Below, piece after piece: positions 1 through 64,000 of a stretch of 64,000 nt of DNA. The position numbers and the translations under genes were made by a program. Under the pieces are notes generated by a model. That model was not told the origin of the DNA. It saw only the letters and a program-made list of their open reading frames with translations, and did no database searches. The stretch is from Rhodocyclaceae bacterium (lineage in GTDB: Bacteria > Pseudomonadota > Gammaproteobacteria > Burkholderiales > Rhodocyclaceae), in NCBI GenBank assembly GCA_006218025.1, contig VBWA01000021.1, positions 1 through 64,000 on the forward strand. Reading direction: 5' to 3'. The first letter of the stretch is position 1. Every line of letters starts with the position of its first letter.

Positions 1-837
1 CGTGCCGCCCGCCTCGCTGATGCTGGCCGTCGCGCTCAAACTCACCGTGGTGGTGTCGACTACTGACTGACTTTCCGTCCCACCTCCTGTAACCCCTTCT
101 AGCGCTTCCGCATCGCCGCCAACTATATCGTCCTGTCGCGCCCCATCCCCGGTTCCAAACACGTACCCCAACGGGTCAATGGCCTCGGCAATACGCAGCA
201 GTTGCACAAACGAATGGCCATCATCAGCCTTCCCGAGAATGGAGGAGCGTCCAGCCGCCGTTTCTTCCAACAGTCTGTCAAGGCTGCTGCCTTCCGCGAT
301 CGCTCGGGAAATGTCTTCCAGCTCCCCGCTTCTTCCCGGCATGAGTGCGGCTTCTCTGGCTTCGATTGCCCGGCCACCGAAGACCATGCCGTCCAGGGTG
401 ACGGCTTCCTTGTCCCGAAGAAAATAGGCCGTGCCATCAGTGAACGCCAGTTCAACGCGACCATTGGCGGGCGTTACGATCACATCGCCTTCAAATACCG
501 GATCACCCAGTTTGAGCCGACGCATGACCCCGTCCGGACCTTTCGCCACCACCGACCCTTCGACCGAGGCAACTTTGCCGATGACGTTGCCTGATTCAGC
601 AGTACGGCCTCCAAACACCATGCCGTCCAAGGTGACAACCTCATTGTCGCGGACAAAGTAGGCCGTGCCATCGCTGAAGGCAAGTTCGACCTGGCCGCCC
701 GTAGCGGTCTGGATCACCTCGCCTTCGAACACCAGATCGCCCACCTTGATCTGGTGCATGAGCCCGTCCAGTCCTTTCGCGAACGCCTGCCCCTGGACCG
801 CTGCGACTTTGCCAATGACGTTGCCTGTTTCAGCCAT
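1..837 (-). CDS. LapA-type RTX adhesin, N-terminal retention module (partial)
   Basis: Open from an ATG at 837 to the window edge (279 codons seen), so only the N-terminus is present. Two near-identical units of about 78 residues (roughly 3-80 and 81-158) match the retention module of LapA-type giant adhesins, which plugs the outer-membrane TolC-like pore. Each unit has GNVIGKVA, VELAF.DGTAYF and VTLDGMVFGGR. Residues near 193-196 read TAAG, the di-alanine context cut by the periplasmic protease LapG in the known Lap system. A Ser/Thr-rich repeat entry (VDTTTVSLSATASISEAGG) begins at the left edge. GGAG lies 8 bases before the ATG. It follows the type I secretion genes on the same strand, so it is very probably their cargo. 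The LapG/LapD control is inferred; neither gene is in the window. Confidence 0.85.
   Translation of the reverse strand, partial: MAETGNVIGKVAAVQGQAFAKGLDGLMHQIKVGDLVFEGEVIQTATGGQVELAFSDGTAYFVRDNEVVTLDGMVFGGRTAESGNVIGKVASVEGSVVAKGPDGVMRRLKLGDPVFEGDVIVTPANGRVELAFTDGTAYFLRDKEAVTLDGMVFGGRAIEAREAALMPGRSGELEDISRAIAEGSSLDRLLEETAAGRSSILGKADDGHSFVQLLRIAEAIDPLGYVFGTGDGARQDDIVGGDAEALEGVTGGGTESQSVVDTTTVSLSATASISEAGGT
364..831 (-). repeat. Tandem duplication of the 234-bp retention-module unit
   Basis: Two direct units of about 234 bp inside the adhesin gene, 831-598 and 597-364. Both encode E(T/S)GNVIGKVA at the start and TLDGMVFGGR near the end, with synonymous and conservative differences between them. 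Confidence 0.8.
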
Positions 838-878
838 GATGATTGCTCCGGACGAGACTGTGGAATGCTCGTAACTTT

Positions 879-901
879 AGCCGTCGGAAGCAGCGACGGC
901 T
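879..901 (-). terminator. Hairpin upstream of the adhesin gene, possible attenuator
   Basis: Perfect 8-bp arms (AGCCGTCG and CGACGGCT) around a 7-base loop, between the LuxR-type stop and the adhesin start. On the minus strand it is followed by TAAAGTT, so it is only weakly terminator-like. It could tune adhesin expression relative to the transporter genes. Confidence 0.4.
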
Positions 902-922
902 ATTGGACCAAAGGACAGTTTC

Positions 923-933
923 GGGGGGGGGGG
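923..933. repeat. Homopolymer tract of 11 G
   Basis: Eleven consecutive G bases (C on the coding strand) three bases downstream of the LuxR-type stop codon, between that gene and the adhesin. It is conspicuously long for this window and a possible slippage site. Confidence 0.7.
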
Positions 934-936
934 AAA

Positions 937-1614
937 TCAGGTCAGCCGTTGGCCGTTGACGACCAAGGCAAGATGCAGCCGATCGCGGACCTTGAGCTTC
1001 TGGAAAACAGCACCAACGTGAGCCTTGACGGTACGCTCCGTAATGCCCAACTGGCGAGCGATTTCCTTGTTGCTGGATCCACCGGCAACCGTCCGGGCGA
1101 CCTCCAACTCGCGCTTGGTAAGCAACGACAAGCGCTCTGCAGATGGGCTGACGCCTTCATCCATCGCTGACACGGAAACCGGTATCCGCGACATGGCGGT
1201 CTGGGTAGACGCGAGCAGTCTCTGCATCAACGCCTCGCCAATCCAGAGCCCACCGGCCTGCACCACGTTTGCCACCTGGCGCAGGTTCGCTGCAGCGGCA
1301 TGAGCGTTGCAGTAGCCGCGAACACCCGCAGAAAACAGACTCAAGGCTTCTTCGTTGTCCGGGTGATTTGAAAGTGCAATCACGGGGGAAGTCCCGATCG
1401 CCTTCCGCAGTACCGCCAACTGCTCCAGTGCCGGATGCACGTCATCAAGGCGCAGCCAGACTAGGGCAGAAGCCGGCAGACGCTGTATCGTAGAGCCTGC
1501 TGGGGCGATCTTTGCCGTCGGAAATGCCTCCAGCCAGCGAGGCAATGCCTCTCCCGACGGAGAGACGAACAAATGCTGAAGGGATCGAAGCGGCCGAGAC
1601 AACACTGCGCTCAA
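937..1614 (-). CDS. LuxR-type response regulator with degenerate receiver
   Basis: 225 residues. The C-terminal third is a LuxR/NarL helix-turn-helix (LLTKRELEVARTVAGG, NKEIARQLGITERTVKAHVG). The N-terminal part has receiver-like spacing, but the strand that normally carries the phospho-Asp reads LVWLRLDD, so it is probably a pseudo-receiver. The start overlaps the stop of the membrane fusion gene by 4 bases (ATGA). Its place between the secretion genes and the adhesin suggests it controls this locus; that is inference from position. Confidence 0.8.
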   Translation of the reverse strand: MSAVLSRPLRSLQHLFVSPSGEALPRWLEAFPTAKIAPAGSTIQRLPASALVWLRLDDVHPALEQLAVLRKAIGTSPVIALSNHPDNEEALSLFSAGVRGYCNAHAAAANLRQVANVVQAGGLWIGEALMQRLLASTQTAMSRIPVSVSAMDEGVSPSAERLSLLTKRELEVARTVAGGSSNKEIARQLGITERTVKAHVGAVFQKLKVRDRLHLALVVNGQRLT

Positions 1615-3041
1615 CGCTCGGTCAACGCGTTCTGCTTGGCCTTGAGCACCGGCTTAAGCAAGTAGGAAAGAATGCTCTTCTGTCCAGTGATGATATCCAC
1701 CTCGGCCACCATGCCGGGAATGATCGGCAAACCGGTACCAAGAGAGGACTTAAGTGTACGTACCTTCACAAGAAAGAAGGTATTCCCCCGCTCATCCGTG
1801 ATGGAGTCCGCACCGATGTTTTCAAGCCTCGCCTCCAAGCCACCATAAGTGGAAAAGTCATAGGCGGTAAACTTGACCACGGCCGGCTGGCCCGGACTCA
1901 AAAACGCGATGTCTTTCGGAGCTACCTTGGCCTCCAGAATCAGCGCATCTTCGAGCGGAACGACTTCAACCAGGTCTCTGCCAGGCTGGACAACACCACC
2001 AACGGTATTCACAAAGAGCCGTTTGACCGTACCCTTGACCGGGGAACGGACCGAAGCGTGCTTCACCTTGTCTGCGAGAGCCACTCCGCCTTCGGTGAAG
2101 GCATTGAGCTTGGCCATGGTATCGGCCAGTTCCTTGCGCACTTCGTTGCGCGCATTCAGTTCAACCTCTTCGATCTTGCGCGACGCCTCTGACATCGCCG
2201 CTTGAGAACGCAAAATCTGCGCCGCGGCCATATCACGCTCACCACGGAATCGGGACGTGTCACGTTCCAGCCTCAACAACTCGACTTCGGATACCGCACC
2301 GGAATTGATCAGGGGCTTGGTAACTGCCAGTTCCCTCGCAGTGAGTTCATACGCCTGAGAAGCCTGTTCGCGCTTGGCCCGCATTTCGGACAGTTCCTGC
2401 TGGCGCTGCGTGAGTTGCTCACGGGCAATCGAAACCTGCGCCGCGACGTTGGATCTCGCTGACTCAAAGAGCCGCTGCTCGTCTTGAGCGGTCTTCTGGT
2501 CTTCTATCAGCACCTCCGGCGGAGGAACGAAGGGCAAACCTTCAGCCAAGGCACGTAAACGTGCTGCCTTGGTGGTTAGCGCCAGATACTGTGAGCGATT
2601 CTCGCGCACCGACGACTCGAAACGAGTCGGATCGACACGCAAAAGAACCTGCCCGGCATCTACAACCTGCCCTTCCTTGACATTGATCTCCACGACAATT
2701 CCACCGTCCAGACTCTGCAGTATCTGGATCTGGCTGGACGGAATCACCTTGCCCTCCCCTTTTGTGATCTCGTCCACCGTAGCAACAGCCATCCACATGA
2801 TGAATAGAGCCATCGCGATCAGAATGGTTTTGGTCAATACACGAGCCCGCAAAGGCTCTTGATGAATCATGAAGTAGTCGGCGTCTTGAACGAAATCTTG
2901 CTCGCGCGTTTCCGGATTCTCTGTCCAGTCAGCCAACCAGCGGTCCACGCTGGGCTGCACCCGGAGCCGAATCGCTTCGAGCAAGCCTTGAACCCGACCC
3001 AGCACCCCAAACAGTCGTTGCGAAACAGCACGCAGGCTCAT
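1611..3041 (-). CDS. HlyD/LapC-type membrane fusion protein of a type I secretion system
   Basis: 476 residues. A cytoplasmic N-terminus is followed by one membrane segment near residues 68-88 (ILIAMALFIMWMAVATV), a barrel-lipoyl segment (IQILQSLDGGIVVEINVKEGQ), a long periplasmic coiled coil around 150-310 and a second lipoyl/beta-barrel half (VRSPVKGTVKRL). This is the HlyD order: the adaptor joins the inner-membrane ABC exporter to a TolC-like outer-membrane protein. No TolC/LapE gene is in the window. The start overlaps the ABC gene by 4 bases, so the two are co-translated. Confidence 0.93.
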   Translation of the reverse strand: MSLRAVSQRLFGVLGRVQGLLEAIRLRVQPSVDRWLADWTENPETREQDFVQDADYFMIHQEPLRARVLTKTILIAMALFIMWMAVATVDEITKGEGKVIPSSQIQILQSLDGGIVVEINVKEGQVVDAGQVLLRVDPTRFESSVRENRSQYLALTTKAARLRALAEGLPFVPPPEVLIEDQKTAQDEQRLFESARSNVAAQVSIAREQLTQRQQELSEMRAKREQASQAYELTARELAVTKPLINSGAVSEVELLRLERDTSRFRGERDMAAAQILRSQAAMSEASRKIEEVELNARNEVRKELADTMAKLNAFTEGGVALADKVKHASVRSPVKGTVKRLFVNTVGGVVQPGRDLVEVVPLEDALILEAKVAPKDIAFLSPGQPAVVKFTAYDFSTYGGLEARLENIGADSITDERGNTFFLVKVRTLKSSLGTGLPIIPGMVAEVDIITGQKSILSYLLKPVLKAKQNALTER

Positions 3042-5272
3042 GTCGCTCTCCCCACCCGCCCGGCCTGGAGCGATTCGACCACTTGCTGTCGGGGACCATC
3101 GGTGACCACCTTGCCATCATCGATGACGATCATTCGCTCAGCCAGATCTATCAGACTCAAGCGATGCGTCACAATGACCAGCGTCTTGTGCTGCATGAAG
3201 CGACGCAGGCTTTCCTTGAACTGACTCTCGGAGGTGAAATCCATGGAACTGGTCGGTTCGTCGAGCAACAGCACCGGTGGATCGAGCAGCACCGCGCGCG
3301 CGATTGCGACTCCCTGTCGCTGACCACCGGAAAGCGAAGCTCCGCGCTCCCCAATTACCATGTCATAGCCTTCGGGGTGACGGTTGACGAACTCGGACAG
3401 CCCTCCGATCTCGGCTGCGGCCACTACTGCCAGATCGTCAGCATAGGGAGCGCGCAGGGCAATGTTCTCGCGAAGGCTGCCATAGAACAGCAGGGTATCC
3501 TGCTCGACATAGCCGACGTTGCGCCTCAGATCCGCCGGGTCGAGCTGTCGCAAATCCACCCCATCGAGGAAAATTGCTCCTTCGGTCGGCTGGTAGAGTC
3601 CGAGCATCAGCTTGTGCAAGGTAGTCTTGCCTGATCCCACCCGGCCAAGCACAACCACTCGCTCGCCGGGCTCGATGCGGAACGAGACGTCGCGCAAAAC
3701 TTCCTGGGAATGGCCCGGATAGGTGAAGCTGACGTTGCGAAATTCGATTTCGCCACGGATCTCGGGACGATGGATGAACGAACTCTCCTCCGAACGCTCG
3801 CCCGGCGTCGTCATGGTCTGTTCGAGCGACGCCAAAGCAGTCTTGGCATTCTCAAACTGCATCAGCAAGCCCACTACCTGGCCCAGCGGCGCCATGGCGC
3901 GTCCCGCCAGCATGGTGCAGGCTATCAACCCGCCCATTGTGAGCAAACGCTCATGTATCAGATAGACACCCGCAATTACCGTCAGCAGGTTAACCAGTTG
4001 CGTCAGCGTGGCGGCGCCGTTCATGGCGGACGAGGAAAGAAGTCTCAAGCGGGCGCTGGTTCGGGCCAGAAACGCCGCCGTTTTTTCCCACTTGGCCTGC
4101 ATCAGGCCTTCAGCCCCGTTCGCCTTGATGGTTTCGAGTGCGGTCAGACTCTCAATCAGAGTAGCGTTGCGCAAGGCGGAAGCGCGAAAGGTGGTTTCCG
4201 ACAACTCGCGCATCTTGAATTGAATGACGTAGCTGTAGATCACCACCCCAACAATGCCCAGGATAGGCAGGGCGACCAGTGGCCAGGAGATCCAGAGTAT
4301 GACCAGCAGGAAGAGTATGGCAAATGGCAAGTCGATTACGGCAGTCACCGTGGCCGAGGCGATGAAATCGCGCACAGTTTCGAAAGACCGCAAATTTGCG
4401 GCAAAAGAACCCACCGAGGCCGGGCGTGCGGCCAGCCGCATGCCGAGCACCCGCTCCATGATCATTGCCGACAACTTCAGGTCAATGCGTGAACTGGCCA
4501 AATCGACGAAATGGCCACGCAACAAGCGGACCGTGTAATCAACAACCAGCACCAGCAACAAACCGCCAGCCAACATCCACAATGTCTCGACAGCGTTGTT
4601 GGGCACGACGCGGTCGTACACATTCATGGTGAATATCGGCATGGCGAGCGCAAAAACATTCACCAGCGCAGCGGCGCCGAGAATATCCCGATAGACCGGT
4701 AGTTGTTCCAGTACCGCGCCCCAGAACCAGTGGCGCTTGACGACCTCAACGACTTGTGGCGTGCGCTGGTCGAAGCGGAAATGGGGCCGGGCAAAGATGG
4801 CGATGCCCGCATAGCGTGCCGCGAGAGTCTCTCGTGAAAGCGATACCGCCCCCTGATCCGTGTCCGGGAACAGCAATCTTGCGTTGCTGCCCTCCGCATC
4901 CCAATCGAGCAGAATGCAGGCTTCATTCCCCGCCAGCAGCAAGATGACCGGAAGCAAGGCCACATCGATCTTGTCCAGGGAACGCCTCACGACCTTGCTC
5001 GAGAATCCTGCACGCTGAGCCGCCCGGACAAAAAGCGACGGCGTCAAGCCCTCCGCCGGGATAGGCAAGCCGGCCGACAGTGCCGCGTGCGTGCTGGGTC
5101 GTCCATGAATCCTGGTCAATTGCACCAAGCATTCGAGCAGAGGATCGTGATGAAGAAGGTCTTCGCGGATTCCATCAATTCGCGAGAGCCGCCCCCGACG
5201 TTCCGGGCCGATATGCGCAGGATCCTCTTGCCGGCGACGCTCTACACCGTCCCATGGCGTGTTCTGGTTCAT
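3038..5272 (-). CDS. Type I secretion ABC transporter, LapB/HlyB type
   Basis: About 744 residues from the ATG at 5272; an in-frame GTG at 5299 is an alternative start with no better ribosome site. Order: a C39-like N-terminal domain (about 40-170) without an obvious peptidase Cys motif, as in exporters of RTX cargo without a cleaved leader; a six-helix membrane domain (about 190-460); and an ATPase domain with Walker A GRVGSGKTT, signature LSGGQRQGVAIARA and Walker B VLLLDEPTSSMD. It is first in the operon, followed by the fusion protein, the regulator and the adhesin. It would power one-step export of the adhesin. Confidence 0.93.
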   Translation of the reverse strand: MNQNTPWDGVERRRQEDPAHIGPERRGRLSRIDGIREDLLHHDPLLECLVQLTRIHGRPSTHAALSAGLPIPAEGLTPSLFVRAAQRAGFSSKVVRRSLDKIDVALLPVILLLAGNEACILLDWDAEGSNARLLFPDTDQGAVSLSRETLAARYAGIAIFARPHFRFDQRTPQVVEVVKRHWFWGAVLEQLPVYRDILGAAALVNVFALAMPIFTMNVYDRVVPNNAVETLWMLAGGLLLVLVVDYTVRLLRGHFVDLASSRIDLKLSAMIMERVLGMRLAARPASVGSFAANLRSFETVRDFIASATVTAVIDLPFAILFLLVILWISWPLVALPILGIVGVVIYSYVIQFKMRELSETTFRASALRNATLIESLTALETIKANGAEGLMQAKWEKTAAFLARTSARLRLLSSSAMNGAATLTQLVNLLTVIAGVYLIHERLLTMGGLIACTMLAGRAMAPLGQVVGLLMQFENAKTALASLEQTMTTPGERSEESSFIHRPEIRGEIEFRNVSFTYPGHSQEVLRDVSFRIEPGERVVVLGRVGSGKTTLHKLMLGLYQPTEGAIFLDGVDLRQLDPADLRRNVGYVEQDTLLFYGSLRENIALRAPYADDLAVVAAAEIGGLSEFVNRHPEGYDMVIGERGASLSGGQRQGVAIARAVLLDPPVLLLDEPTSSMDFTSESQFKESLRRFMQHKTLVIVTHRLSLIDLAERMIVIDDGKVVTDGPRQQVVESLQAGRVGRAT

Positions 5273-5568
5273 GCCTGCCTTGCCTCTGGTCTGCCGCACA
5301 CGCGAACGGATTGGTCCATATCAGATTCGTGCTAATAGTCTTGAAGGAAGTAAGGATTATGCCTCTAAAGCTTTCTGCTGCAGGGCTCAGTCAGACAAGA
5401 GTCATCCACAGGAGGTTCAAGTCGCCGCTGCCGTTTCACAATCCGCCGAATTGTGTGACACCACATTCGCGCCAGGCTGCGATGTGCCCCTCCTTCGCGA
5501 CACGTCACCCTCAGCGATGCCAAAGTGGAGGAACGCCCGGGGAGAAGCGCCCGTCCTTGAGCGATTCG
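5273..5568. other. Intergenic region upstream of the secretion operon
   Basis: About 300 bases between the secretion operon and prpE, both on the minus strand. The operon promoter must lie here, but no convincing -35/-10 pair or operator was found. Nothing supports a gene. Confidence 0.5.
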
Positions 5569-7461
5569 TCAACCTGCCAATGCCGCCTTGATCTGCTCGA
5601 GCGTGGACGGATCGTCGATGGTGGTCAGGTCGCCAGCGTCGCGGCCTTCAGCCAGCGCCTGGATGGAACGGCGCAGCATCTTCCCCGAGCGCGTCTTGGG
5701 CAAGCCGGTGACGAAATGAACCCGCTTCGGCCGTGCAATGGCACCCAGACTGTTGTCGACAGCCTTCTTGATCTCCGCCTCCAGTGCCGTACGCAATTCA
5801 ATCGTGGCAATCCGCGCCGCGTCCTTGACCACGACGAAGGCAACCGGCTCCTGACCTTTCAACTGATCGCTGACGCCCACTACGGCGACTTCGGCGACCG
5901 CCGTGTGACCTTGCACGGCCTCTTCGATCTCGCGCGTGCCCAGGCGGTGGCCGGCGACGTTGATGACGTCGTCGGTGCGGCCAAGAATGTAGTGATAGTT
6001 CTCCTCATCCCGGATGCCCCAGTCGAAGGAGGAATACACCATCGGCTCCTTGAACAGGCTGAAATAGGTGCTGACGAAGCGTTCGTCATCGCCCCACACG
6101 GTAGACAGACAACCGGGTGGCAGCGGCGGCACGATGCCTACGATGCCCTTTTCATTGGCATCGCACACCGTACCATCCTCGCGGAAGATGCGCAGGTCGT
6201 AGCCATAAACCGGGAAGCTCGGCGTGCCGAACTTGATCTTGGTGTCTTCGACGCCACGCACGGCGGATAGCATCGGCCAACCCGATTCGGTCTGCCAGTA
6301 GTGGTCGATGACCGGCAACTCCAGTTCGCCCATGATCCATTCGTGGGTCGGCTGGTCCAGCGGCTCACCGGCAAGGAACAGATGCTTGAGCGACGACAGG
6401 TCGTACTTGTGCAGCCAGCTGTTGTCGTGCTTTTTCAGCACGCGGATTGCGGTCGGCGCCGAAAACATCACGTTCACTTTGTATTTCTCGACGAGTTGCC
6501 ACCAGATGCCCGGATCCGGACGGATCGGCGTGCCTTCATACATCACGGTGCACATGCCGGCGATGAGCGGACCGTAGATGATGTAGCTGTGGCCGACGAC
6601 CCAGCCGATGTCCGAAGTGGAGAACATCGTCTCGCCTTCGAAGCCGGTAAAGATATGCTTCATCGACGACGCCAGGGCCACAGCATAGCCGCCGGTGTCG
6701 CGCTGCACACCCTTGGGCTTGCCGGTGGTGCCGGAGGTGTAGAGGATGTAGGACGGCTCGGAGGATTCCATCCAGACGCAGTCCACCTGGGCATTCATGT
6801 GTTGCGCCCGCAGGCTGGCATAGTCAACGTCGCGTCCCGCACGCTTGGAAAACCCCTTGTCGAGACCGCGGTCGACCATCAGCACTTGATGCGGCGGAAA
6901 TTCGGCGAGCCGGCAGGCTTCGTCGAGCAGGTTCTTGTAGGGCACCGCTTTGCCGCCGCGCATGCCGGCATCGCTTGACACAATCAGCTTCGGCTTGGCA
7001 TCGTCGATGCGCGTAGCCAACGAACCGGAGGCGAAACCGCCAAACACCACCGAGTGGATGGCACCGATGCGTGCGCAAGCGAGGATGGCGAAGGTCGCCT
7101 CGGCGATCATCGGCATGTAGATCAGCACGCGATCGCCCTTGACCACCCCGAGCGACTGCATGATCGCCGCCATGCGCATCACTTCCGACTTCAATTCGGC
7201 GAAGGTATAGATCTTCTCCTCGTTGGTCTCGGTCGAGACGTAGATCAGCGCGCGAGCATCAGGACGCTTGGCGGCATGGCGATCGACGGCGTTGTAGCAG
7301 AGATTGATTTCGCCGCCGGAGAACCACTTTACGAACGGCGGCTTGCTGTAATCGCGAATTGTCTGCGGCGGCTTGTGCCAATCGACAAGTTTCGCCTCAT
7401 CGCTCCAGAAGGCTTCGGGTTGTTCGATGGAGCGCTTGTAGAACTCTGCATATTTTCCCAT
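5569..7461 (-). CDS. prpE: Propionyl-CoA synthetase
   Basis: 630 residues, full length for the acetyl/propionyl-CoA synthetase family. It makes propionyl-CoA from propionate, ATP and CoA through an acyl-adenylate. Visible motifs: YTSGTTGKPKGVQRDTGG (nucleotide binding, with the PrpE-type continuation), YWQTESGWP, GRTDDVINVAGHRLGT and the C-terminal PKTRSGKMLRR containing the catalytic Lys that Pat-type enzymes acetylate. The N-terminus (YAEFYKRSIEQPEAFW) fits PrpE better than Acs. It is 61 bases downstream of a reductase gene on the same strand, probably a two-gene propionate/acrylate unit. A Pat-type acetyltransferase is encoded at 37293. Confidence 0.9.
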   Translation of the reverse strand: MGKYAEFYKRSIEQPEAFWSDEAKLVDWHKPPQTIRDYSKPPFVKWFSGGEINLCYNAVDRHAAKRPDARALIYVSTETNEEKIYTFAELKSEVMRMAAIMQSLGVVKGDRVLIYMPMIAEATFAILACARIGAIHSVVFGGFASGSLATRIDDAKPKLIVSSDAGMRGGKAVPYKNLLDEACRLAEFPPHQVLMVDRGLDKGFSKRAGRDVDYASLRAQHMNAQVDCVWMESSEPSYILYTSGTTGKPKGVQRDTGGYAVALASSMKHIFTGFEGETMFSTSDIGWVVGHSYIIYGPLIAGMCTVMYEGTPIRPDPGIWWQLVEKYKVNVMFSAPTAIRVLKKHDNSWLHKYDLSSLKHLFLAGEPLDQPTHEWIMGELELPVIDHYWQTESGWPMLSAVRGVEDTKIKFGTPSFPVYGYDLRIFREDGTVCDANEKGIVGIVPPLPPGCLSTVWGDDERFVSTYFSLFKEPMVYSSFDWGIRDEENYHYILGRTDDVINVAGHRLGTREIEEAVQGHTAVAEVAVVGVSDQLKGQEPVAFVVVKDAARIATIELRTALEAEIKKAVDNSLGAIARPKRVHFVTGLPKTRSGKMLRRSIQALAEGRDAGDLTTIDDPSTLEQIKAALAG

Positions 7462-7522
7462 GACGATCCTTCTTTGATTTATTTCGCGGTTGAATGGGTG
7501 ATGAGCTCGATGCGCCCGTTGA

Positions 7523-8524
7523 TCAGGCGGCGATATTGACCACTACGCGGCCCCTGGCCTGTCCCTGGATGTAGTTGTCAAATGCCGATGGTAGATCGCC
7601 AAACGCAATGTCGCGAATCATCCGGCCCGAACCCGATTCCAGATGGGCCGGACGCATGTCGGTCGCCAAATGTCGCCAGACTTCCGCTCGCTGCGCCATC
7701 GGGCAGTTCACCGAATCGATCCCGAGCAAGCTGACGCCGCGCAATATGAATGGCATGACGGTCGTGTTGAGGCTGAAGCTGGCGGCGAGGCCGATCGAAG
7801 CCAGCGCGCCGCCAACCTGCATCGTGCTGGCCATCCAGGCCAGCACATCGCCGCCCAGGTTATCCACAGCGCCAGCCCAGGTTTCCTTGCCCAGCGGCTT
7901 GATCTTCGCCAGATCGAGCGACTGTCGCAGCAGGACCTCCTTGGCGCCGAGGCCCTTCAGATAGTCGCTCTCGGCTTCCTTGCCTGTCAGGGCAACGACG
8001 TGATAGCCACGCTTGGCCAGAATCTCGATCGCAATGCTGCCAACGCCACCGGTAGCCCCGGAAACCACCACCGGCCCCTTGTCCGGCGTCAGGCCGTCGT
8101 GCTCCATGCGCACCACGGCAAGTCCGGCCGTGAAGCCGGCGGTACCCAGGGCCATCGCATCGTGCAAGGAAAGTCCGGCCGGAAGTTTTACCACCCAATC
8201 GGCCGGCAGGCGCGCCTGCTCCGCGTAGCCGCCGTGATGGGCGACACCGATGTCGTAACTGGTGGCCAGGATCTCGTCGCCTGCCTTGAAGCGTGGATCT
8301 GAACTGGCTGTCACCCGTCCGGCAAGATCGACGCCGCCGATGCAGGGGAAGCGACGAATGATGCGTCCAGTCCCGGTCGCCGCCAGGGCGTCTTTGTAGT
8401 TGATGCTGGAGTGGGTGACGGCAATGCTGACTTCGCCAGGGTCAAGTTGCGATTCGTCCATATCGACGAATCGACTTACCACCTTGCCTTCTTCTTGATT
8501 GATCAGGTAAGCCTTGAAACTCAC
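7523..8524 (-). CDS. Zinc-independent quinone oxidoreductase, AcuI/YhdH family (acrylyl-CoA reductase-like)
   Basis: 333 residues from a GTG at 8524 preceded by GAGGAGA at 6 bases spacing; a longer frame to 8557 has no better site. Medium-chain dehydrogenase/reductase fold: the N-terminal SSINYKDALAATG is typical of YhdH/AcuI, and the nucleotide-binding loop reads SGATGGVGSIA. AcuI enzymes reduce acryloyl-CoA to propionyl-CoA with NADPH. The neighbouring prpE makes that role plausible, but substrate cannot be read from sequence. Confidence 0.82.
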   Translation of the reverse strand: MSFKAYLINQEEGKVVSRFVDMDESQLDPGEVSIAVTHSSINYKDALAATGTGRIIRRFPCIGGVDLAGRVTASSDPRFKAGDEILATSYDIGVAHHGGYAEQARLPADWVVKLPAGLSLHDAMALGTAGFTAGLAVVRMEHDGLTPDKGPVVVSGATGGVGSIAIEILAKRGYHVVALTGKEAESDYLKGLGAKEVLLRQSLDLAKIKPLGKETWAGAVDNLGGDVLAWMASTMQVGGALASIGLAASFSLNTTVMPFILRGVSLLGIDSVNCPMAQRAEVWRHLATDMRPAHLESGSGRMIRDIAFGDLPSAFDNYIQGQARGRVVVNIAA

Positions 8525-8642
8525 GATAGTCTCCTCGAATTCGTGCTCTGCCAGCACCCGACGATGTGATTTTTCCCTGGTGCAGCAGGCGATTATAGCC
8601 AGACGATACTTACAAGGCGCTGAATCAAAAAGCCTTAAGGGG

Positions 8643-8672
8643 TTTACAGAAGACGCGGCTCGGGGCTATAGT
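8643..8672 (+). promoter_or_regulatory. Sigma-70 promoter with very short leader
   Basis: TTTACA at 8643-8648 and TATAGT at 8667-8672, 18 bases apart. The start codon is at 8681, so transcription would begin only a base or two before the ATG and no Shine-Dalgarno is possible. Confidence 0.55.
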
Positions 8673-8680
8673 CCGGCCCC

Positions 8681-9193
8681 ATGCAAGCAACACCCACCCG
8701 CCTGGCGACGGTTCTTCTGCTCGCCGGCCTGCTTCTATCCCCCTTTGCTCATGCCGACGAAGCCATCGTGGTTCCGCCGGCCCTGCAGGTATCGTTCGTC
8801 GATCGCGCCAGCGCGACGGCGCAGGATGCGATCGATCAGGCCATGGATCTGCTCGGCATCCGTTATCGCCGCGGTGGCAGTTCCCCGGAAAGCGGTTTCG
8901 ATTGCTCCGGTTTCGTCAGCCATGTATTCCGCGAAGGCCTCGGACTGATGCTGCCACGCAGTTCGAAGGAAATGAGCCGGTCGGGACAGGAAGTCGATCG
9001 CGACGAGCTGCGCCCCGGTGACCTGGTCTTCTTCAATACGATGCGCCACGCCTTCTCCCATGTCGGCATCTATCTCGGCGACAACCAGTTCGTCCATGCT
9101 CCGCGTAGCGGCGGTCGCGTCCGCATCGAGGATTTGCGCCAGGGCTACTGGATGAAGCGGTTCAACGGTGCCCGCCGCATCAATCTCGAGTAG
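8681..9193 (+). CDS. NlpC/P60 family cell-wall peptidase (secreted)
   Basis: 170 residues with a signal peptide (about 1-25, ending SPFAHADEA). The C40 cysteine peptidase domain shows catalytic Cys in FDCSGFVSHVF, His in FSHVGIYLG and a third polar residue in FVHAPRSGG. Such enzymes cleave peptidoglycan stem peptides in the periplasm (Spr/NlpC-like). The promoter leaves almost no leader, so translation may be leaderless. It stands alone, with a terminator just downstream. Confidence 0.9.
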   Translation: MQATPTRLATVLLLAGLLLSPFAHADEAIVVPPALQVSFVDRASATAQDAIDQAMDLLGIRYRRGGSSPESGFDCSGFVSHVFREGLGLMLPRSSKEMSRSGQEVDRDELRPGDLVFFNTMRHAFSHVGIYLGDNQFVHAPRSGGRVRIEDLRQGYWMKRFNGARRINLE

Positions 9194-9215
9194 CGACTCG
9201 ACAGGCAGTTCCGAC

Positions 9216-9240
9216 ACCGGCCACGCGCCGGTTTTATTTT
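9216..9240 (+). terminator. Rho-independent terminator after the NlpC/P60 gene
   Basis: Arms ACCGGC and GCCGGT with a 5-base loop followed by TTTATTTT. Confidence 0.7.
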
Positions 9241-9250
9241 GCCTTGCCAT

Positions 9251-9269
9251 TGCGAATGATTCTTAATAC
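9251..9269 (+). promoter_or_regulatory. Fur box upstream of fbpA
   Basis: The reverse strand reads ATTAAGAATCATTCGCA, matching the AATGAGAATCATTCTCA form of the Fur site at 14 of 17 positions, about 40 bases before the fbpA start. Confidence 0.7.
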
Positions 9270-9307
9270 AATTCGAAGAACTCTCGAATCGGCTTGGAAA
9301 GCTCACC

Positions 9308-10321
9308 ATGAAATCATCCCGTCTGCTGCTTGCCCTGCTCGCCTTCGGCGCCATCACGGCCTCGGCACAGGAAAAGGTGCTCAACCTCTACTCCGCCCGC
9401 CACTACCAGACGGACGAAGCGCTCTACGCCAATTTCACCCGGCAAACCGGCATCAGGATCAACCGCATCGAGGCCAAGGAAGACGAGCTTCTGGAGCGCA
9501 TCCGCAACGAGGGAGCCAATAGCCCGGCTGACATCTTCCTCACCGTTGATGCGGCGCGCCTGGCCAAGGCCGACGAACTCGGCCTGTTCGCCGCCGTGAA
9601 GTCCAAGACGCTGGAGCAACGCATTCCGGCCAGTCTGCGCAGCCCCGACTGGTTCGCCTTCTCGACCCGCGCGCGCGTGATCGTCGCCAACAAGGACACG
9701 GTCAAGGCAGGGGACGTACAGAACTACGAAGACCTGGCTAGCCCCAAGCTGAAAGGCAAGGTCTGCTCGCGCTCGGGCAGCCACCCCTATAACATCTCGC
9801 TGATGGCTGCGCTGATCGCCCACATGGGTGAAGCGAAGGCCGAGGAATGGGCGCGCGGCGTGGTGGCCAATTTCGCGCGGGCGCCAAAAGGCGGCGACAC
9901 CGACCAGATCAAGTCCGTCGCGGCCGGCGAATGCGGCGTGGCTGTCTCCAACAGCTACTATCTCGCGCGTCTGCTGCGTTCCGAAAAGCCTGAAGATCGC
10001 CGCATGATGGAACGCGTCAGCATCATCTGGCCCAACCAGAACAGCTTCGGCACCCACATCAACATTTCCGGCGGCGGCATGCTGAAGACTGCGCCAAACA
10101 AGGAATCCGCCGTCAAGTTCCTCGAATATCTCGCTAGCGACGATGCCCAGCGCTACTTCGCCGACGGCAACAACGAATGGCCGGCCGTCGCCAGCGTGGT
10201 CGTCAAGAACCCGGCGCTCGAGGCCATGGGCAAGTTCAAGGCGGACAGTTTGCCGGTGGCCACGCTGGCGAAAAACGCCGTCGCCGCACAGCGCATCTAC
10301 GACCGCGCCGGCTGGAAGTAA
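9308..10321 (+). CDS. fbpA: Periplasmic ferric-iron-binding protein of an ABC transporter
   Basis: 337 residues. A signal peptide (about 1-20, ASAQ end) precedes a class II periplasmic binding fold beginning KVLNLYSARHYQTDEALY, typical of FbpA/FutA iron binders. The paired tyrosines in SNSYYLARL match the iron-coordinating Tyr pair; Tyr in NLYSARHY is the usual N-terminal contact. It delivers Fe3+ to the FbpBC permease encoded at 10733-13535. A Fur box lies upstream. The order is unusual because a CDGSH gene and the oppositely oriented fbpB lie between fbpA and fbpC. Confidence 0.92.
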   Translation: MKSSRLLLALLAFGAITASAQEKVLNLYSARHYQTDEALYANFTRQTGIRINRIEAKEDELLERIRNEGANSPADIFLTVDAARLAKADELGLFAAVKSKTLEQRIPASLRSPDWFAFSTRARVIVANKDTVKAGDVQNYEDLASPKLKGKVCSRSGSHPYNISLMAALIAHMGEAKAEEWARGVVANFARAPKGGDTDQIKSVAAGECGVAVSNSYYLARLLRSEKPEDRRMMERVSIIWPNQNSFGTHINISGGGMLKTAPNKESAVKFLEYLASDDAQRYFADGNNEWPAVASVVVKNPALEAMGKFKADSLPVATLAKNAVAAQRIYDRAGWK

Positions 10322-10363
10322 CAGCCCAGCATCCCTCGGCGGACGCGACAGGCGCATTGATTC

Positions 10364-10387
10364 GCCGTGTCACCAGCGCCGACTTTT
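10364..10387 (+). repeat. Dispersed repeat copy, intergenic
   Basis: GCCGT, four variable bases, then CCAGCGCCGACTTTT, between fbpA and the CDGSH gene. One of nine exact copies of the 12-mer CCAGCGCCGACT in the window. Confidence 0.75.
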
Positions 10388-10496
10388 ACCGGCCATTGTT
10401 CGCCGATCCGAAACAGTCAATTCCGGGTCTGTCGTTTCGCGTTTGAAGGATTGCCCCTATAGTGCGCTTTCCCCACAACGACCACCGGAGAACGCC

Positions 10497-10736
10497 GTGT
10501 CCAAGCCTGAAATCGCCTCAAAAACACCCTTCGCCATCAACGTGGAAAAGGGCAAGGACTACTACTGGTGCGCCTGCGGCAAGAGCAAGTCGCAGCCGTT
10601 TTGTGACGGCAGTCACAAGGGTTCCGAATTCACGCCGGTCAAGTACACCGCCGAGGAAAGCAAAGCCGCGTATTTCTGCGGCTGCAAGCAGAGCGGCAAC
10701 GGTGCGCTGTGCGACGGCACGCACAAGAGCCTTTAA
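10497..10736 (+). CDS. CDGSH-type iron-sulfur protein
   Basis: 79 residues from a GTG with GGAG 6 bases upstream. Two CDGSH-like motifs, each with three Cys and one His: CACGKSKSQPFCDGSH near residues 22-37 and CGCKQSGNGALCDGTH near 62-77. Each is expected to bind a labile [2Fe-2S] cluster. Paired-motif bacterial members are small soluble proteins with roles in iron/redox handling. TATAGT lies about 35 bases before the start. Its stop overlaps that of the convergent fbpB. Position inside the fbp locus suggests a link to iron supply. Confidence 0.88.
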   Translation: MSKPEIASKTPFAINVEKGKDYYWCACGKSKSQPFCDGSHKGSEFTPVKYTAEESKAAYFCGCKQSGNGALCDGTHKSL

Positions 10737-12388
10737 CAGGAACTGACCTCGCTGCGCCCTGCCGCAATCTGCCTGGCCAGCAGGATAATGGGCAGCAGGC
10801 CGACGACGACAATGGCCAGCGCGGCGCTTGACGCTTCCGCCAGGCGTTCGTCGGCGGCCAGCGTGTAGGTTTGCGTCGCCAACGTGTCGAAGTTGAAGGG
10901 GCGCATCACCAAAGTGGCCGGCAGTTCCTTCATCACATCCGCAAACACCAGCAGCGCGGCTGTCAACAGGCTGCCGCGCATCAGGGGCAGATGCACGCGG
11001 CGCAAGGTTTCAGCTGGCCGGCTGCCGAGGCTGCGCGCCGCGGCTTCCATGCTGGGCGTGATGCGGGCGAGGCCCGCTTCCACGGTTTGCAGCGCAATCG
11101 CGAGGAAGCGGGCGAGATAGGCATACACCAGCGCGGCGATGCCGCCGGTCAGAATGAGCCCGGGATTGACGCCTGTCATCTGTTGCCACAGGGCTGCCAG
11201 CATGTGGTCGAGGCGGGTTACGGGAATCAGCACACCCACGGCGATGACCGAACCCGGCACCGCGTAGCCCAGGCCGACGATACGATTCGCCAGGCGAGGC
11301 AGCTTGTGCCCGTCGCGCGCCGCGAAGCCCAGCAGCAAGGCCAGCAGCGCTGCCAGAATGGCGGCCAGCACCGCCAGCGTCAGGCTGTTCCTTGCCAGCA
11401 CCAGAAAGCGCCCGGCAAAACCAGCACCATCTTCGCCGACATCGCCCAGTGCGAGACGCAGCAGCAGCACAGCCGGCAAGGCAAAGCCGATCACGACCGG
11501 AATCGCGCAGCCGATCTGCGCCAGCAACGCATGCCAACCGGTGAGCACCTGCCGCGTGGCGCGCCGGCGGCCGCTGCTGTCGTGGTAGCGGGCGCGACCA
11601 CGACTCATGCGCTCCAGCAGGATCAGCAAGGCGACGAAACCGAGCAGGGCCGCAGCAAGCTGGGCCGCGGCAACGCGGTCACCCAGCGAAAACCACGCGC
11701 GGTAGATCCCGGTGGTGAAGGTCTGCACCGCGAAATAGGCCACCGTGCCGTAATCGGCCAAGGTCTCCATCAATGCCAAGGCCATGCCGGCGGCGATTGC
11801 GGGCCGTGCCAGCGGGATCGAGACGCGCCAGAACCCCTGCCAGGGACTGAGACCGAGCGCGCGCGCGGCTTCGATCATGCCGCCGGCGCGTTCGAGGAAA
11901 GCAGTGCGCACCAGCAGGTAAACATAGGGGTAGAGCACACAGGAAAACAGCACGATGGCCCCGGAAAGCGAGCGGACATCCGGGAACCAGTAATCGCCCT
12001 TGCTCCAGCCAAAACTCTCGCGCAGGCCGGTTTGCACCGGACCGACGAACTGCAGGAAGTCGGTATAGGTATAGGCCAGCACGTAGGCCGGCATCGCCAT
12101 GGGCAACAGCAGCGCCCATTCGGCAATTCTGCGACCGGGAAAATCGTTCAGGGCCACCAGCCAGGCGGCCCCGGTCCCCATGGCCGCGACACCGATGCCG
12201 ACGCCGAGACAGAGCCAGATCGAATTCGCCACATATTCGGGCAGCACGGTCGCCATCAGGTGGCCCCAAGTGTCACCCGTGCCGCCGGTGAAAAGGTTGG
12301 CGACGACCGCAAGCACCGGCAATGCGACCAGAACCGCGAGCGCGACGGAGATTGCAGCAAGCGGCGAGGAGTTGGAGGGGCGAGACAC
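10733..12388 (-). CDS. fbpB: Ferric iron ABC transporter permease
   Basis: About 551 residues from a GTG at 12388, just downstream of a Fur box; the frame runs further to 12448 but that extension crosses the box. It is a double-length permease with two halves of about six membrane helices, each with an EAA-type loop (EAARALGLSPWQGFWRVSIPLARPA in the first half, AARSLGSRPAETLRRVHLPLMRGS in the second), as in FbpB/SfuB. It is divergent from fbpC, with Fur control shared from the middle. It tail-overlaps the CDGSH gene by 4 bases. Confidence 0.9.
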   Translation of the reverse strand: MSRPSNSSPLAAISVALAVLVALPVLAVVANLFTGGTGDTWGHLMATVLPEYVANSIWLCLGVGIGVAAMGTGAAWLVALNDFPGRRIAEWALLLPMAMPAYVLAYTYTDFLQFVGPVQTGLRESFGWSKGDYWFPDVRSLSGAIVLFSCVLYPYVYLLVRTAFLERAGGMIEAARALGLSPWQGFWRVSIPLARPAIAAGMALALMETLADYGTVAYFAVQTFTTGIYRAWFSLGDRVAAAQLAAALLGFVALLILLERMSRGRARYHDSSGRRRATRQVLTGWHALLAQIGCAIPVVIGFALPAVLLLRLALGDVGEDGAGFAGRFLVLARNSLTLAVLAAILAALLALLLGFAARDGHKLPRLANRIVGLGYAVPGSVIAVGVLIPVTRLDHMLAALWQQMTGVNPGLILTGGIAALVYAYLARFLAIALQTVEAGLARITPSMEAAARSLGSRPAETLRRVHLPLMRGSLLTAALLVFADVMKELPATLVMRPFNFDTLATQTYTLAADERLAEASSAALAIVVVGLLPIILLARQIAAGRSEVSSC

Positions 12389-12401
12389 GGCCAGCCGATT
12401 A

Positions 12402-12420
12402 TAATTGAGACTTATTCTCC
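12402..12420. promoter_or_regulatory. Fur box between divergent fbpB and fbpC
   Basis: ATTGAGACTTATTCTCC matches the AATGAGAATCATTCTCA form of the Fur site at about 13 of 17 positions. It lies 14 bases above the fbpB GTG and 27 above the fbpC ATG, well placed to repress both. Confidence 0.65.
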
Positions 12421-12446
12421 ACAACCCGTCAATCTGCGCAGCGATC

Positions 12447-13535
12447 ATGCCCTTGCTCGAAGTCGATCGTGTCAGTCATGCCTACGGCAAGCATGCCGTG
12501 GTGCGTGATCTGTCCTTCAACCTGGCGCCGGGTGAAATCGCCTGTCTGCTGGGATCTTCGGGCTGCGGCAAAACCACCATGCTGCGGCTGATCGCCGGCT
12601 TCGAGCAGCCTTCGGCGGGCAGCATCCGCCTCAATGGGGTGACGATTGCGAGCGAAAAGTCGCAGATACCTGCCGAAGCGCGGCGCATCGGCATGGTGTT
12701 CCAGGATTACGCGCTGTTCCCTCACCTGTCGACCGCCGACAACATCGGCTTCGGGCTGCGCGGAAAGTTCCCGAAGGGACGCACCGCGCTGGCGCTGGCG
12801 ACACGGCGACGCATCGATGAAATGCTTGAACTGATCGGCTTGGCCGAACACGGCGCGCGCTATCCGCACGAGCTTTCCGGCGGCCAGCAACAGCGCGTGG
12901 CGCTGGCCCGCGCGCTGGCCCCGCAGCCGCATCTGCTGTTGCTCGACGAGCCATTTTCCAATCTCGATGTCGAACTGCGCGAACGCCTGTCGCTGGAAGT
13001 CCGCGACATTCTCAAGCGTGCCGGCATGGCGGCCATCCTGGTCACCCACGACCAGAACGAAGCCTTTGCCGTCGCCGACATGGTCGGCATCATGCGCGAG
13101 GGTTGCATCGAGCAATGGGACACGCCCTACAACCTCTATCACCGGCCCGCCACACGCCACGTTGCCGATTTCATCGGTCAGGGCGTGTTCCTGCCCGGCG
13201 AGGTGCTGTCGCGCCAGATCGTGGAAGTGGAACTCGGCCGGCTCGATTGCGATGTCCCGCTGGATTGCGGTTCAAGCTGCGCCGAATGCCAGCGCGACTG
13301 CCGGCTGGATGTGCTGCTACGCCCCGATGACGTGATCCACGACGACGCCAGCAACGTGAAGGCCGAAGTCATCGCCAAAGCCTTTCGTGGCGCGGAGTTC
13401 CTCTACACCCTGCGTCTGGCATCCGGCGCACAAGTGCTGTCGCTGGTGCCGTCGCACCACAACCACGCCATCGGCGAGAAAATCGGCATCCGGCTCGATG
13501 TCGACCACGTCGTGACCTTTCAGCAGGAACAATGA
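12447..13535 (+). CDS. fbpC: Ferric iron ABC transporter ATPase with a cysteine cluster
   Basis: 362 residues from the ATG at 12447. Walker [11 protein letters not shown]-loop DYALFPHL, signature [14 protein letters not shown], Walker [13 protein letters not shown] and the H-loop in LVTHDQ are all intact. The C-terminal third is a TOBE-type regulatory domain. Near residues 272-284 lies [13 protein letters not shown], four cysteines within 12 residues, where many transporter ATPases have none; it could bind iron or a cluster and sense iron (inference). The gene overlaps aat by 4 bases, so uptake and N-degron genes are transcriptionally tied. Confidence 0.92.
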
Positions 13536-14257
13536 TCCCCTGGCTGCCGCTGGAGCCTGTATTTCCTGCGCTTGAAACAGCGCTGGCCGAACCCAACGGC
13601 CTGCTCGCCGCCGGCGGCGACCTCAGCCCGCAACGAATCCTCTCCGCCTATCGGCGCGGCATCTTTCCATGGTATTCGACGGGCGAGCCGATCCTCTGGT
13701 GGAGCCCCGATCCGCGCATGGTGCTCGTCCCCGACGAGTTGAAGATCTCCCGCTCGCTGGCGAAGACACTGCGCAATACCGACTATGAGGTGCGCCTCGA
13801 TACAGCGTTCAGCGCCGTCATCCATGCCTGCGCCGGCAAGCCGCGCGAAGGCCAATCCGGTACCTGGATCACCCGTGAAATGCAGGCCGCCTATCGCGAG
13901 CTGCACCGGCTCGGCCATGCGCATAGCGTGGAGACATGGGTCGATGGCAAGCTCGCCGGCGGCCTCTACGGCGTCGCGATTGGCCGGGCCTTTTTCGGTG
14001 AATCGATGTTCGCCGATCAGCGTGACGCCTCGAAAATCGCGCTCGTCCATTTGTGCGCTTACCTCAAACAGCGCGGATTCGGCATAATCGACTGCCAGAT
14101 GGAAACCGCTCACCTCGCCTCTCTCGGTGCTAAACCGATTCCCCGCAGCGACTTCGCCGCGCGGCTGGTTGATCTGTGCGTGCGAGACGATGCTCCGGGA
14201 CACTGGCCGGCCGCAGCGATTGACGGTCATTTCAGGCGGCACATGACGCAACCATGA
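13532..14257 (+). CDS. aat: Leucyl/phenylalanyl-tRNA-protein transferase
   Basis: 241 residues, typical length. It transfers Leu or Phe from tRNA to N-terminal Arg/Lys of proteins, marking them for ClpS/ClpAP. Family signatures: [36 protein letters not shown] and [16 protein letters not shown]. It overlaps fbpC upstream and bpt downstream by 4 bases each (ATGA), so all three are probably one transcript starting at the Fur-boxed promoter. Confidence 0.95.
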
Positions 14258-14982
14258 CCCACCTGCGCGACCTGCCGCCCTTTCCGCTGTTGCAGTTCTA
14301 TGCCACGGCGCCTTACGGCTGCTCCTACCTGCCTGGCCGCATTGCCCGCTCCCAGGTTGCCACGCCGACCCACCTGATCGACAGCGCCACCTACAGCGAA
14401 CTGGTGCGCGCGGGATTTCGCCGCAGTGGCGTGTTTACCTATCGCCCCTATTGCGATGCCTGCCGCGAATGCCAGCCGGTGCGGCTCAACGTCGCCGAGT
14501 TCGTGCCCAACCGAAGTCAGCGCCGCGCCCTGACCCAGCACGCGGCGCTCACCGCGCGCGAATGCAGCCTGACGTTTCGCGAGGAGCACTATCAGCTCTA
14601 CCAGCGCTATCAGGCGGCCCGTCATTCCGGCGGCGGCATGGATCAGGACAGCCGTGATCAGTACGCCCACTTTCTGCTGCAAACCCATGTCGACAGCCGG
14701 CTGATCGAATTCCGCGAAGAAGGCGTGCTGCGCGTCGTCAGCATCATCGACGTGCTGGCCGACGGGCTCTCGTCGGTCTACACCTTTTATGATCCCGACA
14801 TTCCCAATGCCAGCTACGGCACCTTCGCCATCCTCTGGCAAATCGCTCAGTGCCAGCATGTGGGCCTGCCCTGGCTGTATCTTGGCTACTGGATTCGCGA
14901 CAGCCGCAAGATGACCTACAAGGCCCGGTTCCGCCCGCTCGAAGCCCTGCGCCACGGCGAGTGGCAGCCCATAGAAGAATAA
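14254..14982 (+). CDS. bpt: Aspartate/glutamate leucyltransferase (Bpt, arginyltransferase family)
   Basis: 242 residues. It transfers Leu to N-terminal Asp/Glu; the bacterial family is ATE-like. The N-terminal cysteine region YGCSYLPGR then [12 protein letters not shown] matches the conserved Cys cluster, and TFYDPD and LYLGYWI.DSRKM.YKA.F.P are the C-terminal signatures. It pairs with aat, the usual betaproteobacterial arrangement. Confidence 0.93.
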
Positions 14983-14994
14983 GTCCGGCTTAAC

Positions 14995-15017
14995 AGTCGG
15001 CGCTGGCGACACGGCGA
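14995..15017 (-). repeat. Dispersed repeat copy, intergenic
   Basis: Reverse-strand copy of GCCGTGTCG then CCAGCGCCGACT, in the 45-base gap between bpt and the convergent lipoprotein gene. Confidence 0.75.
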
Positions 15018-15027
15018 CCGGAGTCGC

Positions 15028-17178
15028 TTATCGCGCGGTCGCGGTCTCCCGCCGCCGATAGCCGCGCCAGGCCGGCCATATCGCTGCGCCGAGCATCAGC
15101 ACCACCAACAGCAAGGGCCAGACCACCGGACGGTTCCACTCGGCACGACGCTGCTCGCGCAAGGAAGCATCGACGCGCTGATACTTGAGCGTGTTGTGGC
15201 CGACCTTGCTCGGCTTTCTGTTGGTCAGCCAGGCGTGGCGCAAGGTGTAGTCCTTCGGATGAAAGCCCCAGATCCAGGGCGCGTCCTGACGCAGTATGGC
15301 GGTCATGCGATCAATCAGTTGCTGGCGCTCTGCGCCGCTTTCCATCGCCTTCATGCGCTCGAACAGCTGGTCATATTCCGGGTTCTCGTAGTTCGCCGCG
15401 TTCTCGCCCTGGTGCCTGACCTTGCCCTGCTTGCCATAAAGCAGAAACATGAAATTCTCGGGATCGGGGTAGTCCGCATTCCAGCCGAAATAGAACAGCT
15501 GCACCGCCCCCTTGCGCACCTTTTCCTGAAAGCGGTTGTAGTCGGTGCTGCGTACCACCAGCTGCGTATCGATCTTGGCAAACTGCTTGTTGAGCCAGTC
15601 GATGCGCGCCTTGGCGCCGACACCGGTGGCGGTGGTATCGAGATTGATGACCAGCGGCTCGCCGGTTTTGGCATCACGTCCGTTGGGCCATCCGGCCTCG
15701 GCCAGCAAGCGCTTCGCTTCGGCGATCGACTTGCGCCGGGGATGCCCATCAACCCAGTCGTACATGCCCGGATTGATGCCTGCGGCACCCTCGCGATAAC
15801 CGAAGATGCCGGGCGGGATCGGTCCCTGCGCCGCAACGCCGCGACCGTTCTGGAAGATCGAAATGAACTCTTCCTGATCGAGGGCGATGGAAATCGCCTG
15901 GCGCAGTTTGCGCGCGCTTTCCGCCGTTTTTGGATCAATGCCGCCAACCAGCGGGTCGAGCCAGTTGAAACCCATGTACATGCTCGATGTCGCCACCGAG
16001 GTGGTCAAGGAGATCCCTTGCGCGCGCATGTCGTCGGACAGGGTGATCTCGCCCGCGGTCACCTGTACGGCCTGATCGAAAGCGTCCGAAGAGATGCCCG
16101 AAGCATCGTAATAGCCCTGCAGGAACTTGTTCCAGTAGGGAATCTGCTCCTTCTCGCGACTGAACACCACCTTGTCGATGAAAGGCAGCAGCTTGCCGCA
16201 ATCCTTCATCAGGCCTGCCCCGGCATCTTCTGCCTCGCCTTCGCAGGGATAGGTTTCCTGGCGGAAATTCGGATTCCGCTCCAGCACCATGCGCGCATTG
16301 GGATTGTTCTCGGTCAGCATGTAGGGCCCGGTGCCGATCGGATACCAGTCCAGCGTCAGGTTCTTCTCGGCCATGCCCGGCTGACTGTGGAACTTGTCCG
16401 CTTCCCATGGCATGGGTGCAAAGAATGGCATCGCCAGCCAATACAGGAACTGCGGATACTTGCCCTTGACCCTAATCCGGTAGCGGTAGCGATCGACGAC
16501 CTCGGCGCCCTCGAGACGATGCTCGCGCAAGTCGATCCACGGCTTGTCCTTCTCCGCTTTCAAACGCCTGGCGAAATCGCCGAGACCGACAACGTAGTCG
16601 TCCATCAGACCAAAAATCGGCGAATGCAGGCGCGGATGCGCGAGACGCTTCAGGCCATAGACGTAATCGTCAGCCGTCAATTCCCGCGTGTCACGCTGCG
16701 TGAATTCGCTCAGCGTACTGAAGCGATCCAGATCCTGCGGGGACAGCGCGTGATAGACAAATTCACCCGTTGCGCCCGCCGCCTTGCGGGCGAAGGCCGG
16801 ATGCGGCTGATAGCGGATGCCCGGCTTGAGCGTGATCGTATAGTCGGTGAAGGCGATCCTTGCCGCATCCGCATCATTCGGCAATACGCGTCCCTGTGCA
16901 TCCAGGTAGCGTGCTTGCGGTACTGCCTCGGCCGTGGCGGCGACCAGCGCATAAGGGCGCTTGAGATAGTGATACTGCAGCGGCGGTTCATAAATCTGCG
17001 CCGTAAACGTGATCTCGTCTTCGCTGTACGACTGTACCGGATCGAGATGCTTGGGCCGTTCGGTGAAGGCGCTGTACAGAATGTTCCTGCCGCGATCCTC
17101 CGCCGGATAGGGGTCATTCCATGCACTGCCGCAGGCGGTCAGCAACAGGACAAGAAGACAGGAGAATACGCTACGCAT
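15028..17178 (-). CDS. ABC transporter family 5 solute-binding lipoprotein (peptide/OppA-like)
   Basis: 716 residues from the ATG at 17178, the start that gives a proper lipoprotein signal (LLLLTAC, Cys near residue 16). The body is a family 5 binding protein, as for oligopeptide/dipeptide transporters. Odd points: it is longer than usual, and it carries a C-terminal hydrophobic segment (VVWPLLLVVLMLGAAIWPAW) followed by a basic tail, a second anchor that ordinary OppA proteins lack. No permease or ATPase gene is adjacent. Many betaproteobacterial relatives are annotated simply as ABC substrate-binding proteins. Confidence 0.8.
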   Translation of the reverse strand: MRSVFSCLLVLLLTACGSAWNDPYPAEDRGRNILYSAFTERPKHLDPVQSYSEDEITFTAQIYEPPLQYHYLKRPYALVAATAEAVPQARYLDAQGRVLPNDADAARIAFTDYTITLKPGIRYQPHPAFARKAAGATGEFVYHALSPQDLDRFSTLSEFTQRDTRELTADDYVYGLKRLAHPRLHSPIFGLMDDYVVGLGDFARRLKAEKDKPWIDLREHRLEGAEVVDRYRYRIRVKGKYPQFLYWLAMPFFAPMPWEADKFHSQPGMAEKNLTLDWYPIGTGPYMLTENNPNARMVLERNPNFRQETYPCEGEAEDAGAGLMKDCGKLLPFIDKVVFSREKEQIPYWNKFLQGYYDASGISSDAFDQAVQVTAGEITLSDDMRAQGISLTTSVATSSMYMGFNWLDPLVGGIDPKTAESARKLRQAISIALDQEEFISIFQNGRGVAAQGPIPPGIFGYREGAAGINPGMYDWVDGHPRRKSIAEAKRLLAEAGWPNGRDAKTGEPLVINLDTTATGVGAKARIDWLNKQFAKIDTQLVVRSTDYNRFQEKVRKGAVQLFYFGWNADYPDPENFMFLLYGKQGKVRHQGENAANYENPEYDQLFERMKAMESGAERQQLIDRMTAILRQDAPWIWGFHPKDYTLRHAWLTNRKPSKVGHNTLKYQRVDASLREQRRAEWNRPVVWPLLLVVLMLGAAIWPAWRGYRRRETATAR

Positions 17179-17201
17179 GACGGCGAGTTTATCTGATCCG
17201 C

Positions 17202-17207
17202 TATAAT
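17202..17207 (+). promoter_or_regulatory. -10 element upstream of fabI
   Basis: TATAAT 31 bases before the fabI start, with AAGGAAA as ribosome site. No good -35 is visible. Confidence 0.45.
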
Positions 17208-17237
17208 CCGCCGTCTGATTCAACCAAGGAAAAAGCG

Positions 17238-18038
17238 ATGGGATTTCTCGCTGGCAAACGCATTCTGATCACCGGTCTCATCTCCAACCGGTCAATCGCT
17301 TACGGCATCGCCAAGGCCTGCCACCGCGAAGGCGCCGACCTTGCCTTCACCTATCAGAACGAGCGCGTCCGGGACCGCATCGCCAAGTTCGCCGACGAAT
17401 TCGGCTCCAAGGCGATTTTCCCCTGCGACGTAGGCGACGACGCACAGATTGAGGCCGTCTTTGAGCAACTCGCCAAGCATTGGGACGGACTCGACGGTCT
17501 GGTGCATTCCATCGCCTTTGCCCCCAATGAGGCGATCGAGGGCGACTTCCTGGACGGCATCTCGCGCGAATCCTTCCGCATCGCGCACGACGTGTCGTCC
17601 TACAGCTATCCCGCTCTGGCCAAGGCCGCCCGCCCCCTGCTGCTAAAGGGCAACAACCCGTCGCTGCTGGCGCTGACCTATCTGGGCGCGGTGCGGACCA
17701 TGCCCAACTACAACACCATGGGTCTGGCCAAGGCGAGCCTCGAAGCGGCCACGCGCTATCTGGCTTTCTGCCTCGGCCCGCAGGGCATCCGCGCCAACGC
17801 GCTCTCGGCTGGTCCGATCAAGACGCTTGCCGCGTCGGGTATCGGCAACTTCGGCAAATTGCTCGCCTACAACGCCCATCACGCCCCGCTACGCCGCAAC
17901 GTGACCGTCGACGAAGTCGGCAACGCCGCAGCCTTTCTGCTGTCCGATCTGGCCAGCGGCATCACGGGCGAGATCCTCTATGTCGATGGCGGCACGCATA
18001 CCACTGCCATGGGCAATGCCGACCCGCTGCCCGGCTAG
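17238..18038 (+). CDS. fabI: Enoyl-ACP reductase (NADH), FabI
   Basis: 266 residues. It catalyses the last step of each fatty-acid elongation round. The FabI variant of the short-chain dehydrogenase fold is seen: the nucleotide-binding N-terminus [15 protein letters not shown], then HSIAFAP, then a catalytic [13 protein letters not shown] (Tyr-x6-Lys) and the substrate loop [13 protein letters not shown]. It is a single gene with a strong terminator after it. Confidence 0.96.
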
Positions 18039-18057
18039 CCAGCACTGTGGCTGCACC

Positions 18058-18094
18058 AAAAAACAAAGCCCCGCATTGCGGGGCTTTGTTTTTT
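18058..18094. terminator. Bidirectional terminator between fabI and ppiD
   Basis: AAAGCCCCGC/GCGGGGCTTT stem with A-run on the left and T-run on the right, serving the convergent fabI and ppiD genes. Confidence 0.92.
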
Positions 18095-18107
18095 CGCGTC
18101 CGGGAAC

Positions 18108-20015
18108 TCAGCGTTCCCTGGCGGCCTCCAGCGCCGCCTTGTGGATCTCCACCGGAAATTTCTCCTTCAGGGTCGAGATCCAGGCTGCGAACTCTTCCTC
18201 TGCAACAAAGCGGGCGTATTTCTGGGCCAGCGCTCGACCCTGCGGATCGTCAATGCCAATCTGCCCGACGCCCTTGACCGAGCTGATGCGATACAGGGCA
18301 TAACCGTTGCCCGGAAAGGCGACACCTGCGTGGGCCGGCAACTTTCCTGTATCCGCTTTGAATACTGCCTGCAAGGCATAGGGCGGCAGGCCCTGCGCTG
18401 CTGAGCGGCTGACGCTGCGCACAGCAGACCACTTGAGGTCGACCGCTTCGCCCTTCGCCAATCGGGCCAGCTTCGTCTCGCCGTCCTTTGTCGCCAGATT
18501 GAGCGCTTCCTCACGAACCAGGAACTTCTCGATGTCGCCTTTGACCACCTCCAGCACTTGCAGCGCCGCCGGCTTGTGCTCGAGCACGCGTGCGGATACC
18601 AGAGTACCCGGAGCCACCTCGACTGCCTCGGTGTTGCGTTTGTTCTTCAGGCCGTCATCGCTGAACAAGGCAGCGGCCAGTTTCGCATTGTCGAAAGGCG
18701 CGGGCATCTTGCCGCCCTTGACAAACCATGGCGTCTGACGAATTTCGAGCTTCCATTTCTCGGCTGCCGGCTTCAGGCTGTCGGCCTGTTCATAAACGAT
18801 ATTGCCAAATGCCTCGGCCGCTTCCGCATACTTCTTCATCCCGGATTCGCGCTTGATTTCAGCCACGACGTCCGCCTTGACCTCTTCGAGCGGTTTGACC
18901 CGTTCCGGACGCGCGCCCGTCACGCGGATGATGTGAAAACCGAAGTCGGAACGCACCACTTCCGAAATCTGCCCTTCCTTCAGCGTAAAGGCGGTGTCCT
19001 CGAACACTTTCACCATCGCTCCGCGACCGAACCAGTCGAGGTCTCCGCCCTTCTCGGCAGATCCGGGGTCCTGGGAGTTCATCTTGGCGAGCTTGGCAAA
19101 ATCGCCGGGCGCCTTCTTCACCTGCGCCAGAAGCTCATCCGCCTTGGCCTTTGCGGTCCTGGCTTCCGTGTCCGGCGCATCCTTGGCTGCGCGAATCAGG
19201 ATATGGCTGGCACGTCGCGTCTCGCCGTCCTTGTAACGATCCGCATGCGACTGATAGTAGGCCTTGACTTCCTCGTCGCTGATCGCTGCCTGCGCCGTCA
19301 GCGCGTCGCGGCTCAACACCAGGAACTCGGCACGCACCTGCTCCGGCAATTCGAACTTCTTGCGATTGGCCTCGTAATACTTTTGTGCGGCATCGGCGGC
19401 AAGCTTCACCTGGGTGGTGTAGGCCTCAGGCACCAACACCGCCTCAGCGACCTCGCGCTGCTCCAACTGTGTCGCCAACCAGCGACTGGCCGCGGCCTGA
19501 CCGACGATTCCGGCTTCGGTAACCGGAAACATCAGCTGTTGCATGGCCATGTCCTGACGCAGGCGCGCTTCGAACATCTCCTTGCTCATGCCTTGCCCTG
19601 CCACCAGGGCCTCGTAGCGCTCCCTGGAAAACTTTCCGTTTTCCTGCAGCGAGGGAACGCCGGCAATGAACTGCGCCAGTTGATCGTTGCTCACGACCAG
19701 GCGCGCCTTCTGCGCCTGCTCGACCAGCAGCCGTTGCGTCACCAGTGAATCAAGCACGGCACGGCGCATCTGCGGGGTTTCGAACATTGCCGGATCGAGC
19801 TTTCCGCCCAACTGGGCACGCATCCTGTCCTGTTGTTCGCGCAAGGCGGTTTCCAGCTCCTGCCGGCTGATCTTGCTGCGGCCGACGGTCGCGACACCGG
19901 CCCCGACATCGGCGTTGCGGACGTAGGAATCAACGCCCCAGAACGCGAACGGGAGCGTGATCAATGCGAGGAAACCCTGGGTGATCTTCTTGTTGTTGCG
20001 AACAAAATCAAGCAT
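18108..20015 (-). CDS. ppiD: Periplasmic folding chaperone PpiD (SurA/parvulin type)
   Basis: 635 residues. One N-terminal membrane anchor (about 13-30, [18 protein letters not shown]), a SurA_N-like chaperone region (about 40-200), a parvulin PPIase domain (about 265-370, ASHILIRAA start and [12 protein letters not shown]) and a C-terminal chaperone lobe. It assists outer-membrane and periplasmic protein folding at the inner membrane. It is downstream of lon and tRNA-Val, the common tig-clpP-clpX-lon-ppiD order. Confidence 0.93.
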
Positions 20016-20036
20016 GCGTTGATAGCCCTAAATGCG

Positions 20037-20064
20037 ACAAAGGCGAACAGCAGTTCGCCTTTGT
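20037..20064 (-). terminator. Hairpin terminator downstream of tRNA-Val
   Basis: Perfect 12-bp arms (ACAAAGGCGAAC and GTTCGCCTTTGT) around AGCA, 4 bases past the tRNA 3' end. The T-run is short. Confidence 0.65.
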
Positions 20065-20068
20065 TCGG

Positions 20069-20144
20069 TGGTGGGTGCTGACGGGGTCGAACCGCCGACA
20101 TTCTGCGTGTAAGGCAGACGCTCTACCAACTGAGCTAAGCACCC
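20069..20144 (-). tRNA. tRNA-Val (TAC)
   Basis: 76 bases with encoded CCA. Acceptor GGGTGCT pairs with AGCACCC, the D arm is TTAGCTCAGTTGGTAGAGC, the anticodon loop contains TAC (CTTACAC), and the T arm is GGCGGTTCGACCCCGTC-like. Confidence 0.95.
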
Positions 20145-20203
20145 GCTGAACGGCGGCTGCCCACATCGGACAGCCGGCGACAATTCTATCAGTTCGCTAC
20201 CGC

Positions 20204-22621
20204 TCAGTGGGTGACCACCCCGGTCACCGCAGCATCACCGACAACAGCCGCCACCGCTGGCGTTGCGGGTTGCTCCGGCAAGGGCTGAGGCATCCGTTCA
20301 AGAGCGAGTTCCAGCACCTTGTCGATCCACCGCACCGGCAGGATCTCGATCCGGTTCTTGATGGTGTCCGGGATCTCGGTCAGATCCTTCACGTTCTCTT
20401 CCGGAATCAGCGCGAGGCGAATGCCACCGCGGACTGCCGCCAACAGCTTTTCCTTGAGGCCGCCGATCGGCAGTACTTCGCCGCGCAGCGTGATCTCGCC
20501 TGTCATCGCCACGTCGGCGCGCACCGGAATCCCGGTCAGCACCGAGACCAGCGCAGTACAGATGGCGATGCCGGCGCTGGGACCATCCTTGGGCGTCGCG
20601 CCTTCGGGCAGGTGAATGTGGATATCGTTCTTCTGATAGAAATCATCCTGAATGCCGAGCGCCTGGCTGCGCTTGCGCACCACCGACAAGGCAGCCTGAA
20701 TCGACTCCTGCATGACTTCGCCCAACTTGCCGGTGGTCATGGTCTTGCCCTTGCCCGGCAGGGCCACGGCCTCGATGGTCAGCAACTCGCCACCCACTTC
20801 GGTCCACGCCAGACCGGTCACCTGGCCTATCTGATTTTCCTTTTCCGCCATGCCAAAGCTGTAACGGCGCACACCGAGGAACTTGTCGAGGGTCTTGGCA
20901 TTGACCACGATCTTGTTCTTGCGTGCCTTCATCACCAGCGACTTCACCACCTTGCGGCAGATCTTCGAAATCTCGCGTTCCAGGGCGCGCACGCCGGCTT
21001 CGCGCGAGTAGTAGCGCACGATGTCGCGCAGGGCGTCCTCGGTGATCGAGAGTTCGTCGCGCTTGATGCCGTTGGCCTTCTGCTGCTTCGGCACCAGGTA
21101 GCGCAGGGCAATATTGACCTTTTCGTCCTCGGTGTAGCCCGCGAGCCGAATCACCTCCAGGCGATCGAGCAAGGCCGCCGGGATGTTCAGCGTGTTGGCC
21201 GTAGCGACGAACATGACGTCGGACAGGTCAAAATCCACCTCGATGTAGTGATCCTGGAAAGTGTGGTTCTGTTCCGGGTCGAGTACCTCAAGCAAAGCCG
21301 ACGAAGGATCGCCGCGGAAGTCCTGCCCCATCTTGTCCACTTCGTCGAGCAGGAACAGCGGGTTCTTGACCCCGACCTTGGCCATGTTCTGCAGGATCTT
21401 GCCCGGCATCGAGCCGATGTAGGTACGGCGATGGCCTCGGATTTCGGCCTCGTCTCGCACGCCGCCCAAGGCCATGCGCACGAACTTGCGATTGGTGGAT
21501 TTGGCAATCGACTGCCCGAGAGACGTCTTGCCCACGCCGGGGGGACCGACCAGACACAGGATCGGCGCTTTCACCTTGTCCACCCGTTGTTGCACGGCAA
21601 GGTATTCGACGATGCGTTCCTTGACCTTTTCCAGGCCATAGTGGTCTCGGTCGAGGATCTTCTCGGCCGCCGACAGATCCTTGCTGATCCGCGACTTCTT
21701 TTTCCACGGCAGCGCCAGCAGGGTCTCGATGTAGTTCCGCACCACGGTGGCCTCAGCGGACATGGGCGACATCAGCTTGAGCTTCTTGACCTCCGCGTTG
21801 ACCTTGGCCAGGGCTTCCTTGCTCATGCCCGCCGCCTTGATCTTCTTCTCCATCTCATCGATGTCGGCGCCCTCCTCACCTTCGCCGAGTTCCTTCTGGA
21901 TGGCCTTGACCTGCTCGTTGAGGTAATACTCACGCTGGCTCTTTTCCATCTGGCGCTTGACGCGGCCGCGGATGCGCTTTTCGACCTGCAGGATGTCGAG
22001 CTCGGCTTCCAGCTGGCCGAGCAGTTTTTCCAGGCGTTCGGCAACACCGAAAACTTCGAGCACGTCCTGCTTCTGTTCGAGCTTCAGGGGCAGGTGTGCG
22101 GCGATAGTATCGGCAAGACGCCCCGCCTCCTCGATACCGGCCAGCGAGGTCAGCACCTCGGGCGGAATCTTCTTGTTGAGCTTGACGTACTGATCGAACT
22201 GCGCCAGCACTGTGCGTCGCATGGCCTCGATCTCGTTGTCGGCGCGCTCCTCGACCGAGATCAGGCTGACATCGGCGACGAACATGGTGCGCTGGTCTTC
22301 GATACGCAGCACCCGTGCCCGCTGAACGCCTTCCACCAGCACCTTGACGGTGCCGTCCGGCAGCTTGAGCATCTGCAGGATGTTGGCGAGACAGCCGATC
22401 TCGTACATGTCCTCCGGCACGGGCTCATCCTTGGCCGCGGACTTCTGCGCCACGAGGAGGATATTCTTGCCGGCCTCCATGGCCGTTTCCAGCGCCTTGA
22501 TCGACTTCGGGCGCCCGACGAACAGCGGGATCACCATATGCGGGAATACCACCACGTCGCGCAAGGGCAACAGCGGCAGGGATTGGGTCTCTACGGGGGA
22601 GGCGGGTAGGCCAGACATCAT
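20204..22621 (-). CDS. lon: ATP-dependent protease Lon
   Basis: 805 residues, full length. N-terminal substrate domain (PLLPLRDVVVFPHMVIPLFVGR), AAA+ domain with Walker A GPPGVGKTS and Walker B LFLLDEVDK, and a C-terminal protease with catalytic Ser in PKDGPSAG and Lys in GGLKEKLLAA. It degrades misfolded and regulatory proteins in the cytoplasm. A sigma-32-like promoter lies directly upstream. An Ala/Val/Pro-rich tail of about 30 residues follows the usual end. Confidence 0.97.
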   Translation of the reverse strand: MMSGLPASPVETQSLPLLPLRDVVVFPHMVIPLFVGRPKSIKALETAMEAGKNILLVAQKSAAKDEPVPEDMYEIGCLANILQMLKLPDGTVKVLVEGVQRARVLRIEDQRTMFVADVSLISVEERADNEIEAMRRTVLAQFDQYVKLNKKIPPEVLTSLAGIEEAGRLADTIAAHLPLKLEQKQDVLEVFGVAERLEKLLGQLEAELDILQVEKRIRGRVKRQMEKSQREYYLNEQVKAIQKELGEGEEGADIDEMEKKIKAAGMSKEALAKVNAEVKKLKLMSPMSAEATVVRNYIETLLALPWKKKSRISKDLSAAEKILDRDHYGLEKVKERIVEYLAVQQRVDKVKAPILCLVGPPGVGKTSLGQSIAKSTNRKFVRMALGGVRDEAEIRGHRRTYIGSMPGKILQNMAKVGVKNPLFLLDEVDKMGQDFRGDPSSALLEVLDPEQNHTFQDHYIEVDFDLSDVMFVATANTLNIPAALLDRLEVIRLAGYTEDEKVNIALRYLVPKQQKANGIKRDELSITEDALRDIVRYYSREAGVRALEREISKICRKVVKSLVMKARKNKIVVNAKTLDKFLGVRRYSFGMAEKENQIGQVTGLAWTEVGGELLTIEAVALPGKGKTMTTGKLGEVMQESIQAALSVVRKRSQALGIQDDFYQKNDIHIHLPEGATPKDGPSAGIAICTALVSVLTGIPVRADVAMTGEITLRGEVLPIGGLKEKLLAAVRGGIRLALIPEENVKDLTEIPDTIKNRIEILPVRWIDKVLELALERMPQPLPEQPATPAVAAVVGDAAVTGVVTH

Positions 22622-22653
22622 CGTGTCCTTCGGTTATGAGTCACGCCGTCCAC

Positions 22654-22679
22654 ATTGGGGCGGGTGACCGGTATTCAAG
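22654..22679 (-). promoter_or_regulatory. Heat-shock (sigma-32) promoter of lon
   Basis: On the minus strand CTTGAA, 13 bases, then CCCCAAT, very close to the sigma-32 consensus CTTGAAA/CCCCATNT, 30-35 bases before the lon ATG. Confidence 0.75.
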
Positions 22680-22697
22680 GCAGCGGTCGCTGCCGGG

Positions 22698-23966
22698 TCA
22701 GTTGGAACCCGAAACCTTGGGCTGGTCGGCGTAGATCATCAGCGGCTGGGCGCCGCTTTCGATGGTGCTTTCGTCGATAACAACCTTGCTGACGCTCTCC
22801 ATGGTCGGCAATTCATACATGGTGTCGAGCAGCACATTTTCGAGAATCGAACGCAAGCCTCGCGCACCGGTCTTGCGCTTCAAGGCCTTTTTGGCAATTG
22901 CCTGAAGCGCCGAGGGACGCACTTCGAGTTCCACGCCTTCCATGGCAAAAAGCTTGTGATACTGCTTGATCAGGGCGTTCTTCGGTTCAATCAGGATTTC
23001 GACCAGCGCCTCTTCGTCGAGTTCCTGCAAGGTCGCAATCACGGGCAGGCGGCCGATCAGCTCCGGAATCAGGCCGAACTTGATCATATCCTCGGGCTCG
23101 ACCTGCTTCAGCACCTCGCTGACATTGCTGGCGTCCCGGCTTTTCACCTCGGCGCCAAAGCCGATGCCGCCCTTCTCCGAGCGGCTGCGAATCACCTTGT
23201 CCAGTCCGTCGAATGCCCCACCGCAAATGAACAGGATGTTGGTGGTGTCGATCTGGATGAAATCCTGGTTCGGATGCTTGCGCCCGCCCTGCGGTGGAAT
23301 GCTTGCCACCGTACCTTCGATCAGCTTCAGCAGCGCCTGCTGGACCCCCTCGCCGGACACATCGCGCGTGATCGAAGGGTTGTCCGACTTGCGTGAAATC
23401 TTGTCTATTTCATCAATATAGACAATGCCCTGCTGAGCCTTCTCGACTTCGTGATCGCACTTTTGCAGCAACTTCTGAATGATGTTTTCGACGTCCTCGC
23501 CGACATAACCCGCCTCGGTCAGCGTGGTCGCGTCGGCCATGACGAAGGGCACGTTGAGCGTGCGCGCCAGAGTTTGCGCCAACAGCGTCTTGCCGGACCC
23601 GGTGGGGCCGATGAGCAGGATGTTGCTCTTCGACAGTTCAATGCCGTCGCTGCCCTTTTCCTGATGCCGGATGCGCTTGTAGTGGTTATAGACCGCCACG
23701 GCAAGGATCTTCTTCGCCGAATCCTGCCCGATCACGTACTGATCGAGCATCTCGCGGATCTCCTTCGGCGCCGGCAGTTCGCGCTTGGATGTGCCCTCGG
23801 GAACGGCGGCGATCTCGTCGCGGATGATGTCGTTGCAAAGCTCGATGCACTCGTCGCAGATAAAAACGGAGGGCCCGGCGATCAGCTTCTTGACCTCATG
23901 CTGGCTCTTTCCGCAGAAGGAGCAATACAACAGCTTTTCTCCGCTACCCGATTTCTTGTCCGCCAT
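22698..23966 (-). CDS. clpX: ClpX, ATPase subunit of the ClpXP protease
   Basis: 422 residues. N-terminal zinc finger of four Cys (YCSFCGKSQ and [10 protein letters not shown]), AAA+ Walker A GPTGSGKT, Walker B VYIDEIDK, pore loop GYVGED and an intact RNP/sensor region. It unfolds tagged proteins into ClpP. It sits between clpP (24 bases upstream) and lon. Confidence 0.97.
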
Positions 23967-23990
23967 CTTCGTCTCCGTGTGCGCGAACGC

Positions 23991-24680
23991 TCAAGCCTTG
24001 GCAGGCTCGGCGGCTTCGTCGCGACTGGTCAATACCTTGTCGACCAGACCATACTCCACGGCCGCCTCGGCCGAAAGGAAGTTGTCGCGATCGGTATCGC
24101 GCTCGATGCGCTCGATCGACTGGCCGGTATGGTGCGCCAGCATGCTGTTGAGTTTCTGCTTGAGGAACAGGATTTCCTTGGCATGGATCTCGATGTCCGA
24201 GGCCTGCCCCTGGAAGCCGCCCATCGGCTGATGGATCATCACGCGTGAATTCGGGAGGCAGTAGCGCTTGCCCTTTTCGCCGGCGGCGAGCAGAAACGAA
24301 CCCATGCTGCACGCCTGTCCGATGCACAGCGTCGATACGTTGGGCTTGATGAACTGCATGGTGTCGTAGATGGCCATCCCCGCAGTGACGGAACCGCCCG
24401 GCGAATTGATGTAGAAGAAGATGTCCTTGTCCGGATTTTCCGATTCCAGAAACAGCAGCTGGGCCACGATCAGATTGGCAGTTCCGTCATTGACCGGCCC
24501 GACCAGGAAAATCACCCGCTCGCGCAGCAGGCGCGAATAGATGTCGTAGGCCCGCTCGCCGCGTCCGCTTGTCTCGATGACCATGGGCACGAGGCCCAGC
24601 GCCTGCGTCTCAGGAGCCGGTGCATCGAAGGCACCACCATTTTGTCGCGAACCGTACATGGACATCTCCGGGAAGATCAT
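23991..24680 (-). CDS. clpP: ClpP protease subunit
   Basis: 229 residues. Catalytic triad: Ser in [13 protein letters not shown], His in VMIHQPMGG and Asp in ERDTDRDNF. The residue before the nucleophile Ser is Cys where Ala is usual. The ATG at 24680 overlaps the tig stop (ATGA), but an internal ATG at residue 8 has a better GGAG spacing and may be the real start. Confidence 0.96.
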
Positions 24681-26026
24681 GCTGCATTTCCCATCAGTTC
24701 ATCAAAGGCGATGGGGGTTTCGCTGACTTTGGCGCTGGCGAGCACCCAATCCACCACGTTGTTCTCCAGCGCGAGCGCCTCTGCCTCGGCCAGCCGCTCC
24801 GGCTGGGAATAGTACCAGCGCACCACTTCCTTGGGGTCTTCGAAAGTTTCCGCAAATTCGTCAACGATGGCACGCACCTGCTCCGGTTTGACATGAAGGT
24901 CCTTGGCCTTGACCAACTCAGCAAGAAGCAGGCCAAGTTTCACGCGACGCGACGCCTGCTCGGTGAACCAGGAAGCCTCGACCGGAATGTTCTTCATCGC
25001 CATGCCGCGCGACTCCATGTCGCGGCGCGCAGCCTCGGCCATCTGCTGCGATTCGACCTCGACCAGGGCTTTGGGCACCTCGATCGGATTCACCTTGAGC
25101 AGCGCCTCCATGACCTGTTCCTTGACCTTCGCCAGCAGACGCTTCTTGACTTCGCGCTCCAGATTCGAGCGAACCTCGACGCGCATCTTCTCGACATCGC
25201 CATCGGCGACACCGAGTTGCTTCGCGAAGTCGGCATCGATCTCCGGCAACTGGGCAGCCTCGACCTTCTTCACGGTCACCTCGAACTGCACCGTCGCGCC
25301 AGCCAGTTCCGCGGTCTGATAGTCGGCAGGGAAGTTCACATCGAAGACCTTGGTGTCGCCGGCCTTGACGCCTTCAAGCTGCGCTTCGAAATCCGGCAGC
25401 ATCTGGCCGCCACCCACCATCACCGCAAAGTCGCTGGCCTTGCCACCCTGGAATTCCTCGCCATCCCTGCGTCCGATGAAGTCGATCACCAGGCGATCTC
25501 CATTCGTTGCGCCTCGGTCGGTCTCGACGTAGGTCGTCCGCTGCTTGCGCAGGACTTCCAGCGTCTTGTCGACCTCGGCATCGGTCACCGTCAGGGTGGG
25601 CTTGGAAAACGCCTGGCCGGAGACGTCTGCCGGCGTGATGTCGGGATAGACCTCGAAAATCGCGGTGAAACCCAGCAGTCCCGGGCTGGCATCGGACTTC
25701 GGCTCGATGCGCGGATAACCCGCGACGCGCAGCTTCTGCTCGCGAACCTTCTCGCCATAGGCCTTCTCCACCGCAGCGCCGATCGCTTCCGAACGCGCCT
25801 GGGAACCATATTGCTGGGCGACCATCTTCATCGGCACTTTGCCCGGACGGAAACCCGCCATCTTCACGGTGCGCGACATCCGCTTCAGGCGCTGCTCGAC
25901 ATCCTTGTCGATCTCTGCCATGGCCACCGTCATGTCGATGCGCCGCTCCAGCGCGCTGCTGGTGTCGATTGCCACGTCCGTCGTTGCCTTGTCCGTCATC
26001 TCTATATCCGTCATTGAAGAATTCAT
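24677..26026 (-). CDS. tig: Trigger factor, ribosome-bound chaperone
   Basis: About 449 residues from an ATG at 26026. In-frame ATGs at 26014 and 25999 are alternatives, and the reading frame further upstream runs into tRNA-Leu, so it cannot be the start. Domains: ribosome-binding N-terminus with the [12 protein letters not shown] signature, an FKBP-type PPIase in the middle ([19 protein letters not shown]) and a C-terminal helical chaperone. First gene of tig-clpP-clpX. Confidence 0.95.
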
Positions 26027-26073
26027 TGAAAAAAACCACTCTCCCGCCAAGTTCCGCAGCGGCGCCCCATAGC

Positions 26074-26158
26074 TGGTGCCCAGGAAGGGACTCGAACCCC
26101 CACGCCTCGCGGCGCCAGAACCTAAATCTGGTGCGTCTACCAATTCCGCCACCTGGGC
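26074..26158 (-). tRNA. tRNA-Leu (TAG)
   Basis: 85 bases with encoded CCA and a long variable arm. Acceptor GCCCAGG/CCTGGGC, anticodon stem CCAGA/TCTGG with loop TTTAGGT giving TAG. Confidence 0.95.
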
Positions 26159-26366
26159 TCATGCCGCAAACGGCCATTAATCAAAGCCAAAACGACACGA
26201 CGTGGATTGCGAATTTTACCTGCTTTCCCCATTTCTTTCCGACTTGGCGCCATCCCGGCGCATGACCTGCCCTCGCCTCGCTCAGCCAATCAACAGCCGG
26301 ACACGCCAACGGCGGACCATCGAAAGCCGGCGGCGCAGACGGCTCTGTATATACTCCTGCCGCACC

Positions 26367-27203
26367 ATGGCCGTCGATCACTACGAAAACTTTCCCGTTG
26401 CCTCGATTCTTCTGCCGGCGCCCTTGCGCGAGCCGGTGGCGGCCATTTACGGCTTTGCCAGGAGCGCCGACGACTTCGCCGACGAAGGAGATCTGTCGCC
26501 GCAGCAACGCAGCGCACTGCTGGCCGGCTACCAGGACGAACTCGATGCGATCGGGCAGGGCCGGCCGACGCAGCATCCGGTATTCCTGCGCCTGAGGCCG
26601 GTGATCGCACGCTACGACCTGCCGCTGCAACTGTTTCGCGACCTGCTCGATGCCTTCGTGCAGGACGTAAGCAAGGACCGCTACGGCGACTTCGACGAAC
26701 TCATGGACTACTGCCGCCGCTCCGCCGACCCGGTCGGACGCCTGTTGCTGCATCTGTTCGGCCACGCCACGGCGCAGAACCTGTCCCGCTCGGACGCCAT
26801 CTGCTCCGCGCTGCAGTTGATCAACCACTGGCAGGATGTCGGCATCGATGCGACCAAGGGCGCCAACGGCCGAATCTATCTGCCGCAGGACGACATGGCG
26901 CGCTTTGGTGTCAGCGACGACGATATCCTGCACCGTGTCGCCAGCGCCGACTTTCAAGATCTGCTGCGATTCCAGGTCGAACGCGCGCGCGCGCTGATGC
27001 TCAGCGGCGCGCCGCTGGGCTGGGACCTGCCGGGACGCATCGGCCTCGAAATCCGCGCCATCGTGGCCGGCGGCCTGCGCATTCTGGATAAAATCGAGGC
27101 TGCCGATTACGACGTGTTCACCCGACGCCCCATGCTCCAGCCTCTCGATTGGCCACTGATAGCTTGGCGCTCGCTGGTCCGCCCACTGGACCCCCCTCGG
27201 TAA
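26367..27203 (+). CDS. hpnC: Squalene synthase HpnC
   Basis: 278 residues from the ATG at 26367. Squalene/phytoene synthase fold. The DxxxD-like motifs are SADDFADE near 30 and the second NHWQDVGID, with the family RIYLPQDDMARFGV. In the three-gene route HpnC and HpnD work with HpnE to make squalene from farnesyl diphosphate for hopanoids. It is 7 bases upstream of hpnD. No squalene-hopene cyclase is in the window. Confidence 0.93.
   Translation: MAVDHYENFPVASILLPAPLREPVAAIYGFARSADDFADEGDLSPQQRSALLAGYQDELDAIGQGRPTQHPVFLRLRPVIARYDLPLQLFRDLLDAFVQDVSKDRYGDFDELMDYCRRSADPVGRLLLHLFGHATAQNLSRSDAICSALQLINHWQDVGIDATKGANGRIYLPQDDMARFGVSDDDILHRVASADFQDLLRFQVERARALMLSGAPLGWDLPGRIGLEIRAIVAGGLRILDKIEAADYDVFTRRPMLQPLDWPLIAWRSLVRPLDPPR
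26931..26954 (+). repeat. Dispersed repeat copy inside hpnC
   Basis: ACCGTGTCG then CCAGCGCCGACTTT. The encoded VASADFQ aligns to HpnD without a gap, so here the match may be substitution or chance, not an insertion. Confidence 0.5.
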
Positions 27204-27210
27204 ATTCGCC

Positions 27211-28044
27211 GTGACTCCCGATCAATATTGCCAGGAACGGGCCGCGCAAAGCGGCTCCAGCTTTTACTACAGCTTCCTGTTTCTCGAACCGCTCCGGCGC
27301 CAAGCCATCACGGCGCTCTACGCCTTTTGCCGCGAAGTCGACGACGTGGTCGACGAATGCCCCGATGCCCTTCTGGCGCGTGCCAAACTGGGCTGGTGGC
27401 GCAGCGAAGTGGCGGCACTGTTTGAAGGTCATCCCACTCATCCGGTGACCCAGGCGCTGGCTGTATCCCTCAAAGGGTTCTACCTGCCGCAGGAGCAATT
27501 GCTGGAAATCATCGACGGCATGGAGATGGATCTCGACCAGGTCCGCTATGCGGATTTCAAGGCGCTGCACCTTTACTGCTATCGCGTCGCCAGCGTGGTC
27601 GGCCTGCTCGCCGCGGAAATCTTCGGCTACAGCGACCGCCAGACGCTCAAGTACGCTCACGACCTCGGCCTTGCCTTCCAGCTCACCAACATCATCCGCG
27701 ACGTCGGCGAAGATGCGCGGCGAGGCCGCATCTACCTGCCGCAGGACGAAATGTCGCGCTTTGACGTAAGCGATTCCGATCTGCTGCAGGCAAACTATTC
27801 GGACAACTTCCGCCGCCTCATGGCGTTCCAGGTCGAACGCGCCCGGACCCTATACCAGCAGGCCTTTGCCCAGCTTCCCGCTGCCGACCGCAAGGCGCAG
27901 CGCGCCGGGCTGATCATGGCCGCGATCTACCGCGCGACGCTCGATGAAATCGTGCGCGACGACTATCGCGTGCTGGACCAGCGCATCTCCCTGCCGCCGC
28001 TGCGCAAGCTGTGGCTTGCCGGAAAAACCTGGATCAGAGCATGA
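27211..28044 (+). CDS. hpnD: Presqualene diphosphate synthase HpnD
   Basis: 277 residues, GTG start. It has both Asp-rich motifs: REVDDVVDE near 43-51 and NIIRDVGEDARRGRIYLPQDE near 160-180. It condenses two farnesyl diphosphates to presqualene diphosphate. It overlaps hpnE by 4 bases. Confidence 0.94.
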   Translation: MTPDQYCQERAAQSGSSFYYSFLFLEPLRRQAITALYAFCREVDDVVDECPDALLARAKLGWWRSEVAALFEGHPTHPVTQALAVSLKGFYLPQEQLLEIIDGMEMDLDQVRYADFKALHLYCYRVASVVGLLAAEIFGYSDRQTLKYAHDLGLAFQLTNIIRDVGEDARRGRIYLPQDEMSRFDVSDSDLLQANYSDNFRRLMAFQVERARTLYQQAFAQLPAADRKAQRAGLIMAAIYRATLDEIVRDDYRVLDQRISLPPLRKLWLAGKTWIRA

Positions 28045-29423
28045 ACCTTCCCCCCAGCCCCCGTCCCGCGGAAGGGGGTGACGCTGGTTCAGCCGCTACC
28101 GCGGCTTCCGGGCCGAAACGCGCTCCGCCTTGGGGCGGCCCGGCGGCGGACAAGATCGCCGTCATCGGTGCCGGCTACGCCGGCCTCGCCGCCGCCGTCG
28201 AACTCGCCGCTGCCGGACGGCAGGTCGAGGTATTCGAGGCCTCGCGCGTGCCTGGCGGTCGTGCCCGCGCGGTGCAGATCGAAGGCTTCACCGTCGATAA
28301 CGGGCAGCACATCCTGATCGGCGCATATACCGAAACCTTGCGCCTGATGCGCGCGGTCGGCGCCGATCCTGACGTCCTGCTCAGGCGCACCCCGCTGCGT
28401 TTCGAGTTCCCCGGCGAGTTCGTCATGAGCGCACCGCGCTTGCCGGCGCCGCTACACACCGCTTTTGCGCTGCTCCTCGCCCGGGGGCTCGACTGGGGCG
28501 AAAAGTGGGCGGCGATCCGCCTCATGCGGGGCCTGCAGGCCGGTCAATTCCGCATCGAGCCCGACATCACGGTCACCGCGTGGCTGGACAGCAACAAAAC
28601 GCCGTCCCGCCAGCGCCGACTTCTGTGGGAGCCGCTGTGCATCGCCGCGCTAAACACCCCCGCCGAGCGTGCCTCGGCGCAGGTACTGGCCAATGTTTTG
28701 CGCGACAGTCTCGCCAGCTCGCGCTCCGCCAGCGACATGCTGCTGCCGCAGGTTGATCTTTCGGCGCTGTTTCCCGAACCTGCGGCCGAGTTCATCGCCC
28801 GGCATGGCGGCGCCGTCCAGCTCGGCCGTCGCGTCAGTTCGCTCAGGCGTGAGGGCGATGCCTGGTGGATCGACGATGCCGGACCGTTTGCACAGGTGAT
28901 TCTCGCCGTGGCGCCCTATCACCTCGGCAATCTCGTGCCGGAACTGGCACCGCAGGTGGCCCACTTCGACTGGGAACCCATCGTCACCAGCTACTTCAGC
29001 TACCCGGATTGGGTGCGCCTGCCGCAGCCCATGCTCGGCGTGGATGCCGGGCTCGCGCAATGGCTGTTCGACCGCGGCCAACTGTGCGAACAATACGGCC
29101 TGATCGCCGCCGTCATCAGCGCGCGCGGCCGCCATCTGGACCTGCCGATGGCGGAACTCGAACGCGGCATCCACAAGGAAATTGTGCGACTCGTGCCCGA
29201 TCTGCCCGCCCCGCTCGCGGTGCAAACCATCACCGAGAAGCGCGCGACCTTCGCCTGCGTGCCGAATCTGCAACGGCCACAAGCCAGAACCGAAATGCCG
29301 GGCCTCTGGCTGGCCGGCGACTACGTCGATAGCGATTACCCGGCGACCCTCGAAGGTGCGGTGCGCAGCGGCGTCGCGGCTGCGCATTCGATCCTCGGCG
29401 AAAAGTTCCGCCGCCCGCAGTAG
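28041..29423 (+). CDS. hpnE: Hydroxysqualene dehydroxylase HpnE with repeat-derived N-terminus
   Basis: 460 residues from an ATG overlapping the hpnD stop. The FAD-binding motif GAGYAGLAAAVELAAAG begins only at about residue 42; family members normally begin a few residues before it. The extra 37 residues are low-complexity Pro/Gly/Ala sequence encoded by a GC-rich hairpin-forming stretch, so the N-terminus looks like an inserted repeat. The rest is normal: VPGGRAR, WEPLCIAALNTP and a C-terminal LWLAGDYVDSDYPATLEGAVRSG. It completes squalene synthesis after HpnC/HpnD. Confidence 0.92.
   Translation: MNLPPSPRPAEGGDAGSAATAASGPKRAPPWGGPAADKIAVIGAGYAGLAAAVELAAAGRQVEVFEASRVPGGRARAVQIEGFTVDNGQHILIGAYTETLRLMRAVGADPDVLLRRTPLRFEFPGEFVMSAPRLPAPLHTAFALLLARGLDWGEKWAAIRLMRGLQAGQFRIEPDITVTAWLDSNKTPSRQRRLLWEPLCIAALNTPAERASAQVLANVLRDSLASSRSASDMLLPQVDLSALFPEPAAEFIARHGGAVQLGRRVSSLRREGDAWWIDDAGPFAQVILAVAPYHLGNLVPELAPQVAHFDWEPIVTSYFSYPDWVRLPQPMLGVDAGLAQWLFDRGQLCEQYGLIAAVISARGRHLDLPMAELERGIHKEIVRLVPDLPAPLAVQTITEKRATFACVPNLQRPQARTEMPGLWLAGDYVDSDYPATLEGAVRSGVAAAHSILGEKFRRPQ
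28047..28150 (+). repeat. Hairpin-rich inserted repeat in the 5' end of hpnE
   Basis: About 100 bp with CCCCC/GGGGG and GCCG/CGGC inverted arms, coding for Pro/Gly/Ala-rich sequence in front of the HpnE FAD motif. It has the character of a mobile palindromic repeat; no second copy is in the window. Confidence 0.55.
28601..28622 (+). repeat. Dispersed repeat copy inside hpnE
   Basis: GCCGTCCCG then CCAGCGCCGACTT in a frame giving PSRQRRLLWEP, a normal HpnE segment. Confidence 0.5.
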
Positions 29424-29655
29424 CCGCGGCCTTTCACGGCCTGGCCACCGCTTGCTCGATCATGGTGGGCTGAACTGCGACGCAGTTGGCTACAAGATCG
29501 AATTCACCGCACAGTGAATTGATGCAGATTTGATTCAAGGGCGACCAACCCGGAATGGTGAAGAAAATTCGCCCACTCGTCTGACACCGCGCAACATGGA
29601 CCAAGATCATTGATGCTTACTGAAGCAATCCCCATATACAAATAATGGGCAATTG

Positions 29656-30231
29656 ATGACAGCATCACGCTGGAATTTCTGGCTCGCGTTATCAATTGCA
29701 ATGCTCGCCCTAGCAGCGGCATCCCTGACAGCATCGCGCAAATGGTTCAGCACGTCGGCCCCTCGGGAAAGCCTCACGCTGGGAGTGTCGGCACCGATTC
29801 ACTCGCTGTCCACCATCGTCGCGCACTTGCGGGGCTTTCTGCGCGACGAAGGACTGGATGTCACGCTGAAGCACTACCCGTCCGGCAAGGCCGCGCTACC
29901 CGGCGTCGACGCGGCCACCGGGCTCAGGATGCTGCATGACCGGGCCGAGCGTTATGCGGAACTGCTGCGCCAGCTGGTCGACGGCAACGCCGCCGATGTG
30001 GTCAGCCTGCGCGCCTGCCTGAACTCGGGCGACACGGCTCAGGCGCGGCGTCTGGCGCACACCATCAAGGGTGCGGCCGGCACGCTCGGTGCGGTACGTC
30101 TGCAAACGCGCGCAGCCGAACTGGAGGCAGCGCTGCGTGCAGGGCAAACTGACGCGGAAATCGCAGCCCTCATGGACGCGCTCGAAGCGGCGCAGGTGGA
30201 ACTCGCCGCTGCCGTATACGAACTACCGTAA
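29656..30231 (+). CDS. Remnant joining a binding-protein N-terminus to an Hpt phosphotransfer domain
   Basis: 191 residues. Residues 1-30 are a signal/membrane segment. Then ESLTLGVSAPIHS and GLDVTLKHYPSGKAAL resemble the start of an NMT1/THI5-like periplasmic binding domain, which stops abruptly after about 45 residues. From PGVDAATGLRML on, it is an Hpt domain with the phosphorylatable His in HTIKGAAGTLGA. Large hybrid sensor kinases have this order with about 800 residues of kinase and receiver between, so this looks like an in-frame internal deletion of such a gene (inference). It may still be expressed, but the Hpt would be on the wrong side of, or tethered to, the membrane. Confidence 0.65.
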   Translation: MTASRWNFWLALSIAMLALAAASLTASRKWFSTSAPRESLTLGVSAPIHSLSTIVAHLRGFLRDEGLDVTLKHYPSGKAALPGVDAATGLRMLHDRAERYAELLRQLVDGNAADVVSLRACLNSGDTAQARRLAHTIKGAAGTLGAVRLQTRAAELEAALRAGQTDAEIAALMDALEAAQVELAAAVYELP

Positions 30232-30242
30232 TCCGGCAACGA

Positions 30243-30629
30243 TCAAACCGCCATCACCATCGCGCCATAGCCCGCAACGGCGGCATCGCGCGACAGCAGG
30301 CGCATGGGTTCCGCCATCGCCTGGGCGACGAGAATGCGGTCGAAGGGATCGGCATGCAGCGGCGGCAGGATTTCAACCACGGCGGCGTGCTGCCATCCCA
30401 CCGGCAGTTCGCGGTAGCCCGCCGCGGCGCATAACTCGACTGCGCGCGCTCCGCTCACCGGCATGTCGCCGCGCCCGAGCGCGTGCTTGATTGCGATTTC
30501 CCAGATGGACGCGGTACTGACGTAAATATCGTTCGCCGGATCGGCGATCAGGTCGCGCGCGACCGCACGCAGCCGGCTTGACCCGGTCAGCGCCCAAAGC
30601 ATGATCTGGGTATCGAGCAACAGGCGCAC
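30243..30629 (-). CDS. VapC-family PIN-domain toxin
   Basis: 128 residues. Acidic PIN residues are visible: Asp6 in LLLDTQIMLWAL, Glu near 44 in SIWEIAIKHALGRG and Asp near 97 in DPFDRILVAQA. Members are ribonucleases inhibited by the cognate antitoxin, which is the upstream gene ending 2 bases away. Sub-family with TQIMLW, usually paired with Phd-type antitoxins. Confidence 0.9.
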   Translation of the reverse strand: MRLLLDTQIMLWALTGSSRLRAVARDLIADPANDIYVSTASIWEIAIKHALGRGDMPVSGARAVELCAAAGYRELPVGWQHAAVVEILPPLHADPFDRILVAQAMAEPMRLLSRDAAVAGYGAMVMAV

Positions 30630-30631
30630 GT

Positions 30632-30871
30632 TCAGCGACCGCCAAGAAACAGCGCGGCAACCTCTGCGTTGTGCGCGTCGATGTCGTCGGGGACCTTGAA
30701 CTCGCCTTTCGCCAGCCCGATGCGACGCGACACATCCTCATGGATAGGCACGACACGCGCCACCGGCTTGCCGTTGCGGGAAATCACGATCTCGGTTTCC
30801 GCACCGCTGGCGATCTGTTCGATCAGGCGCGAGAGATGGGTTTTAGCGTCGAACAGGCTGACGGTTTGCAT
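30632..30871 (-). CDS. Phd/YefM-family antitoxin
   Basis: 79 residues from the ATG at 30871 (GGAG 7 bases upstream); the frame continues upstream but that part crosses the operator. The N-terminus MQTVSLFDAKTHLSRLIEQIASG and the RNGKPVARVVP strand are the Phd DNA-binding fold; the acidic C-terminal tail neutralises the VapC toxin. It likely represses its own promoter. Confidence 0.9.
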   Translation of the reverse strand: MQTVSLFDAKTHLSRLIEQIASGAETEIVISRNGKPVARVVPIHEDVSRRIGLAKGEFKVPDDIDAHNAEVAALFLGGR

Positions 30872-30880
30872 TAGGTCGCT

Positions 30881-30910
30881 CCAATTAATAATTGGTCTAA
30901 CTAGTTTAGA
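30881..30910 (-). promoter_or_regulatory. Operator palindromes of the first toxin-antitoxin pair
   Basis: Two adjacent near-perfect palindromes: CCAATTA/TAATTGG (30881-30895) and TCTAA-CTAGT-TTAGA (30896-30910), in an AT-rich stretch just above the antitoxin start. Confidence 0.55.
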
Positions 30911-30999
30911 CAGAATAACCAACTCTGACAAGGCATTTCGCGGCAATGATGGCGCCACGCCGCCAGTGCGGTGCGTCCCTTTGGGACTTTCAGCGGATT

Positions 31000-31689
31000 T
31001 CAGCCGACGATGCGGCCGGCGTCCAGCCGCAACGTCCGGCCGCAGCGATGCGCCAGCGCCTCGTCGTGCGTCACCAGAATCAGCGTGGTGCCGGCTTCGG
31101 CATTCATGGCGAACATCAGGTCGATGATCTGCGCGCCGGTGGCGGCATCGAGATTCCCCGTCGGCTCGTCGGCCAGCAGCAACTGCGGCCGCATGGCAAA
31201 GGCGCGCGCCAGCGCCACGCGCTGCTGCTCGCCGCCGGAAAGATGTTTCGGGTAGTGCCCCAGGCGCGCGCCGAGGCCGACACGGTCCAGCATCGCCTCC
31301 GCTGTGGCGCGGGCATCGGCGCGACCGGCGAGTTCCAGCGGCAGCATGGTGTTCTCCAGCGCGGTCAGGGCCGGCAGCAACTGGAAGGACTGGAAAACGA
31401 AGCCGAGCAGGCGGCCGCGCAGCGCAGCGCGGGCATCTTCGTCGAGATCGGCGAGATCCTGCCCGCCCAGATGCACCGCGCCCGATGACGGCAGGTCGAG
31501 CCCCGCCATCAGGCCGAGCAGGGTCGACTTGCCCGAACCGGAGGCGCCGACAATGGCCACCGCCTCGCCGGACGTCACGGCAAACGAAATCTCGTGCAGA
31601 ATCGTGAGCGTCTCGTCGCCGCTGGGAACGATCTTGCCCAGCTCGACCACATCGATCACCACACCTGCCGCCAACTGATTTTCACGCAT
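31000..31689 (-). CDS. YbbA-type ABC transporter ATPase
   Basis: 229 residues from the ATG at 31689. Walker A GASGSGKST, Q-loop FQSFQLLP, signature [14 protein letters not shown], Walker B LLLADEPTGNLD, matching the LolD/MacB/YbbA group. YbbA normally pairs with the permease YbbP, but the gene downstream here belongs to a toxin-antitoxin pair and no permease is near. The ATG overlaps the divergent tesA ATG by 2 bases; GTG codons at 31662 or 31659 may be the true start. Confidence 0.88.
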   Translation of the reverse strand: MRENQLAAGVVIDVVELGKIVPSGDETLTILHEISFAVTSGEAVAIVGASGSGKSTLLGLMAGLDLPSSGAVHLGGQDLADLDEDARAALRGRLLGFVFQSFQLLPALTALENTMLPLELAGRADARATAEAMLDRVGLGARLGHYPKHLSGGEQQRVALARAFAMRPQLLLADEPTGNLDAATGAQIIDLMFAMNAEAGTTLILVTHDEALAHRCGRTLRLDAGRIVG

Positions 31690-32308
31690 GTTCAAACGAT
31701 TCGCCTCCCGCATTTTCTTCCTGGTCCTGTTCTGTTGCAGCCTCGCTGCCACCGCGGCAGAGCAGCGCATCCTGATCTATGGCGACAGCCTTTCCGCCGG
31801 TTTCGGCATCGCCGTCAGCCAAAGCTGGCCGGCCTTGCTCGGACAGCGATTGCAGGCCGCCGGTTCCCCGCTCAGCGTCACCAACGCCAGCATCAGCGGC
31901 GAAACCACGGCCGGCGGGCGCGCCCGCTTCGCTGCCGCGCTTGACCAATTCAAGCCCGCGATCGTCATTCTCGCACTCGGCGCCAACGATGGCCTGCGCG
32001 GCCTGCCTGTGGCGGAGATGAAAAGCAATCTCGCCTTCATGGTGACGCTGGCCAAGAAACACCATGCGCGCGTGCTGCTGATCGGCATGCATTTGCCGCC
32101 CAATTACGGGCAGAAATACACGCAGGAATTCGACGCCGCCTTCCGCGATCTCGCCCGGCGCGAGAAAGTCGCCTTGCTCCCCTTCCTGCTCGAGCCGATC
32201 GCCCTCGATCAAAGCGCCTACCAGGCCGACGGCCTGCATCCGACCGCTGCCGCACAGCCGAAGATTCTCGATCACGTCTGGAAAGCGCTCAAACCGCTGC
32301 TCCCGTAA
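31688..32308 (+). CDS. tesA: TesA, periplasmic GDSL esterase/thioesterase I
   Basis: 206 residues with a signal peptide (about 1-24, AATAAE). SGNH hydrolase blocks: Ser in ILIYGDSLSAGFG, Gly in NASISGETTAGG, Asn in ALGANDGLRGL and Asp/His in YQADGLHPTAAAQ. It hydrolyses acyl thioesters and esters in the periplasm. Divergent from the YbbA-type gene, as in E. coli. The mnmH gene follows after 7 bases. Confidence 0.94.
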   Translation: MFKRFASRIFFLVLFCCSLAATAAEQRILIYGDSLSAGFGIAVSQSWPALLGQRLQAAGSPLSVTNASISGETTAGGRARFAAALDQFKPAIVILALGANDGLRGLPVAEMKSNLAFMVTLAKKHHARVLLIGMHLPPNYGQKYTQEFDAAFRDLARREKVALLPFLLEPIALDQSAYQADGLHPTAAAQPKILDHVWKALKPLLP

Positions 32309-32315
32309 ATACCCG

Positions 32316-33377
32316 ATGGCCGAAAAAATCCCCAAGGGAGTGGCGACGGTAGCACAGCTCGCCGAATTCGACACCCTAATCGACGCCCGCGCCCCGAGCG
32401 AATTTGCCGAAGACCATCTGCCCGGCGCGATCAGCCTGCCGGTGCTGGATGACGAGGAACGTGCCCGCGTCGGCACGCTCTATAAGCAGGTCTCGGTGTT
32501 CGAAGCGAAGAAACTCGGCGCGGCGCTGGTGGCGAAGAACGTTGCGCGCCACATCGAAGAGCACATGCTCGACAAGCCCAAGAGCTGGCGGCCGCTGCTG
32601 TATTGCTGGCGCGGCGGCCAGCGCAGCGGCGCCTTCACCCACATCCTGCGGGAAATCGGCTGGAATGCCCATCGCATTCAGGGCGGCTACAAGGCCTGGC
32701 GCCACCATGTCGTCGAGCAACTGGCCCTGCTGCTGCCGCAGGTCAAGTTTCGCGTCGTCACCGGCGCCACCGGCAGCGGCAAGAGCCGCCTGCTTGAAGC
32801 CCTGGCAGCGCGCGGCGGGCAGATATTGCATCTCGAAGAACTGGCGGTCCACAAGGGCTCGGTGCTGGGCAACCTGCCAGGCCAGCCGCAGCCCGCGCAA
32901 AAAGGCTTCGAGACGCAATTGTTCGCGGCACTGTCCGCGCTCGACCCGGAGCGCCCCGTGTTCGTCGAGGCCGAGAGCCGCAAGATCGGCCGCCTGCAGG
33001 TACCCGAAGCGCTGCTCGAGGCCATCCGCGGCGCTCCCGGCCTGCGTATCGAGGCATCGCTTCGGGCCCGGGTCGAATTTCTCCTGCGCGATTACGACTA
33101 TGCGATTGCCGATCCGGCATGGCTGATGGGGCGGCTGGAGCAGCTCAAGGGCCTGCAAAGCAACGAGACGCTCGAACGCTGGCGCTCGCTGATCGCGGCG
33201 CGGGATTTTCCGGCCCTGGTGGAAGAGCTGCTGGCCTTGCACTACGACCCGCTCTACCAACGCTCGCAGGCATCCAACTACCACTCGTTCGAGGCCGCGA
33301 CCCGCTACGACACGGACCGGCTCGATGCCGCCGCGCTCGACCGCCTGGCGGCTGAAATCCTCGCTACATCTGCCTGA
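32316..33377 (+). CDS. mnmH: tRNA 2-selenouridine synthase
   Basis: 353 residues. N-terminal rhodanese domain with the active Cys in LLYCWRGGQRSGAF, and a C-terminal P-loop GATGSGKSRLLE. The enzyme geranylates and then selenates 2-thiouridine at the wobble position of Lys, Glu and Gln tRNAs. The presence of selU/mnmH suggests the genome also has selD. It shares a transcript with tesA. Confidence 0.93.
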   Translation: MAEKIPKGVATVAQLAEFDTLIDARAPSEFAEDHLPGAISLPVLDDEERARVGTLYKQVSVFEAKKLGAALVAKNVARHIEEHMLDKPKSWRPLLYCWRGGQRSGAFTHILREIGWNAHRIQGGYKAWRHHVVEQLALLLPQVKFRVVTGATGSGKSRLLEALAARGGQILHLEELAVHKGSVLGNLPGQPQPAQKGFETQLFAALSALDPERPVFVEAESRKIGRLQVPEALLEAIRGAPGLRIEASLRARVEFLLRDYDYAIADPAWLMGRLEQLKGLQSNETLERWRSLIAARDFPALVEELLALHYDPLYQRSQASNYHSFEAATRYDTDRLDAAALDRLAAEILATSA

Positions 33378-34146
33378 ACAGATGCGCATGGCCGCGGCTC
33401 ACCGCCACGGCCTCGGGGCGATCCTTCAGCTTCAGCGTGACCCGGCCGAAAGTATCGTGGCGCGCCGTGACGATCTGCCGCACATTCACCAGCGTGCCGC
33501 GATGTACCTGCCAGAACTGTTCCGGGTCAAGCTGTTCGGTCAGTTCCTTGATCGGGGTGCGAATCAGCAGTTCCGCGTCCCTGGTGAACACCGCCGTGTA
33601 TTTGTCGGCGGCCTGGAAATAGCAGACCTCATCCGTCGCGACCAGCCGCACGTCGTTGCCGACGGAGGCGCGCACCCAGCGCAAGTGCTCCGCAGGCTTG
33701 GGCAGCAACTCCTGCAAACGCCGCAGCAGATCGTCGGACTGCGCGTCGGACTGCGCGTCGGACTGCGCGCCGGCCGGAGCCGGCGACATGCGCTGCAGCC
33801 GTTCGATGGCCGCCGCCAGCCGGTCGTCGCTGACGGGCTTGAGCAGGTAGTCCACCGCTTCACGCTCGAAGGCCTGTACCGCAAACTCGTCGTAGGCAGT
33901 GACGAAGACGACGCGGCAGCTCGTGCGAACTTCCGGCGCCAGGGCCTGCACGACTTCCAGTCCCGACAGTCCCGGCATGCGAATGTCGAGAAAGGCAAAC
34001 TCCGGCCGCAGGCCCTCGATCATCTCCCGCGCCTCGATGCCGTTGGCCGCCACCCCGGCAATCTCGAGCTGCGGCCACAGTTGGGCAAGTCGGGCGACGA
34101 GATGTTTGGCCAGCAGCGGCTCGTCGTCCGCGATGATCGCCTTCAT
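33364..34146 (-). CDS. LytTR response regulator, AlgR-like
   Basis: 260 residues. Receiver domain with phospho-Asp in PEFAFLDIRMPGLSG and Lys in YLLKPVSDDRL. The linker carries AQSD three times from a 12-bp tandem repeat. The LytTR DNA-binding domain ends DPEQFWQVHRGTLVNVRQI...RVTLKLKDRPEAVAVSRGH. It overlaps the sensor gene by 4 bases and tail-overlaps mnmH by 14. The system likely controls envelope, pili or exopolysaccharide functions as AlgR does (inference). Confidence 0.93.
   Translation of the reverse strand: MKAIIADDEPLLAKHLVARLAQLWPQLEIAGVAANGIEAREMIEGLRPEFAFLDIRMPGLSGLEVVQALAPEVRTSCRVVFVTAYDEFAVQAFEREAVDYLLKPVSDDRLAAAIERLQRMSPAPAGAQSDAQSDAQSDDLLRRLQELLPKPAEHLRWVRASVGNDVRLVATDEVCYFQAADKYTAVFTRDAELLIRTPIKELTEQLDPEQFWQVHRGTLVNVRQIVTARHDTFGRVTLKLKDRPEAVAVSRGHAHLFRQM
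33733..33768. repeat. Three 12-bp tandem repeats in the regulator linker
   Basis: GTCGGACTGCGC three times in a row, encoding AQSD repeated in the receiver-LytTR linker. Copy number could change without breaking the frame. Confidence 0.85.
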
Positions 34147-35150
34147 GCCGGAACCTCGACGGGCACGCTCATCGTCGCCGTCGCGCCAGCGCCGACTTCC
34201 GAGCTCAGCTCCAGGCTCGCCGTCGGCCCATAGAGCGCCGCGAGGCGGGCCCGGATGTTGGCGACGCCGATGCCCTCGCCTGGCATTTCGGCGAATCCGA
34301 GGCCATCGTCGTTGACGGCAATCTGCAACCGGTCGCCCTGTCTCCGCGCCGATACGGTGACGCAGCCACCCGCGACCTTCGGCTCCAGCCCATGGCGAAT
34401 CGCGTTTTCCACCAGCGGCTGCAGCAGCATGGGCGGGAAGGCATGGGCCAGCAGCTCCGGAGCAATCTCGAAGGCGTAGGCCAGGCGGTCTCCCATGCGA
34501 ATTTTCAGGATCTCCAGGTATGCCGTCAGCAGCGCCACTTCGTCGGCCAGCGTGCCGCCCTCTGCGCGCGTGCGGGCCAGACTGGAACGCAGATAGCGAA
34601 TCAGCGCATCCAGCAACCGGCCGGCCAGCTTCGGGTCAACCTCGATCAGCGCCGCGACGTTGGCCAGCGAATTGAACAGGAAGTGCGGCTCGATCTGCGC
34701 CTGGAGCATCTTGAGTTGGGCCTCGATGCTGCGCTTTTCGGCTTCGAGGCGGCGGTTCTCGCGCTGGTGCACCTCGGCAGCCAGCGCCACGTTGCGTTCG
34801 CGCAGGTAGAAGAAGCCGCTGCCCATGACGCCCAGCGTGACACCCATGACAACCGCCTGCCAGGCGACCGCCGGCCACTCGACCCAACCGACGCCGCTCA
34901 GGCTGACGCCCAATAGTAGGCCGAACGCGACGCCCACCGGCACCGCCGCCAAGATCGCCAGCACGCGCCGCGGCCCCTCGGCGACAAACTGTCCAGCCAG
35001 GCTGCAGCTCACATAAATGGAGCAGCCGATGCACTGGGAAATCAGCAGATTGATGGCCCAGCCGGCGCCGACACCCAGCGCCGTGAGGAAGCCGGCGATC
35101 AGCGTGTTGCCGACGAGCGTGGCGAGCAGACGGCGCAAGTTGGAAGACAT
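34143..35150 (-). CDS. Sensor histidine kinase, LytS/AlgZ (FimS) type
   Basis: 335 residues. Four membrane helices in the first 130 residues, a short coiled coil, then the His_kinase domain with phospho-His in QIEPHFLFNSLANV and an ATPase domain with VENAIRHGLEP, DDGLGF and a GIGVANIRARL loop. Partner of the overlapping LytTR regulator. The C-terminal G-box region contains one copy of the dispersed repeat (VGAGATA). Confidence 0.92.
   Translation of the reverse strand: MSSNLRRLLATLVGNTLIAGFLTALGVGAGWAINLLISQCIGCSIYVSCSLAGQFVAEGPRRVLAILAAVPVGVAFGLLLGVSLSGVGWVEWPAVAWQAVVMGVTLGVMGSGFFYLRERNVALAAEVHQRENRRLEAEKRSIEAQLKMLQAQIEPHFLFNSLANVAALIEVDPKLAGRLLDALIRYLRSSLARTRAEGGTLADEVALLTAYLEILKIRMGDRLAYAFEIAPELLAHAFPPMLLQPLVENAIRHGLEPKVAGGCVTVSARRQGDRLQIAVNDDGLGFAEMPGEGIGVANIRARLAALYGPTASLELSSEVGAGATATMSVPVEVPA
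34177..34198 (+). repeat. Dispersed repeat copy in the sensor kinase gene
   Basis: GCCGTCGCG then CCAGCGCCGACTT, coding VGAGATAT on the minus strand near the kinase C-terminus. Confidence 0.55.
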
Positions 35151-35247
35151 GGCGCGATTATTCCACGCCGCAACCGCGCGTCGCCAGCCGTCTTGCGACA
35201 GGATGCCGGAACGGGAACATGAACTGCGTCCGGAACCGATGAACTGC

Positions 35248-35802
35248 TTACGGCAGCACCGGCTCCCGTCGCCGCGTGGCGCACAGACGCTGCATCACGG
35301 CCGGACGCGGGACGGCGACTTCCCCCTGCTCGAAAGCCACCACCGTCAGGCGCGGCCGCACCAAATCCAGCAGTTCGTCCGGGCGCAGCAGGAAGGCCGG
35401 ATTGGAAGGCTTGCCGAAACGCTCGTTGCCGACCATGAAGGTTTCGTAGATCAACACCCCATCCATGTCCAGCGCATCGAGCAGCATCGGCAATAGCGGC
35501 CGAAACAGATAATTGGTGACCACGATCCCGTCAAACTTGCGCCCGCGATACGGCCAGGGTCCGCCTTCGAGGTCGGCTATCCGTGTCACAATGGCGGGGG
35601 CTTTGGCCCTGATTTCGGCCACGGCTTCGGCATCGCGATCAACCGCCTCCACCCGGTAACCGCGTTCCGCCAGCAAAAGGGAATGCCGGCCATGACCGCA
35701 GCCCAGATCCAGCACCGCGCCGCCTGCCTTGATCAAGGGAAGGAAACGCTGCACCCACGGTGAGGTTATTCCGCTCATTTCGAATGCCATGTCGGGTATC
35801 AT
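35248..35802 (-). CDS. SAM-dependent methyltransferase (TehB-like)
   Basis: 184 residues from the ATG at 35802; the frame extends upstream without support. SAM-binding motif I is VLDLGCGHGRHSLLLAERG and the acidic motif II is VEAVDRD. It is similar to small class I methyltransferases of the TehB/UbiE group; the substrate is unknown. Divergent from the cyclase-hemerythrin gene. Confidence 0.85.
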   Translation of the reverse strand: MIPDMAFEMSGITSPWVQRFLPLIKAGGAVLDLGCGHGRHSLLLAERGYRVEAVDRDAEAVAEIRAKAPAIVTRIADLEGGPWPYRGRKFDGIVVTNYLFRPLLPMLLDALDMDGVLIYETFMVGNERFGKPSNPAFLLRPDELLDLVRPRLTVVAFEQGEVAVPRPAVMQRLCATRRREPVLP

Positions 35803-35851
35803 TTTGAATCTAAACCATGCCGGAAGCCACTTCCCCGGGCCTTTATACCTG

Positions 35852-37201
35852 ATGTCCCCAAAACAGAGCACGCTGGCCGACCCCGCACAGGACAACAACG
35901 ACGCCCTGCGGGAACAGCTAAGCACGACCACCGAAGCCTACAACCGTTTCGTGCCGCGCGAGTTTCTCCGCTTGCTGGGCATCGACGACATCCGCAAGGT
36001 CGAACTCGGGCAACAGGTCGAACGCAAGATGACCATCCTGTTTGCCGACATCCGCAACTTCACCTCGCTGTCGGAGTCGATGAGTCCGCAGGAAAACTTC
36101 AACTTCCTCAACTCCTACCTGATTCAGATGGAGCCGGTGATTGCCGCTCATGGCGGTTTCATCGACAAATACATCGGCGACGGCATCATGGCGCTGTTTC
36201 CCGATTCGCCGGATGCGGCATTGCGCTGCGGTCTGGCAATGATGGAGCGGCTCGAACAATACAACGACGGCCGCGAGCGCGCCGGCTACCGCCGGATCAA
36301 GATAGGCATCGGCATCAACACGGGCATCGTCATCCTCGGCACCATAGGCGGCGCGGCGCGCATGGATGGCACGGTGATCGGCGACGCGGTCAACCTCGCG
36401 GCGCGAATGGAGCGTCTTACCAAGGACTACAGGGTCTCGATTCTGATCAGCGAATACACGCTGTACTGCCTTGACGAACCAAGCCTCTGGTCGATCCGCT
36501 TTCTCGATCGCACGCATGTGCGCGGCAAGCAAGGCACTCAATCGGTGTATGAAGTGTTCAACGCCGACCCTCCCGCCCTGAGGGAAGCCAAGAAGAAAAC
36601 CCTCACCATGTTCGAGGAGGCGCTGGCCTACTTTCACCTCGACGACCTCCTCACCGCCCGCGAGCGCCTCGCGGGCTACCTGGCGATCGTGCCGGACGAC
36701 GACGCTGCCCACGTCTATCTCGAGCGTTGCGAAACTCCCGCTGCGGGTCTCGGCGAACAGCGGGGAGAACTGCCTTCAATCTGGCGGGAGGAGTACTCCT
36801 TTGGCGTGCCGGTTGTGGACGCGGCGCACAAGAACCTGCTTTCCGACATGAATGCCTTGGCCCGGGCGGTAAATGTCAGCGCCTTGCATCTGACCACGCC
36901 GCTGATGGCCCAGATCCGCTTCGCCGCGGTGCGCGATTTCGCGGTCGAAGAGCAACTGATGCAGGAAGACGGCTATCCCTTCCTCGAACTTCATGTCCGC
37001 CAGCATCAGCGTTTTTTTGAGTTCTTTGGCGAGTTGCGCCGCGAAATTGAGGAAGGCGAGGAGAATCGCGTCTATCTGGCCTTTCGCGTCAAGCGCTACC
37101 TGACCGGCTGGCTGATCAACCACATCCTCAGCGCCGACAGGCATTACGGCCACTACCGGGCCGGCAAGCGTCGAGAGCAGGGCCTGCGGCAAGTCACCTG
37201 A
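35852..37201 (+). CDS. Class III nucleotide cyclase fused to a hemerythrin-like domain
   Basis: 449 residues from the ATG at 35852. The cyclase domain (about 60-235) has metal Asp in ILFADIRNFTSLSE, the second Asp in YIGDGIMALF and the transition-state region GTVIGDAVNLAARME. A linker follows, then a C-terminal hemerythrin-like four-helix domain (about 310-440): VVDAAHKNLL, EEQLM, HVRQHQRFF, LTGWLINHILSAD. In the usual HFxxEE motif the His is replaced by Asp (RDFAVEE). This suggests O2- or iron-linked control of cAMP, or possibly cGMP, synthesis. Confidence 0.9.
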   Translation: MSPKQSTLADPAQDNNDALREQLSTTTEAYNRFVPREFLRLLGIDDIRKVELGQQVERKMTILFADIRNFTSLSESMSPQENFNFLNSYLIQMEPVIAAHGGFIDKYIGDGIMALFPDSPDAALRCGLAMMERLEQYNDGRERAGYRRIKIGIGINTGIVILGTIGGAARMDGTVIGDAVNLAARMERLTKDYRVSILISEYTLYCLDEPSLWSIRFLDRTHVRGKQGTQSVYEVFNADPPALREAKKKTLTMFEEALAYFHLDDLLTARERLAGYLAIVPDDDAAHVYLERCETPAAGLGEQRGELPSIWREEYSFGVPVVDAAHKNLLSDMNALARAVNVSALHLTTPLMAQIRFAAVRDFAVEEQLMQEDGYPFLELHVRQHQRFFEFFGELRREIEEGEENRVYLAFRVKRYLTGWLINHILSADRHYGHYRAGKRREQGLRQVT

Positions 37202-37292
37202 ACAGGCACAAGCAAGCCGAAGGTGCTATGCTTTTATTGCGCCGCAGCATTTTCGCTGGCAAAGCACTTCAACAACGCTGCTGAACGCCGCC

Positions 37293-39983
37293 ATGCACAA
37301 CGAACGACACTACCTGCACACGCTCTTCGAGCCGCAATCGATCGCCATCGTCGGCGCCTCCGAGACGCCGAACTCGATTGGCGTCACGTTGGTGCGCAAC
37401 ATGCTCGACTCGGGCTACACGGGGAAGCTGTTCTTCGTCAATCCCAGGCACGAAACGGTATTCGGACAACGCAGCTATCCGTCGGTCGATACCATTCCCC
37501 AGCGACTCGATATCGCCGTGATCTGCACCAAGGCAGCTACTGTCCCCGACATCGTCGATGCCTGTGGTCGCGCCGGTTGCAGAAACGCCATCATCATTGC
37601 CGGGGGCTTCGCCGAGGCCGGACCGCGCGGCGCGGCGCTGGAGCGCGCCACGCTGGAGAATGCCCGCCGCCACGGCATGCGCCTGATCGGGCCCAACTGC
37701 CTCGGCATCATGCGCCCCGGCAGCCAGCTCAACCTGACTTTCGCCCATGGCTTCGCCCATGCCGGCACCATCGGCCTCATCTCGCAATCCGGCGCCCTGT
37801 GCACGGCGATTCTCGACTGGGCCTTGCCGAACAATGTCGGGTTCTCGAACGTGGTCTCGCTGGGCGCCGAAAGCGACATCGACTTCGGCGAAGTGCTCGA
37901 CTACATGGTTTCCGACCCGCGTACCGAAAACATTTTCCTGTATATCGAGGGCATCAAGAACGCCCGCCGCTTCATGAGCGCGCTGCGCGCGGCGGCGCGC
38001 TGCAAACCGGTGTTGCTGATCAAGGTAGGCAAGCATCCGGCCGGCGAAAAGGCCGCGCTCTCCCACACCGGCGCCCTGGTCGGCGCCGACGACGTGTTCG
38101 ACGCCGCGCTGCGACGGGCCGGCGTCGTGCGCCTGGCCAACGTCGGCCAAATGTATGCTGCCGCCTCGGCCCTGTTCTCGCACTTCCGACCGCGCGGCAA
38201 ACGCCTGGCGATCATCACCAATGGCGGCGGGCCGGGCGTCATGGCGGCCGACCACGCCGCGGACATCGACATCCCGCTGGCCCAGCTCGACCCTGCCACG
38301 CTCACCCGCCTCAACGAGTCCTTGCCCGCCAACTGGTCGAAGTCCAACCCCATCGACATTCTGGGCGACGCCGATCCGGCGCGCTATGGCGCTGCGCTCC
38401 AGGCCTGCATCGACGATGACAATGTCGACGGCATGCTGGTCATCCTGACGCCGCAGGCGATGACCGACCCGACCCAGGCGGCGCGCACGGTGATCGAGAT
38501 CGCCCGGCAAAGCGACAAGCCCATGGTGACGTGCTGGATGGGCGAAGAGCAGGTAGGCGAGGCGCGCAAGCTGTTCAAGGGCGCGGCGATTCCCACCTTC
38601 CGCACCCCGGAACCCGCCGTCGACCTGTTCTCGCACATTTCCAACTACTACCGGAACCGGCAGTTGCTGATGCAAACGCCGCCCTCGATTTCAGAGCAGG
38701 CTCCGCCGCGACTGGAATCGGCGCGCCTGGTGATCGAATCGGCATTGATGGAAGGCCGCAGGGTCCTCAACGAAATGGAATCGAAGGCCGTGCTGGCCGC
38801 CTTCAAGATTCCGATCGCGCAAACCGTGGTCGCCCGCTCCGCTTCGGAAGCCATGGTGCTTGCCGAGGAACTTGGGCTGCCGGTGGTGATGAAGGTCGAT
38901 TCGCCGCAGATCGTGCACAAGAGCGACTCCGGTGGCGTGCGCCTGAATCTCCACAGCCTCGCCGCCGTGCGCGACTCCTGGCTGGAAATCATGGACGAGG
39001 TGAAAAAGAATTGTCCAGACGCGCACATCAACGGCATCTCCATCGAACCGATGATCCAGAAACCCAACGGCCGGGAACTGGTGGTCGGCATGATGCGCGA
39101 CAAGATCTTCGGCCCCACGATCGTCCTCGGCCCCGGCGGCACCAGCGTCGAGGCCTACAACAGCGACCGCGCCGTGGCCCTGCCGCCGCTCAATCCGGTG
39201 CTGGTGGCCGACATGCTGGCCTCCACCCGGACCACCGCACGGCTCGGTGAATTTCGCAACATGCCGCCGGCCAACATGGAGGCGATCGAGGCCGTGCTGC
39301 TGCGCGTTTCGGCCATGGTCTGCGAAATGCCGTGGATCAGCGAACTGGACATCAATCCGCTGATCGTCGATGAACACGGCGCGGTGGCGGTGGACGCGCG
39401 CATCACGATCGAAAACATGCCGATCACCGCGGGTCGCTATGACCACATGGCGATCCATCCCTACCCGTCGCACCTTAAGTCGAGCTACCAGGCCAAGGAC
39501 GGTTCGCTGGTCACCATCCGCCCGATCCGGCCCGAAGATGTGCGGATGGAACAGGAATTCGTCAAGGGCCTGTCGCCCGAAGCACGCTACATGCGCTTCA
39601 TGAACACCATCCGCGAAGTGTCGCCGGCGCAGATGATCCGCCTCACGCAAATCGACTACGACCGCGAAATGGCCTTCGTCGCCACCATCGACGCAGATGG
39701 CATGGAGAAGGAAATCGGCGTGGTCCGCTACGCCACCAACCCCGATGGCGAATCCTGCGAGTTCGCCATCGTCGTCGCCGACGAGTGGCAGGGCAAGGGC
39801 CTGGCACGCCGCCTGATGGGCATCCTGATCGACACGGCGCGCGCCAGCGGCCTCAGATACATGCACGGCGACTTCCTGGCCGAAAACTCGCGCATGCTGG
39901 CCTTCGTCGCCAGCCTGGGGTTCGTCCTCTCGGCCCATCCGGACGACCACGGCCTCAAGCGCGGCGTATTGGTGCTGAATTGA
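37293..39983 (+). CDS. Pat-type protein lysine acetyltransferase (acyl-CoA-synthetase-like + GNAT)
   Basis: 896 residues. CoA-binding/succinyl-CoA-ligase-like domains (about 10-460), an ATP-grasp domain (about 480-700, with VVMKVDSPQIVHKSDSGGV), and a C-terminal GNAT domain (about 730-896) with the acetyl-CoA loop EWQGKGLARRLM. This is the PatZ/Pka architecture, which acetylates and shuts off acyl-CoA synthetases such as Acs and PrpE. The likely deacetylase CobB is not in the window. It is flanked by two cyclase genes and followed by an acyl-CoA synthetase gene. Confidence 0.92.
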   Translation: MHNERHYLHTLFEPQSIAIVGASETPNSIGVTLVRNMLDSGYTGKLFFVNPRHETVFGQRSYPSVDTIPQRLDIAVICTKAATVPDIVDACGRAGCRNAIIIAGGFAEAGPRGAALERATLENARRHGMRLIGPNCLGIMRPGSQLNLTFAHGFAHAGTIGLISQSGALCTAILDWALPNNVGFSNVVSLGAESDIDFGEVLDYMVSDPRTENIFLYIEGIKNARRFMSALRAAARCKPVLLIKVGKHPAGEKAALSHTGALVGADDVFDAALRRAGVVRLANVGQMYAAASALFSHFRPRGKRLAIITNGGGPGVMAADHAADIDIPLAQLDPATLTRLNESLPANWSKSNPIDILGDADPARYGAALQACIDDDNVDGMLVILTPQAMTDPTQAARTVIEIARQSDKPMVTCWMGEEQVGEARKLFKGAAIPTFRTPEPAVDLFSHISNYYRNRQLLMQTPPSISEQAPPRLESARLVIESALMEGRRVLNEMESKAVLAAFKIPIAQTVVARSASEAMVLAEELGLPVVMKVDSPQIVHKSDSGGVRLNLHSLAAVRDSWLEIMDEVKKNCPDAHINGISIEPMIQKPNGRELVVGMMRDKIFGPTIVLGPGGTSVEAYNSDRAVALPPLNPVLVADMLASTRTTARLGEFRNMPPANMEAIEAVLLRVSAMVCEMPWISELDINPLIVDEHGAVAVDARITIENMPITAGRYDHMAIHPYPSHLKSSYQAKDGSLVTIRPIRPEDVRMEQEFVKGLSPEARYMRFMNTIREVSPAQMIRLTQIDYDREMAFVATIDADGMEKEIGVVRYATNPDGESCEFAIVVADEWQGKGLARRLMGILIDTARASGLRYMHGDFLAENSRMLAFVASLGFVLSAHPDDHGLKRGVLVLN

Positions 39984-40552
39984 GCGCGAGCGAACGCTGC
40001 CCCTGGTGCGGCGACGACCCGCTCTACGTCGCCTATCACGACACCGAGTGGGGCGTGCCCTGCCACGACGAGCGCAGCCTGTTCGAGTTCCTCATCCTCG
40101 AAGGCGCCCAGGCCGGACTGTCATGGATCACGATTCTCAGGAAGCGCGAGAACTATCGCCGCGCCTTCGACAACTTCGATCCCGCCAGGATCGCCCGCTA
40201 CGGCGAGAAGGATGTGGAGCGGCTGCTGGGTGATGCGGGCATCGTCAGAAACCGGCTGAAGATCGCGGCCGCCATCGGCAACGCCCGCGCCACGCTGGAA
40301 CTCTACGAACAGGGCGGTTCGCTCGACCAGTTGCTGTGGACATTCGTCGATGGCCGTCCGCGCATCAACCGCTGGCGCTCGCTGGCCGAAGTGCCTGCCA
40401 TCACGGCGGAAGCCGAGGCCCTGTCGAAGGAACTCAAGCACCGCGGTTTCCGCTTCATCGGCCCCACGGTCATCTACGCCCACATGCAGGCGACCGGCAT
40501 GGTCAACGATCATCTGGTCTCCTGTCCGCGCCACGCCGAACTCGGCGCCTGA
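39980..40552 (+). CDS. tag: DNA-3-methyladenine glycosylase I
   Basis: 190 residues from a TTG that overlaps the stop of the acetyltransferase gene; no better start exists upstream. It removes 3-methyladenine from alkylated DNA. Zinc-binding pieces CPWCGDD and YHDTEWGVPCHD at the N-terminus and DHLVSCPRH near the end, with the helix region EGAQAGLSWITILRKRENYRRAF. Confidence 0.95.
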   Translation: MSASERCPWCGDDPLYVAYHDTEWGVPCHDERSLFEFLILEGAQAGLSWITILRKRENYRRAFDNFDPARIARYGEKDVERLLGDAGIVRNRLKIAAAIGNARATLELYEQGGSLDQLLWTFVDGRPRINRWRSLAEVPAITAEAEALSKELKHRGFRFIGPTVIYAHMQATGMVNDHLVSCPRHAELGA

Positions 40553-40665
40553 TCGCCAACGCCGCACCGGGGCCTGCCGCGGCGCATTCGCGGCCGCTGG
40601 ACAGATTCGGATTCTGGTTACAATACAAACGTTTATAGCCCACTGGTGCGCTGCCCGGCGTTCGT

Positions 40666-43023
40666 ATGCAAATCGGCCTCGAAAACATTCGCGAGATTCT
40701 TGATCACCACCTGAATCAAGAGGATTTCGAGCGACTGCTGCGAGGGCTCGACGACGCAGGCAAGGCCGAGCTCTTCCATCGGATCGTCGAGCACCTGCGC
40801 CGCAGCGAGGCGCTGGTCGATATTGCCAACCGCGTCTCGGACACCCTCTCGCTCGACGTCCTGTTTCCGCGCCTGATGGCAGTGGTTACCGAAGCGCTGG
40901 ACGCCGACCGCAGTTCGCTGTTCCTTCACGATCCCGAGACCGAGGAGCTGTTCTCGCGGGTCATCCAGGGTGATGCCATCGGCGAGATCCGCTTCCCCTG
41001 CCATCTCGGTGTCGCCGGCTCGATCTTCATCAGCGGCGAGGCGGAAATCATCGCCGACGCCTATGCCGACCCGCGCTTCAATCAGGAGTTCGACCGCCAC
41101 ACCGGCTACCACACGCGCAACATCCTCTGCGTTCCGATCCGCAACAAGAAGCGCCAGGTGATAGGCGTCACCCAGGTACTGAACAAGCGCACCGGAGAGT
41201 TCGACGCCGAAGACCAGCGGCTGCTCGAAGGGTTGTCGCTGCAGGCCTCCGCGGCACTCGAGAATGCGCGCCTGTTCGAGAAGGTCGAGCGCCAGCAGCG
41301 CGAGGAAGCCATGCTGCTCGAAGTCAGCGCCTCGATCGTCTCGGAGATCCACCTCGATCCGCTGCTGATGAAGATCATGGCGGCGGCAACCTCGCTGCTC
41401 GACGCCGACCGCGGAACCCTGTTCCTCTACGATGCGGCACGCGACGAACTGTTTTCCCGCGTCGCCGGCGGCATCGGCGGTGCCGAGATTCGCTTTCCGG
41501 CAATTGCCGGCATTGCCGGGGAATGCTTCACCAGTGGGCGGGTGATCAACATCGCCGACGCCTACAGCGATTCCCGTTTCAATCCCGAGTTCGACCGGCA
41601 CACCGGCTACCACACCCATAGCATGCTGTGCATGCCGATCGTCGCCAGGGGCGAGCGCAAGATCGGCGTCATGCAGATTCTGAATCGAAAGGGCGGAGCG
41701 TTCGGCAACTCCGATGAAAGGCGACTGCGCGCCTTCTCGGCCCAGGCCGCCGTCGCCATCGAGAATGCAAAGTTGTTCAAGGAGGTCAGCGCCGCACGCA
41801 ACTACAACGAGGCCATTCTGCACAGCATGAACAATGCCGTGCTGACGCTGGATGCCGACGGCGTACTGAAGAAGGTCAACGAATCGGCGCGACGAATTCT
41901 GCGCCTCAGCGACGATGACCTGCTGGGCCACACACTTGATGAGCACTTCACCGGGCGCAACAGCTGGGTGGCGAAAAGCCTGGAAAAAGTCCGCAGTTCG
42001 GGCAACACCGACATCACCGTCGACACTGACCTGTTCATCGAAGGCGCCGACCTGATTTCAGTCAACCTGACCACGGTGCCTCTGACCAGCATCCAGCATG
42101 AGTCGATCGGCTACATGCTGATGATGGAGGACATCACCCGCGAAAAGCGCCTGCGCAACACCATGTCGCGCTACATGAGCAAGACGGTGGTGGACCAGCT
42201 GCTGGCCAGCGGCGAGGCGGTGCTGGGCGGCACCGGGCGCGACGTCAGCGTGCTGTTTTCCGATATCCGCGGCTTCACCTCGATTTCGGAACGGCTCGGC
42301 GCCAAGGAGACCGTGGCATTGCTCAACGAATACTTCACCGAAATGGTGGATATCGTGTTCGCCCACAACGGGGTGCTCGACAAATACATCGGCGACATGA
42401 TCATGGCGGTGTTCGGCTCAGTGCTGCAGACCAAGGACGACGCGAGCAATGCGGTCATGGTCGGCAACCGGATGTTGACCGGCCTGCACCAGCTGAACCG
42501 GAGGCGCGCCGCGCGCGGCGCCGAGGCGATCAGGATCGGGGTGGGCATCAGCACCGGCAATGTGGTCGCGGGAAACATCGGATCGCTGAAGCGAATGGAA
42601 TACACGGTCATCGGCGACCGGGTCAACCTCGCCGAACGGCTGGAAGGCGCCAACAAGTTCTATGGCACCTCGATCCTGATCTGCGATGCGACCTACGACG
42701 CGATCAGGGATCACGCGTCCGCCCGCGAGATCGATCTGATTCGCGTGCGCGGCCGGGAAAAACCGGTGGCAATCTACGAGGCGCTCGGCCATCACTCCGA
42801 AGACAGCTTCCCGCACCGGGCCGAAGTGCTCGACGCATTCAACGAAGGACTGACGCACTACCGCAGGCGGGAATGGGGCGACGCGGAGCGCTGCTTCCGC
42901 CAGGCGCTGGGTGCCAACCCGGGGGATGGACCATCGAGAATCTACCTCGATCGCTGCGGGATCTACCGCGACGCGCCGCCCCCCGACGACTGGGACGGCG
43001 TCTGGACGATGCAACATGACTAG
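40666..43023 (+). CDS. GAF-GAF-PAS class III nucleotide cyclase
   Basis: 785 residues. Two tandem GAF domains (about 50-205 and 215-375), each with the shared FDRHTGYHT segment similar to cyclic-nucleotide-binding GAFs; a PAS domain (about 385-500); and the cyclase domain (about 520-690) with Asp in VLFSDIRGFTSISE, YIGDMIMAVFG and YTVIGDRVNLAERLE. A C-terminal TPR-like end follows (FNEGLTHYRRREWGDAERCFRQAL). cNMP binding to the GAFs would give feedback as in cyanobacterial CyaB (inference). It probably makes cAMP. Confidence 0.92.
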   Translation: MQIGLENIREILDHHLNQEDFERLLRGLDDAGKAELFHRIVEHLRRSEALVDIANRVSDTLSLDVLFPRLMAVVTEALDADRSSLFLHDPETEELFSRVIQGDAIGEIRFPCHLGVAGSIFISGEAEIIADAYADPRFNQEFDRHTGYHTRNILCVPIRNKKRQVIGVTQVLNKRTGEFDAEDQRLLEGLSLQASAALENARLFEKVERQQREEAMLLEVSASIVSEIHLDPLLMKIMAAATSLLDADRGTLFLYDAARDELFSRVAGGIGGAEIRFPAIAGIAGECFTSGRVINIADAYSDSRFNPEFDRHTGYHTHSMLCMPIVARGERKIGVMQILNRKGGAFGNSDERRLRAFSAQAAVAIENAKLFKEVSAARNYNEAILHSMNNAVLTLDADGVLKKVNESARRILRLSDDDLLGHTLDEHFTGRNSWVAKSLEKVRSSGNTDITVDTDLFIEGADLISVNLTTVPLTSIQHESIGYMLMMEDITREKRLRNTMSRYMSKTVVDQLLASGEAVLGGTGRDVSVLFSDIRGFTSISERLGAKETVALLNEYFTEMVDIVFAHNGVLDKYIGDMIMAVFGSVLQTKDDASNAVMVGNRMLTGLHQLNRRRAARGAEAIRIGVGISTGNVVAGNIGSLKRMEYTVIGDRVNLAERLEGANKFYGTSILICDATYDAIRDHASAREIDLIRVRGREKPVAIYEALGHHSEDSFPHRAEVLDAFNEGLTHYRRREWGDAERCFRQALGANPGDGPSRIYLDRCGIYRDAPPPDDWDGVWTMQHD

Positions 43024-43035
43024 CAGCGGGCGCCT

Positions 43036-44574
43036 GTGATCGAGCTTTCATCCCTGCTGGCACACCACGCGCGCTACCGTCCGCATGCCACGGCGGTGGT
43101 GTTCGACCGGCAGCGGCTCGATTACCGGGCCTTCAATGCCCGCGTCAATCGCATCGCGCATCTGCTGATCGCACTCGGCGTGAGGAAAACAGAGCGTGTC
43201 GCCACGCTGCTGCCCAACGCGCTGGAACTGCTGGAACTCTACTGGGGCTGCGCCCGGATCGGCGCCGTGGTGGTGCCGCTGTCGCCGCTATTGACCGGCG
43301 TCGGCTTGTCCAGCCTGATCAACGACGCAGGCGCCGTCTGCCTCGTCACGCAACGCAGCCTGCTGCCGGTGGTCGCCGCCGTATTGCCGGAACTCGCGAC
43401 GCTGAAGCACTCGCGCGTGCTGCTGATCGATGGCGGAGAGCCGCCCTGGGGAGACTATGCCGCACTGGCGGCCGCTGCGCCGGAGACCGCGCCACCCCCG
43501 GCCGGCGTCACGGGCGACGACCTCTTCAACATCATGTACACCTCGGGCACCACCGGCCTGCCCAAGGGCATCATGCACAGCCACCGCGTGCGCGCCATGT
43601 ACGCGCTGCTGCTGGGAGCTGCCTGGCGCATGACGCCGGAATCGGTGGTGCTGCATAGCGGTGCCATCGTCTTCAACGGCGCCTTCGTCACCCTGATGCC
43701 GGCCTTCCATCTCGGCGCTACCTACATCCTGCAGCGCCAGTTCGATGCGGCGGCGATGATCGCCGCCATCGCCGCGGAAAAGGTCACGCACATCATGCTG
43801 GTGCCGGCGCAGATCATCGCCCTGCTCGATTCACCGGCTTTCGATCCCGAAAAGCTGGCCTCCCTGCAGATGATCCTCTCGCTCGGCGCGCCGCTGGCCC
43901 AGCCGCGCAAGGACCAGCTGAACCAGTTGCTGCCCGGTCGCTTTTACGAACTCTACGGGCTGACCGAAGGCTTCCTCACCATTCTAGACAAGACCGAGGC
44001 CGCGCGCAAAGCCGGTTCGGTCGGCTGCCCGCCGCCCTTCAGCGAGGTGCGCATCGTCAATGAGGACGGCCGCGACCTGCCACCGGGACAAGCCGGCGAG
44101 ATCGTCGGCCGCGGCCCCTTCGCCATGCAGGGCTACTGGGGCAAGCCGCAGCTCACGGCGGAAACCTTGCGCGACGGCTGGATCTACAGCGGCGACATCG
44201 GTTATCTCGACGACGAAGGCTATCTCTATCTGGTCGATCGCAAGAAGGACATGATCGATTCGGGCGGGGTCAAGGTCTATCCGCGCGACATCGAGGAAAT
44301 CGCCGCGCGCCACCCGGCCGTTGCCGAGGTTGCCGTGTTCGGCATTCCGCACGAGACCTGGGGCGAAACCCCGCTCGCCGCCGTGGTGCTGAAAGTCGGC
44401 GCTGGTGCTACGGCGGAAGAACTTCGCGACTGGATCAACGAACGCGTCGCGGCGCGTTATCAGCGCGTCCAGGCTGTCGTCATCCTGTCCGCCTTCCCGC
44501 GCAATGCCGCCGGCAAAACGCTGAAGCGCGAGATGCGCGAACCTTACTGGGCGGGGCGCGCTAGCCGGATCTAG
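43036..44574 (+). CDS. AMP-forming acyl-CoA synthetase
   Basis: 512 residues, GTG start 12 bases after the cyclase stop. Motifs: P-loop YTSGTTGLPKGIMHSH, FYELYGLTE, DGWIYSGDIGYLDDEGYL and DRKKDMIDSGGVKVYPRDIE. The C-terminal catalytic-Lys region is FPRNAAGKTLKREM, which fits the Pat-acetylation signature. Substrate unknown; medium- or aryl-chain acids are possible. The dispersed repeat occurs at LKVGAGATAEEL. Confidence 0.9.
   Translation: MIELSSLLAHHARYRPHATAVVFDRQRLDYRAFNARVNRIAHLLIALGVRKTERVATLLPNALELLELYWGCARIGAVVVPLSPLLTGVGLSSLINDAGAVCLVTQRSLLPVVAAVLPELATLKHSRVLLIDGGEPPWGDYAALAAAAPETAPPPAGVTGDDLFNIMYTSGTTGLPKGIMHSHRVRAMYALLLGAAWRMTPESVVLHSGAIVFNGAFVTLMPAFHLGATYILQRQFDAAAMIAAIAAEKVTHIMLVPAQIIALLDSPAFDPEKLASLQMILSLGAPLAQPRKDQLNQLLPGRFYELYGLTEGFLTILDKTEAARKAGSVGCPPPFSEVRIVNEDGRDLPPGQAGEIVGRGPFAMQGYWGKPQLTAETLRDGWIYSGDIGYLDDEGYLYLVDRKKDMIDSGGVKVYPRDIEEIAARHPAVAEVAVFGIPHETWGETPLAAVVLKVGAGATAEELRDWINERVAARYQRVQAVVILSAFPRNAAGKTLKREMREPYWAGRASRI
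44392..44414 (-). repeat. Dispersed repeat copy in the acyl-CoA synthetase gene
   Basis: Reverse-strand copy, GCCGTAGCA then CCAGCGCCGACTTT, coding KVGAGATA at a position where family members carry a similar-length loop. Confidence 0.6.
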
Positions 44575-45796
44575 CCGGAACCGGAACTGCCTTGCGGCGC
44601 ATGGCGAGGACCGTCAGCACCGCCAGCACCTGCAACAGCGCTACGCCCGGCAGCACGCCATCACGACCGCCGGCATCCAGCAGCGCACCGAAGGCCAGCG
44701 GCCCCATGGCCAGGCCGACGTCGATTCCGGAATAGACGAAACCATAGACGCGGCCGAAGGCCGGCGACGCATTGCCGCCTGCCAGCGCATCGGTGGCGAC
44801 GCGGCGCACCAGCAGGTCGCGCGACGGACCGGCGAGGCCCACACCGACGCCGATGCCGACCATCAGCGGAATCACGCCCCAGGCCGCCGGCAAACCGCTG
44901 GCCAGCACGGCCGCGAAGATGGCCGCCGATATCATGGCCGTGCCGACCGCGCGCTCGTGCGATTGCACGCGTACGGCGATGAAACCTCCGGCCACCATGC
45001 CCGCCGCCGAACCCAGCAGGTAAGCGGTCAGCGCTCCCACTGCAGCGGCCGGCGAAAAGCCATAGATGCCGCCCAGCACCGGCGCCGAAAAATTCTGCAG
45101 GCCGCTGAAGGCCGCCGTGACCAGCAGAAAGAACAGGAAGGCCCGCCAGATCACGGGAACGCTGAGGAAACCGAAAGTTGCCCCCGCCGCCGTGCCGCCA
45201 GCGCCGACTCTTGCGCGGTCATCGTCGAGCAGCGGCCGCGCCAGCTGCAGCGCGACAACCGAACACAAGGCCACCAGCGCCGCCGCAACGCCGGCGCCGC
45301 GCCAACCGGCCCAGGCCAGCGCCGTGCCGGAAATGGCCGCGCCAAGGGCCCAGCCGAGATTGCCCGACAGGCCGTGCACCGAAAACGCATGCCCGAGGCG
45401 CGAGGGCGATACCTTCTTGTTGAGCAGGGAGAAATCCGCCGGATGGAATACCGAATTGCCGCTGCCAGCGAGAGCCGCCGCCAGCAACAGCATCCAATAG
45501 TTGGCGGCGACCGAGAGCGCCACGCCCGAGGCTGCCAGCAGGCTGACTCCCGCCATCAACACGCGGCGCGCGCCGTAGCGATCGACAAGGATGCCGGCAA
45601 AGGCCTGGCCAAGGCCCGAGATGGCGAAAAACACCGTCATCAGGAAGCCGGCCTCGGTGTAGCTGAAACCGAAGGCCGGCATCAGCAGTGGAAACAGCGG
45701 CGGCAACAAAAGATGGAACAGGTGCGAGGTGGCGTGGGCGACACCCACCAGTGCAATCACCACGGCATCGGCACGGACAGTCGTATTCGGGGTCAT
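44561..45796 (-). CDS. MFS transporter
   Basis: 411 residues, 12 predicted membrane helices, with the motif-A-like loop ILVDRYGARRVLMAG between helices 2 and 3. Similar in feel to FosR/fosmidomycin-resistance type exporters (HATSHLFHLLLPPLFP at the N-terminus). The loop between helices 6 and 7 holds a copy of the dispersed repeat (RVGAGGTA). Convergent with the acyl-CoA synthetase gene with a 14-base overlap. Confidence 0.88.
   Translation of the reverse strand: MTPNTTVRADAVVIALVGVAHATSHLFHLLLPPLFPLLMPAFGFSYTEAGFLMTVFFAISGLGQAFAGILVDRYGARRVLMAGVSLLAASGVALSVAANYWMLLLAAALAGSGNSVFHPADFSLLNKKVSPSRLGHAFSVHGLSGNLGWALGAAISGTALAWAGWRGAGVAAALVALCSVVALQLARPLLDDDRARVGAGGTAAGATFGFLSVPVIWRAFLFFLLVTAAFSGLQNFSAPVLGGIYGFSPAAAVGALTAYLLGSAAGMVAGGFIAVRVQSHERAVGTAMISAAIFAAVLASGLPAAWGVIPLMVGIGVGVGLAGPSRDLLVRRVATDALAGGNASPAFGRVYGFVYSGIDVGLAMGPLAFGALLDAGGRDGVLPGVALLQVLAVLTVLAMRRKAVPVPARSG
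45189..45212 (+). repeat. Dispersed repeat copy in the MFS gene
   Basis: GCCGTGCCG then CCAGCGCCGACTCTT, giving VGAGGTA in the central cytoplasmic loop. Confidence 0.7.
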
Positions 45797-45877
45797 GCCA
45801 TGATGCTAACCGAAATGCCCGGCCGAAAAAACCGGCATGGCCAGCAGTGTTATTGCCGGCGACCGGGGCGGAGCGGG

Positions 45878-46606
45878 TCAGCGCGAAACGATGGCGCCGC
45901 TGACCAGCTTGACCTTGTCGCCGATGCGCCACGACGGCAGGGTATCGGCGGCGATGGCGCGGGTGCTGCCATCGTCCATGCGCAGGCTGACCTCGTAGCT
46001 GGTGGTCTGGCTCCGGGATTTCTCGATAGTGTTGCCCAGCAGTCCGCCGCCGATCGCGCCGGCGATGCTCGCCACGGTACGCGTATTGCCGCGTCCGATA
46101 TTGCTACCCAATACGGCGCCGGCAAGGCCGCCGATCACGGCGCCCGCGCCGCTCGGCTTGGCTTCATGGGTGACCTGACGCACGTTGGCGACGACGCCGC
46201 AATCGAGGCAGGGCGGCGGCGTGGATGCGACGACCGGAGGCGGCGCATAGTCGGGCGGAACGCCGCCGGCGACGCGATACTGCTCCGGCACGGGAGTCGC
46301 GAGAGTCACTTCTTCGACTTTTCGTTTTGCAGTCTTCTGATGGCTCACGGCCACCGTCTTGTTGGCGGCAACTACCGGCGCCGGTGCAGCGGCGGCAGGT
46401 GCTGTCGGGGCCGCAACGGGTACTGGCGCGGTCACGGGCGCCGCGGCGACGATGGCGGGCGGCTGCGAAACCGGAGCCGTCTTCGCGGGCAGGAGCCCGG
46501 TCAGCGCAGCGACACCTGCCAGGGACAGCAGGGTCACCGAAATGCCGGCGATCCACAACACGGGATGCAACGATGAAGACGAAGTAGCGGGGAGGGTGGT
46601 TTCCAT
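45878..46606 (-). CDS. Glycine-zipper 2TM-domain protein (SlyB-like)
   Basis: 242 residues. An N-terminal membrane anchor (about 15-38) is followed by an Ala/Pro-rich stretch, a CLDCG motif and a glycine-zipper 2TM segment (GAVIGGLAGAVLGSNIGRG...AGAIGGGLLGNTIE). The C-terminus ends in a short beta-domain with RMDDG. SlyB-like proteins are outer-membrane or periplasmic; function not settled. Neighbour of another glycine-zipper protein gene. Confidence 0.85.
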   Translation of the reverse strand: METTLPATSSSSLHPVLWIAGISVTLLSLAGVAALTGLLPAKTAPVSQPPAIVAAAPVTAPVPVAAPTAPAAAAPAPVVAANKTVAVSHQKTAKRKVEEVTLATPVPEQYRVAGGVPPDYAPPPVVASTPPPCLDCGVVANVRQVTHEAKPSGAGAVIGGLAGAVLGSNIGRGNTRTVASIAGAIGGGLLGNTIEKSRSQTTSYEVSLRMDDGSTRAIAADTLPSWRIGDKVKLVSGAIVSR

Positions 46607-46630
46607 TTTTTGAATATCCTGAGTAAGTTG

Positions 46631-47203
46631 TCAGCGTGGTGATGACCCCGGCGGACCATAACCCGGGGGAGGTGGAGGCGGGTAGCCCGAGGGCGGCGGT
46701 GGGTAGGCAGCGCCTGCCGGCGCTGAATTTCCGCTATCGGCGGGCGCCTGGGTCCGGCTGCGCGCCACGGCACCCGACACCGGCACCTGCTGCCCCTTGG
46801 CGTACATGCACTGGACGTAGGCATTGTCGTAGTTGCGCTGGGTGGCGTAGGCGGAACCCTGGGCCGCGCCGGTGCCGGCCATGCTGCCGACCAGCAGACC
46901 GGTGCCGGCGCCGACACCGGCACCGTCGCGGCCGCCGATGGCCGCACCGGCCACGGCGCCGACCACAGTGCCGACCGCGGCGCTGCGCACACCGGCGTCG
47001 GCCGCCGCCTGGTTCGCATCCGCGCCACCGACCTGATGCTGGGCATACCGGCGGCATTCGGCATCGTCGCTGCGGAACTGCTCGAAGTTCTTGCCGCTGC
47101 CCGGCAGCGCCATCACACTGGGGCCGGTCGGCACGACGGCGCATCCGGCGAGCAGCAGCAGCGTGGACGCGGCGGCGAGGGAAGAAACGGATGATTTGAT
47201 CAT
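46631..47203 (-). CDS. Glycine-zipper lipoprotein
   Basis: 190 residues. Lipoprotein signal with LLLLAGC. A Gly/Ala-zipper stretch (GTVVGAVAGAAIGGRDGAGVGAGTG), then YDNAYVQCMYAKG typical of YMGG-like zipper proteins, and a Pro/Tyr/Gly-rich tail. Envelope protein of unknown role, 24 bases upstream of the SlyB-like gene on the same strand, so probably co-transcribed. Confidence 0.85.
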   Translation of the reverse strand: MIKSSVSSLAAASTLLLLAGCAVVPTGPSVMALPGSGKNFEQFRSDDAECRRYAQHQVGGADANQAAADAGVRSAAVGTVVGAVAGAAIGGRDGAGVGAGTGLLVGSMAGTGAAQGSAYATQRNYDNAYVQCMYAKGQQVPVSGAVARSRTQAPADSGNSAPAGAAYPPPPSGYPPPPPPGYGPPGSSPR

Positions 47204-47227
47204 GGGGATTTCCGATTCGACTCAGGG

Positions 47228-47608
47228 CTAATTAGGCGGCTGCGGCAACACCTTCTGCCATCCGCTCGGACATTCCCTGACATAGGGGTAATAGCCCCTC
47301 GCAGCCGCGCAGTAGTACCAGTAGTTGGCCGGCGCTGCGGCGACGGGCGCGGGCGGCAGCGGTGCCACAGGCTGTTCGATGTACACCTGCGGGGCCTGCT
47401 GTTGCACCACCACCTGCGGGTAGTAGCGAGGATAGTAGGGCGGCGGGTAGTGCCACGGCGCGCCCCAATAGGGGCCGATCATCACGCCGAAGCGCACGTT
47501 GCCATGATCGCGACCGTGGCCATGTCCATGCCCGCGGTCCGCCCATGCGTTGCCGACTCCGCCCGCTCCCAGCAGCAGGAGCACGATTAGCAGTTTGATC
47601 TTGTTCAT
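47228..47608 (-). CDS. Small secreted His/Tyr/Pro-rich protein
   Basis: 126 residues from the ATG at 47608 with AAGGACGG upstream. Signal peptide about 1-23 (NAWA), then HGHGHGRDHG, a Pro/Tyr/Gln/Val-rich middle and a C-terminus YYCAAARGYYPYVRECPSGWQKV with paired Cys. Similar small proteins are common in betaproteobacteria; function unknown. It precedes the zipper genes on the same strand. Confidence 0.75.
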   Translation of the reverse strand: MNKIKLLIVLLLLGAGGVGNAWADRGHGHGHGRDHGNVRFGVMIGPYWGAPWHYPPPYYPRYYPQVVVQQQAPQVYIEQPVAPLPPAPVAAAPANYWYYCAAARGYYPYVRECPSGWQKVLPQPPN

Positions 47609-47717
47609 GGCATCCGTCCTTGTGTTCCGACGATGCCTATTCAACTCCGCGCGTGTAACAGATGTGCCCTAAAGCCGATGCGTTTTGTAAGCAATCGTTA
47701 CGCGACTCTCGATGCGG

Positions 47718-47822
47718 TCATCGAAGCTCGCCACCTGCCATCGCTCCCAACCGGGAAAGAATTTCCTCGGGAAGAACCACCCCGAGCTCGCCGTCGACAT
47801 CGATCAGTTCAAGCTGAGTCAT
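47718..47822 (-). pseudogene. Truncated AbrB/MazE-like antitoxin fragment
   Basis: 34 codons from ATG 47822: MTQLELIDVDGELGVVLPEE and ILSRLGAMAGGELR then stop. This is the swapped-hairpin half of an SpoVT/AbrB domain, whose members need about 70-80 residues. No toxin follows. It is 31 bases downstream of the VapC gene, and looks like a remnant. Confidence 0.5.
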
Positions 47823-47853
47823 ACAGAAATCTCCTCTTGCTGGACGAAACCTC

Positions 47854-48267
47854 TTACGCGTACAGAAATCCGAGGCGTTTTGCCGCTTTCGCCAGGGCCT
47901 TGTCCTGGGTTGCAAGCGGACACTTCAACCGTATCGCCAATTCGAGATAGGCGGCATCGTAAGTGGTGATGCCGTGGGATTCAGCCAGTTCGGCTATTTC
48001 AACCAGCGGAACCACCCTGCCGTCGGTCACCAGCGGCAGGCGCGAGGCGCGCGCCAGCAGGCCCTTGGCATCCTTGGCGGCGACGCGCTTGCGTCGTTGC
48101 GCGGTGAGCAGAACATTGGCGAATTCGAGATGCCATAGCGCAGGAACGTGCAAGGAGTAACGCGGCAAGGCATCAAGCAGGCTTTCGCTCCATGCGTTCG
48201 CCTCATCGTCCAGGAACCAGGGAATCGCCGCCGAACAGTCAATGACCAAGGGCGGCTTGGCACTCAC
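47854..48267 (-). CDS. VapC-family PIN-domain toxin (second pair)
   Basis: 137 residues. PIN acidic residues Asp near 10 in VIDCSAAIPWFL, Glu near 48 in LWHLEFANVL, Asp near 104 in TTYDAAYLELA. It overlaps the antitoxin stop by 4 bases. Confidence 0.9.
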   Translation of the reverse strand: MSAKPPLVIDCSAAIPWFLDDEANAWSESLLDALPRYSLHVPALWHLEFANVLLTAQRRKRVAAKDAKGLLARASRLPLVTDGRVVPLVEIAELAESHGITTYDAAYLELAIRLKCPLATQDKALAKAAKRLGFLYA

Positions 48268-48515
48268 CGGCGCCCCGCCGCGATCAACTCGGTCAGGGTG
48301 CTGCCAGGTTTTGCGCCGCGATCAACGCCACGACGAAACGCCCGCAACTCGGCCGTCCAGTCTGCAAGCGCCGAAGCGTCGGACGATGCCTCGGGCGCCA
48401 CCAGGCGCGCCACAGGTTTGCCGTGACGTGTCACCAATACTTCCTCGCCCTGCGCGACGCGCTCGACAAGCTGCGACAACTGGGCCTTCGCTTCAAAGAT
48501 GCCGACGCTCAACAT
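48264..48515 (-). CDS. Phd-family antitoxin (second pair)
   Basis: 83 residues. The N-terminus MLSVGIFEAKAQLSQLVERVAQG and RHGKPVARLVAP show the Phd fold; the Ala/Trp-rich tail binds the toxin. It is under a palindromic operator 33 bases upstream. Confidence 0.9.
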   Translation of the reverse strand: MLSVGIFEAKAQLSQLVERVAQGEEVLVTRHGKPVARLVAPEASSDASALADWTAELRAFRRGVDRGAKPGSTLTELIAAGRR

Positions 48516-48547
48516 GAGAATGCTCCTTGCTCCGGGATTTACAGTAT

Positions 48548-48572
48548 AACCAGATTTCGCATAATTCTGGTT
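48548..48572 (-). promoter_or_regulatory. Operator/promoter of the second toxin-antitoxin pair
   Basis: Inverted repeat AACCAGA..TCTGGTT with near-complete symmetry; on the minus strand TATACT overlaps its downstream edge. Confidence 0.6.
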
Positions 48573-48649
48573 ACTTTAGATTCTGTCCTTTGCGCTGGCG
48601 TTTCACCCCCCCCTCGGCATCCGCCTGCGCTGGTGTTAAATTTGGCGGC

Positions 48650-49738
48650 ATGCAGTCCAGCCCTTTCAACCGCCGCCTCGCCTGGTTCATCCTGTTGCAG
48701 TTCCTCAGCCTGCCGCTGGTCGGCTATGCCCTCGGCGGCGCCACCGGCATGCCTTGGCTGTGGAACCTGCTGACACCGGTCTGGGTCTTCGTCGTCTTCC
48801 CGCTAATCGACACGCGGGTCGGGCTCGACACCCGCAATCCGCCGCCGGCGCTCGAACCCGCCCTCACCGTGGAGCCGGGCTACCGCCTGCTGGCTTTGGC
48901 GGCCCTGCCCGCCCATGCCCTGCTGCTGCTCTGGGGCGGGCCGGCCTTCGTCGCGCTTGCCGGCGAGAGCCCGATGGCCGCCGCCGGCCTCGGCCTGTCG
49001 GTCGGCATCGTCGGCGGCGCGATCGGCATCACCTATGCGCATGAGCTGATCCACAAGCCGACGCCGCTGGAACGCAATGCCGGCGGCTTGCTGCTGGCGC
49101 TGGTCGCCTATGGCGGCTTCAAGGTGGAGCATGTGTTCGGCCACCACGTCGATGTCGCCACGCCGCGCGATACCTCGACGGCGCGGCTGGGGCAGTCGGC
49201 CTATGCCTTTTTGCTGCGGGCGATGGTGGTCAATCCGCTGCGCGCCTGGCAACTCGCCGGCGAGCGCTTGCAGGCGCGCGGACTTCCGCCGTGGCACTGG
49301 CGCAACGAGATGTATCTCTGGCACGGCCTGACGCTGCTGCTCGCCACTGCCATGTGGGCCTGGCTGGGCATCGCCGGCCTGGTGTTCTTCGTCATGCAGG
49401 CCCTGGTCGCGATCACGCTGCTGGAACTGGTGAACTACATCGAGCACTACGGCCTGTTGCGCGGCCGGCGCCCCGACGGCAGCTACGAGCGGGTGACGCC
49501 GCGCCACTCATGGAACGACAGCCACCGCCTGTCCAACCTCGTGCTGCTCAACCTGCAGCGGCATTCGGACCACCACGCCCATGCCGCGCGGCGCTACCAG
49601 ATCCTGCGCCACCACGACGATGCGCCGCAGCTGCCCACGGGCTATGCCTCGCTGGTGCTGCTGGCGCTGGTGCCGCCTCTGTGGCGACGGCTGATGGACC
49701 CGCGGGTGGCCGCCTGGAAGGCAGCCGCCGCTGCCTGA
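48650..49738 (+). CDS. AlkB-like integral-membrane di-iron monooxygenase
   Basis: 362 residues from the ATG at 48650. Six or so membrane helices and the His boxes of alkane hydroxylases: HELIH near 133, EHVFGHHVDVATPRD near 162, EHYGLLR and LQRHSDHHAH near 300. Compared with AlkB, box 2 reads EHVFGHH where EHNRGHH is usual. It hydroxylates alkanes or similar hydrophobic substrates using electrons from a rubredoxin; none is encoded nearby. No alkane-regulator gene flanks it. Confidence 0.85.
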   Translation: MQSSPFNRRLAWFILLQFLSLPLVGYALGGATGMPWLWNLLTPVWVFVVFPLIDTRVGLDTRNPPPALEPALTVEPGYRLLALAALPAHALLLLWGGPAFVALAGESPMAAAGLGLSVGIVGGAIGITYAHELIHKPTPLERNAGGLLLALVAYGGFKVEHVFGHHVDVATPRDTSTARLGQSAYAFLLRAMVVNPLRAWQLAGERLQARGLPPWHWRNEMYLWHGLTLLLATAMWAWLGIAGLVFFVMQALVAITLLELVNYIEHYGLLRGRRPDGSYERVTPRHSWNDSHRLSNLVLLNLQRHSDHHAHAARRYQILRHHDDAPQLPTGYASLVLLALVPPLWRRLMDPRVAAWKAAAAA

Positions 49739-51127
<1,389 letters not shown>

Positions 51128-51153
51128 CTTGATGCGCGCCGCCGCCTCGTCGA

Positions 51154-52293
<1,140 letters not shown>

Positions 52294-52325
52294 GGGAAAT
52301 GCCTCAAGAAGATATCATTGGGCAC

Positions 52326-52354
52326 AACATGGGGATTCCCGGACCGATTTCAAT
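52326..52354 (-). promoter_or_regulatory. Heat-shock (sigma-32) promoter of clpB
   Basis: Minus strand: ATTGAAA, 13 bases, CCCCATGTT, a near-perfect sigma-32 site, 33 bases before the ATG. Confidence 0.8.
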
Positions 52355-52386
52355 CCTCGGACTTGAGTATGCGCTCAGGTATGCCC

Positions 52387-53370
52387 CTAGCGTCGTCCCT
52401 GCTGGCTCTGGAAGTACACCACTTTACGGGCCCGCATGACTTCGCCCAGCGGGCGATGATCCATCAGCGCGCTCCAGGGATCGAAGGCAGCAGCCTCGAT
52501 GACCGCCGCCAGTTCCTCACCCGCCGCAGTTTGCGGATCCTGCGCAGGCAGGGTCAGCACGGCCACCGTGACATAGGGCGCGACGTCTTCGGGCCAGTCC
52601 ACCGAGGCATCCTCGATCGGAGTCCGCGCTTCATCGACGAAAAACTGCAGTTGCAGTTCGAAACGCAGCGGGCCGCGTGCCAGATGGCTCCTGAAATCCC
52701 CCGCCCAATCCGCGGCGGCGCCGGGCCTGACCTCGTCGCTGGCCGGCAGCAAACGCACGCGCGAGGCATAGGGACCGCAGGCAATCGGCGCCGCCGAATA
52801 GAAGCGCTCGGTGGCAAAGCCGGTAAAAGGCCGGTTGAAGGTTTGGGCGAAGCGCTTCATCATCTTCAGGGCGCCGAGGAAGCCGTAGCGCGAAACCAGG
52901 TAGCCGAGCAGCGCGCCCGGCCCCCTGGTCAGGCTTTTCACCAAGCCGACGAATTCGTCGGCGCCGGCAAAGGCAAAGGCCGGATGATTGATCAGCAGGA
53001 AATCCTGGCTCGCGGCGGGGCCTGAGCCCAGCGCGCCGGGGCCGCTGACGCCGCGGACCTTGATCGCGAAGCCGCGCACGTCGGGCTTCCTGTCAGCCTC
53101 ACGATCGGTGCCGCCATTGGACAAGCGAATCCAGGTCTCGTAGGTGCCGGGCTCGGCAAACAATCCATGCCGCACATGGCCGGGCAAACCGGACAAGACT
53201 TCGAGGCTGCCTTGCAGGCCGAGTTGCTGCTTGCGGTGCAAGGCACGACCCTTGCCGAACTTCGCCGACTTCGCGGCCTGAATCTCCTTGAAGTCGCTCG
53301 CATAACCGGCATGGCGTTCGGCTTCGTCGGCCGCAATGCTTTCCTTCCATTCGGTGCTGGGCGTAGCCAT
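52387..53370 (-). CDS. Catalase-like heme-domain protein
   Basis: 327 residues from the ATG at 53370 (GGGAGAG upstream). It has catalase-core landmarks: the N-terminal RALHRKQQLGL, GTYETWIRLSNGG, DVRGFAIKV and INHPAF. It is a shortened monofunctional catalase relative (SrpA/catalase-like, about 300 residues against 480+ for catalase), so peroxidase rather than full catalase activity is likely. The downstream DUF1304 gene lies on the same strand in front of it. Confidence 0.8.
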   Translation of the reverse strand: MATPSTEWKESIAADEAERHAGYASDFKEIQAAKSAKFGKGRALHRKQQLGLQGSLEVLSGLPGHVRHGLFAEPGTYETWIRLSNGGTDREADRKPDVRGFAIKVRGVSGPGALGSGPAASQDFLLINHPAFAFAGADEFVGLVKSLTRGPGALLGYLVSRYGFLGALKMMKRFAQTFNRPFTGFATERFYSAAPIACGPYASRVRLLPASDEVRPGAAADWAGDFRSHLARGPLRFELQLQFFVDEARTPIEDASVDWPEDVAPYVTVAVLTLPAQDPQTAAGEELAAVIEAAAFDPWSALMDHRPLGEVMRARKVVYFQSQQGRR

Positions 53371-53390
53371 CGCGTCTCTCCCTGAAAGGT

Positions 53391-53724
53391 CTAAGCGGCC
53401 AGCACTGCCAGGAGCGCCAGCAAGGCCGGGCCGCCCTGAACGTAAAGAATGGTCTTCTTGACCGTGAGACCGCCGTAGATCCCCGCGACAATGACGCAAG
53501 CAAGGAAGAAGGCCTGGATATGGACTCCCGCGGCGGCGTTCGGATAAATCAGCCCCCAGACCAGTCCCGCGGCGAGAAAGCCGTTGTACAGCCCCTGATT
53601 GGCGGCCAGCACCTTCGACGCCTCGGCGCGCTCGCGGCCTGGTCCAGAGAAACATCTCGAGGTAAAGAAAATACAAATGTTCCAGCGCAACCAGCAGGAC
53701 CAGGGCGATGCCAAGAATTTTCAT
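53391..53724 (-). pseudogene. DUF1304 membrane protein, frameshifted
   Basis: Starts at ATG 53724 with AAGGAAAA upstream: MKILGIALVLLVALEHLYF and LYLEMFLWT, the DUF1304 start. After FLWTR the frame is lost; the remainder is in another frame from about 53640 onward: ASKVLAANQGLYNGFLAAG, LACVIVAGIYGGLTVKK. Family members have about 10 more residues at the join, so a short out-of-frame deletion is inferred. Otherwise an inner-membrane protein of unknown role with four helices. Confidence 0.8.
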
Positions 53725-53810
53725 GATTTTTCCTTTTCACCTAAAGCATCCGCATCAAGTATGCTTCACCCGGTGGCTCAGGACAACATTTAATGCTGAA
53801 ACGATGCTGT

Positions 53811-53824
53811 TTGATTTAAGTCAC
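53811..53824 (+). promoter_or_regulatory. FNR/Anr-like site upstream of the phasin gene
   Basis: TTGATTTAAGTCAC matches TTGATnnnnATCAA at 8 of 10 positions, about 60 bases before the start. Confidence 0.4.
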
Positions 53825-53883
53825 AATCTCGTAAGCCATTGGTGGTAGCTTGTTTCTTTTGGATTAATCACAGGAGAGAAATC

Positions 53884-54402
53884 ATGGCAGGCAAGGTCGA
53901 ACAATTCAGCGAATTGCACCGCAAGAACATGGAAGCCGCCATGCGCATGGCACAGCTTTCGATCGAGAATTCCCAGCGCATCATGGCGCTGCAATCCGAA
54001 CTGGCGAAAGAGATGTTCCAGAGCGGCGTGGAAAATGCCAAGGCGCAGACCGGCGCGCGCGATCCGCAGGCGATGATGCAGTTGCGCACCCAGTACGCGC
54101 AGGAGACCACGCAGCGCATGGTCGCCGCCGCCCAGCAAATCGCCGAGATCAGCAACTCCGCGCGGTCCGAGTTCGCCCGCCTGGTCACGGAGCAACTGGC
54201 CTCCGGCAGTCAGGAGATGACCGAAGCCATGCAGACCTTCATGAAGTCCCTGCCGGGCCAAACGCCGAACATGATGGAATCATTCCAGCAGGCGATCGCT
54301 ACCGCCAACCAGGCCTTCGAGCAGATTTCGAAAGCTTCGACCGCTGCCATGAGCAGTGTCGGCGAGACGGTGAAGAAGGCCGGCGGCGCCAAGCGCAAGT
54401 AA
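53884..54402 (+). CDS. Phasin family protein
   Basis: 172 residues from the ATG at 53884 with GGAGAG upstream; the frame runs upstream but that part is outside the family. Phasin core (EQFSELHRKNMEAAMRMAQLSIENSQRIMALQ), Gln/Ala-rich helical, Lys-rich tail (KKAGGAKRK). It coats polyhydroxyalkanoate granules. No PHA synthase gene in the window. Confidence 0.9.
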   Translation: MAGKVEQFSELHRKNMEAAMRMAQLSIENSQRIMALQSELAKEMFQSGVENAKAQTGARDPQAMMQLRTQYAQETTQRMVAAAQQIAEISNSARSEFARLVTEQLASGSQEMTEAMQTFMKSLPGQTPNMMESFQQAIATANQAFEQISKASTAAMSSVGETVKKAGGAKRK

Positions 54403-54425
54403 GAATCTGCGCAACTCCCATCGGA

Positions 54426-54455
54426 CGGCTGGCCGCGCAAGCGGTCAGCCGTTTT
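54426..54455 (+). terminator. Rho-independent terminator after the phasin gene
   Basis: CGGCTGGCCGC and GCGGTCAGCCG arms, GCAA loop, TTTT. Confidence 0.85.
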
Positions 54456-54533
54456 CCCTGGATTGCCCTGGAACCAGACCGATGGGTCGAACTGAAGCTT
54501 TGCAGTCGGCCGGGCGGAAACCGATGCTCTTCG

Positions 54534-55397
54534 TCAATTGGCCGAACGGCAATTCTGCGATTCGAATCTCGCGACATGGACCCGGTTCTTTCCTGACCGC
54601 TTGACTCCGTACATGACACGGTCGGCGGCATCGATCAACTCGTCAACGTCCGTCGGGGCGTGCGAGCAGGCGACGGCACCAATACTTGCCGTAACCTTGC
54701 ACCCTGCTGTCCTCATGCCATCCTCTATGGCTCTTCGCAATCGTTCAAACGTCTCGGTGGCAGCTCCGACGGAGGTATTCGGGAGCAGTACGGCAAATTC
54801 GTCGCCGCCAAGTCGGCTCAGCAAGTCGCTGGTCCGCAACACGCTTTGCATAGTGTGCGCAGCGATCTGGAGCACCGCGTCGCCACGCCGGTGTCCCTGC
54901 GTGTCGTTCACCAACTTGAAATCGTCGAGGTCTATATATGCCATCACGATCGGGCTGGCGTCTCGTTGGCACAAAGCAAGTACATGCGGTGTTTGCTCGT
55001 GGAACGCGCGAGAATTCAGGAGGCCGGTGAGCCGGTCCTCCCGGGCCAATTCACTTTCCAGAACCTTCGACGCACGAAGGTCAGAAACCAGCTTGGCGAC
55101 CAGCAGGAAGGCAAAACCCTGGACAAGCATGTTCCACCCCCAAATCCAATTCGAACCGTAACGCAATCCCGCTTGGTGGTTGGATAGTGCCCAAAGCGCT
55201 GTACAGATCACAGCTGTGACCAGGGCATCCTTGCGCTCCAGATTTGTCGCCGCTATGGCGATTGGAATGAAATAAAAAGGATATAGCCGAACTTCACTGC
55301 CCGTAAAGAAATCGACGACCGCCACGCCAAGTGTCGCCGCCGCAACCACGGCGACTGACCCACTTCTTGCATATCGAAGATGGAGTTTCGAAATCAT
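54534..55397 (-). CDS. Membrane-anchored diguanylate cyclase (GGDEF)
   Basis: 287 residues. About four N-terminal membrane helices (roughly 12-110, MASE-like), then a GGDEF domain with LSRLGGDEFAVLLP (A-site intact) and IDLDDFKLVNDTQGHRRGD. No obvious I-site RxxD before it. It makes cyclic di-GMP, the second messenger that controls LapA-type adhesins in known systems. Alone, between the phasin and moaE genes. Confidence 0.9.
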   Translation of the reverse strand: MISKLHLRYARSGSVAVVAAATLGVAVVDFFTGSEVRLYPFYFIPIAIAATNLERKDALVTAVICTALWALSNHQAGLRYGSNWIWGWNMLVQGFAFLLVAKLVSDLRASKVLESELAREDRLTGLLNSRAFHEQTPHVLALCQRDASPIVMAYIDLDDFKLVNDTQGHRRGDAVLQIAAHTMQSVLRTSDLLSRLGGDEFAVLLPNTSVGAATETFERLRRAIEDGMRTAGCKVTASIGAVACSHAPTDVDELIDAADRVMYGVKRSGKNRVHVARFESQNCRSAN

Positions 55398-55533
55398 CTG
55401 TTGCTTCGCGTCAGTTCGGATTTGTGGCGGGGAAGCAGTGTGCGAGGAATCGTAGCCAGCAAGCTGACCGCTTCAGATCGGTGACCATCAGATTACACGA
55501 AACGAGTCCCGCACCGCCCTTCGGTTTCCCGCG

Positions 55534-56043
55534 TTACTTGCCGCCTTCCCAGCGCCCGGCGGCCTGGTCGTCGCTCTCGCGGGCATCGACCCAGCGGCCG
55601 CCTTCCGGGGTTTCTTCCTTCTTCCAGAAGGGCGCCCGCGTCTTCAGATAGTCCATGATGAATTCGCAGGCGGCGAACGCCTCGCCGCGATGCGCCGACG
55701 AAACCGCGACGAAGACGATGCGATCGCCCGGCACCAACCTGCCGACGCGATGGATCACACGCACGCCGTAAATGTCCCAGCGCCCGCGCGCCTCCGTGAC
55801 GATGGCTTCGAGGGCCTTCTCGGTCATGCCGGGATAGTGTTCGAGGGTCATGGCCTGCACTGCCGCCGTTACCTGCCCGCGAAGCGGATTTCCAGGTACG
55901 CAAAGCGAGTCAGCGCCGACTGTCTTGTCGGCCCGCACCAGGCCGACGAAACTGGCTACCGCCCCGACGTCGTCGCGTCCCGCCGACAGCGCGGCGATCT
56001 CGGCGCCCGCATCGAAATCGGCTTCCTGCACGCTGACCGACAT
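55534..56043 (-). CDS. moaE: Molybdopterin synthase large subunit with an in-frame insertion
   Basis: 169 residues. MoaE core: AVASFVGLVR, then AMTLEHYPGMTEKALEAIV, VIHRVGRLVPGD, SSAHRGEAF and LKTRAPFWKKEETPEG with the catalytic Lys residues. Between VRADK and AVQAMTLEHYPG lies VGADSLCVPGNPLRGQVTA, about 17 residues absent from E. coli MoaE; it is encoded by the 49-bp repeat also found in moeA. With MoaD it converts cPMP to molybdopterin. It directly follows moaD (1-base gap). Confidence 0.93.
   Translation of the reverse strand: MSVSVQEADFDAGAEIAALSAGRDDVGAVASFVGLVRADKTVGADSLCVPGNPLRGQVTAAVQAMTLEHYPGMTEKALEAIVTEARGRWDIYGVRVIHRVGRLVPGDRIVFVAVSSAHRGEAFAACEFIMDYLKTRAPFWKKEETPEGGRWVDARESDDQAAGRWEGGK
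55872..55920 (-). repeat. 49-bp repeat, moaE copy
   Basis: 43 of 49 bases identical to 56672-56720, translated in the same frame to give LCVPG.PLRGQ. It ends in CAGCGCCGAC, the core of the dispersed repeat. Confidence 0.85.
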
Positions 56044-56044
56044 C

Positions 56045-56299
56045 TCAGCCGCCCGTAACCGGAGGGAAAAACGCCACTTCGTCGCCGGCCTTGACGGGTG
56101 CGTCAGAACCGACCATCTGCTGATTCACGGCCGAACGCAGATTCTTGGTCGACGCCAGCGCCGACCAAGGCTCCCCGCGCGCGGCGAGGTGGTTCCGTAG
56201 CGCCCCGACCGTACCGACCTCAGCGGGCAGCGCCAAGGCTTCGGAACCCACACCGAGCGCTTCGCGCAAGCCGGCAAAGAAAAGTACTTTGACCATCAT
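56045..56299 (-). CDS. moaD: Molybdopterin synthase small subunit
   Basis: 84 residues, ubiquitin-like fold ending in the essential Gly-Gly (FFPPVTGG), which carries the thiocarboxylate sulfur. N-terminus VKVLFFAGLREALG. It lies 7 bases after moeA and 1 base before moaE. Confidence 0.95.
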   Translation of the reverse strand: MMVKVLFFAGLREALGVGSEALALPAEVGTVGALRNHLAARGEPWSALASTKNLRSAVNQQMVGSDAPVKAGDEVAFFPPVTGG

Positions 56300-56306
56300 C
56301 GATTCA

Positions 56307-57626
56307 CTATAGCAGTTCGCAAAACGGCAGGAAACGCACCGTGTCGCCGCGCCGGATGGCTTGCCCCGGCGGATTGTCGATCAGCCCGTCGGCCCAGGTG
56401 CAGGACGTCAGCACGCCGGAACTCTGGTTGGCGAACAGTTCCAGCCCGCCTTGCGCATTGACGCGGGCGCGCAGAAACTCGCGGCGCGGATCGCCCTTGC
56501 AGTCGAAATCGGCGCGCAGCGATTGTGCACGCGGCGTCACGCTCGATGTGCCCTGCGCCTTGAGGATGAAGGGCCGCACCAGCATGATGAAGGTGACGAA
56601 GCTGGAAACGGGATTGCCCGGCAGGCCGATGAAGGCAGCAGCAGCCTCAGTTGCCGTCTCAGTTGCCGTTGCCTGCCCGCGAAGCGGAATTCCAGGCACG
56701 CAGAGCGCGCCAGCGCCGTCCGCAGGGGATACCGCCCCCGGCTGCGCCGGAGGCATAACTTCTCGCCGGACTGAACCGAACGCCAGCGGCTTGCCCGGCT
56801 TGATCGCGATCTTCCACAGGTCGAGCGAGCCCTCGGCCTCGACCGCGGGCTTGACGTGATCTTCCTCGCCCACCGAAACGCCGCCGCTGGTGAGGATCAG
56901 GTCATTGGCGGCCGCGGCCTCGCGCAAGGCGGTACGCGTGGCATCGCGCGAATCGGGCACGATGCCGAGGTCCGCCACCTCGCAGCCGAGCCCTTCGAGC
57001 AGCGCGCGCAGCGTGTAGCGGTTGGAGTTGTAGATGCCGCCCGGCTTGAGCGGCTCGCCGGGCATCGCCAGTTCGTCGCCGGTCGAAAACAGCGCGACCC
57101 GCAGGCGGCGAAACACCGTGAGCTGAGCCGCGCCGACCGATGCGGCGACGCCGACGTGGGCTGCCGACAAGCGCGTTCCGGCGGCCAACACCTCGGCTCC
57201 GGCCGCGATGTCCTCTCCGCGACGGCGGATCCACTCGCCGGGGCGCGGCACATGATTCACCGTCACGCCGCCGTTATCCACCGCGCACAACTCCTGCATC
57301 ACCACGGCGTCGGCACCGGCCGGCAGCGGCGCCCCGGTGAAAATCCGCGCCGCCGTGCCTGCAGCCAGCACATGGCCGACGCTGCCCGCCGGAATGCGCT
57401 GGCCCACGACAAGCCGCGTACCGGCGGCGGGGACGTCGGCGCAGCGGACTGCGTAACCGTCCATCGAAGTGTTGTCCAGCGGCGGCACGTCGATGGTCGA
57501 ATGCAGGCCTTGCGCCAGGATCCGCCCCGCCGCTGCGTGCGTCGGCACGGCCTGCGTCTCGCGCACCGGGTTGGCGCCGGCCAGCAGCCGCCCCAGGGCC
57601 TCTTCGAAATCAAGCATGTCTCGCAT
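56307..57626 (-). CDS. moeA: Molybdopterin molybdenumtransferase with an in-frame insertion
   Basis: About 439 residues from an ATG at 57626 that overlaps the mobB stop. MoeA core: PPLDNTSMDGYAV, GAPLPAGADAVVM, ILTSGGVSVGEEDHVK, IAIKPGKPLAFG and GLPGNPVSSFVTF. Between LAFG and FIGLPGNP there are about 40 extra residues compared with E. coli, including GALCVPGIPLRGQATA from the 49-bp repeat and a short TET/ATE repeat (12-bp tandem). The insert sits close to the active-site loop. It inserts molybdate into molybdopterin-AMP. Confidence 0.93.
   Translation of the reverse strand: MRDMLDFEEALGRLLAGANPVRETQAVPTHAAAGRILAQGLHSTIDVPPLDNTSMDGYAVRCADVPAAGTRLVVGQRIPAGSVGHVLAAGTAARIFTGAPLPAGADAVVMQELCAVDNGGVTVNHVPRPGEWIRRRGEDIAAGAEVLAAGTRLSAAHVGVAASVGAAQLTVFRRLRVALFSTGDELAMPGEPLKPGGIYNSNRYTLRALLEGLGCEVADLGIVPDSRDATRTALREAAAANDLILTSGGVSVGEEDHVKPAVEAEGSLDLWKIAIKPGKPLAFGSVRREVMPPAQPGAVSPADGAGALCVPGIPLRGQATATETATEAAAAFIGLPGNPVSSFVTFIMLVRPFILKAQGTSSVTPRAQSLRADFDCKGDPRREFLRARVNAQGGLELFANQSSGVLTSCTWADGLIDNPPGQAIRRGDTVRFLPFCELL
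56672..56720 (-). repeat. 49-bp repeat, moeA copy
   Basis: 43 of 49 bases identical to 55872-55920 in moaE and in the same frame (CVPGIPLRGQ). Confidence 0.85.
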
Positions 57627-58135
57627 CAACGAAACCCCATGTGGCGCAGGATGAAATCGGCAATCGCATCGCGATCGTTGAGATCGAGCACCGGCAGCTT
57701 GGTCTGCTGCGCCACCACTCCGGGCTCATCAGTCGCAATCGCCACGATGGTCTCGACGCCGCTGCCGGCGATCAGCGGCTTGCCGACCGAAGGGCGATGC
57801 ACTTCCAGCTTGGGGATCGGCGTGTATTTGAAACCCTCGACCAGCACCAGGTCGCACTCGGAAAAGCGCGCGATCTGCTCGTCCAGCGAAGGCTCCGGCG
57901 CGCCGCGCAGTTCATGCATCAGCACCCAGCGCTGCTCGGAAATCAGCAGCACCTCGGCGCAGCCCGCCTCGCGCAGGCGGTAGGAATCCTTGCCAGGATG
58001 GTCGATGTCGAAACGATGGTGCGCGTGCTTGATCAGCGAAACGCGCAGGCCCGTCGCCGTCAGGCGCGGGATCAGCGCCTCCAGCAACGTGGTTTTGCCC
58101 GAGCCGGAATAGCCGGCAAGACCGAAGGTTTTCAT
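57626..58135 (-). CDS. mobB: Molybdopterin-guanine dinucleotide biosynthesis protein MobB
   Basis: 169 residues from the ATG at 58135. P-loop GYSGSGKTTLLEALI, VSLIKHAHHRFDIDHPGKDSYR and LVLVEGFKYTPIPKLEVHR are MobB signatures. A GTP-binding adapter in bis-MGD cofactor synthesis; no mobA is in the window. Overlaps both neighbours. Confidence 0.93.
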   Translation of the reverse strand: MKTFGLAGYSGSGKTTLLEALIPRLTATGLRVSLIKHAHHRFDIDHPGKDSYRLREAGCAEVLLISEQRWVLMHELRGAPEPSLDEQIARFSECDLVLVEGFKYTPIPKLEVHRPSVGKPLIAGSGVETIVAIATDEPGVVAQQTKLPVLDLNDRDAIADFILRHMGFR

Positions 58136-59442
58136 GTCGAAGGCACCGTCAACACGGGAGCGAAGCCGCCGCCGGGCGTGCGAAAGTTGGTGGTCTGTCC
58201 CTGCCACAACCGCGCCGCGATCAACTGCACATGCCCGGCATAAACGTAGTTGCGCAGATCGAGCTTGAGCTCTACCGGCGCCTCGTCCACCCGCAGCGTG
58301 CGCAAGGACGGCGGCACCAGCGCCTGCGCGATGTAGTTGCCGGCCAGCACTTCGTCGAAGACGCGCTTGGTGATCTTGTCGCCGCGATACGCGGCCTTGG
58401 AGCCGTAACCCGCCGCCGGCTTGAAGAAGAGTTGCTTGCGCCGCGCCCACAAGTCGTCGGCGTGACCGGGTACGACCAGCTCGGTGCGCGGAATCTTGTT
58501 CGCCAGCGTGGCGCGCGTCTCGGCATCGACGCCCCATCCGGCCAGCAGCGCGTCATCGCACAAGGCCACCAGGTTGCGCTTGTCGGCGTACAGGGCGTGC
58601 GCCTGCGGGTGCGGCGTGATCAGCGCCGCATCGGTGAGCCACGCTTCGCGCAACGCTGCATTGGCCGGCGCTTCCAGCGCGAAATCAGTGAGCCGGTTGT
58701 AGACCAGGTCGATGCGCGAACCGCCATGCCCACCGTACCAAAGCGCGCCGTCGCGCAGGGCCAGTTCCCGCGGATCGCAGATCACCGCCTCGATGCCGGC
58801 ATTCTCGAACAGGCGCTGGAACAGCACGAACTCGGGATAGAGGTATTGCGTCAGCGGCGCTTCGTCGACGATTGCGATGCGTTTCGGCGTATCACCAGCG
58901 CCGACTTTCCCGGCAACCGCGGCAGCAAAGGCGCGCCACTCGGCACGGAACATTTCGAGGAACAGGTTCTCCGGCGTTTCGGAGCCGAGATCGCCGGGCA
59001 GCAGCGCTTCGACGTCATCGCAGCAGGCCTTCTGCGCGCGCGCCAGCAGGGCATTGAGCAGGCCGCCGCCAGCATTGGTATTGATCTCGATGAGTTGCGG
59101 CCCGGTATTTCCTAAATGAAAGTCGTAGCCGAGGAAAACCCCGGGCGCCGCCGACCGATGCCGCGCACTCTCCGGCGCCCAGGCCAGCACATGCTCGCGA
59201 TACGCGGGCAGCGCGACGACGCGCTCGACGGCGGCGACCAGGCGCGCCATGCGCTGCACGTGCTCGGCGCTGACGAAGGCCACCGAATCCGAGAACAAGT
59301 GCGGCCGCCCCGCCATCACCTCGGCGTGAAAGCCAGGGCTGACGCGTTCGAGCTCGGCCTCCAGCCCCGCGCGGTCGAGCGAAACGCACTGGCACCCGGC
59401 ATTCAGCCGGTCGGCGAGTTCGATGCTGTAGTGGTTACTCAT
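58132..59442 (-). CDS. Conserved ATP-grasp-like protein of unknown function
   Basis: 436 residues. LIEINTNAGGGLLNALLARAQ, KPAAGYGSKAAYRGDKITKRVF and YIAQALVPP resemble the substrate and ATP-binding loops of ATP-grasp ligases, but no specific family is recognised. It overlaps dinG (8 bases) and mobB (4 bases), so it is in the middle of the operon. The loop GKVGAGDT comes from a dispersed-repeat copy. Confidence 0.7.
   Translation of the reverse strand: MSNHYSIELADRLNAGCQCVSLDRAGLEAELERVSPGFHAEVMAGRPHLFSDSVAFVSAEHVQRMARLVAAVERVVALPAYREHVLAWAPESARHRSAAPGVFLGYDFHLGNTGPQLIEINTNAGGGLLNALLARAQKACCDDVEALLPGDLGSETPENLFLEMFRAEWRAFAAAVAGKVGAGDTPKRIAIVDEAPLTQYLYPEFVLFQRLFENAGIEAVICDPRELALRDGALWYGGHGGSRIDLVYNRLTDFALEAPANAALREAWLTDAALITPHPQAHALYADKRNLVALCDDALLAGWGVDAETRATLANKIPRTELVVPGHADDLWARRKQLFFKPAAGYGSKAAYRGDKITKRVFDEVLAGNYIAQALVPPSLRTLRVDEAPVELKLDLRNYVYAGHVQLIAARLWQGQTTNFRTPGGGFAPVLTVPST
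58886..58908 (+). repeat. Dispersed repeat copy in the ATP-grasp-like gene
   Basis: GGCGTATCA then CCAGCGCCGACTTT, coding KVGAGDTP on the minus strand. Confidence 0.7.
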
Positions 59443-61405
59443 GCGGCAATTCTACCGGCAGCGCACGGAGGAAGAAGTTTTCGACCTCGACCACATCGCG
59501 CGTGCGGCGCATCGGCGGCAGCGAGCGCCAGATGGCTTTGCCGTAGGGCTTGCCGGTCAGGCGTGGGTCGCAGATCATCAGCACGCCGCGGTCGTCCTCG
59601 TCGCGGATCAGCCGGCCCGAGCCCTGCTTCATGCTGATCACCGCGCGCGGCAACTGGTATTCCATGAAGGGGTTGCGCCCCGCCGCGCGCAGGCGGTCGA
59701 TGCGCGCCGACAGCACCGGGTCGTCCGGCGGCGCGAAGGGCAGCTTGTCGATCACTACCAGCGACAAGGCCTCGCCGCGCACATCGACGCCCTCCCAGAA
59801 ACTCTGGCTGGCGACCAGGATCGCATTGCCGAGAAAGCGGAAGCGCTCCAGCAATTCCGTGCGCGAGCCTTCGCCCTGCATCAGCAGCGGCAGTTCGAGG
59901 CCTTCGGCGGCGAGCTTTTCCTGCAGCAGCTCGCGGATGCGGCGCATCGCGCGCAGCGAAGTGCACAGCACGAAGGCGCGCCCGCCCGAGGCGCGGATCG
60001 CCGGCCAGGCGGCTTCCGCCACGGCTTCCTGGTACATCGCGCTGTTGGGGTCGGGCATGCCGGTCGGCGAATACAGCAGCGCATTTTTCTCGTAGTTGAA
60101 AGGGCTGCCCCACACCGCGGTATCGGCTTCGGCCAGGCCGAGTTCGCCGCAGTAGTGCGAAAAGTTGCTGCCCACTGCCAGCGTCGCCGAGGTGAAAATC
60201 CAGGCGCGCGGATGGCCTTCCATCTGGCGCTGGAAGATCGGCGCGATGTCGAGCGGCGTCAGGTTCAGCGACATCGCCTGCGAATAGACCTCGACCCACT
60301 TCACTACATCATCACCGCCGGAAACTTCGAGATCCGCCGCGCCCCGGCGCCAGCGCTTGAGCCCCTGCGCCAGCTCCTGCGCGCGGCGTAGGCAGTTGGC
60401 CAGGCCCTCGCCGCGGTCGGCCTGGGTTTCAAGGTGGCGCCCGAGTTCCTGCACCGCATCCACCAGCCCCTGCAGGGCTGCGCCGAATTCCGCCTCGCCT
60501 TCCAGCTTCGCCGCCGGCAGGCGCAGGTTCTCGCCCTTCACCGCCAGGCGCAGGTCGCGCGCCGCCTTGTCCAGCGCCTGTGCGGCGTCCTGCAACGGCG
60601 CGTAGTCCTTCGCGGCGACGATGCCCTCGTTGCGCGTGTCGCGCGCCAGCTCGATGATCTGCGTGGTCGATACGCTCTCGCCGAAGAACAGCCCCGCCAC
60701 CTCCGGCAACTGGTGCGCCTCGTCGAAGATGATGGTGTTGCAGGCCGGCAGCAGTTCGCCCATGCCCTCGTCCTTGAGCATCACGTCGGCGAAGAACAGG
60801 TGGTGATTGACCACCACCACATCGGCCGTCAGCGCATCCTGCCGCGCCGCCAGCACGAAGCACTCCTTCACGTTCGGGCATTCCTGGCCGAGGCAGTTCT
60901 CGCGCGTCGAGGTCGCCACGCCCCACGCCGCGGAATCCTCCGGCACATCGATGCATTCGGCCTTGTCGCCGGTCCGCGTGCGTTCGGCGAAGCGCGCGAT
61001 CTTGCGCAGGTGCCCCGCTTCTTCGCGCGAAGCCAGCCGCCCGGCGCTCATCGCGTGCTCCAGGTGATAGGGACAGACGTAGTTGGCGCGCCCCTTCAGC
61101 AGCGCGATCGAGGCGCCGACCTTGAGCGCATCGCGCACCGTCGGCAGGTCGCGGTTGAAGAGCTGGTCCTGCAGCGTCTTGGTGCCGGTGGAAACGATCA
61201 CCTTGCCGCCCGAGAGCAGCGCCGGCACGAGGTAGGCGAAGGTCTTGCCGGTGCCGGTGCCGGCCTCCGTCACCAGCGCCAGATTGCCCGCGATGGCCGC
61301 CGCGATGCGCTGCGCCATCTCCAACTGCTGCGGCCGTGGGCGAAAGCCTGGCACGGCAGCGGCGAGCGGCCCCTCGGGGGCGAAGATGCGGTCAAGATCG
61401 GACAT
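59435..61405 (-). CDS. DinG/YoaA-family ATP-dependent DNA helicase
   Basis: 656 residues from the ATG at 61405; an upstream extension in frame holds a repeat and is unlikely to be translated. Superfamily 2 helicase with Walker A EAGTGTGKTFAY, DEAH in IIFDEAHQLPE, and [4Fe-4S] cysteines in NYVCPYH, NCLGQECPN and KECFV. XPD/DinG-like 5'-3' helicase for structured DNA or R-loops. First gene of the dinG-moa operon. Confidence 0.92.
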   Translation of the reverse strand: MSDLDRIFAPEGPLAAAVPGFRPRPQQLEMAQRIAAAIAGNLALVTEAGTGTGKTFAYLVPALLSGGKVIVSTGTKTLQDQLFNRDLPTVRDALKVGASIALLKGRANYVCPYHLEHAMSAGRLASREEAGHLRKIARFAERTRTGDKAECIDVPEDSAAWGVATSTRENCLGQECPNVKECFVLAARQDALTADVVVVNHHLFFADVMLKDEGMGELLPACNTIIFDEAHQLPEVAGLFFGESVSTTQIIELARDTRNEGIVAAKDYAPLQDAAQALDKAARDLRLAVKGENLRLPAAKLEGEAEFGAALQGLVDAVQELGRHLETQADRGEGLANCLRRAQELAQGLKRWRRGAADLEVSGGDDVVKWVEVYSQAMSLNLTPLDIAPIFQRQMEGHPRAWIFTSATLAVGSNFSHYCGELGLAEADTAVWGSPFNYEKNALLYSPTGMPDPNSAMYQEAVAEAAWPAIRASGGRAFVLCTSLRAMRRIRELLQEKLAAEGLELPLLMQGEGSRTELLERFRFLGNAILVASQSFWEGVDVRGEALSLVVIDKLPFAPPDDPVLSARIDRLRAAGRNPFMEYQLPRAVISMKQGSGRLIRDEDDRGVLMICDPRLTGKPYGKAIWRSLPPMRRTRDVVEVENFFLRALPVELPHE

Positions 61406-61453
61406 GGCGGGCGCGGCATGGTAGCACGCGGCGGCATGTACCCCGCCACACGC

Positions 61454-61477
61454 AAAAGTCGGCGCCGGCAATACGGC
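61454..61477 (-). repeat. Divergent dispersed-repeat copy upstream of dinG
   Basis: GCCGTATTG then CCGGCGCCGACTTTT (one change in the 12-mer), about 50 bases above the dinG ATG. Confidence 0.5.
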
Positions 61478-61498
61478 GCCGGAGATGTCGCAAAGCAC

Positions 61499-61993
61499 AG
61501 CCTCGGGTCACACTGCGCCAGCGAGCGCGGCAAATTCTTCGCCCACCATCCGATGTTCAATCGGGTGGCTGCCGCCACCTCCTATTTGAATGCGCGATGG
61601 AATAGCGCCGCGAGCGAAGGACGCGGCGCTGTCGGTGAAATGAGCCTTTGACGTGCATCAATGCGGCCGCGCCGTTCGCGACTATCTTGTCTGCACATAC
61701 TCGCATGTCGGCAGGATTGCACCATCGCTGCCTTGCAACAGCATCGAAATCGGTCGAATTTTCGACGAAGGGTATCTGATGCGGAACAGTCTTCCAAACA
61801 AGTTTCCTGAAATCGGTCCCGGCACGCGTTCAGCCGTGATCAGGGCGGAGAATTGCCGCCTGGCGCGGCAAGCTGGCCCGGACCGCAATCTCCGTTGCCC
61901 CGATGCCGGAAGGTGGACGCGCATGATCGAATCCGCAAAGGCCGGATCGGGTTTCCCATCCTCGCAGGGTCGGGCGCGCGAAAAGAGGCGGCC
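61499..61993. other. Intergenic region between dinG and glpA
   Basis: 495 bases between divergent genes with an FNR-like site but no gene seen with confidence; a 115-codon open frame at 61653-61997 has no family features. The stretch may be a long leader of the glp operon. Confidence 0.5.
61648..61661 (+). promoter_or_regulatory. FNR-like site upstream of glpA
   Basis: TTGACGTGCATCAA, 9 of 10 matches to TTGATnnnnATCAA, about 340 bases before glpA. Confidence 0.5.
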
Positions 61994-63625
61994 TTGATTT
62001 CCCCACCTCGCATCCAGACCCAGGTCCTGATCATCGGCGGGGGCGTCACGGGTACCGCACTGGCCCGCGATCTTGCGTTGCGCGGCGTCGATTGCGTCCT
62101 CGTCGAGAAAGACGACATCAACGCCGGCGCCTCGGGGCGCAATCATGGCCTGCTTCACAGCGGCGCCAGATACGTCGCCGGCGACCGCGAAGCGGCGATG
62201 GAATGCTGCGCGGAGGGCGAAATTCTCAAGCGCGTGGCGGCGCAGGCGATCCACGACAGCGGCGGCTATTTCGTCGCCGTGGAAGGGGACGACGAACGCT
62301 ACATCGCCGACTTCCCGCTGTACTGCGCGCGGGCGGGAATCGGGACGCGCGCGGTCGACGTCGCAACGGCGCGCGCGCTGGAACCTGCGCTCTCGGACCG
62401 GGCGATAGCGGTGTTCGAGGTCGCCGACGCATCGATCGACCCGTTCCAGCTTTCGCTGGAGAGCATGGCCCAGGCCCGCAGCCTGGGCGCGCGACTGATG
62501 CGGCGCACTCGCGTCGTCGGCCTCGAACGTGAAGGCAGGCTGATCCGCGCGGTGCGGGTTCGATCCATGGCTGGCGGGGAAGATGTGCGGATCGAAGCCG
62601 CGCAGGTGGTGAACGCCGCGGGAGCGTGGGCACGGGAAGTGGCGCTGCTCGCCGGAGCGCCGATCGACATGACGTATTCCCAGGGCACGCTGCTGGTCAC
62701 GCACACACGCCTGGCCAGTCGTGTGGTGAACCGCCTGCGGCGCCCCGGCAACGGCGACATACTGATGCCGGGCGGGACTGTTTCCCTCGTCGGCACGACG
62801 TCCACGCGGGTAGACGCCCTGGATGACATTCACCCGACGACAGCCGATGCCGACCTGATTGTCGAGGAGGCTACGCGCATGCTGCCGGCGCTGGCGACGA
62901 TGCGCTTCATCCGGGCTTTCGCGGGAGTACGTCCGCTGCTGGGCTCCCCCGGCGCGGCGGACAGCCGTTCCGTCTCCCGCGGGTTCGCCCTGATCGACCA
63001 CGAAGACCATGGCCTGGACAACCTGGCGACGATTACCGGCGGCAAGCTCACCACCTGCCGGCTGATGGCCGAGCGGGCCGCCGATCTGGTCTGCCGGCGG
63101 CTCGGCGTGACCCGCCCCTGTGTCACCGCCACGACGCCCCTGCCGGCGGTCCCGGAATGCGAATGGACCGAGCCGGGTCGTTCGGCGCGCGAGTGGATGC
63201 GTTCCCACGCATCGGATGACACGCTCCTATGCGAATGCGAAATGGTGCCGGGCAGCACGGTCGATGCCATCTTCGACGCGCTGCGCGCTGCGGGCGACAC
63301 GCCGACACTGACCGACCTCGGCCTGCGCAGCCGCGTCGGCAAGGGGCCCTGCCAAGGGGGTTTCTGCGCCGTGCGCACCGTCGCCCACCTGTATCAGCGC
63401 GGCGACTTCCACACGCAACACGGCCTCGCCGAGATTCTCGATTTCTTCGGCGAGCGCTGGCGCGGCCAGCGCGCAATCCTGTGGGGCGAGCAACTCGCCC
63501 AGGCCGAGTTGATGGAGGCGCTCCACTGCGGCCTGTTCGGTGAGGAGCTGCGCGGCGAAGGATTGCGTCGCGCCGGGCCGCCCGCCGCCCCGAACGCCGA
63601 TCCAGCGGACAAATCCTCACCATGA
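61994..63625 (+). CDS. glpA: Anaerobic glycerol-3-phosphate dehydrogenase subunit A
   Basis: 543 residues from a TTG with AGAGG upstream. FAD motif GGGVTGTALARDLALRG, then GASGRNHGLLHSGARYV and TYSQGTLLVTH of the GlpA/GlpD family. C-terminal BFD-like [2Fe-2S] domain with CECEMVP and GPCQGGFC. It oxidises glycerol-3-phosphate to dihydroxyacetone phosphate, feeding electrons to quinone under anaerobic respiration. It overlaps glpB by 4 bases. Confidence 0.93.
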   Translation: MISPPRIQTQVLIIGGGVTGTALARDLALRGVDCVLVEKDDINAGASGRNHGLLHSGARYVAGDREAAMECCAEGEILKRVAAQAIHDSGGYFVAVEGDDERYIADFPLYCARAGIGTRAVDVATARALEPALSDRAIAVFEVADASIDPFQLSLESMAQARSLGARLMRRTRVVGLEREGRLIRAVRVRSMAGGEDVRIEAAQVVNAAGAWAREVALLAGAPIDMTYSQGTLLVTHTRLASRVVNRLRRPGNGDILMPGGTVSLVGTTSTRVDALDDIHPTTADADLIVEEATRMLPALATMRFIRAFAGVRPLLGSPGAADSRSVSRGFALIDHEDHGLDNLATITGGKLTTCRLMAERAADLVCRRLGVTRPCVTATTPLPAVPECEWTEPGRSAREWMRSHASDDTLLCECEMVPGSTVDAIFDALRAAGDTPTLTDLGLRSRVGKGPCQGGFCAVRTVAHLYQRGDFHTQHGLAEILDFFGERWRGQRAILWGEQLAQAELMEALHCGLFGEELRGEGLRRAGPPAAPNADPADKSSP

Positions 63626-64000
63626 CGGGCGAACGGCGGAACAGCTTCGACGTCGCCGTGATCGGCGCCGGGATGGCGGGCATGGCGGCAGCCCTGTTTG
63701 CCGCGCAACGGGGCCTTTCGTGCATTCAGGTCGGCAGCGGCGGCGGCGTTTTGTTCGCGAGCGGACTGCTGGACCTGCTGGCTGTCCACCCGGCGGCGGA
63801 GGGTCGCCAGTGGCAATCCCCCTTCGCCGCCCTCGCCGCACTCGCGCGGGAGCAGCCCGACCACCCGCTGGCACGGGTCGATCCGGCCTCGATCCGTACC
63901 GCCTTCGAAACCTTCGTCACGGCGCTTGGCGAAGCGGGGCTTGCATATGCTCCGCTGGATGAGCGGAACCGGAAGGTGCTGACATCGATCGGAACGCTCA
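63622..64000 (+). CDS. glpB: Anaerobic glycerol-3-phosphate dehydrogenase subunit B (partial)
   Basis: 126 codons, cut by the window edge. N-terminal FAD motif VIGAGMAGMAAALFAAQRG and GGGVLFASGLLDLLAVHP fit GlpB. It overlaps glpA (ATGA). Confidence 0.9.
   Translation, partial: MTGERRNSFDVAVIGAGMAGMAAALFAAQRGLSCIQVGSGGGVLFASGLLDLLAVHPAAEGRQWQSPFAALAALAREQPDHPLARVDPASIRTAFETFVTALGEAGLAYAPLDERNRKVLTSIGTL

What the first reader, a model, noticed from the sequence alone, without database searches (positions are those of the whole stretch)
10364..61477. Dispersed 12-mer CCAGCGCCGACT with a conserved left half, inside and between genes
Nine exact copies of CCAGCGCCGACT (starting near 10373, 14995, 26942, 28609, 34187, 44392, 45198, 50757 and 58894, on both strands) plus a divergent one at 61454. 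Nearly all extend to GCCGT, four variable bases, CCAGCGCCGACTT. Two lie between genes and seven in unrelated coding regions, where they often encode VGAG.T(A). A random 12-mer should not occur even once in 64 kb of such sequence. Candidate roles: mobile palindromic element scraps, a DNA uptake-type signal, or a chromosome-structuring motif. The hpnC and hpnE copies fit normal protein alignments, so not all need be insertions.
Basis: partly seen in the sequence, partly recalled or inferred. Interest (0 to 1): 0.8.

Follow-up and report, generated by a model that had tools for sequence, protein, structure and literature searches.

The report
Dialect-bearing DNA uptake-type repeat in Sulfuritalea
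A 26-letter DNA word is repeated roughly every 5,000 letters across the genomes of a group of mostly freshwater bacteria, in slightly different species 'dialects', and looks like the self-recognition tag that two other bacterial families use when they take up DNA.

Summary
The repeat is real and far larger than the window. All nine exact 12-mers are there; the unit is a sharp 26-bp, non-palindromic motif, TCGCCGTnyCGCCAGCGCCGACTTTC. The window's genome (inferred genus Sulfuritalea, Rhodocyclaceae) has 548 exact 12-mers against 2 reversed and 812 near-copies against 9. Copies lie on both strands without replichore bias, are enriched between genes, and inside genes favour one of six frames (K/R-V-G-A-G-x-T-A). 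Forty of 297 family genomes, in 8 of 68 genera, hold at least 100 near-copies; 242 genomes of other families of the order hold 0-5. Species have dialects: three Sulfuritalea genomes carry CCAGCGCCAACT (324-406 copies) where 28 others have 0-10, and other genera show further forms. Dialect switching at hundreds of scattered sites, without a fixed-length insertion, points to a sequence-specific reader, not a mobile element. Best reading: a third, independent DNA uptake sequence system like DUS/USS. A minor pilin, often flanked by motif copies and with alleles that partly track dialect and cross genera, is a candidate receptor with many exceptions. Uptake itself is untested.

The parts
10362..10387 (+). 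26-bp motif copy, intergenic
   Evidence: 40.3 bits; intergenic
14992..15017 (-). 26-bp motif copy between two convergent genes (9 and 10 bp from their ends): arginyl-tRNA-protein transferase family gene 14254-14982 and solute-binding protein gene 15028-17223
   Evidence: 39.1 bits
26930..26955 (+).
   Evidence: 36.9 bits; Pfam PF00494
28599..28624 (+). 26-bp motif copy inside hpnE (28011-29423)
   Evidence: 34.8 bits; TIGR03467
34175..34200 (+). 26-bp motif copy, antisense in a histidine kinase gene (34143-35150 -), coding EVGAGATA
   Evidence: 36.1 bits
44391..44416 (-). 26-bp motif copy, antisense in an acyl-CoA ligase family gene (43036-44574 +), coding KVGAGATA
   Evidence: 34.3 bits
45187..45212 (+). 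26-bp motif copy, antisense in an MFS transporter-like gene (44561-45796 -), coding RVGAGGTA
   Evidence: 37.3 bits
50746..50771 (+). 26-bp motif copy, antisense in a clpB-family ORF (49739-51127 -), coding KVGAGGTA
   Evidence: 38.7 bits; clear copy in 8 of 11 aligned Sulfuritalea, absent in 4 of 4 aligned genomes of other genera
58884..58909 (+). 26-bp motif copy, antisense in an ORF of no assigned family (58132-59442 -), coding KVGAGDTP
   Evidence: 37.3 bits
61454..61479 (-). divergent 26-bp copy (core CCGGCGCCGACT) near the start of a YoaA-type DNA repair helicase ORF (59435-61498 -)
   Evidence: 34.9 bits; NF053712

Best explanation
The motif is a DNA uptake sequence: a short self-tag read at the cell surface during natural transformation. 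DNA fragments that carry it are bound and taken up preferentially, so alleles that gain it by mutation spread by recombination. That keeps hundreds of near-consensus copies scattered on both strands wherever proteins tolerate it. Shown here: the motif, its abundance, its dialects, its frame choice, its conservation at orthologous sites and its taxonomic confinement in the genomes sampled. The best receptor candidate, also an inference and with many exceptions, is a lone minor pilin whose gene often carries a motif copy in its prepilin leader and an inverted copy at its stop codon.
For: Abundance: 548 exact 12-mers against 2 reversed in G000; 171 sites of at least 14 bits in 864 kb of G000 and G002 against 0 in an order-5 Markov control. 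Dialects: CCAGCGCCAACT 324, 366 and 406 copies in G001, G015 and G027 against 0-10 in the other 28 Sulfuritalea, where the G-form is 56, 71 and 63 in those three; consensus variants in other genera. No insertion signature: 93 empty site/species pairs with length changes of -39 to +27, only 9 near +26. Frame choice: 67 of 125 coding sites in one of six frames. No strand bias. ComEC over cut-off in 29 of 31 Sulfuritalea genomes, DprA in 13 of 15 genomes tested, 11-17 prepilin matches in each of three Sulfuritalea genomes. Pilin: alleles of the A-dialect trio are 96-98% alike and that of T-dialect G010 is 78-79% like theirs but 48-49% like G000, G002 and G007, although housekeeping DNA gives no reason for this (G010-G000 87%, G010-G001 84%, G010-G015 85%). 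23 of 52 pilin loci have a leader copy, 21 of 52 a stop copy, 10 both, against 1, 15 and 0 of 750 sampled genes.
Against: No uptake or binding experiment exists, and searches found no paper on transformation in Sulfuritalea or Rhodocyclaceae. The pilin link is imperfect: genomes rich in the canonical G-form with quite different alleles include G011, G022, G024, G028 (37-54% to G002) in Sulfuritalea and G091, G153, G218, G236, G165 in other genera; five canonical Sulfuritalea genomes gave no pilin match at all (G003, G009, G019, G020, G023; G009 is 99% complete); G067 has a dialect but only an N-terminal match. Of 44 pilin loci from motif-bearing genomes 10, G002 among them, have neither leader nor stop copy, and the rest share them partly by descent. 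DprA was not found in G000 or G001. Inverted pairs, said to be frequent for DUS/USS, are few: 3 pairs under 120 bp apart among 171 sites. Genuine phage contigs carry copies too. ComEC is nearly universal in the family and order, so it does not discriminate. Two sampled genomes of motif-bearing genera have sparse copies in the stretches read (G305 1 in 44 kb, G099 3 in 44 kb).
Confidence: 0.75

Rival explanations
1. Binding site of a chromosome-organising, segregation or recombination protein (as KOPS, Chi or SBS sites are), with dialects arising by co-evolution of that protein and its sites.
For: Dispersed, conserved, sequence-specific, genome-wide, with dialects. A DNA-binding reader is needed in any case.
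Against: No strand bias (225 + against 223 - in the closed chromosome of G002; of 44 sampled copies 17 point with replication and 27 against, halves judged by me from GC skew, two copies of the first sample left out). The asymmetric 26-bp unit of about 34 bits is much longer than KOPS or Chi (sizes recalled).
Confidence: 0.14
2. A self-DNA mark that spares DNA from an intracellular defence nuclease; phages that carry the motif would be evading it.
For: Tailed-phage contigs carry copies: five loci with capsid protein at least 94% identical to that of a motif-bearing phage have 1-3 copies each in 14-17 kb; three more distant relatives (70-76%) have none, two of these three being only 1.8 and 5.4 kb long.
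Against: In sets chosen by one match, further copies are sparser in viral loci (1 per 20 kb) than in genome loci (1 per 6 kb) (the two sets were chosen with patterns of different strictness). Prophages could gain copies by ordinary recombination with the host. No defence gene was tied to the motif, and none was searched for.
Confidence: 0.05
3. Remnants of a mobile or palindromic repeat (REP, RPE type) that inserts in and between genes.
For: High copy number, near-identical copies, sites in indel-prone segments; intergenic enrichment (46 of 171).
Against: Not palindromic; 125 of 171 sampled sites coding; no constant insertion length; concerted one-base dialect change.
Confidence: 0.03
4. Protein-level or codon-usage coincidence (a common VGAG-type peptide).
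For: 67 of 125 coding sites lie in the frame that codes a VGAG-type peptide.
Against: 46 of 171 sites are intergenic and 58 of 125 coding sites lie in other frames; reversed and Markov controls are near zero.
Confidence: 0.01

Closest known systems
DUS of Neisseriaceae (12-mers, receptor ComP)
   Same: Hundreds to thousands of near-identical copies; confined to part of one family; dialects that differ by a few bases between species (PMC3630211: passages read, abstract passages among them). A minor pilin is the receptor there (PMC12616744, introduction read).
   Different: The motif here is about 26 bp and bipartite with a 3' T-tract, not a 12-mer; unrelated in sequence; sparser (1 per about 5 kb); few inverted pairs; no ComP among the PDB sequence or fold hits of the candidate pilin.
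USS of Pasteurellaceae (9-nt core plus AT-rich tracts, up to 32 nt)
   Same: Long discontinuous motif with a conserved core and A/T tracts; two USS types known (PMC12616744, introduction read); reading-frame preference (recalled).
   Different: Different sequence and class of bacteria; the receptor is not established there either (ComN/PpdA predicted in PMC12616744, passages read).
REP / palindromic intergenic repeats
   Same: Dispersed, high copy.
   Different: Not palindromic, mostly coding, no insertion signature, dialect switching.
KOPS / Chi type oriented motifs
   Same: Dispersed sequence-specific sites.
   Different: No strand or replichore bias; much longer motif.

Membership tests
DNA uptake sequence (DUS/USS) | Hundreds or more copies per genome, far above chance | tested here: met
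   548 exact 12-mers against 2 reversed; 812 near-copies against 9
DNA uptake sequence (DUS/USS) | Short fixed motif on both strands, in and between genes | tested here: met
   270 forward and 278 reverse; 125 coding and 46 intergenic of 171 sampled
DNA uptake sequence (DUS/USS) | Dialects that differ by a few bases between related species | tested here: met
   A-form in 3 of 31 Sulfuritalea; further forms in other genera
DNA uptake sequence (DUS/USS) | Often arranged as inverted pairs that act as terminators | tested here: inconclusive
   Four neighbouring pairs under 120 bp apart in the sample, three of them inverted (starts 30, 64 and 113 bp apart); 15 of 750 genes have an inverted copy within 30 bp of the stop
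DNA uptake sequence (DUS/USS) | Host has type IV pilins and competence genes | tested here: met
   ComEC over cut-off in 29 of 31 Sulfuritalea; prepilins in 6 of 6 genomes; DprA in 13 of 15, not found in G000 and G001
DNA uptake sequence (DUS/USS) | Motif raises binding, uptake and transformation | not testable with these tools
   Needs an experiment
DNA uptake sequence (DUS/USS) | Specific pilin receptor (ComP in Neisseriaceae) | tested here: inconclusive
   Candidate pilin found by allele and dialect pattern, with many exceptions; no ComP or FimT among PDB sequence or fold hits
REP / mobile palindromic repeat | Palindromic, mostly intergenic, inserted as a unit | tested here: not met
   Asymmetric motif; 125 of 171 coding; no fixed insertion length
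KOPS / Chi type oriented motif | Skewed to one strand of each replichore | tested here: not met
   225 against 223 in G002; 20 samples along that chromosome

The most novel reading that the evidence does not exclude
A third, independently evolved uptake-sequence system, in Rhodocyclaceae, in which the receptor is a motif-bracketed prepilin gene that moves between species and genera as a self-taken-up cassette, so that swapping the cassette switches or abolishes a lineage's dialect.
Probability: 0.25. Interest if true: 0.92.

Novelty: new variant of a known kind. Interest (0 to 1): 0.82.

Why it matters
[quoted passage not shown] A third, unrelated motif with dialects, in environmental bacteria, would show that such systems evolve repeatedly and outside animal hosts. 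It would give a new natural series of dialects and receptor alleles for testing how uptake specificity evolves and limits gene flow, and would predict natural competence in Sulfuritalea and its relatives.

Tried and rejected
Replichore bias in G002: the long run of + hits listed looked like strand bias, but the whole counts (225/223) and sampled stretches show none; the run fits a display cut-off. Patchy loss within genus g43 seemed real at zero mismatches, but with 3 mismatches 10 of 11 sampled g43 genomes have 404 or more copies, that is, other dialects in part; only G293 (2) is empty. ComEC as a correlate: nearly universal, not informative. Other pilins as receptor: several are as divergent between same-dialect G000 and G002 (27-42%) as elsewhere, and one is 80-85% alike also in motif-poor G016. 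Structure of the candidate pilin: pilin-like, mean pLDDT 73.9, best PDB fold hit E 0.42, a type IVb pilus; no DNA-binding homologue seen. Viral contigs: not simply misfiled host DNA, since one is clearly a tailed phage. PMC4212676 (passages read) only cites the two known families. Gene calls come from a home-made codon-score finder, so coding/intergenic counts are approximate. The p-values treat sites as independent, which they partly are not.

Full report
WHAT WAS CLAIMED AND WHAT IS THERE. The nine exact copies of CCAGCGCCGACT are in the window within 2 bases of the stated places, with a tenth, divergent copy at 61454-61479. The window is contig 34 of a 4.44-Mb, 141-contig genome (G000). Of 78 named stretches that carry the full 26-mer most are labelled Sulfuritalea or Rhodocyclales, some 'uncultured beta proteobacterium', and four Rugosibacter, Methylophilaceae, Burkholderiaceae and Gammaproteobacteria.

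GENOME-WIDE. G000 holds 548 exact 12-mers (270 +, 278 -) against 2 for the reversed word. Around the 12-mer in 464 kb of G000 and 400 kb of G002 the conserved block runs from -11 to +14 and stops sharply. A matrix refined on these data finds 171 sites of at least 14 bits in 864 kb and none in an order-5 Markov control; 149 of the 171 score at least 28 bits. In the window the matrix finds ten sites above 12 bits, all 34 bits or more. With up to 3 mismatches to CGCCGTNNCRCCAGCGCCGACT, G000 has 812 copies against 9 for the reversed pattern.

PLACEMENT. With home-made gene calls on 884 kb of G000 and G002 (781 genes, 90% coding), 125 of 171 sites of at least 20 bits are coding and 46 intergenic (27% of sites on 10% of bases). 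Of the 125 coding sites 67 lie in one of six frames, antisense, giving K/R-V-G-A-G-x-T-A; in the window five of the seven exact coding copies do so. There is no strand bias, and 20 samples along the closed 3.8-Mb chromosome of G002 show mixed strands (17 of 44 copies with replication, 27 against, halves judged from GC skew, two copies of the first sample left out). Close pairs are few: four under 120 bp, three of them inverted.

NOT AN INSERTION. Window 43000-61500 was mapped in 17 relatives and 20 stretches fetched. In 228 aligned site/species pairs 127 are occupied, 8 intermediate and 93 empty; length change at empty sites runs from -39 to +27, 13 are zero and only 9 lie near 26. These pairs come from 20 source sites, many of them the same locus seen from different species. 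Sites sit in variable, indel-prone segments; aligned genomes of other genera lack the motif at sites 50746 (4 of 4) and 58884 (3 of 3), while at the other window sites none of them aligned.

TAXONOMIC SPREAD AND DIALECTS. All 31 Sulfuritalea genomes have 20 to 548 copies of the 12-mer; six genomes of other genera of the family in the same call have 1-11. In the family, 40 of 297 genomes, in 8 of 68 genera, hold at least 100 near-copies (up to 3 mismatches; reversed control 0-16 on either strand); seven more hold 26-75; the rest are near background. In 242 genomes of other families of the order, counts at up to 2 mismatches are 0-5. CCAGCGCCAACT replaces CCAGCGCCGACT in three Sulfuritalea: G001 324, G015 366, G027 406 copies, against 0-10 in the other 28, while their G-form counts are 56, 71 and 63. 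Sampled consensus forms (small samples, some under ten copies): G010 has ...CCaGCGtCGACTcTt; G209 and G132 (genus g43) GTGCCGTccCGCCAGCGCCGAcTTT; G061 CCAGCaCCGACT; G199 cCgCCGTnTCaCCAgCGCCGACTTTt; G098 TTgCCGTAtCcCCAGCGTCGACTTTT; G067 (49% GC) ACGGCGTGTcaCCAGCACCAACTGaC. Samples with seven or more copies have one copy per 2-6 kb; G305 (1 in 44 kb), G099 (3 in 44 kb) and G016 (4 in 110 kb) are sparse in the stretches read. G016 has 101 near-copies genome-wide and seems to have almost lost the motif.

WHAT READS IT. A one-base change made in step at hundreds of unlinked sites needs a trans-acting reader and a way to spread preferred copies. DUS and USS are the known case; in Neisseriaceae dialects are conserved within a species and a ComP tree is largely congruent with dialect, with deviations (PMC3630211, passages read). 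Competence genes are present but not discriminating: ComEC over cut-off in 29 of 31 Sulfuritalea genomes; DprA in 13 of 15 genomes tested, not found in G000 and G001.

A CANDIDATE RECEPTOR. Of the prepilins in six contrasting genomes, one lone minor pilin is 82-84% alike in G000 and G002 but 39-48% in motif-poor G016, whereas another prepilin is 80-85% alike in all three. A search of 59 genomes found it in 53. Thirteen other Sulfuritalea genomes and two of genus g88, all with the canonical motif, have alleles at least 69% identical to that of G002. The A-dialect trio shares its own allele (96-98%), and T-dialect G010 has the nearest allele to theirs (78-79%), although housekeeping DNA does not group G010 with them (G010 to G000 87%, to G001 84%, to G015 85%). 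The pilin tree mixes genera. Of 52 pilin loci (51 genomes) 23 have a motif copy at the prepilin leader (two of them outside the -10..60 window used for the baseline, because of the start codon chosen), 21 an inverted copy at the stop codon, 10 both (my count); among 750 sampled genes the figures are 1, 15 and 0. None of eight loci from motif-poor or motif-free genomes (G016, G031, G032, G034, G035, G036, G076, G293) has either, but neither do 10 of the other 44, G002 among them. Against the candidate: G011, G022, G024, G028, G091, G153, G218, G236 and G165 hold the canonical form in number with alleles well below 60% identity to G002; G003, G009, G019, G020 and G023 gave no match; G067 only an N-terminal one; and shared descent inflates the bracket counts. 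The model (mean pLDDT 73.9) is pilin-like, without a useful PDB match.

PHAGES. One is a tailed phage with capsid, protease and tail genes; searching from its capsid protein gave eight loci, of which the five at least 94% identical have 1-3 copies each in 14-17 kb and three more distant ones none, two of those being short. In loci chosen for one match, further copies come once per 20 kb in viral loci and once per 6 kb in genome loci, the two sets having been chosen with patterns of different strictness. This is unexplained; exchange of prophages with the chromosome would account for it, evasion of a self/non-self check is an alternative.

PRINT. Searches for an uptake sequence with Rhodocyclaceae (0), Sulfuritalea with natural transformation (0), the motif letters (0), uptake sequence with Rhodocyclales, Burkholderiales, Betaproteobacteria and transformation (none of the 10 listed of 75 holds 'uptake sequence'), and DNA uptake with Rhodocyclaceae, competence and type IV pili (0) found no report. 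The library is open-licence PMC only, without preprints.

VERDICT. Confirmed observation, with a larger and more interesting meaning than stated: a dialect-bearing repeat, confined to part of one family in the genomes sampled, that most probably is a third DNA uptake sequence system. The motif biology is shown; the uptake function and the receptor are inferred.

Noticed in passing
L270 and L276 (G010, G025), orthologous to window 58884-58909: In place of the motif these two species carry a different, palindromic REP-like element (GTAGGAGCGAGCTTGCTCGCGA...) inside the same coding region.
   Followed up: no
G000 contig C7 around 124020-124223 (L037) and C1 around 19405-19502 (L045): Another repeated palindrome (ATTCCCGC...GCGGGAATGACGG) lies between closely spaced motif copies.
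   Followed up: no
L433-L437 (IMG/VR phage contigs): Closely related tailed phages carry one to three host-type motif copies, all on the + strand of the loci; three more distant relatives (L438-L440, two of them short) have none.
   Followed up: partly
G098, contig C87 2019-2774: The candidate pilin has an in-frame stop in a genome with relatively few near-copies, 145.
   Followed up: no
G022:C21, G014:C129, G005:C282: Some genomes have two neighbouring matches to the candidate minor pilin besides another allele elsewhere, as if extra cassettes were kept.
   Followed up: no
window 49739-52293 (- strand): The clpB-type gene appears as two ORFs in different frames (49739-51127, which matches the C-terminal half of ClpB, and 51154-52293), so a frame break or sequencing error is possible.
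   Followed up: no
window 36145-36453 and 42360-42686: Two genes share diverged direct repeats (71-78% identity), possibly paralogous domains (function not tested).
   Followed up: no
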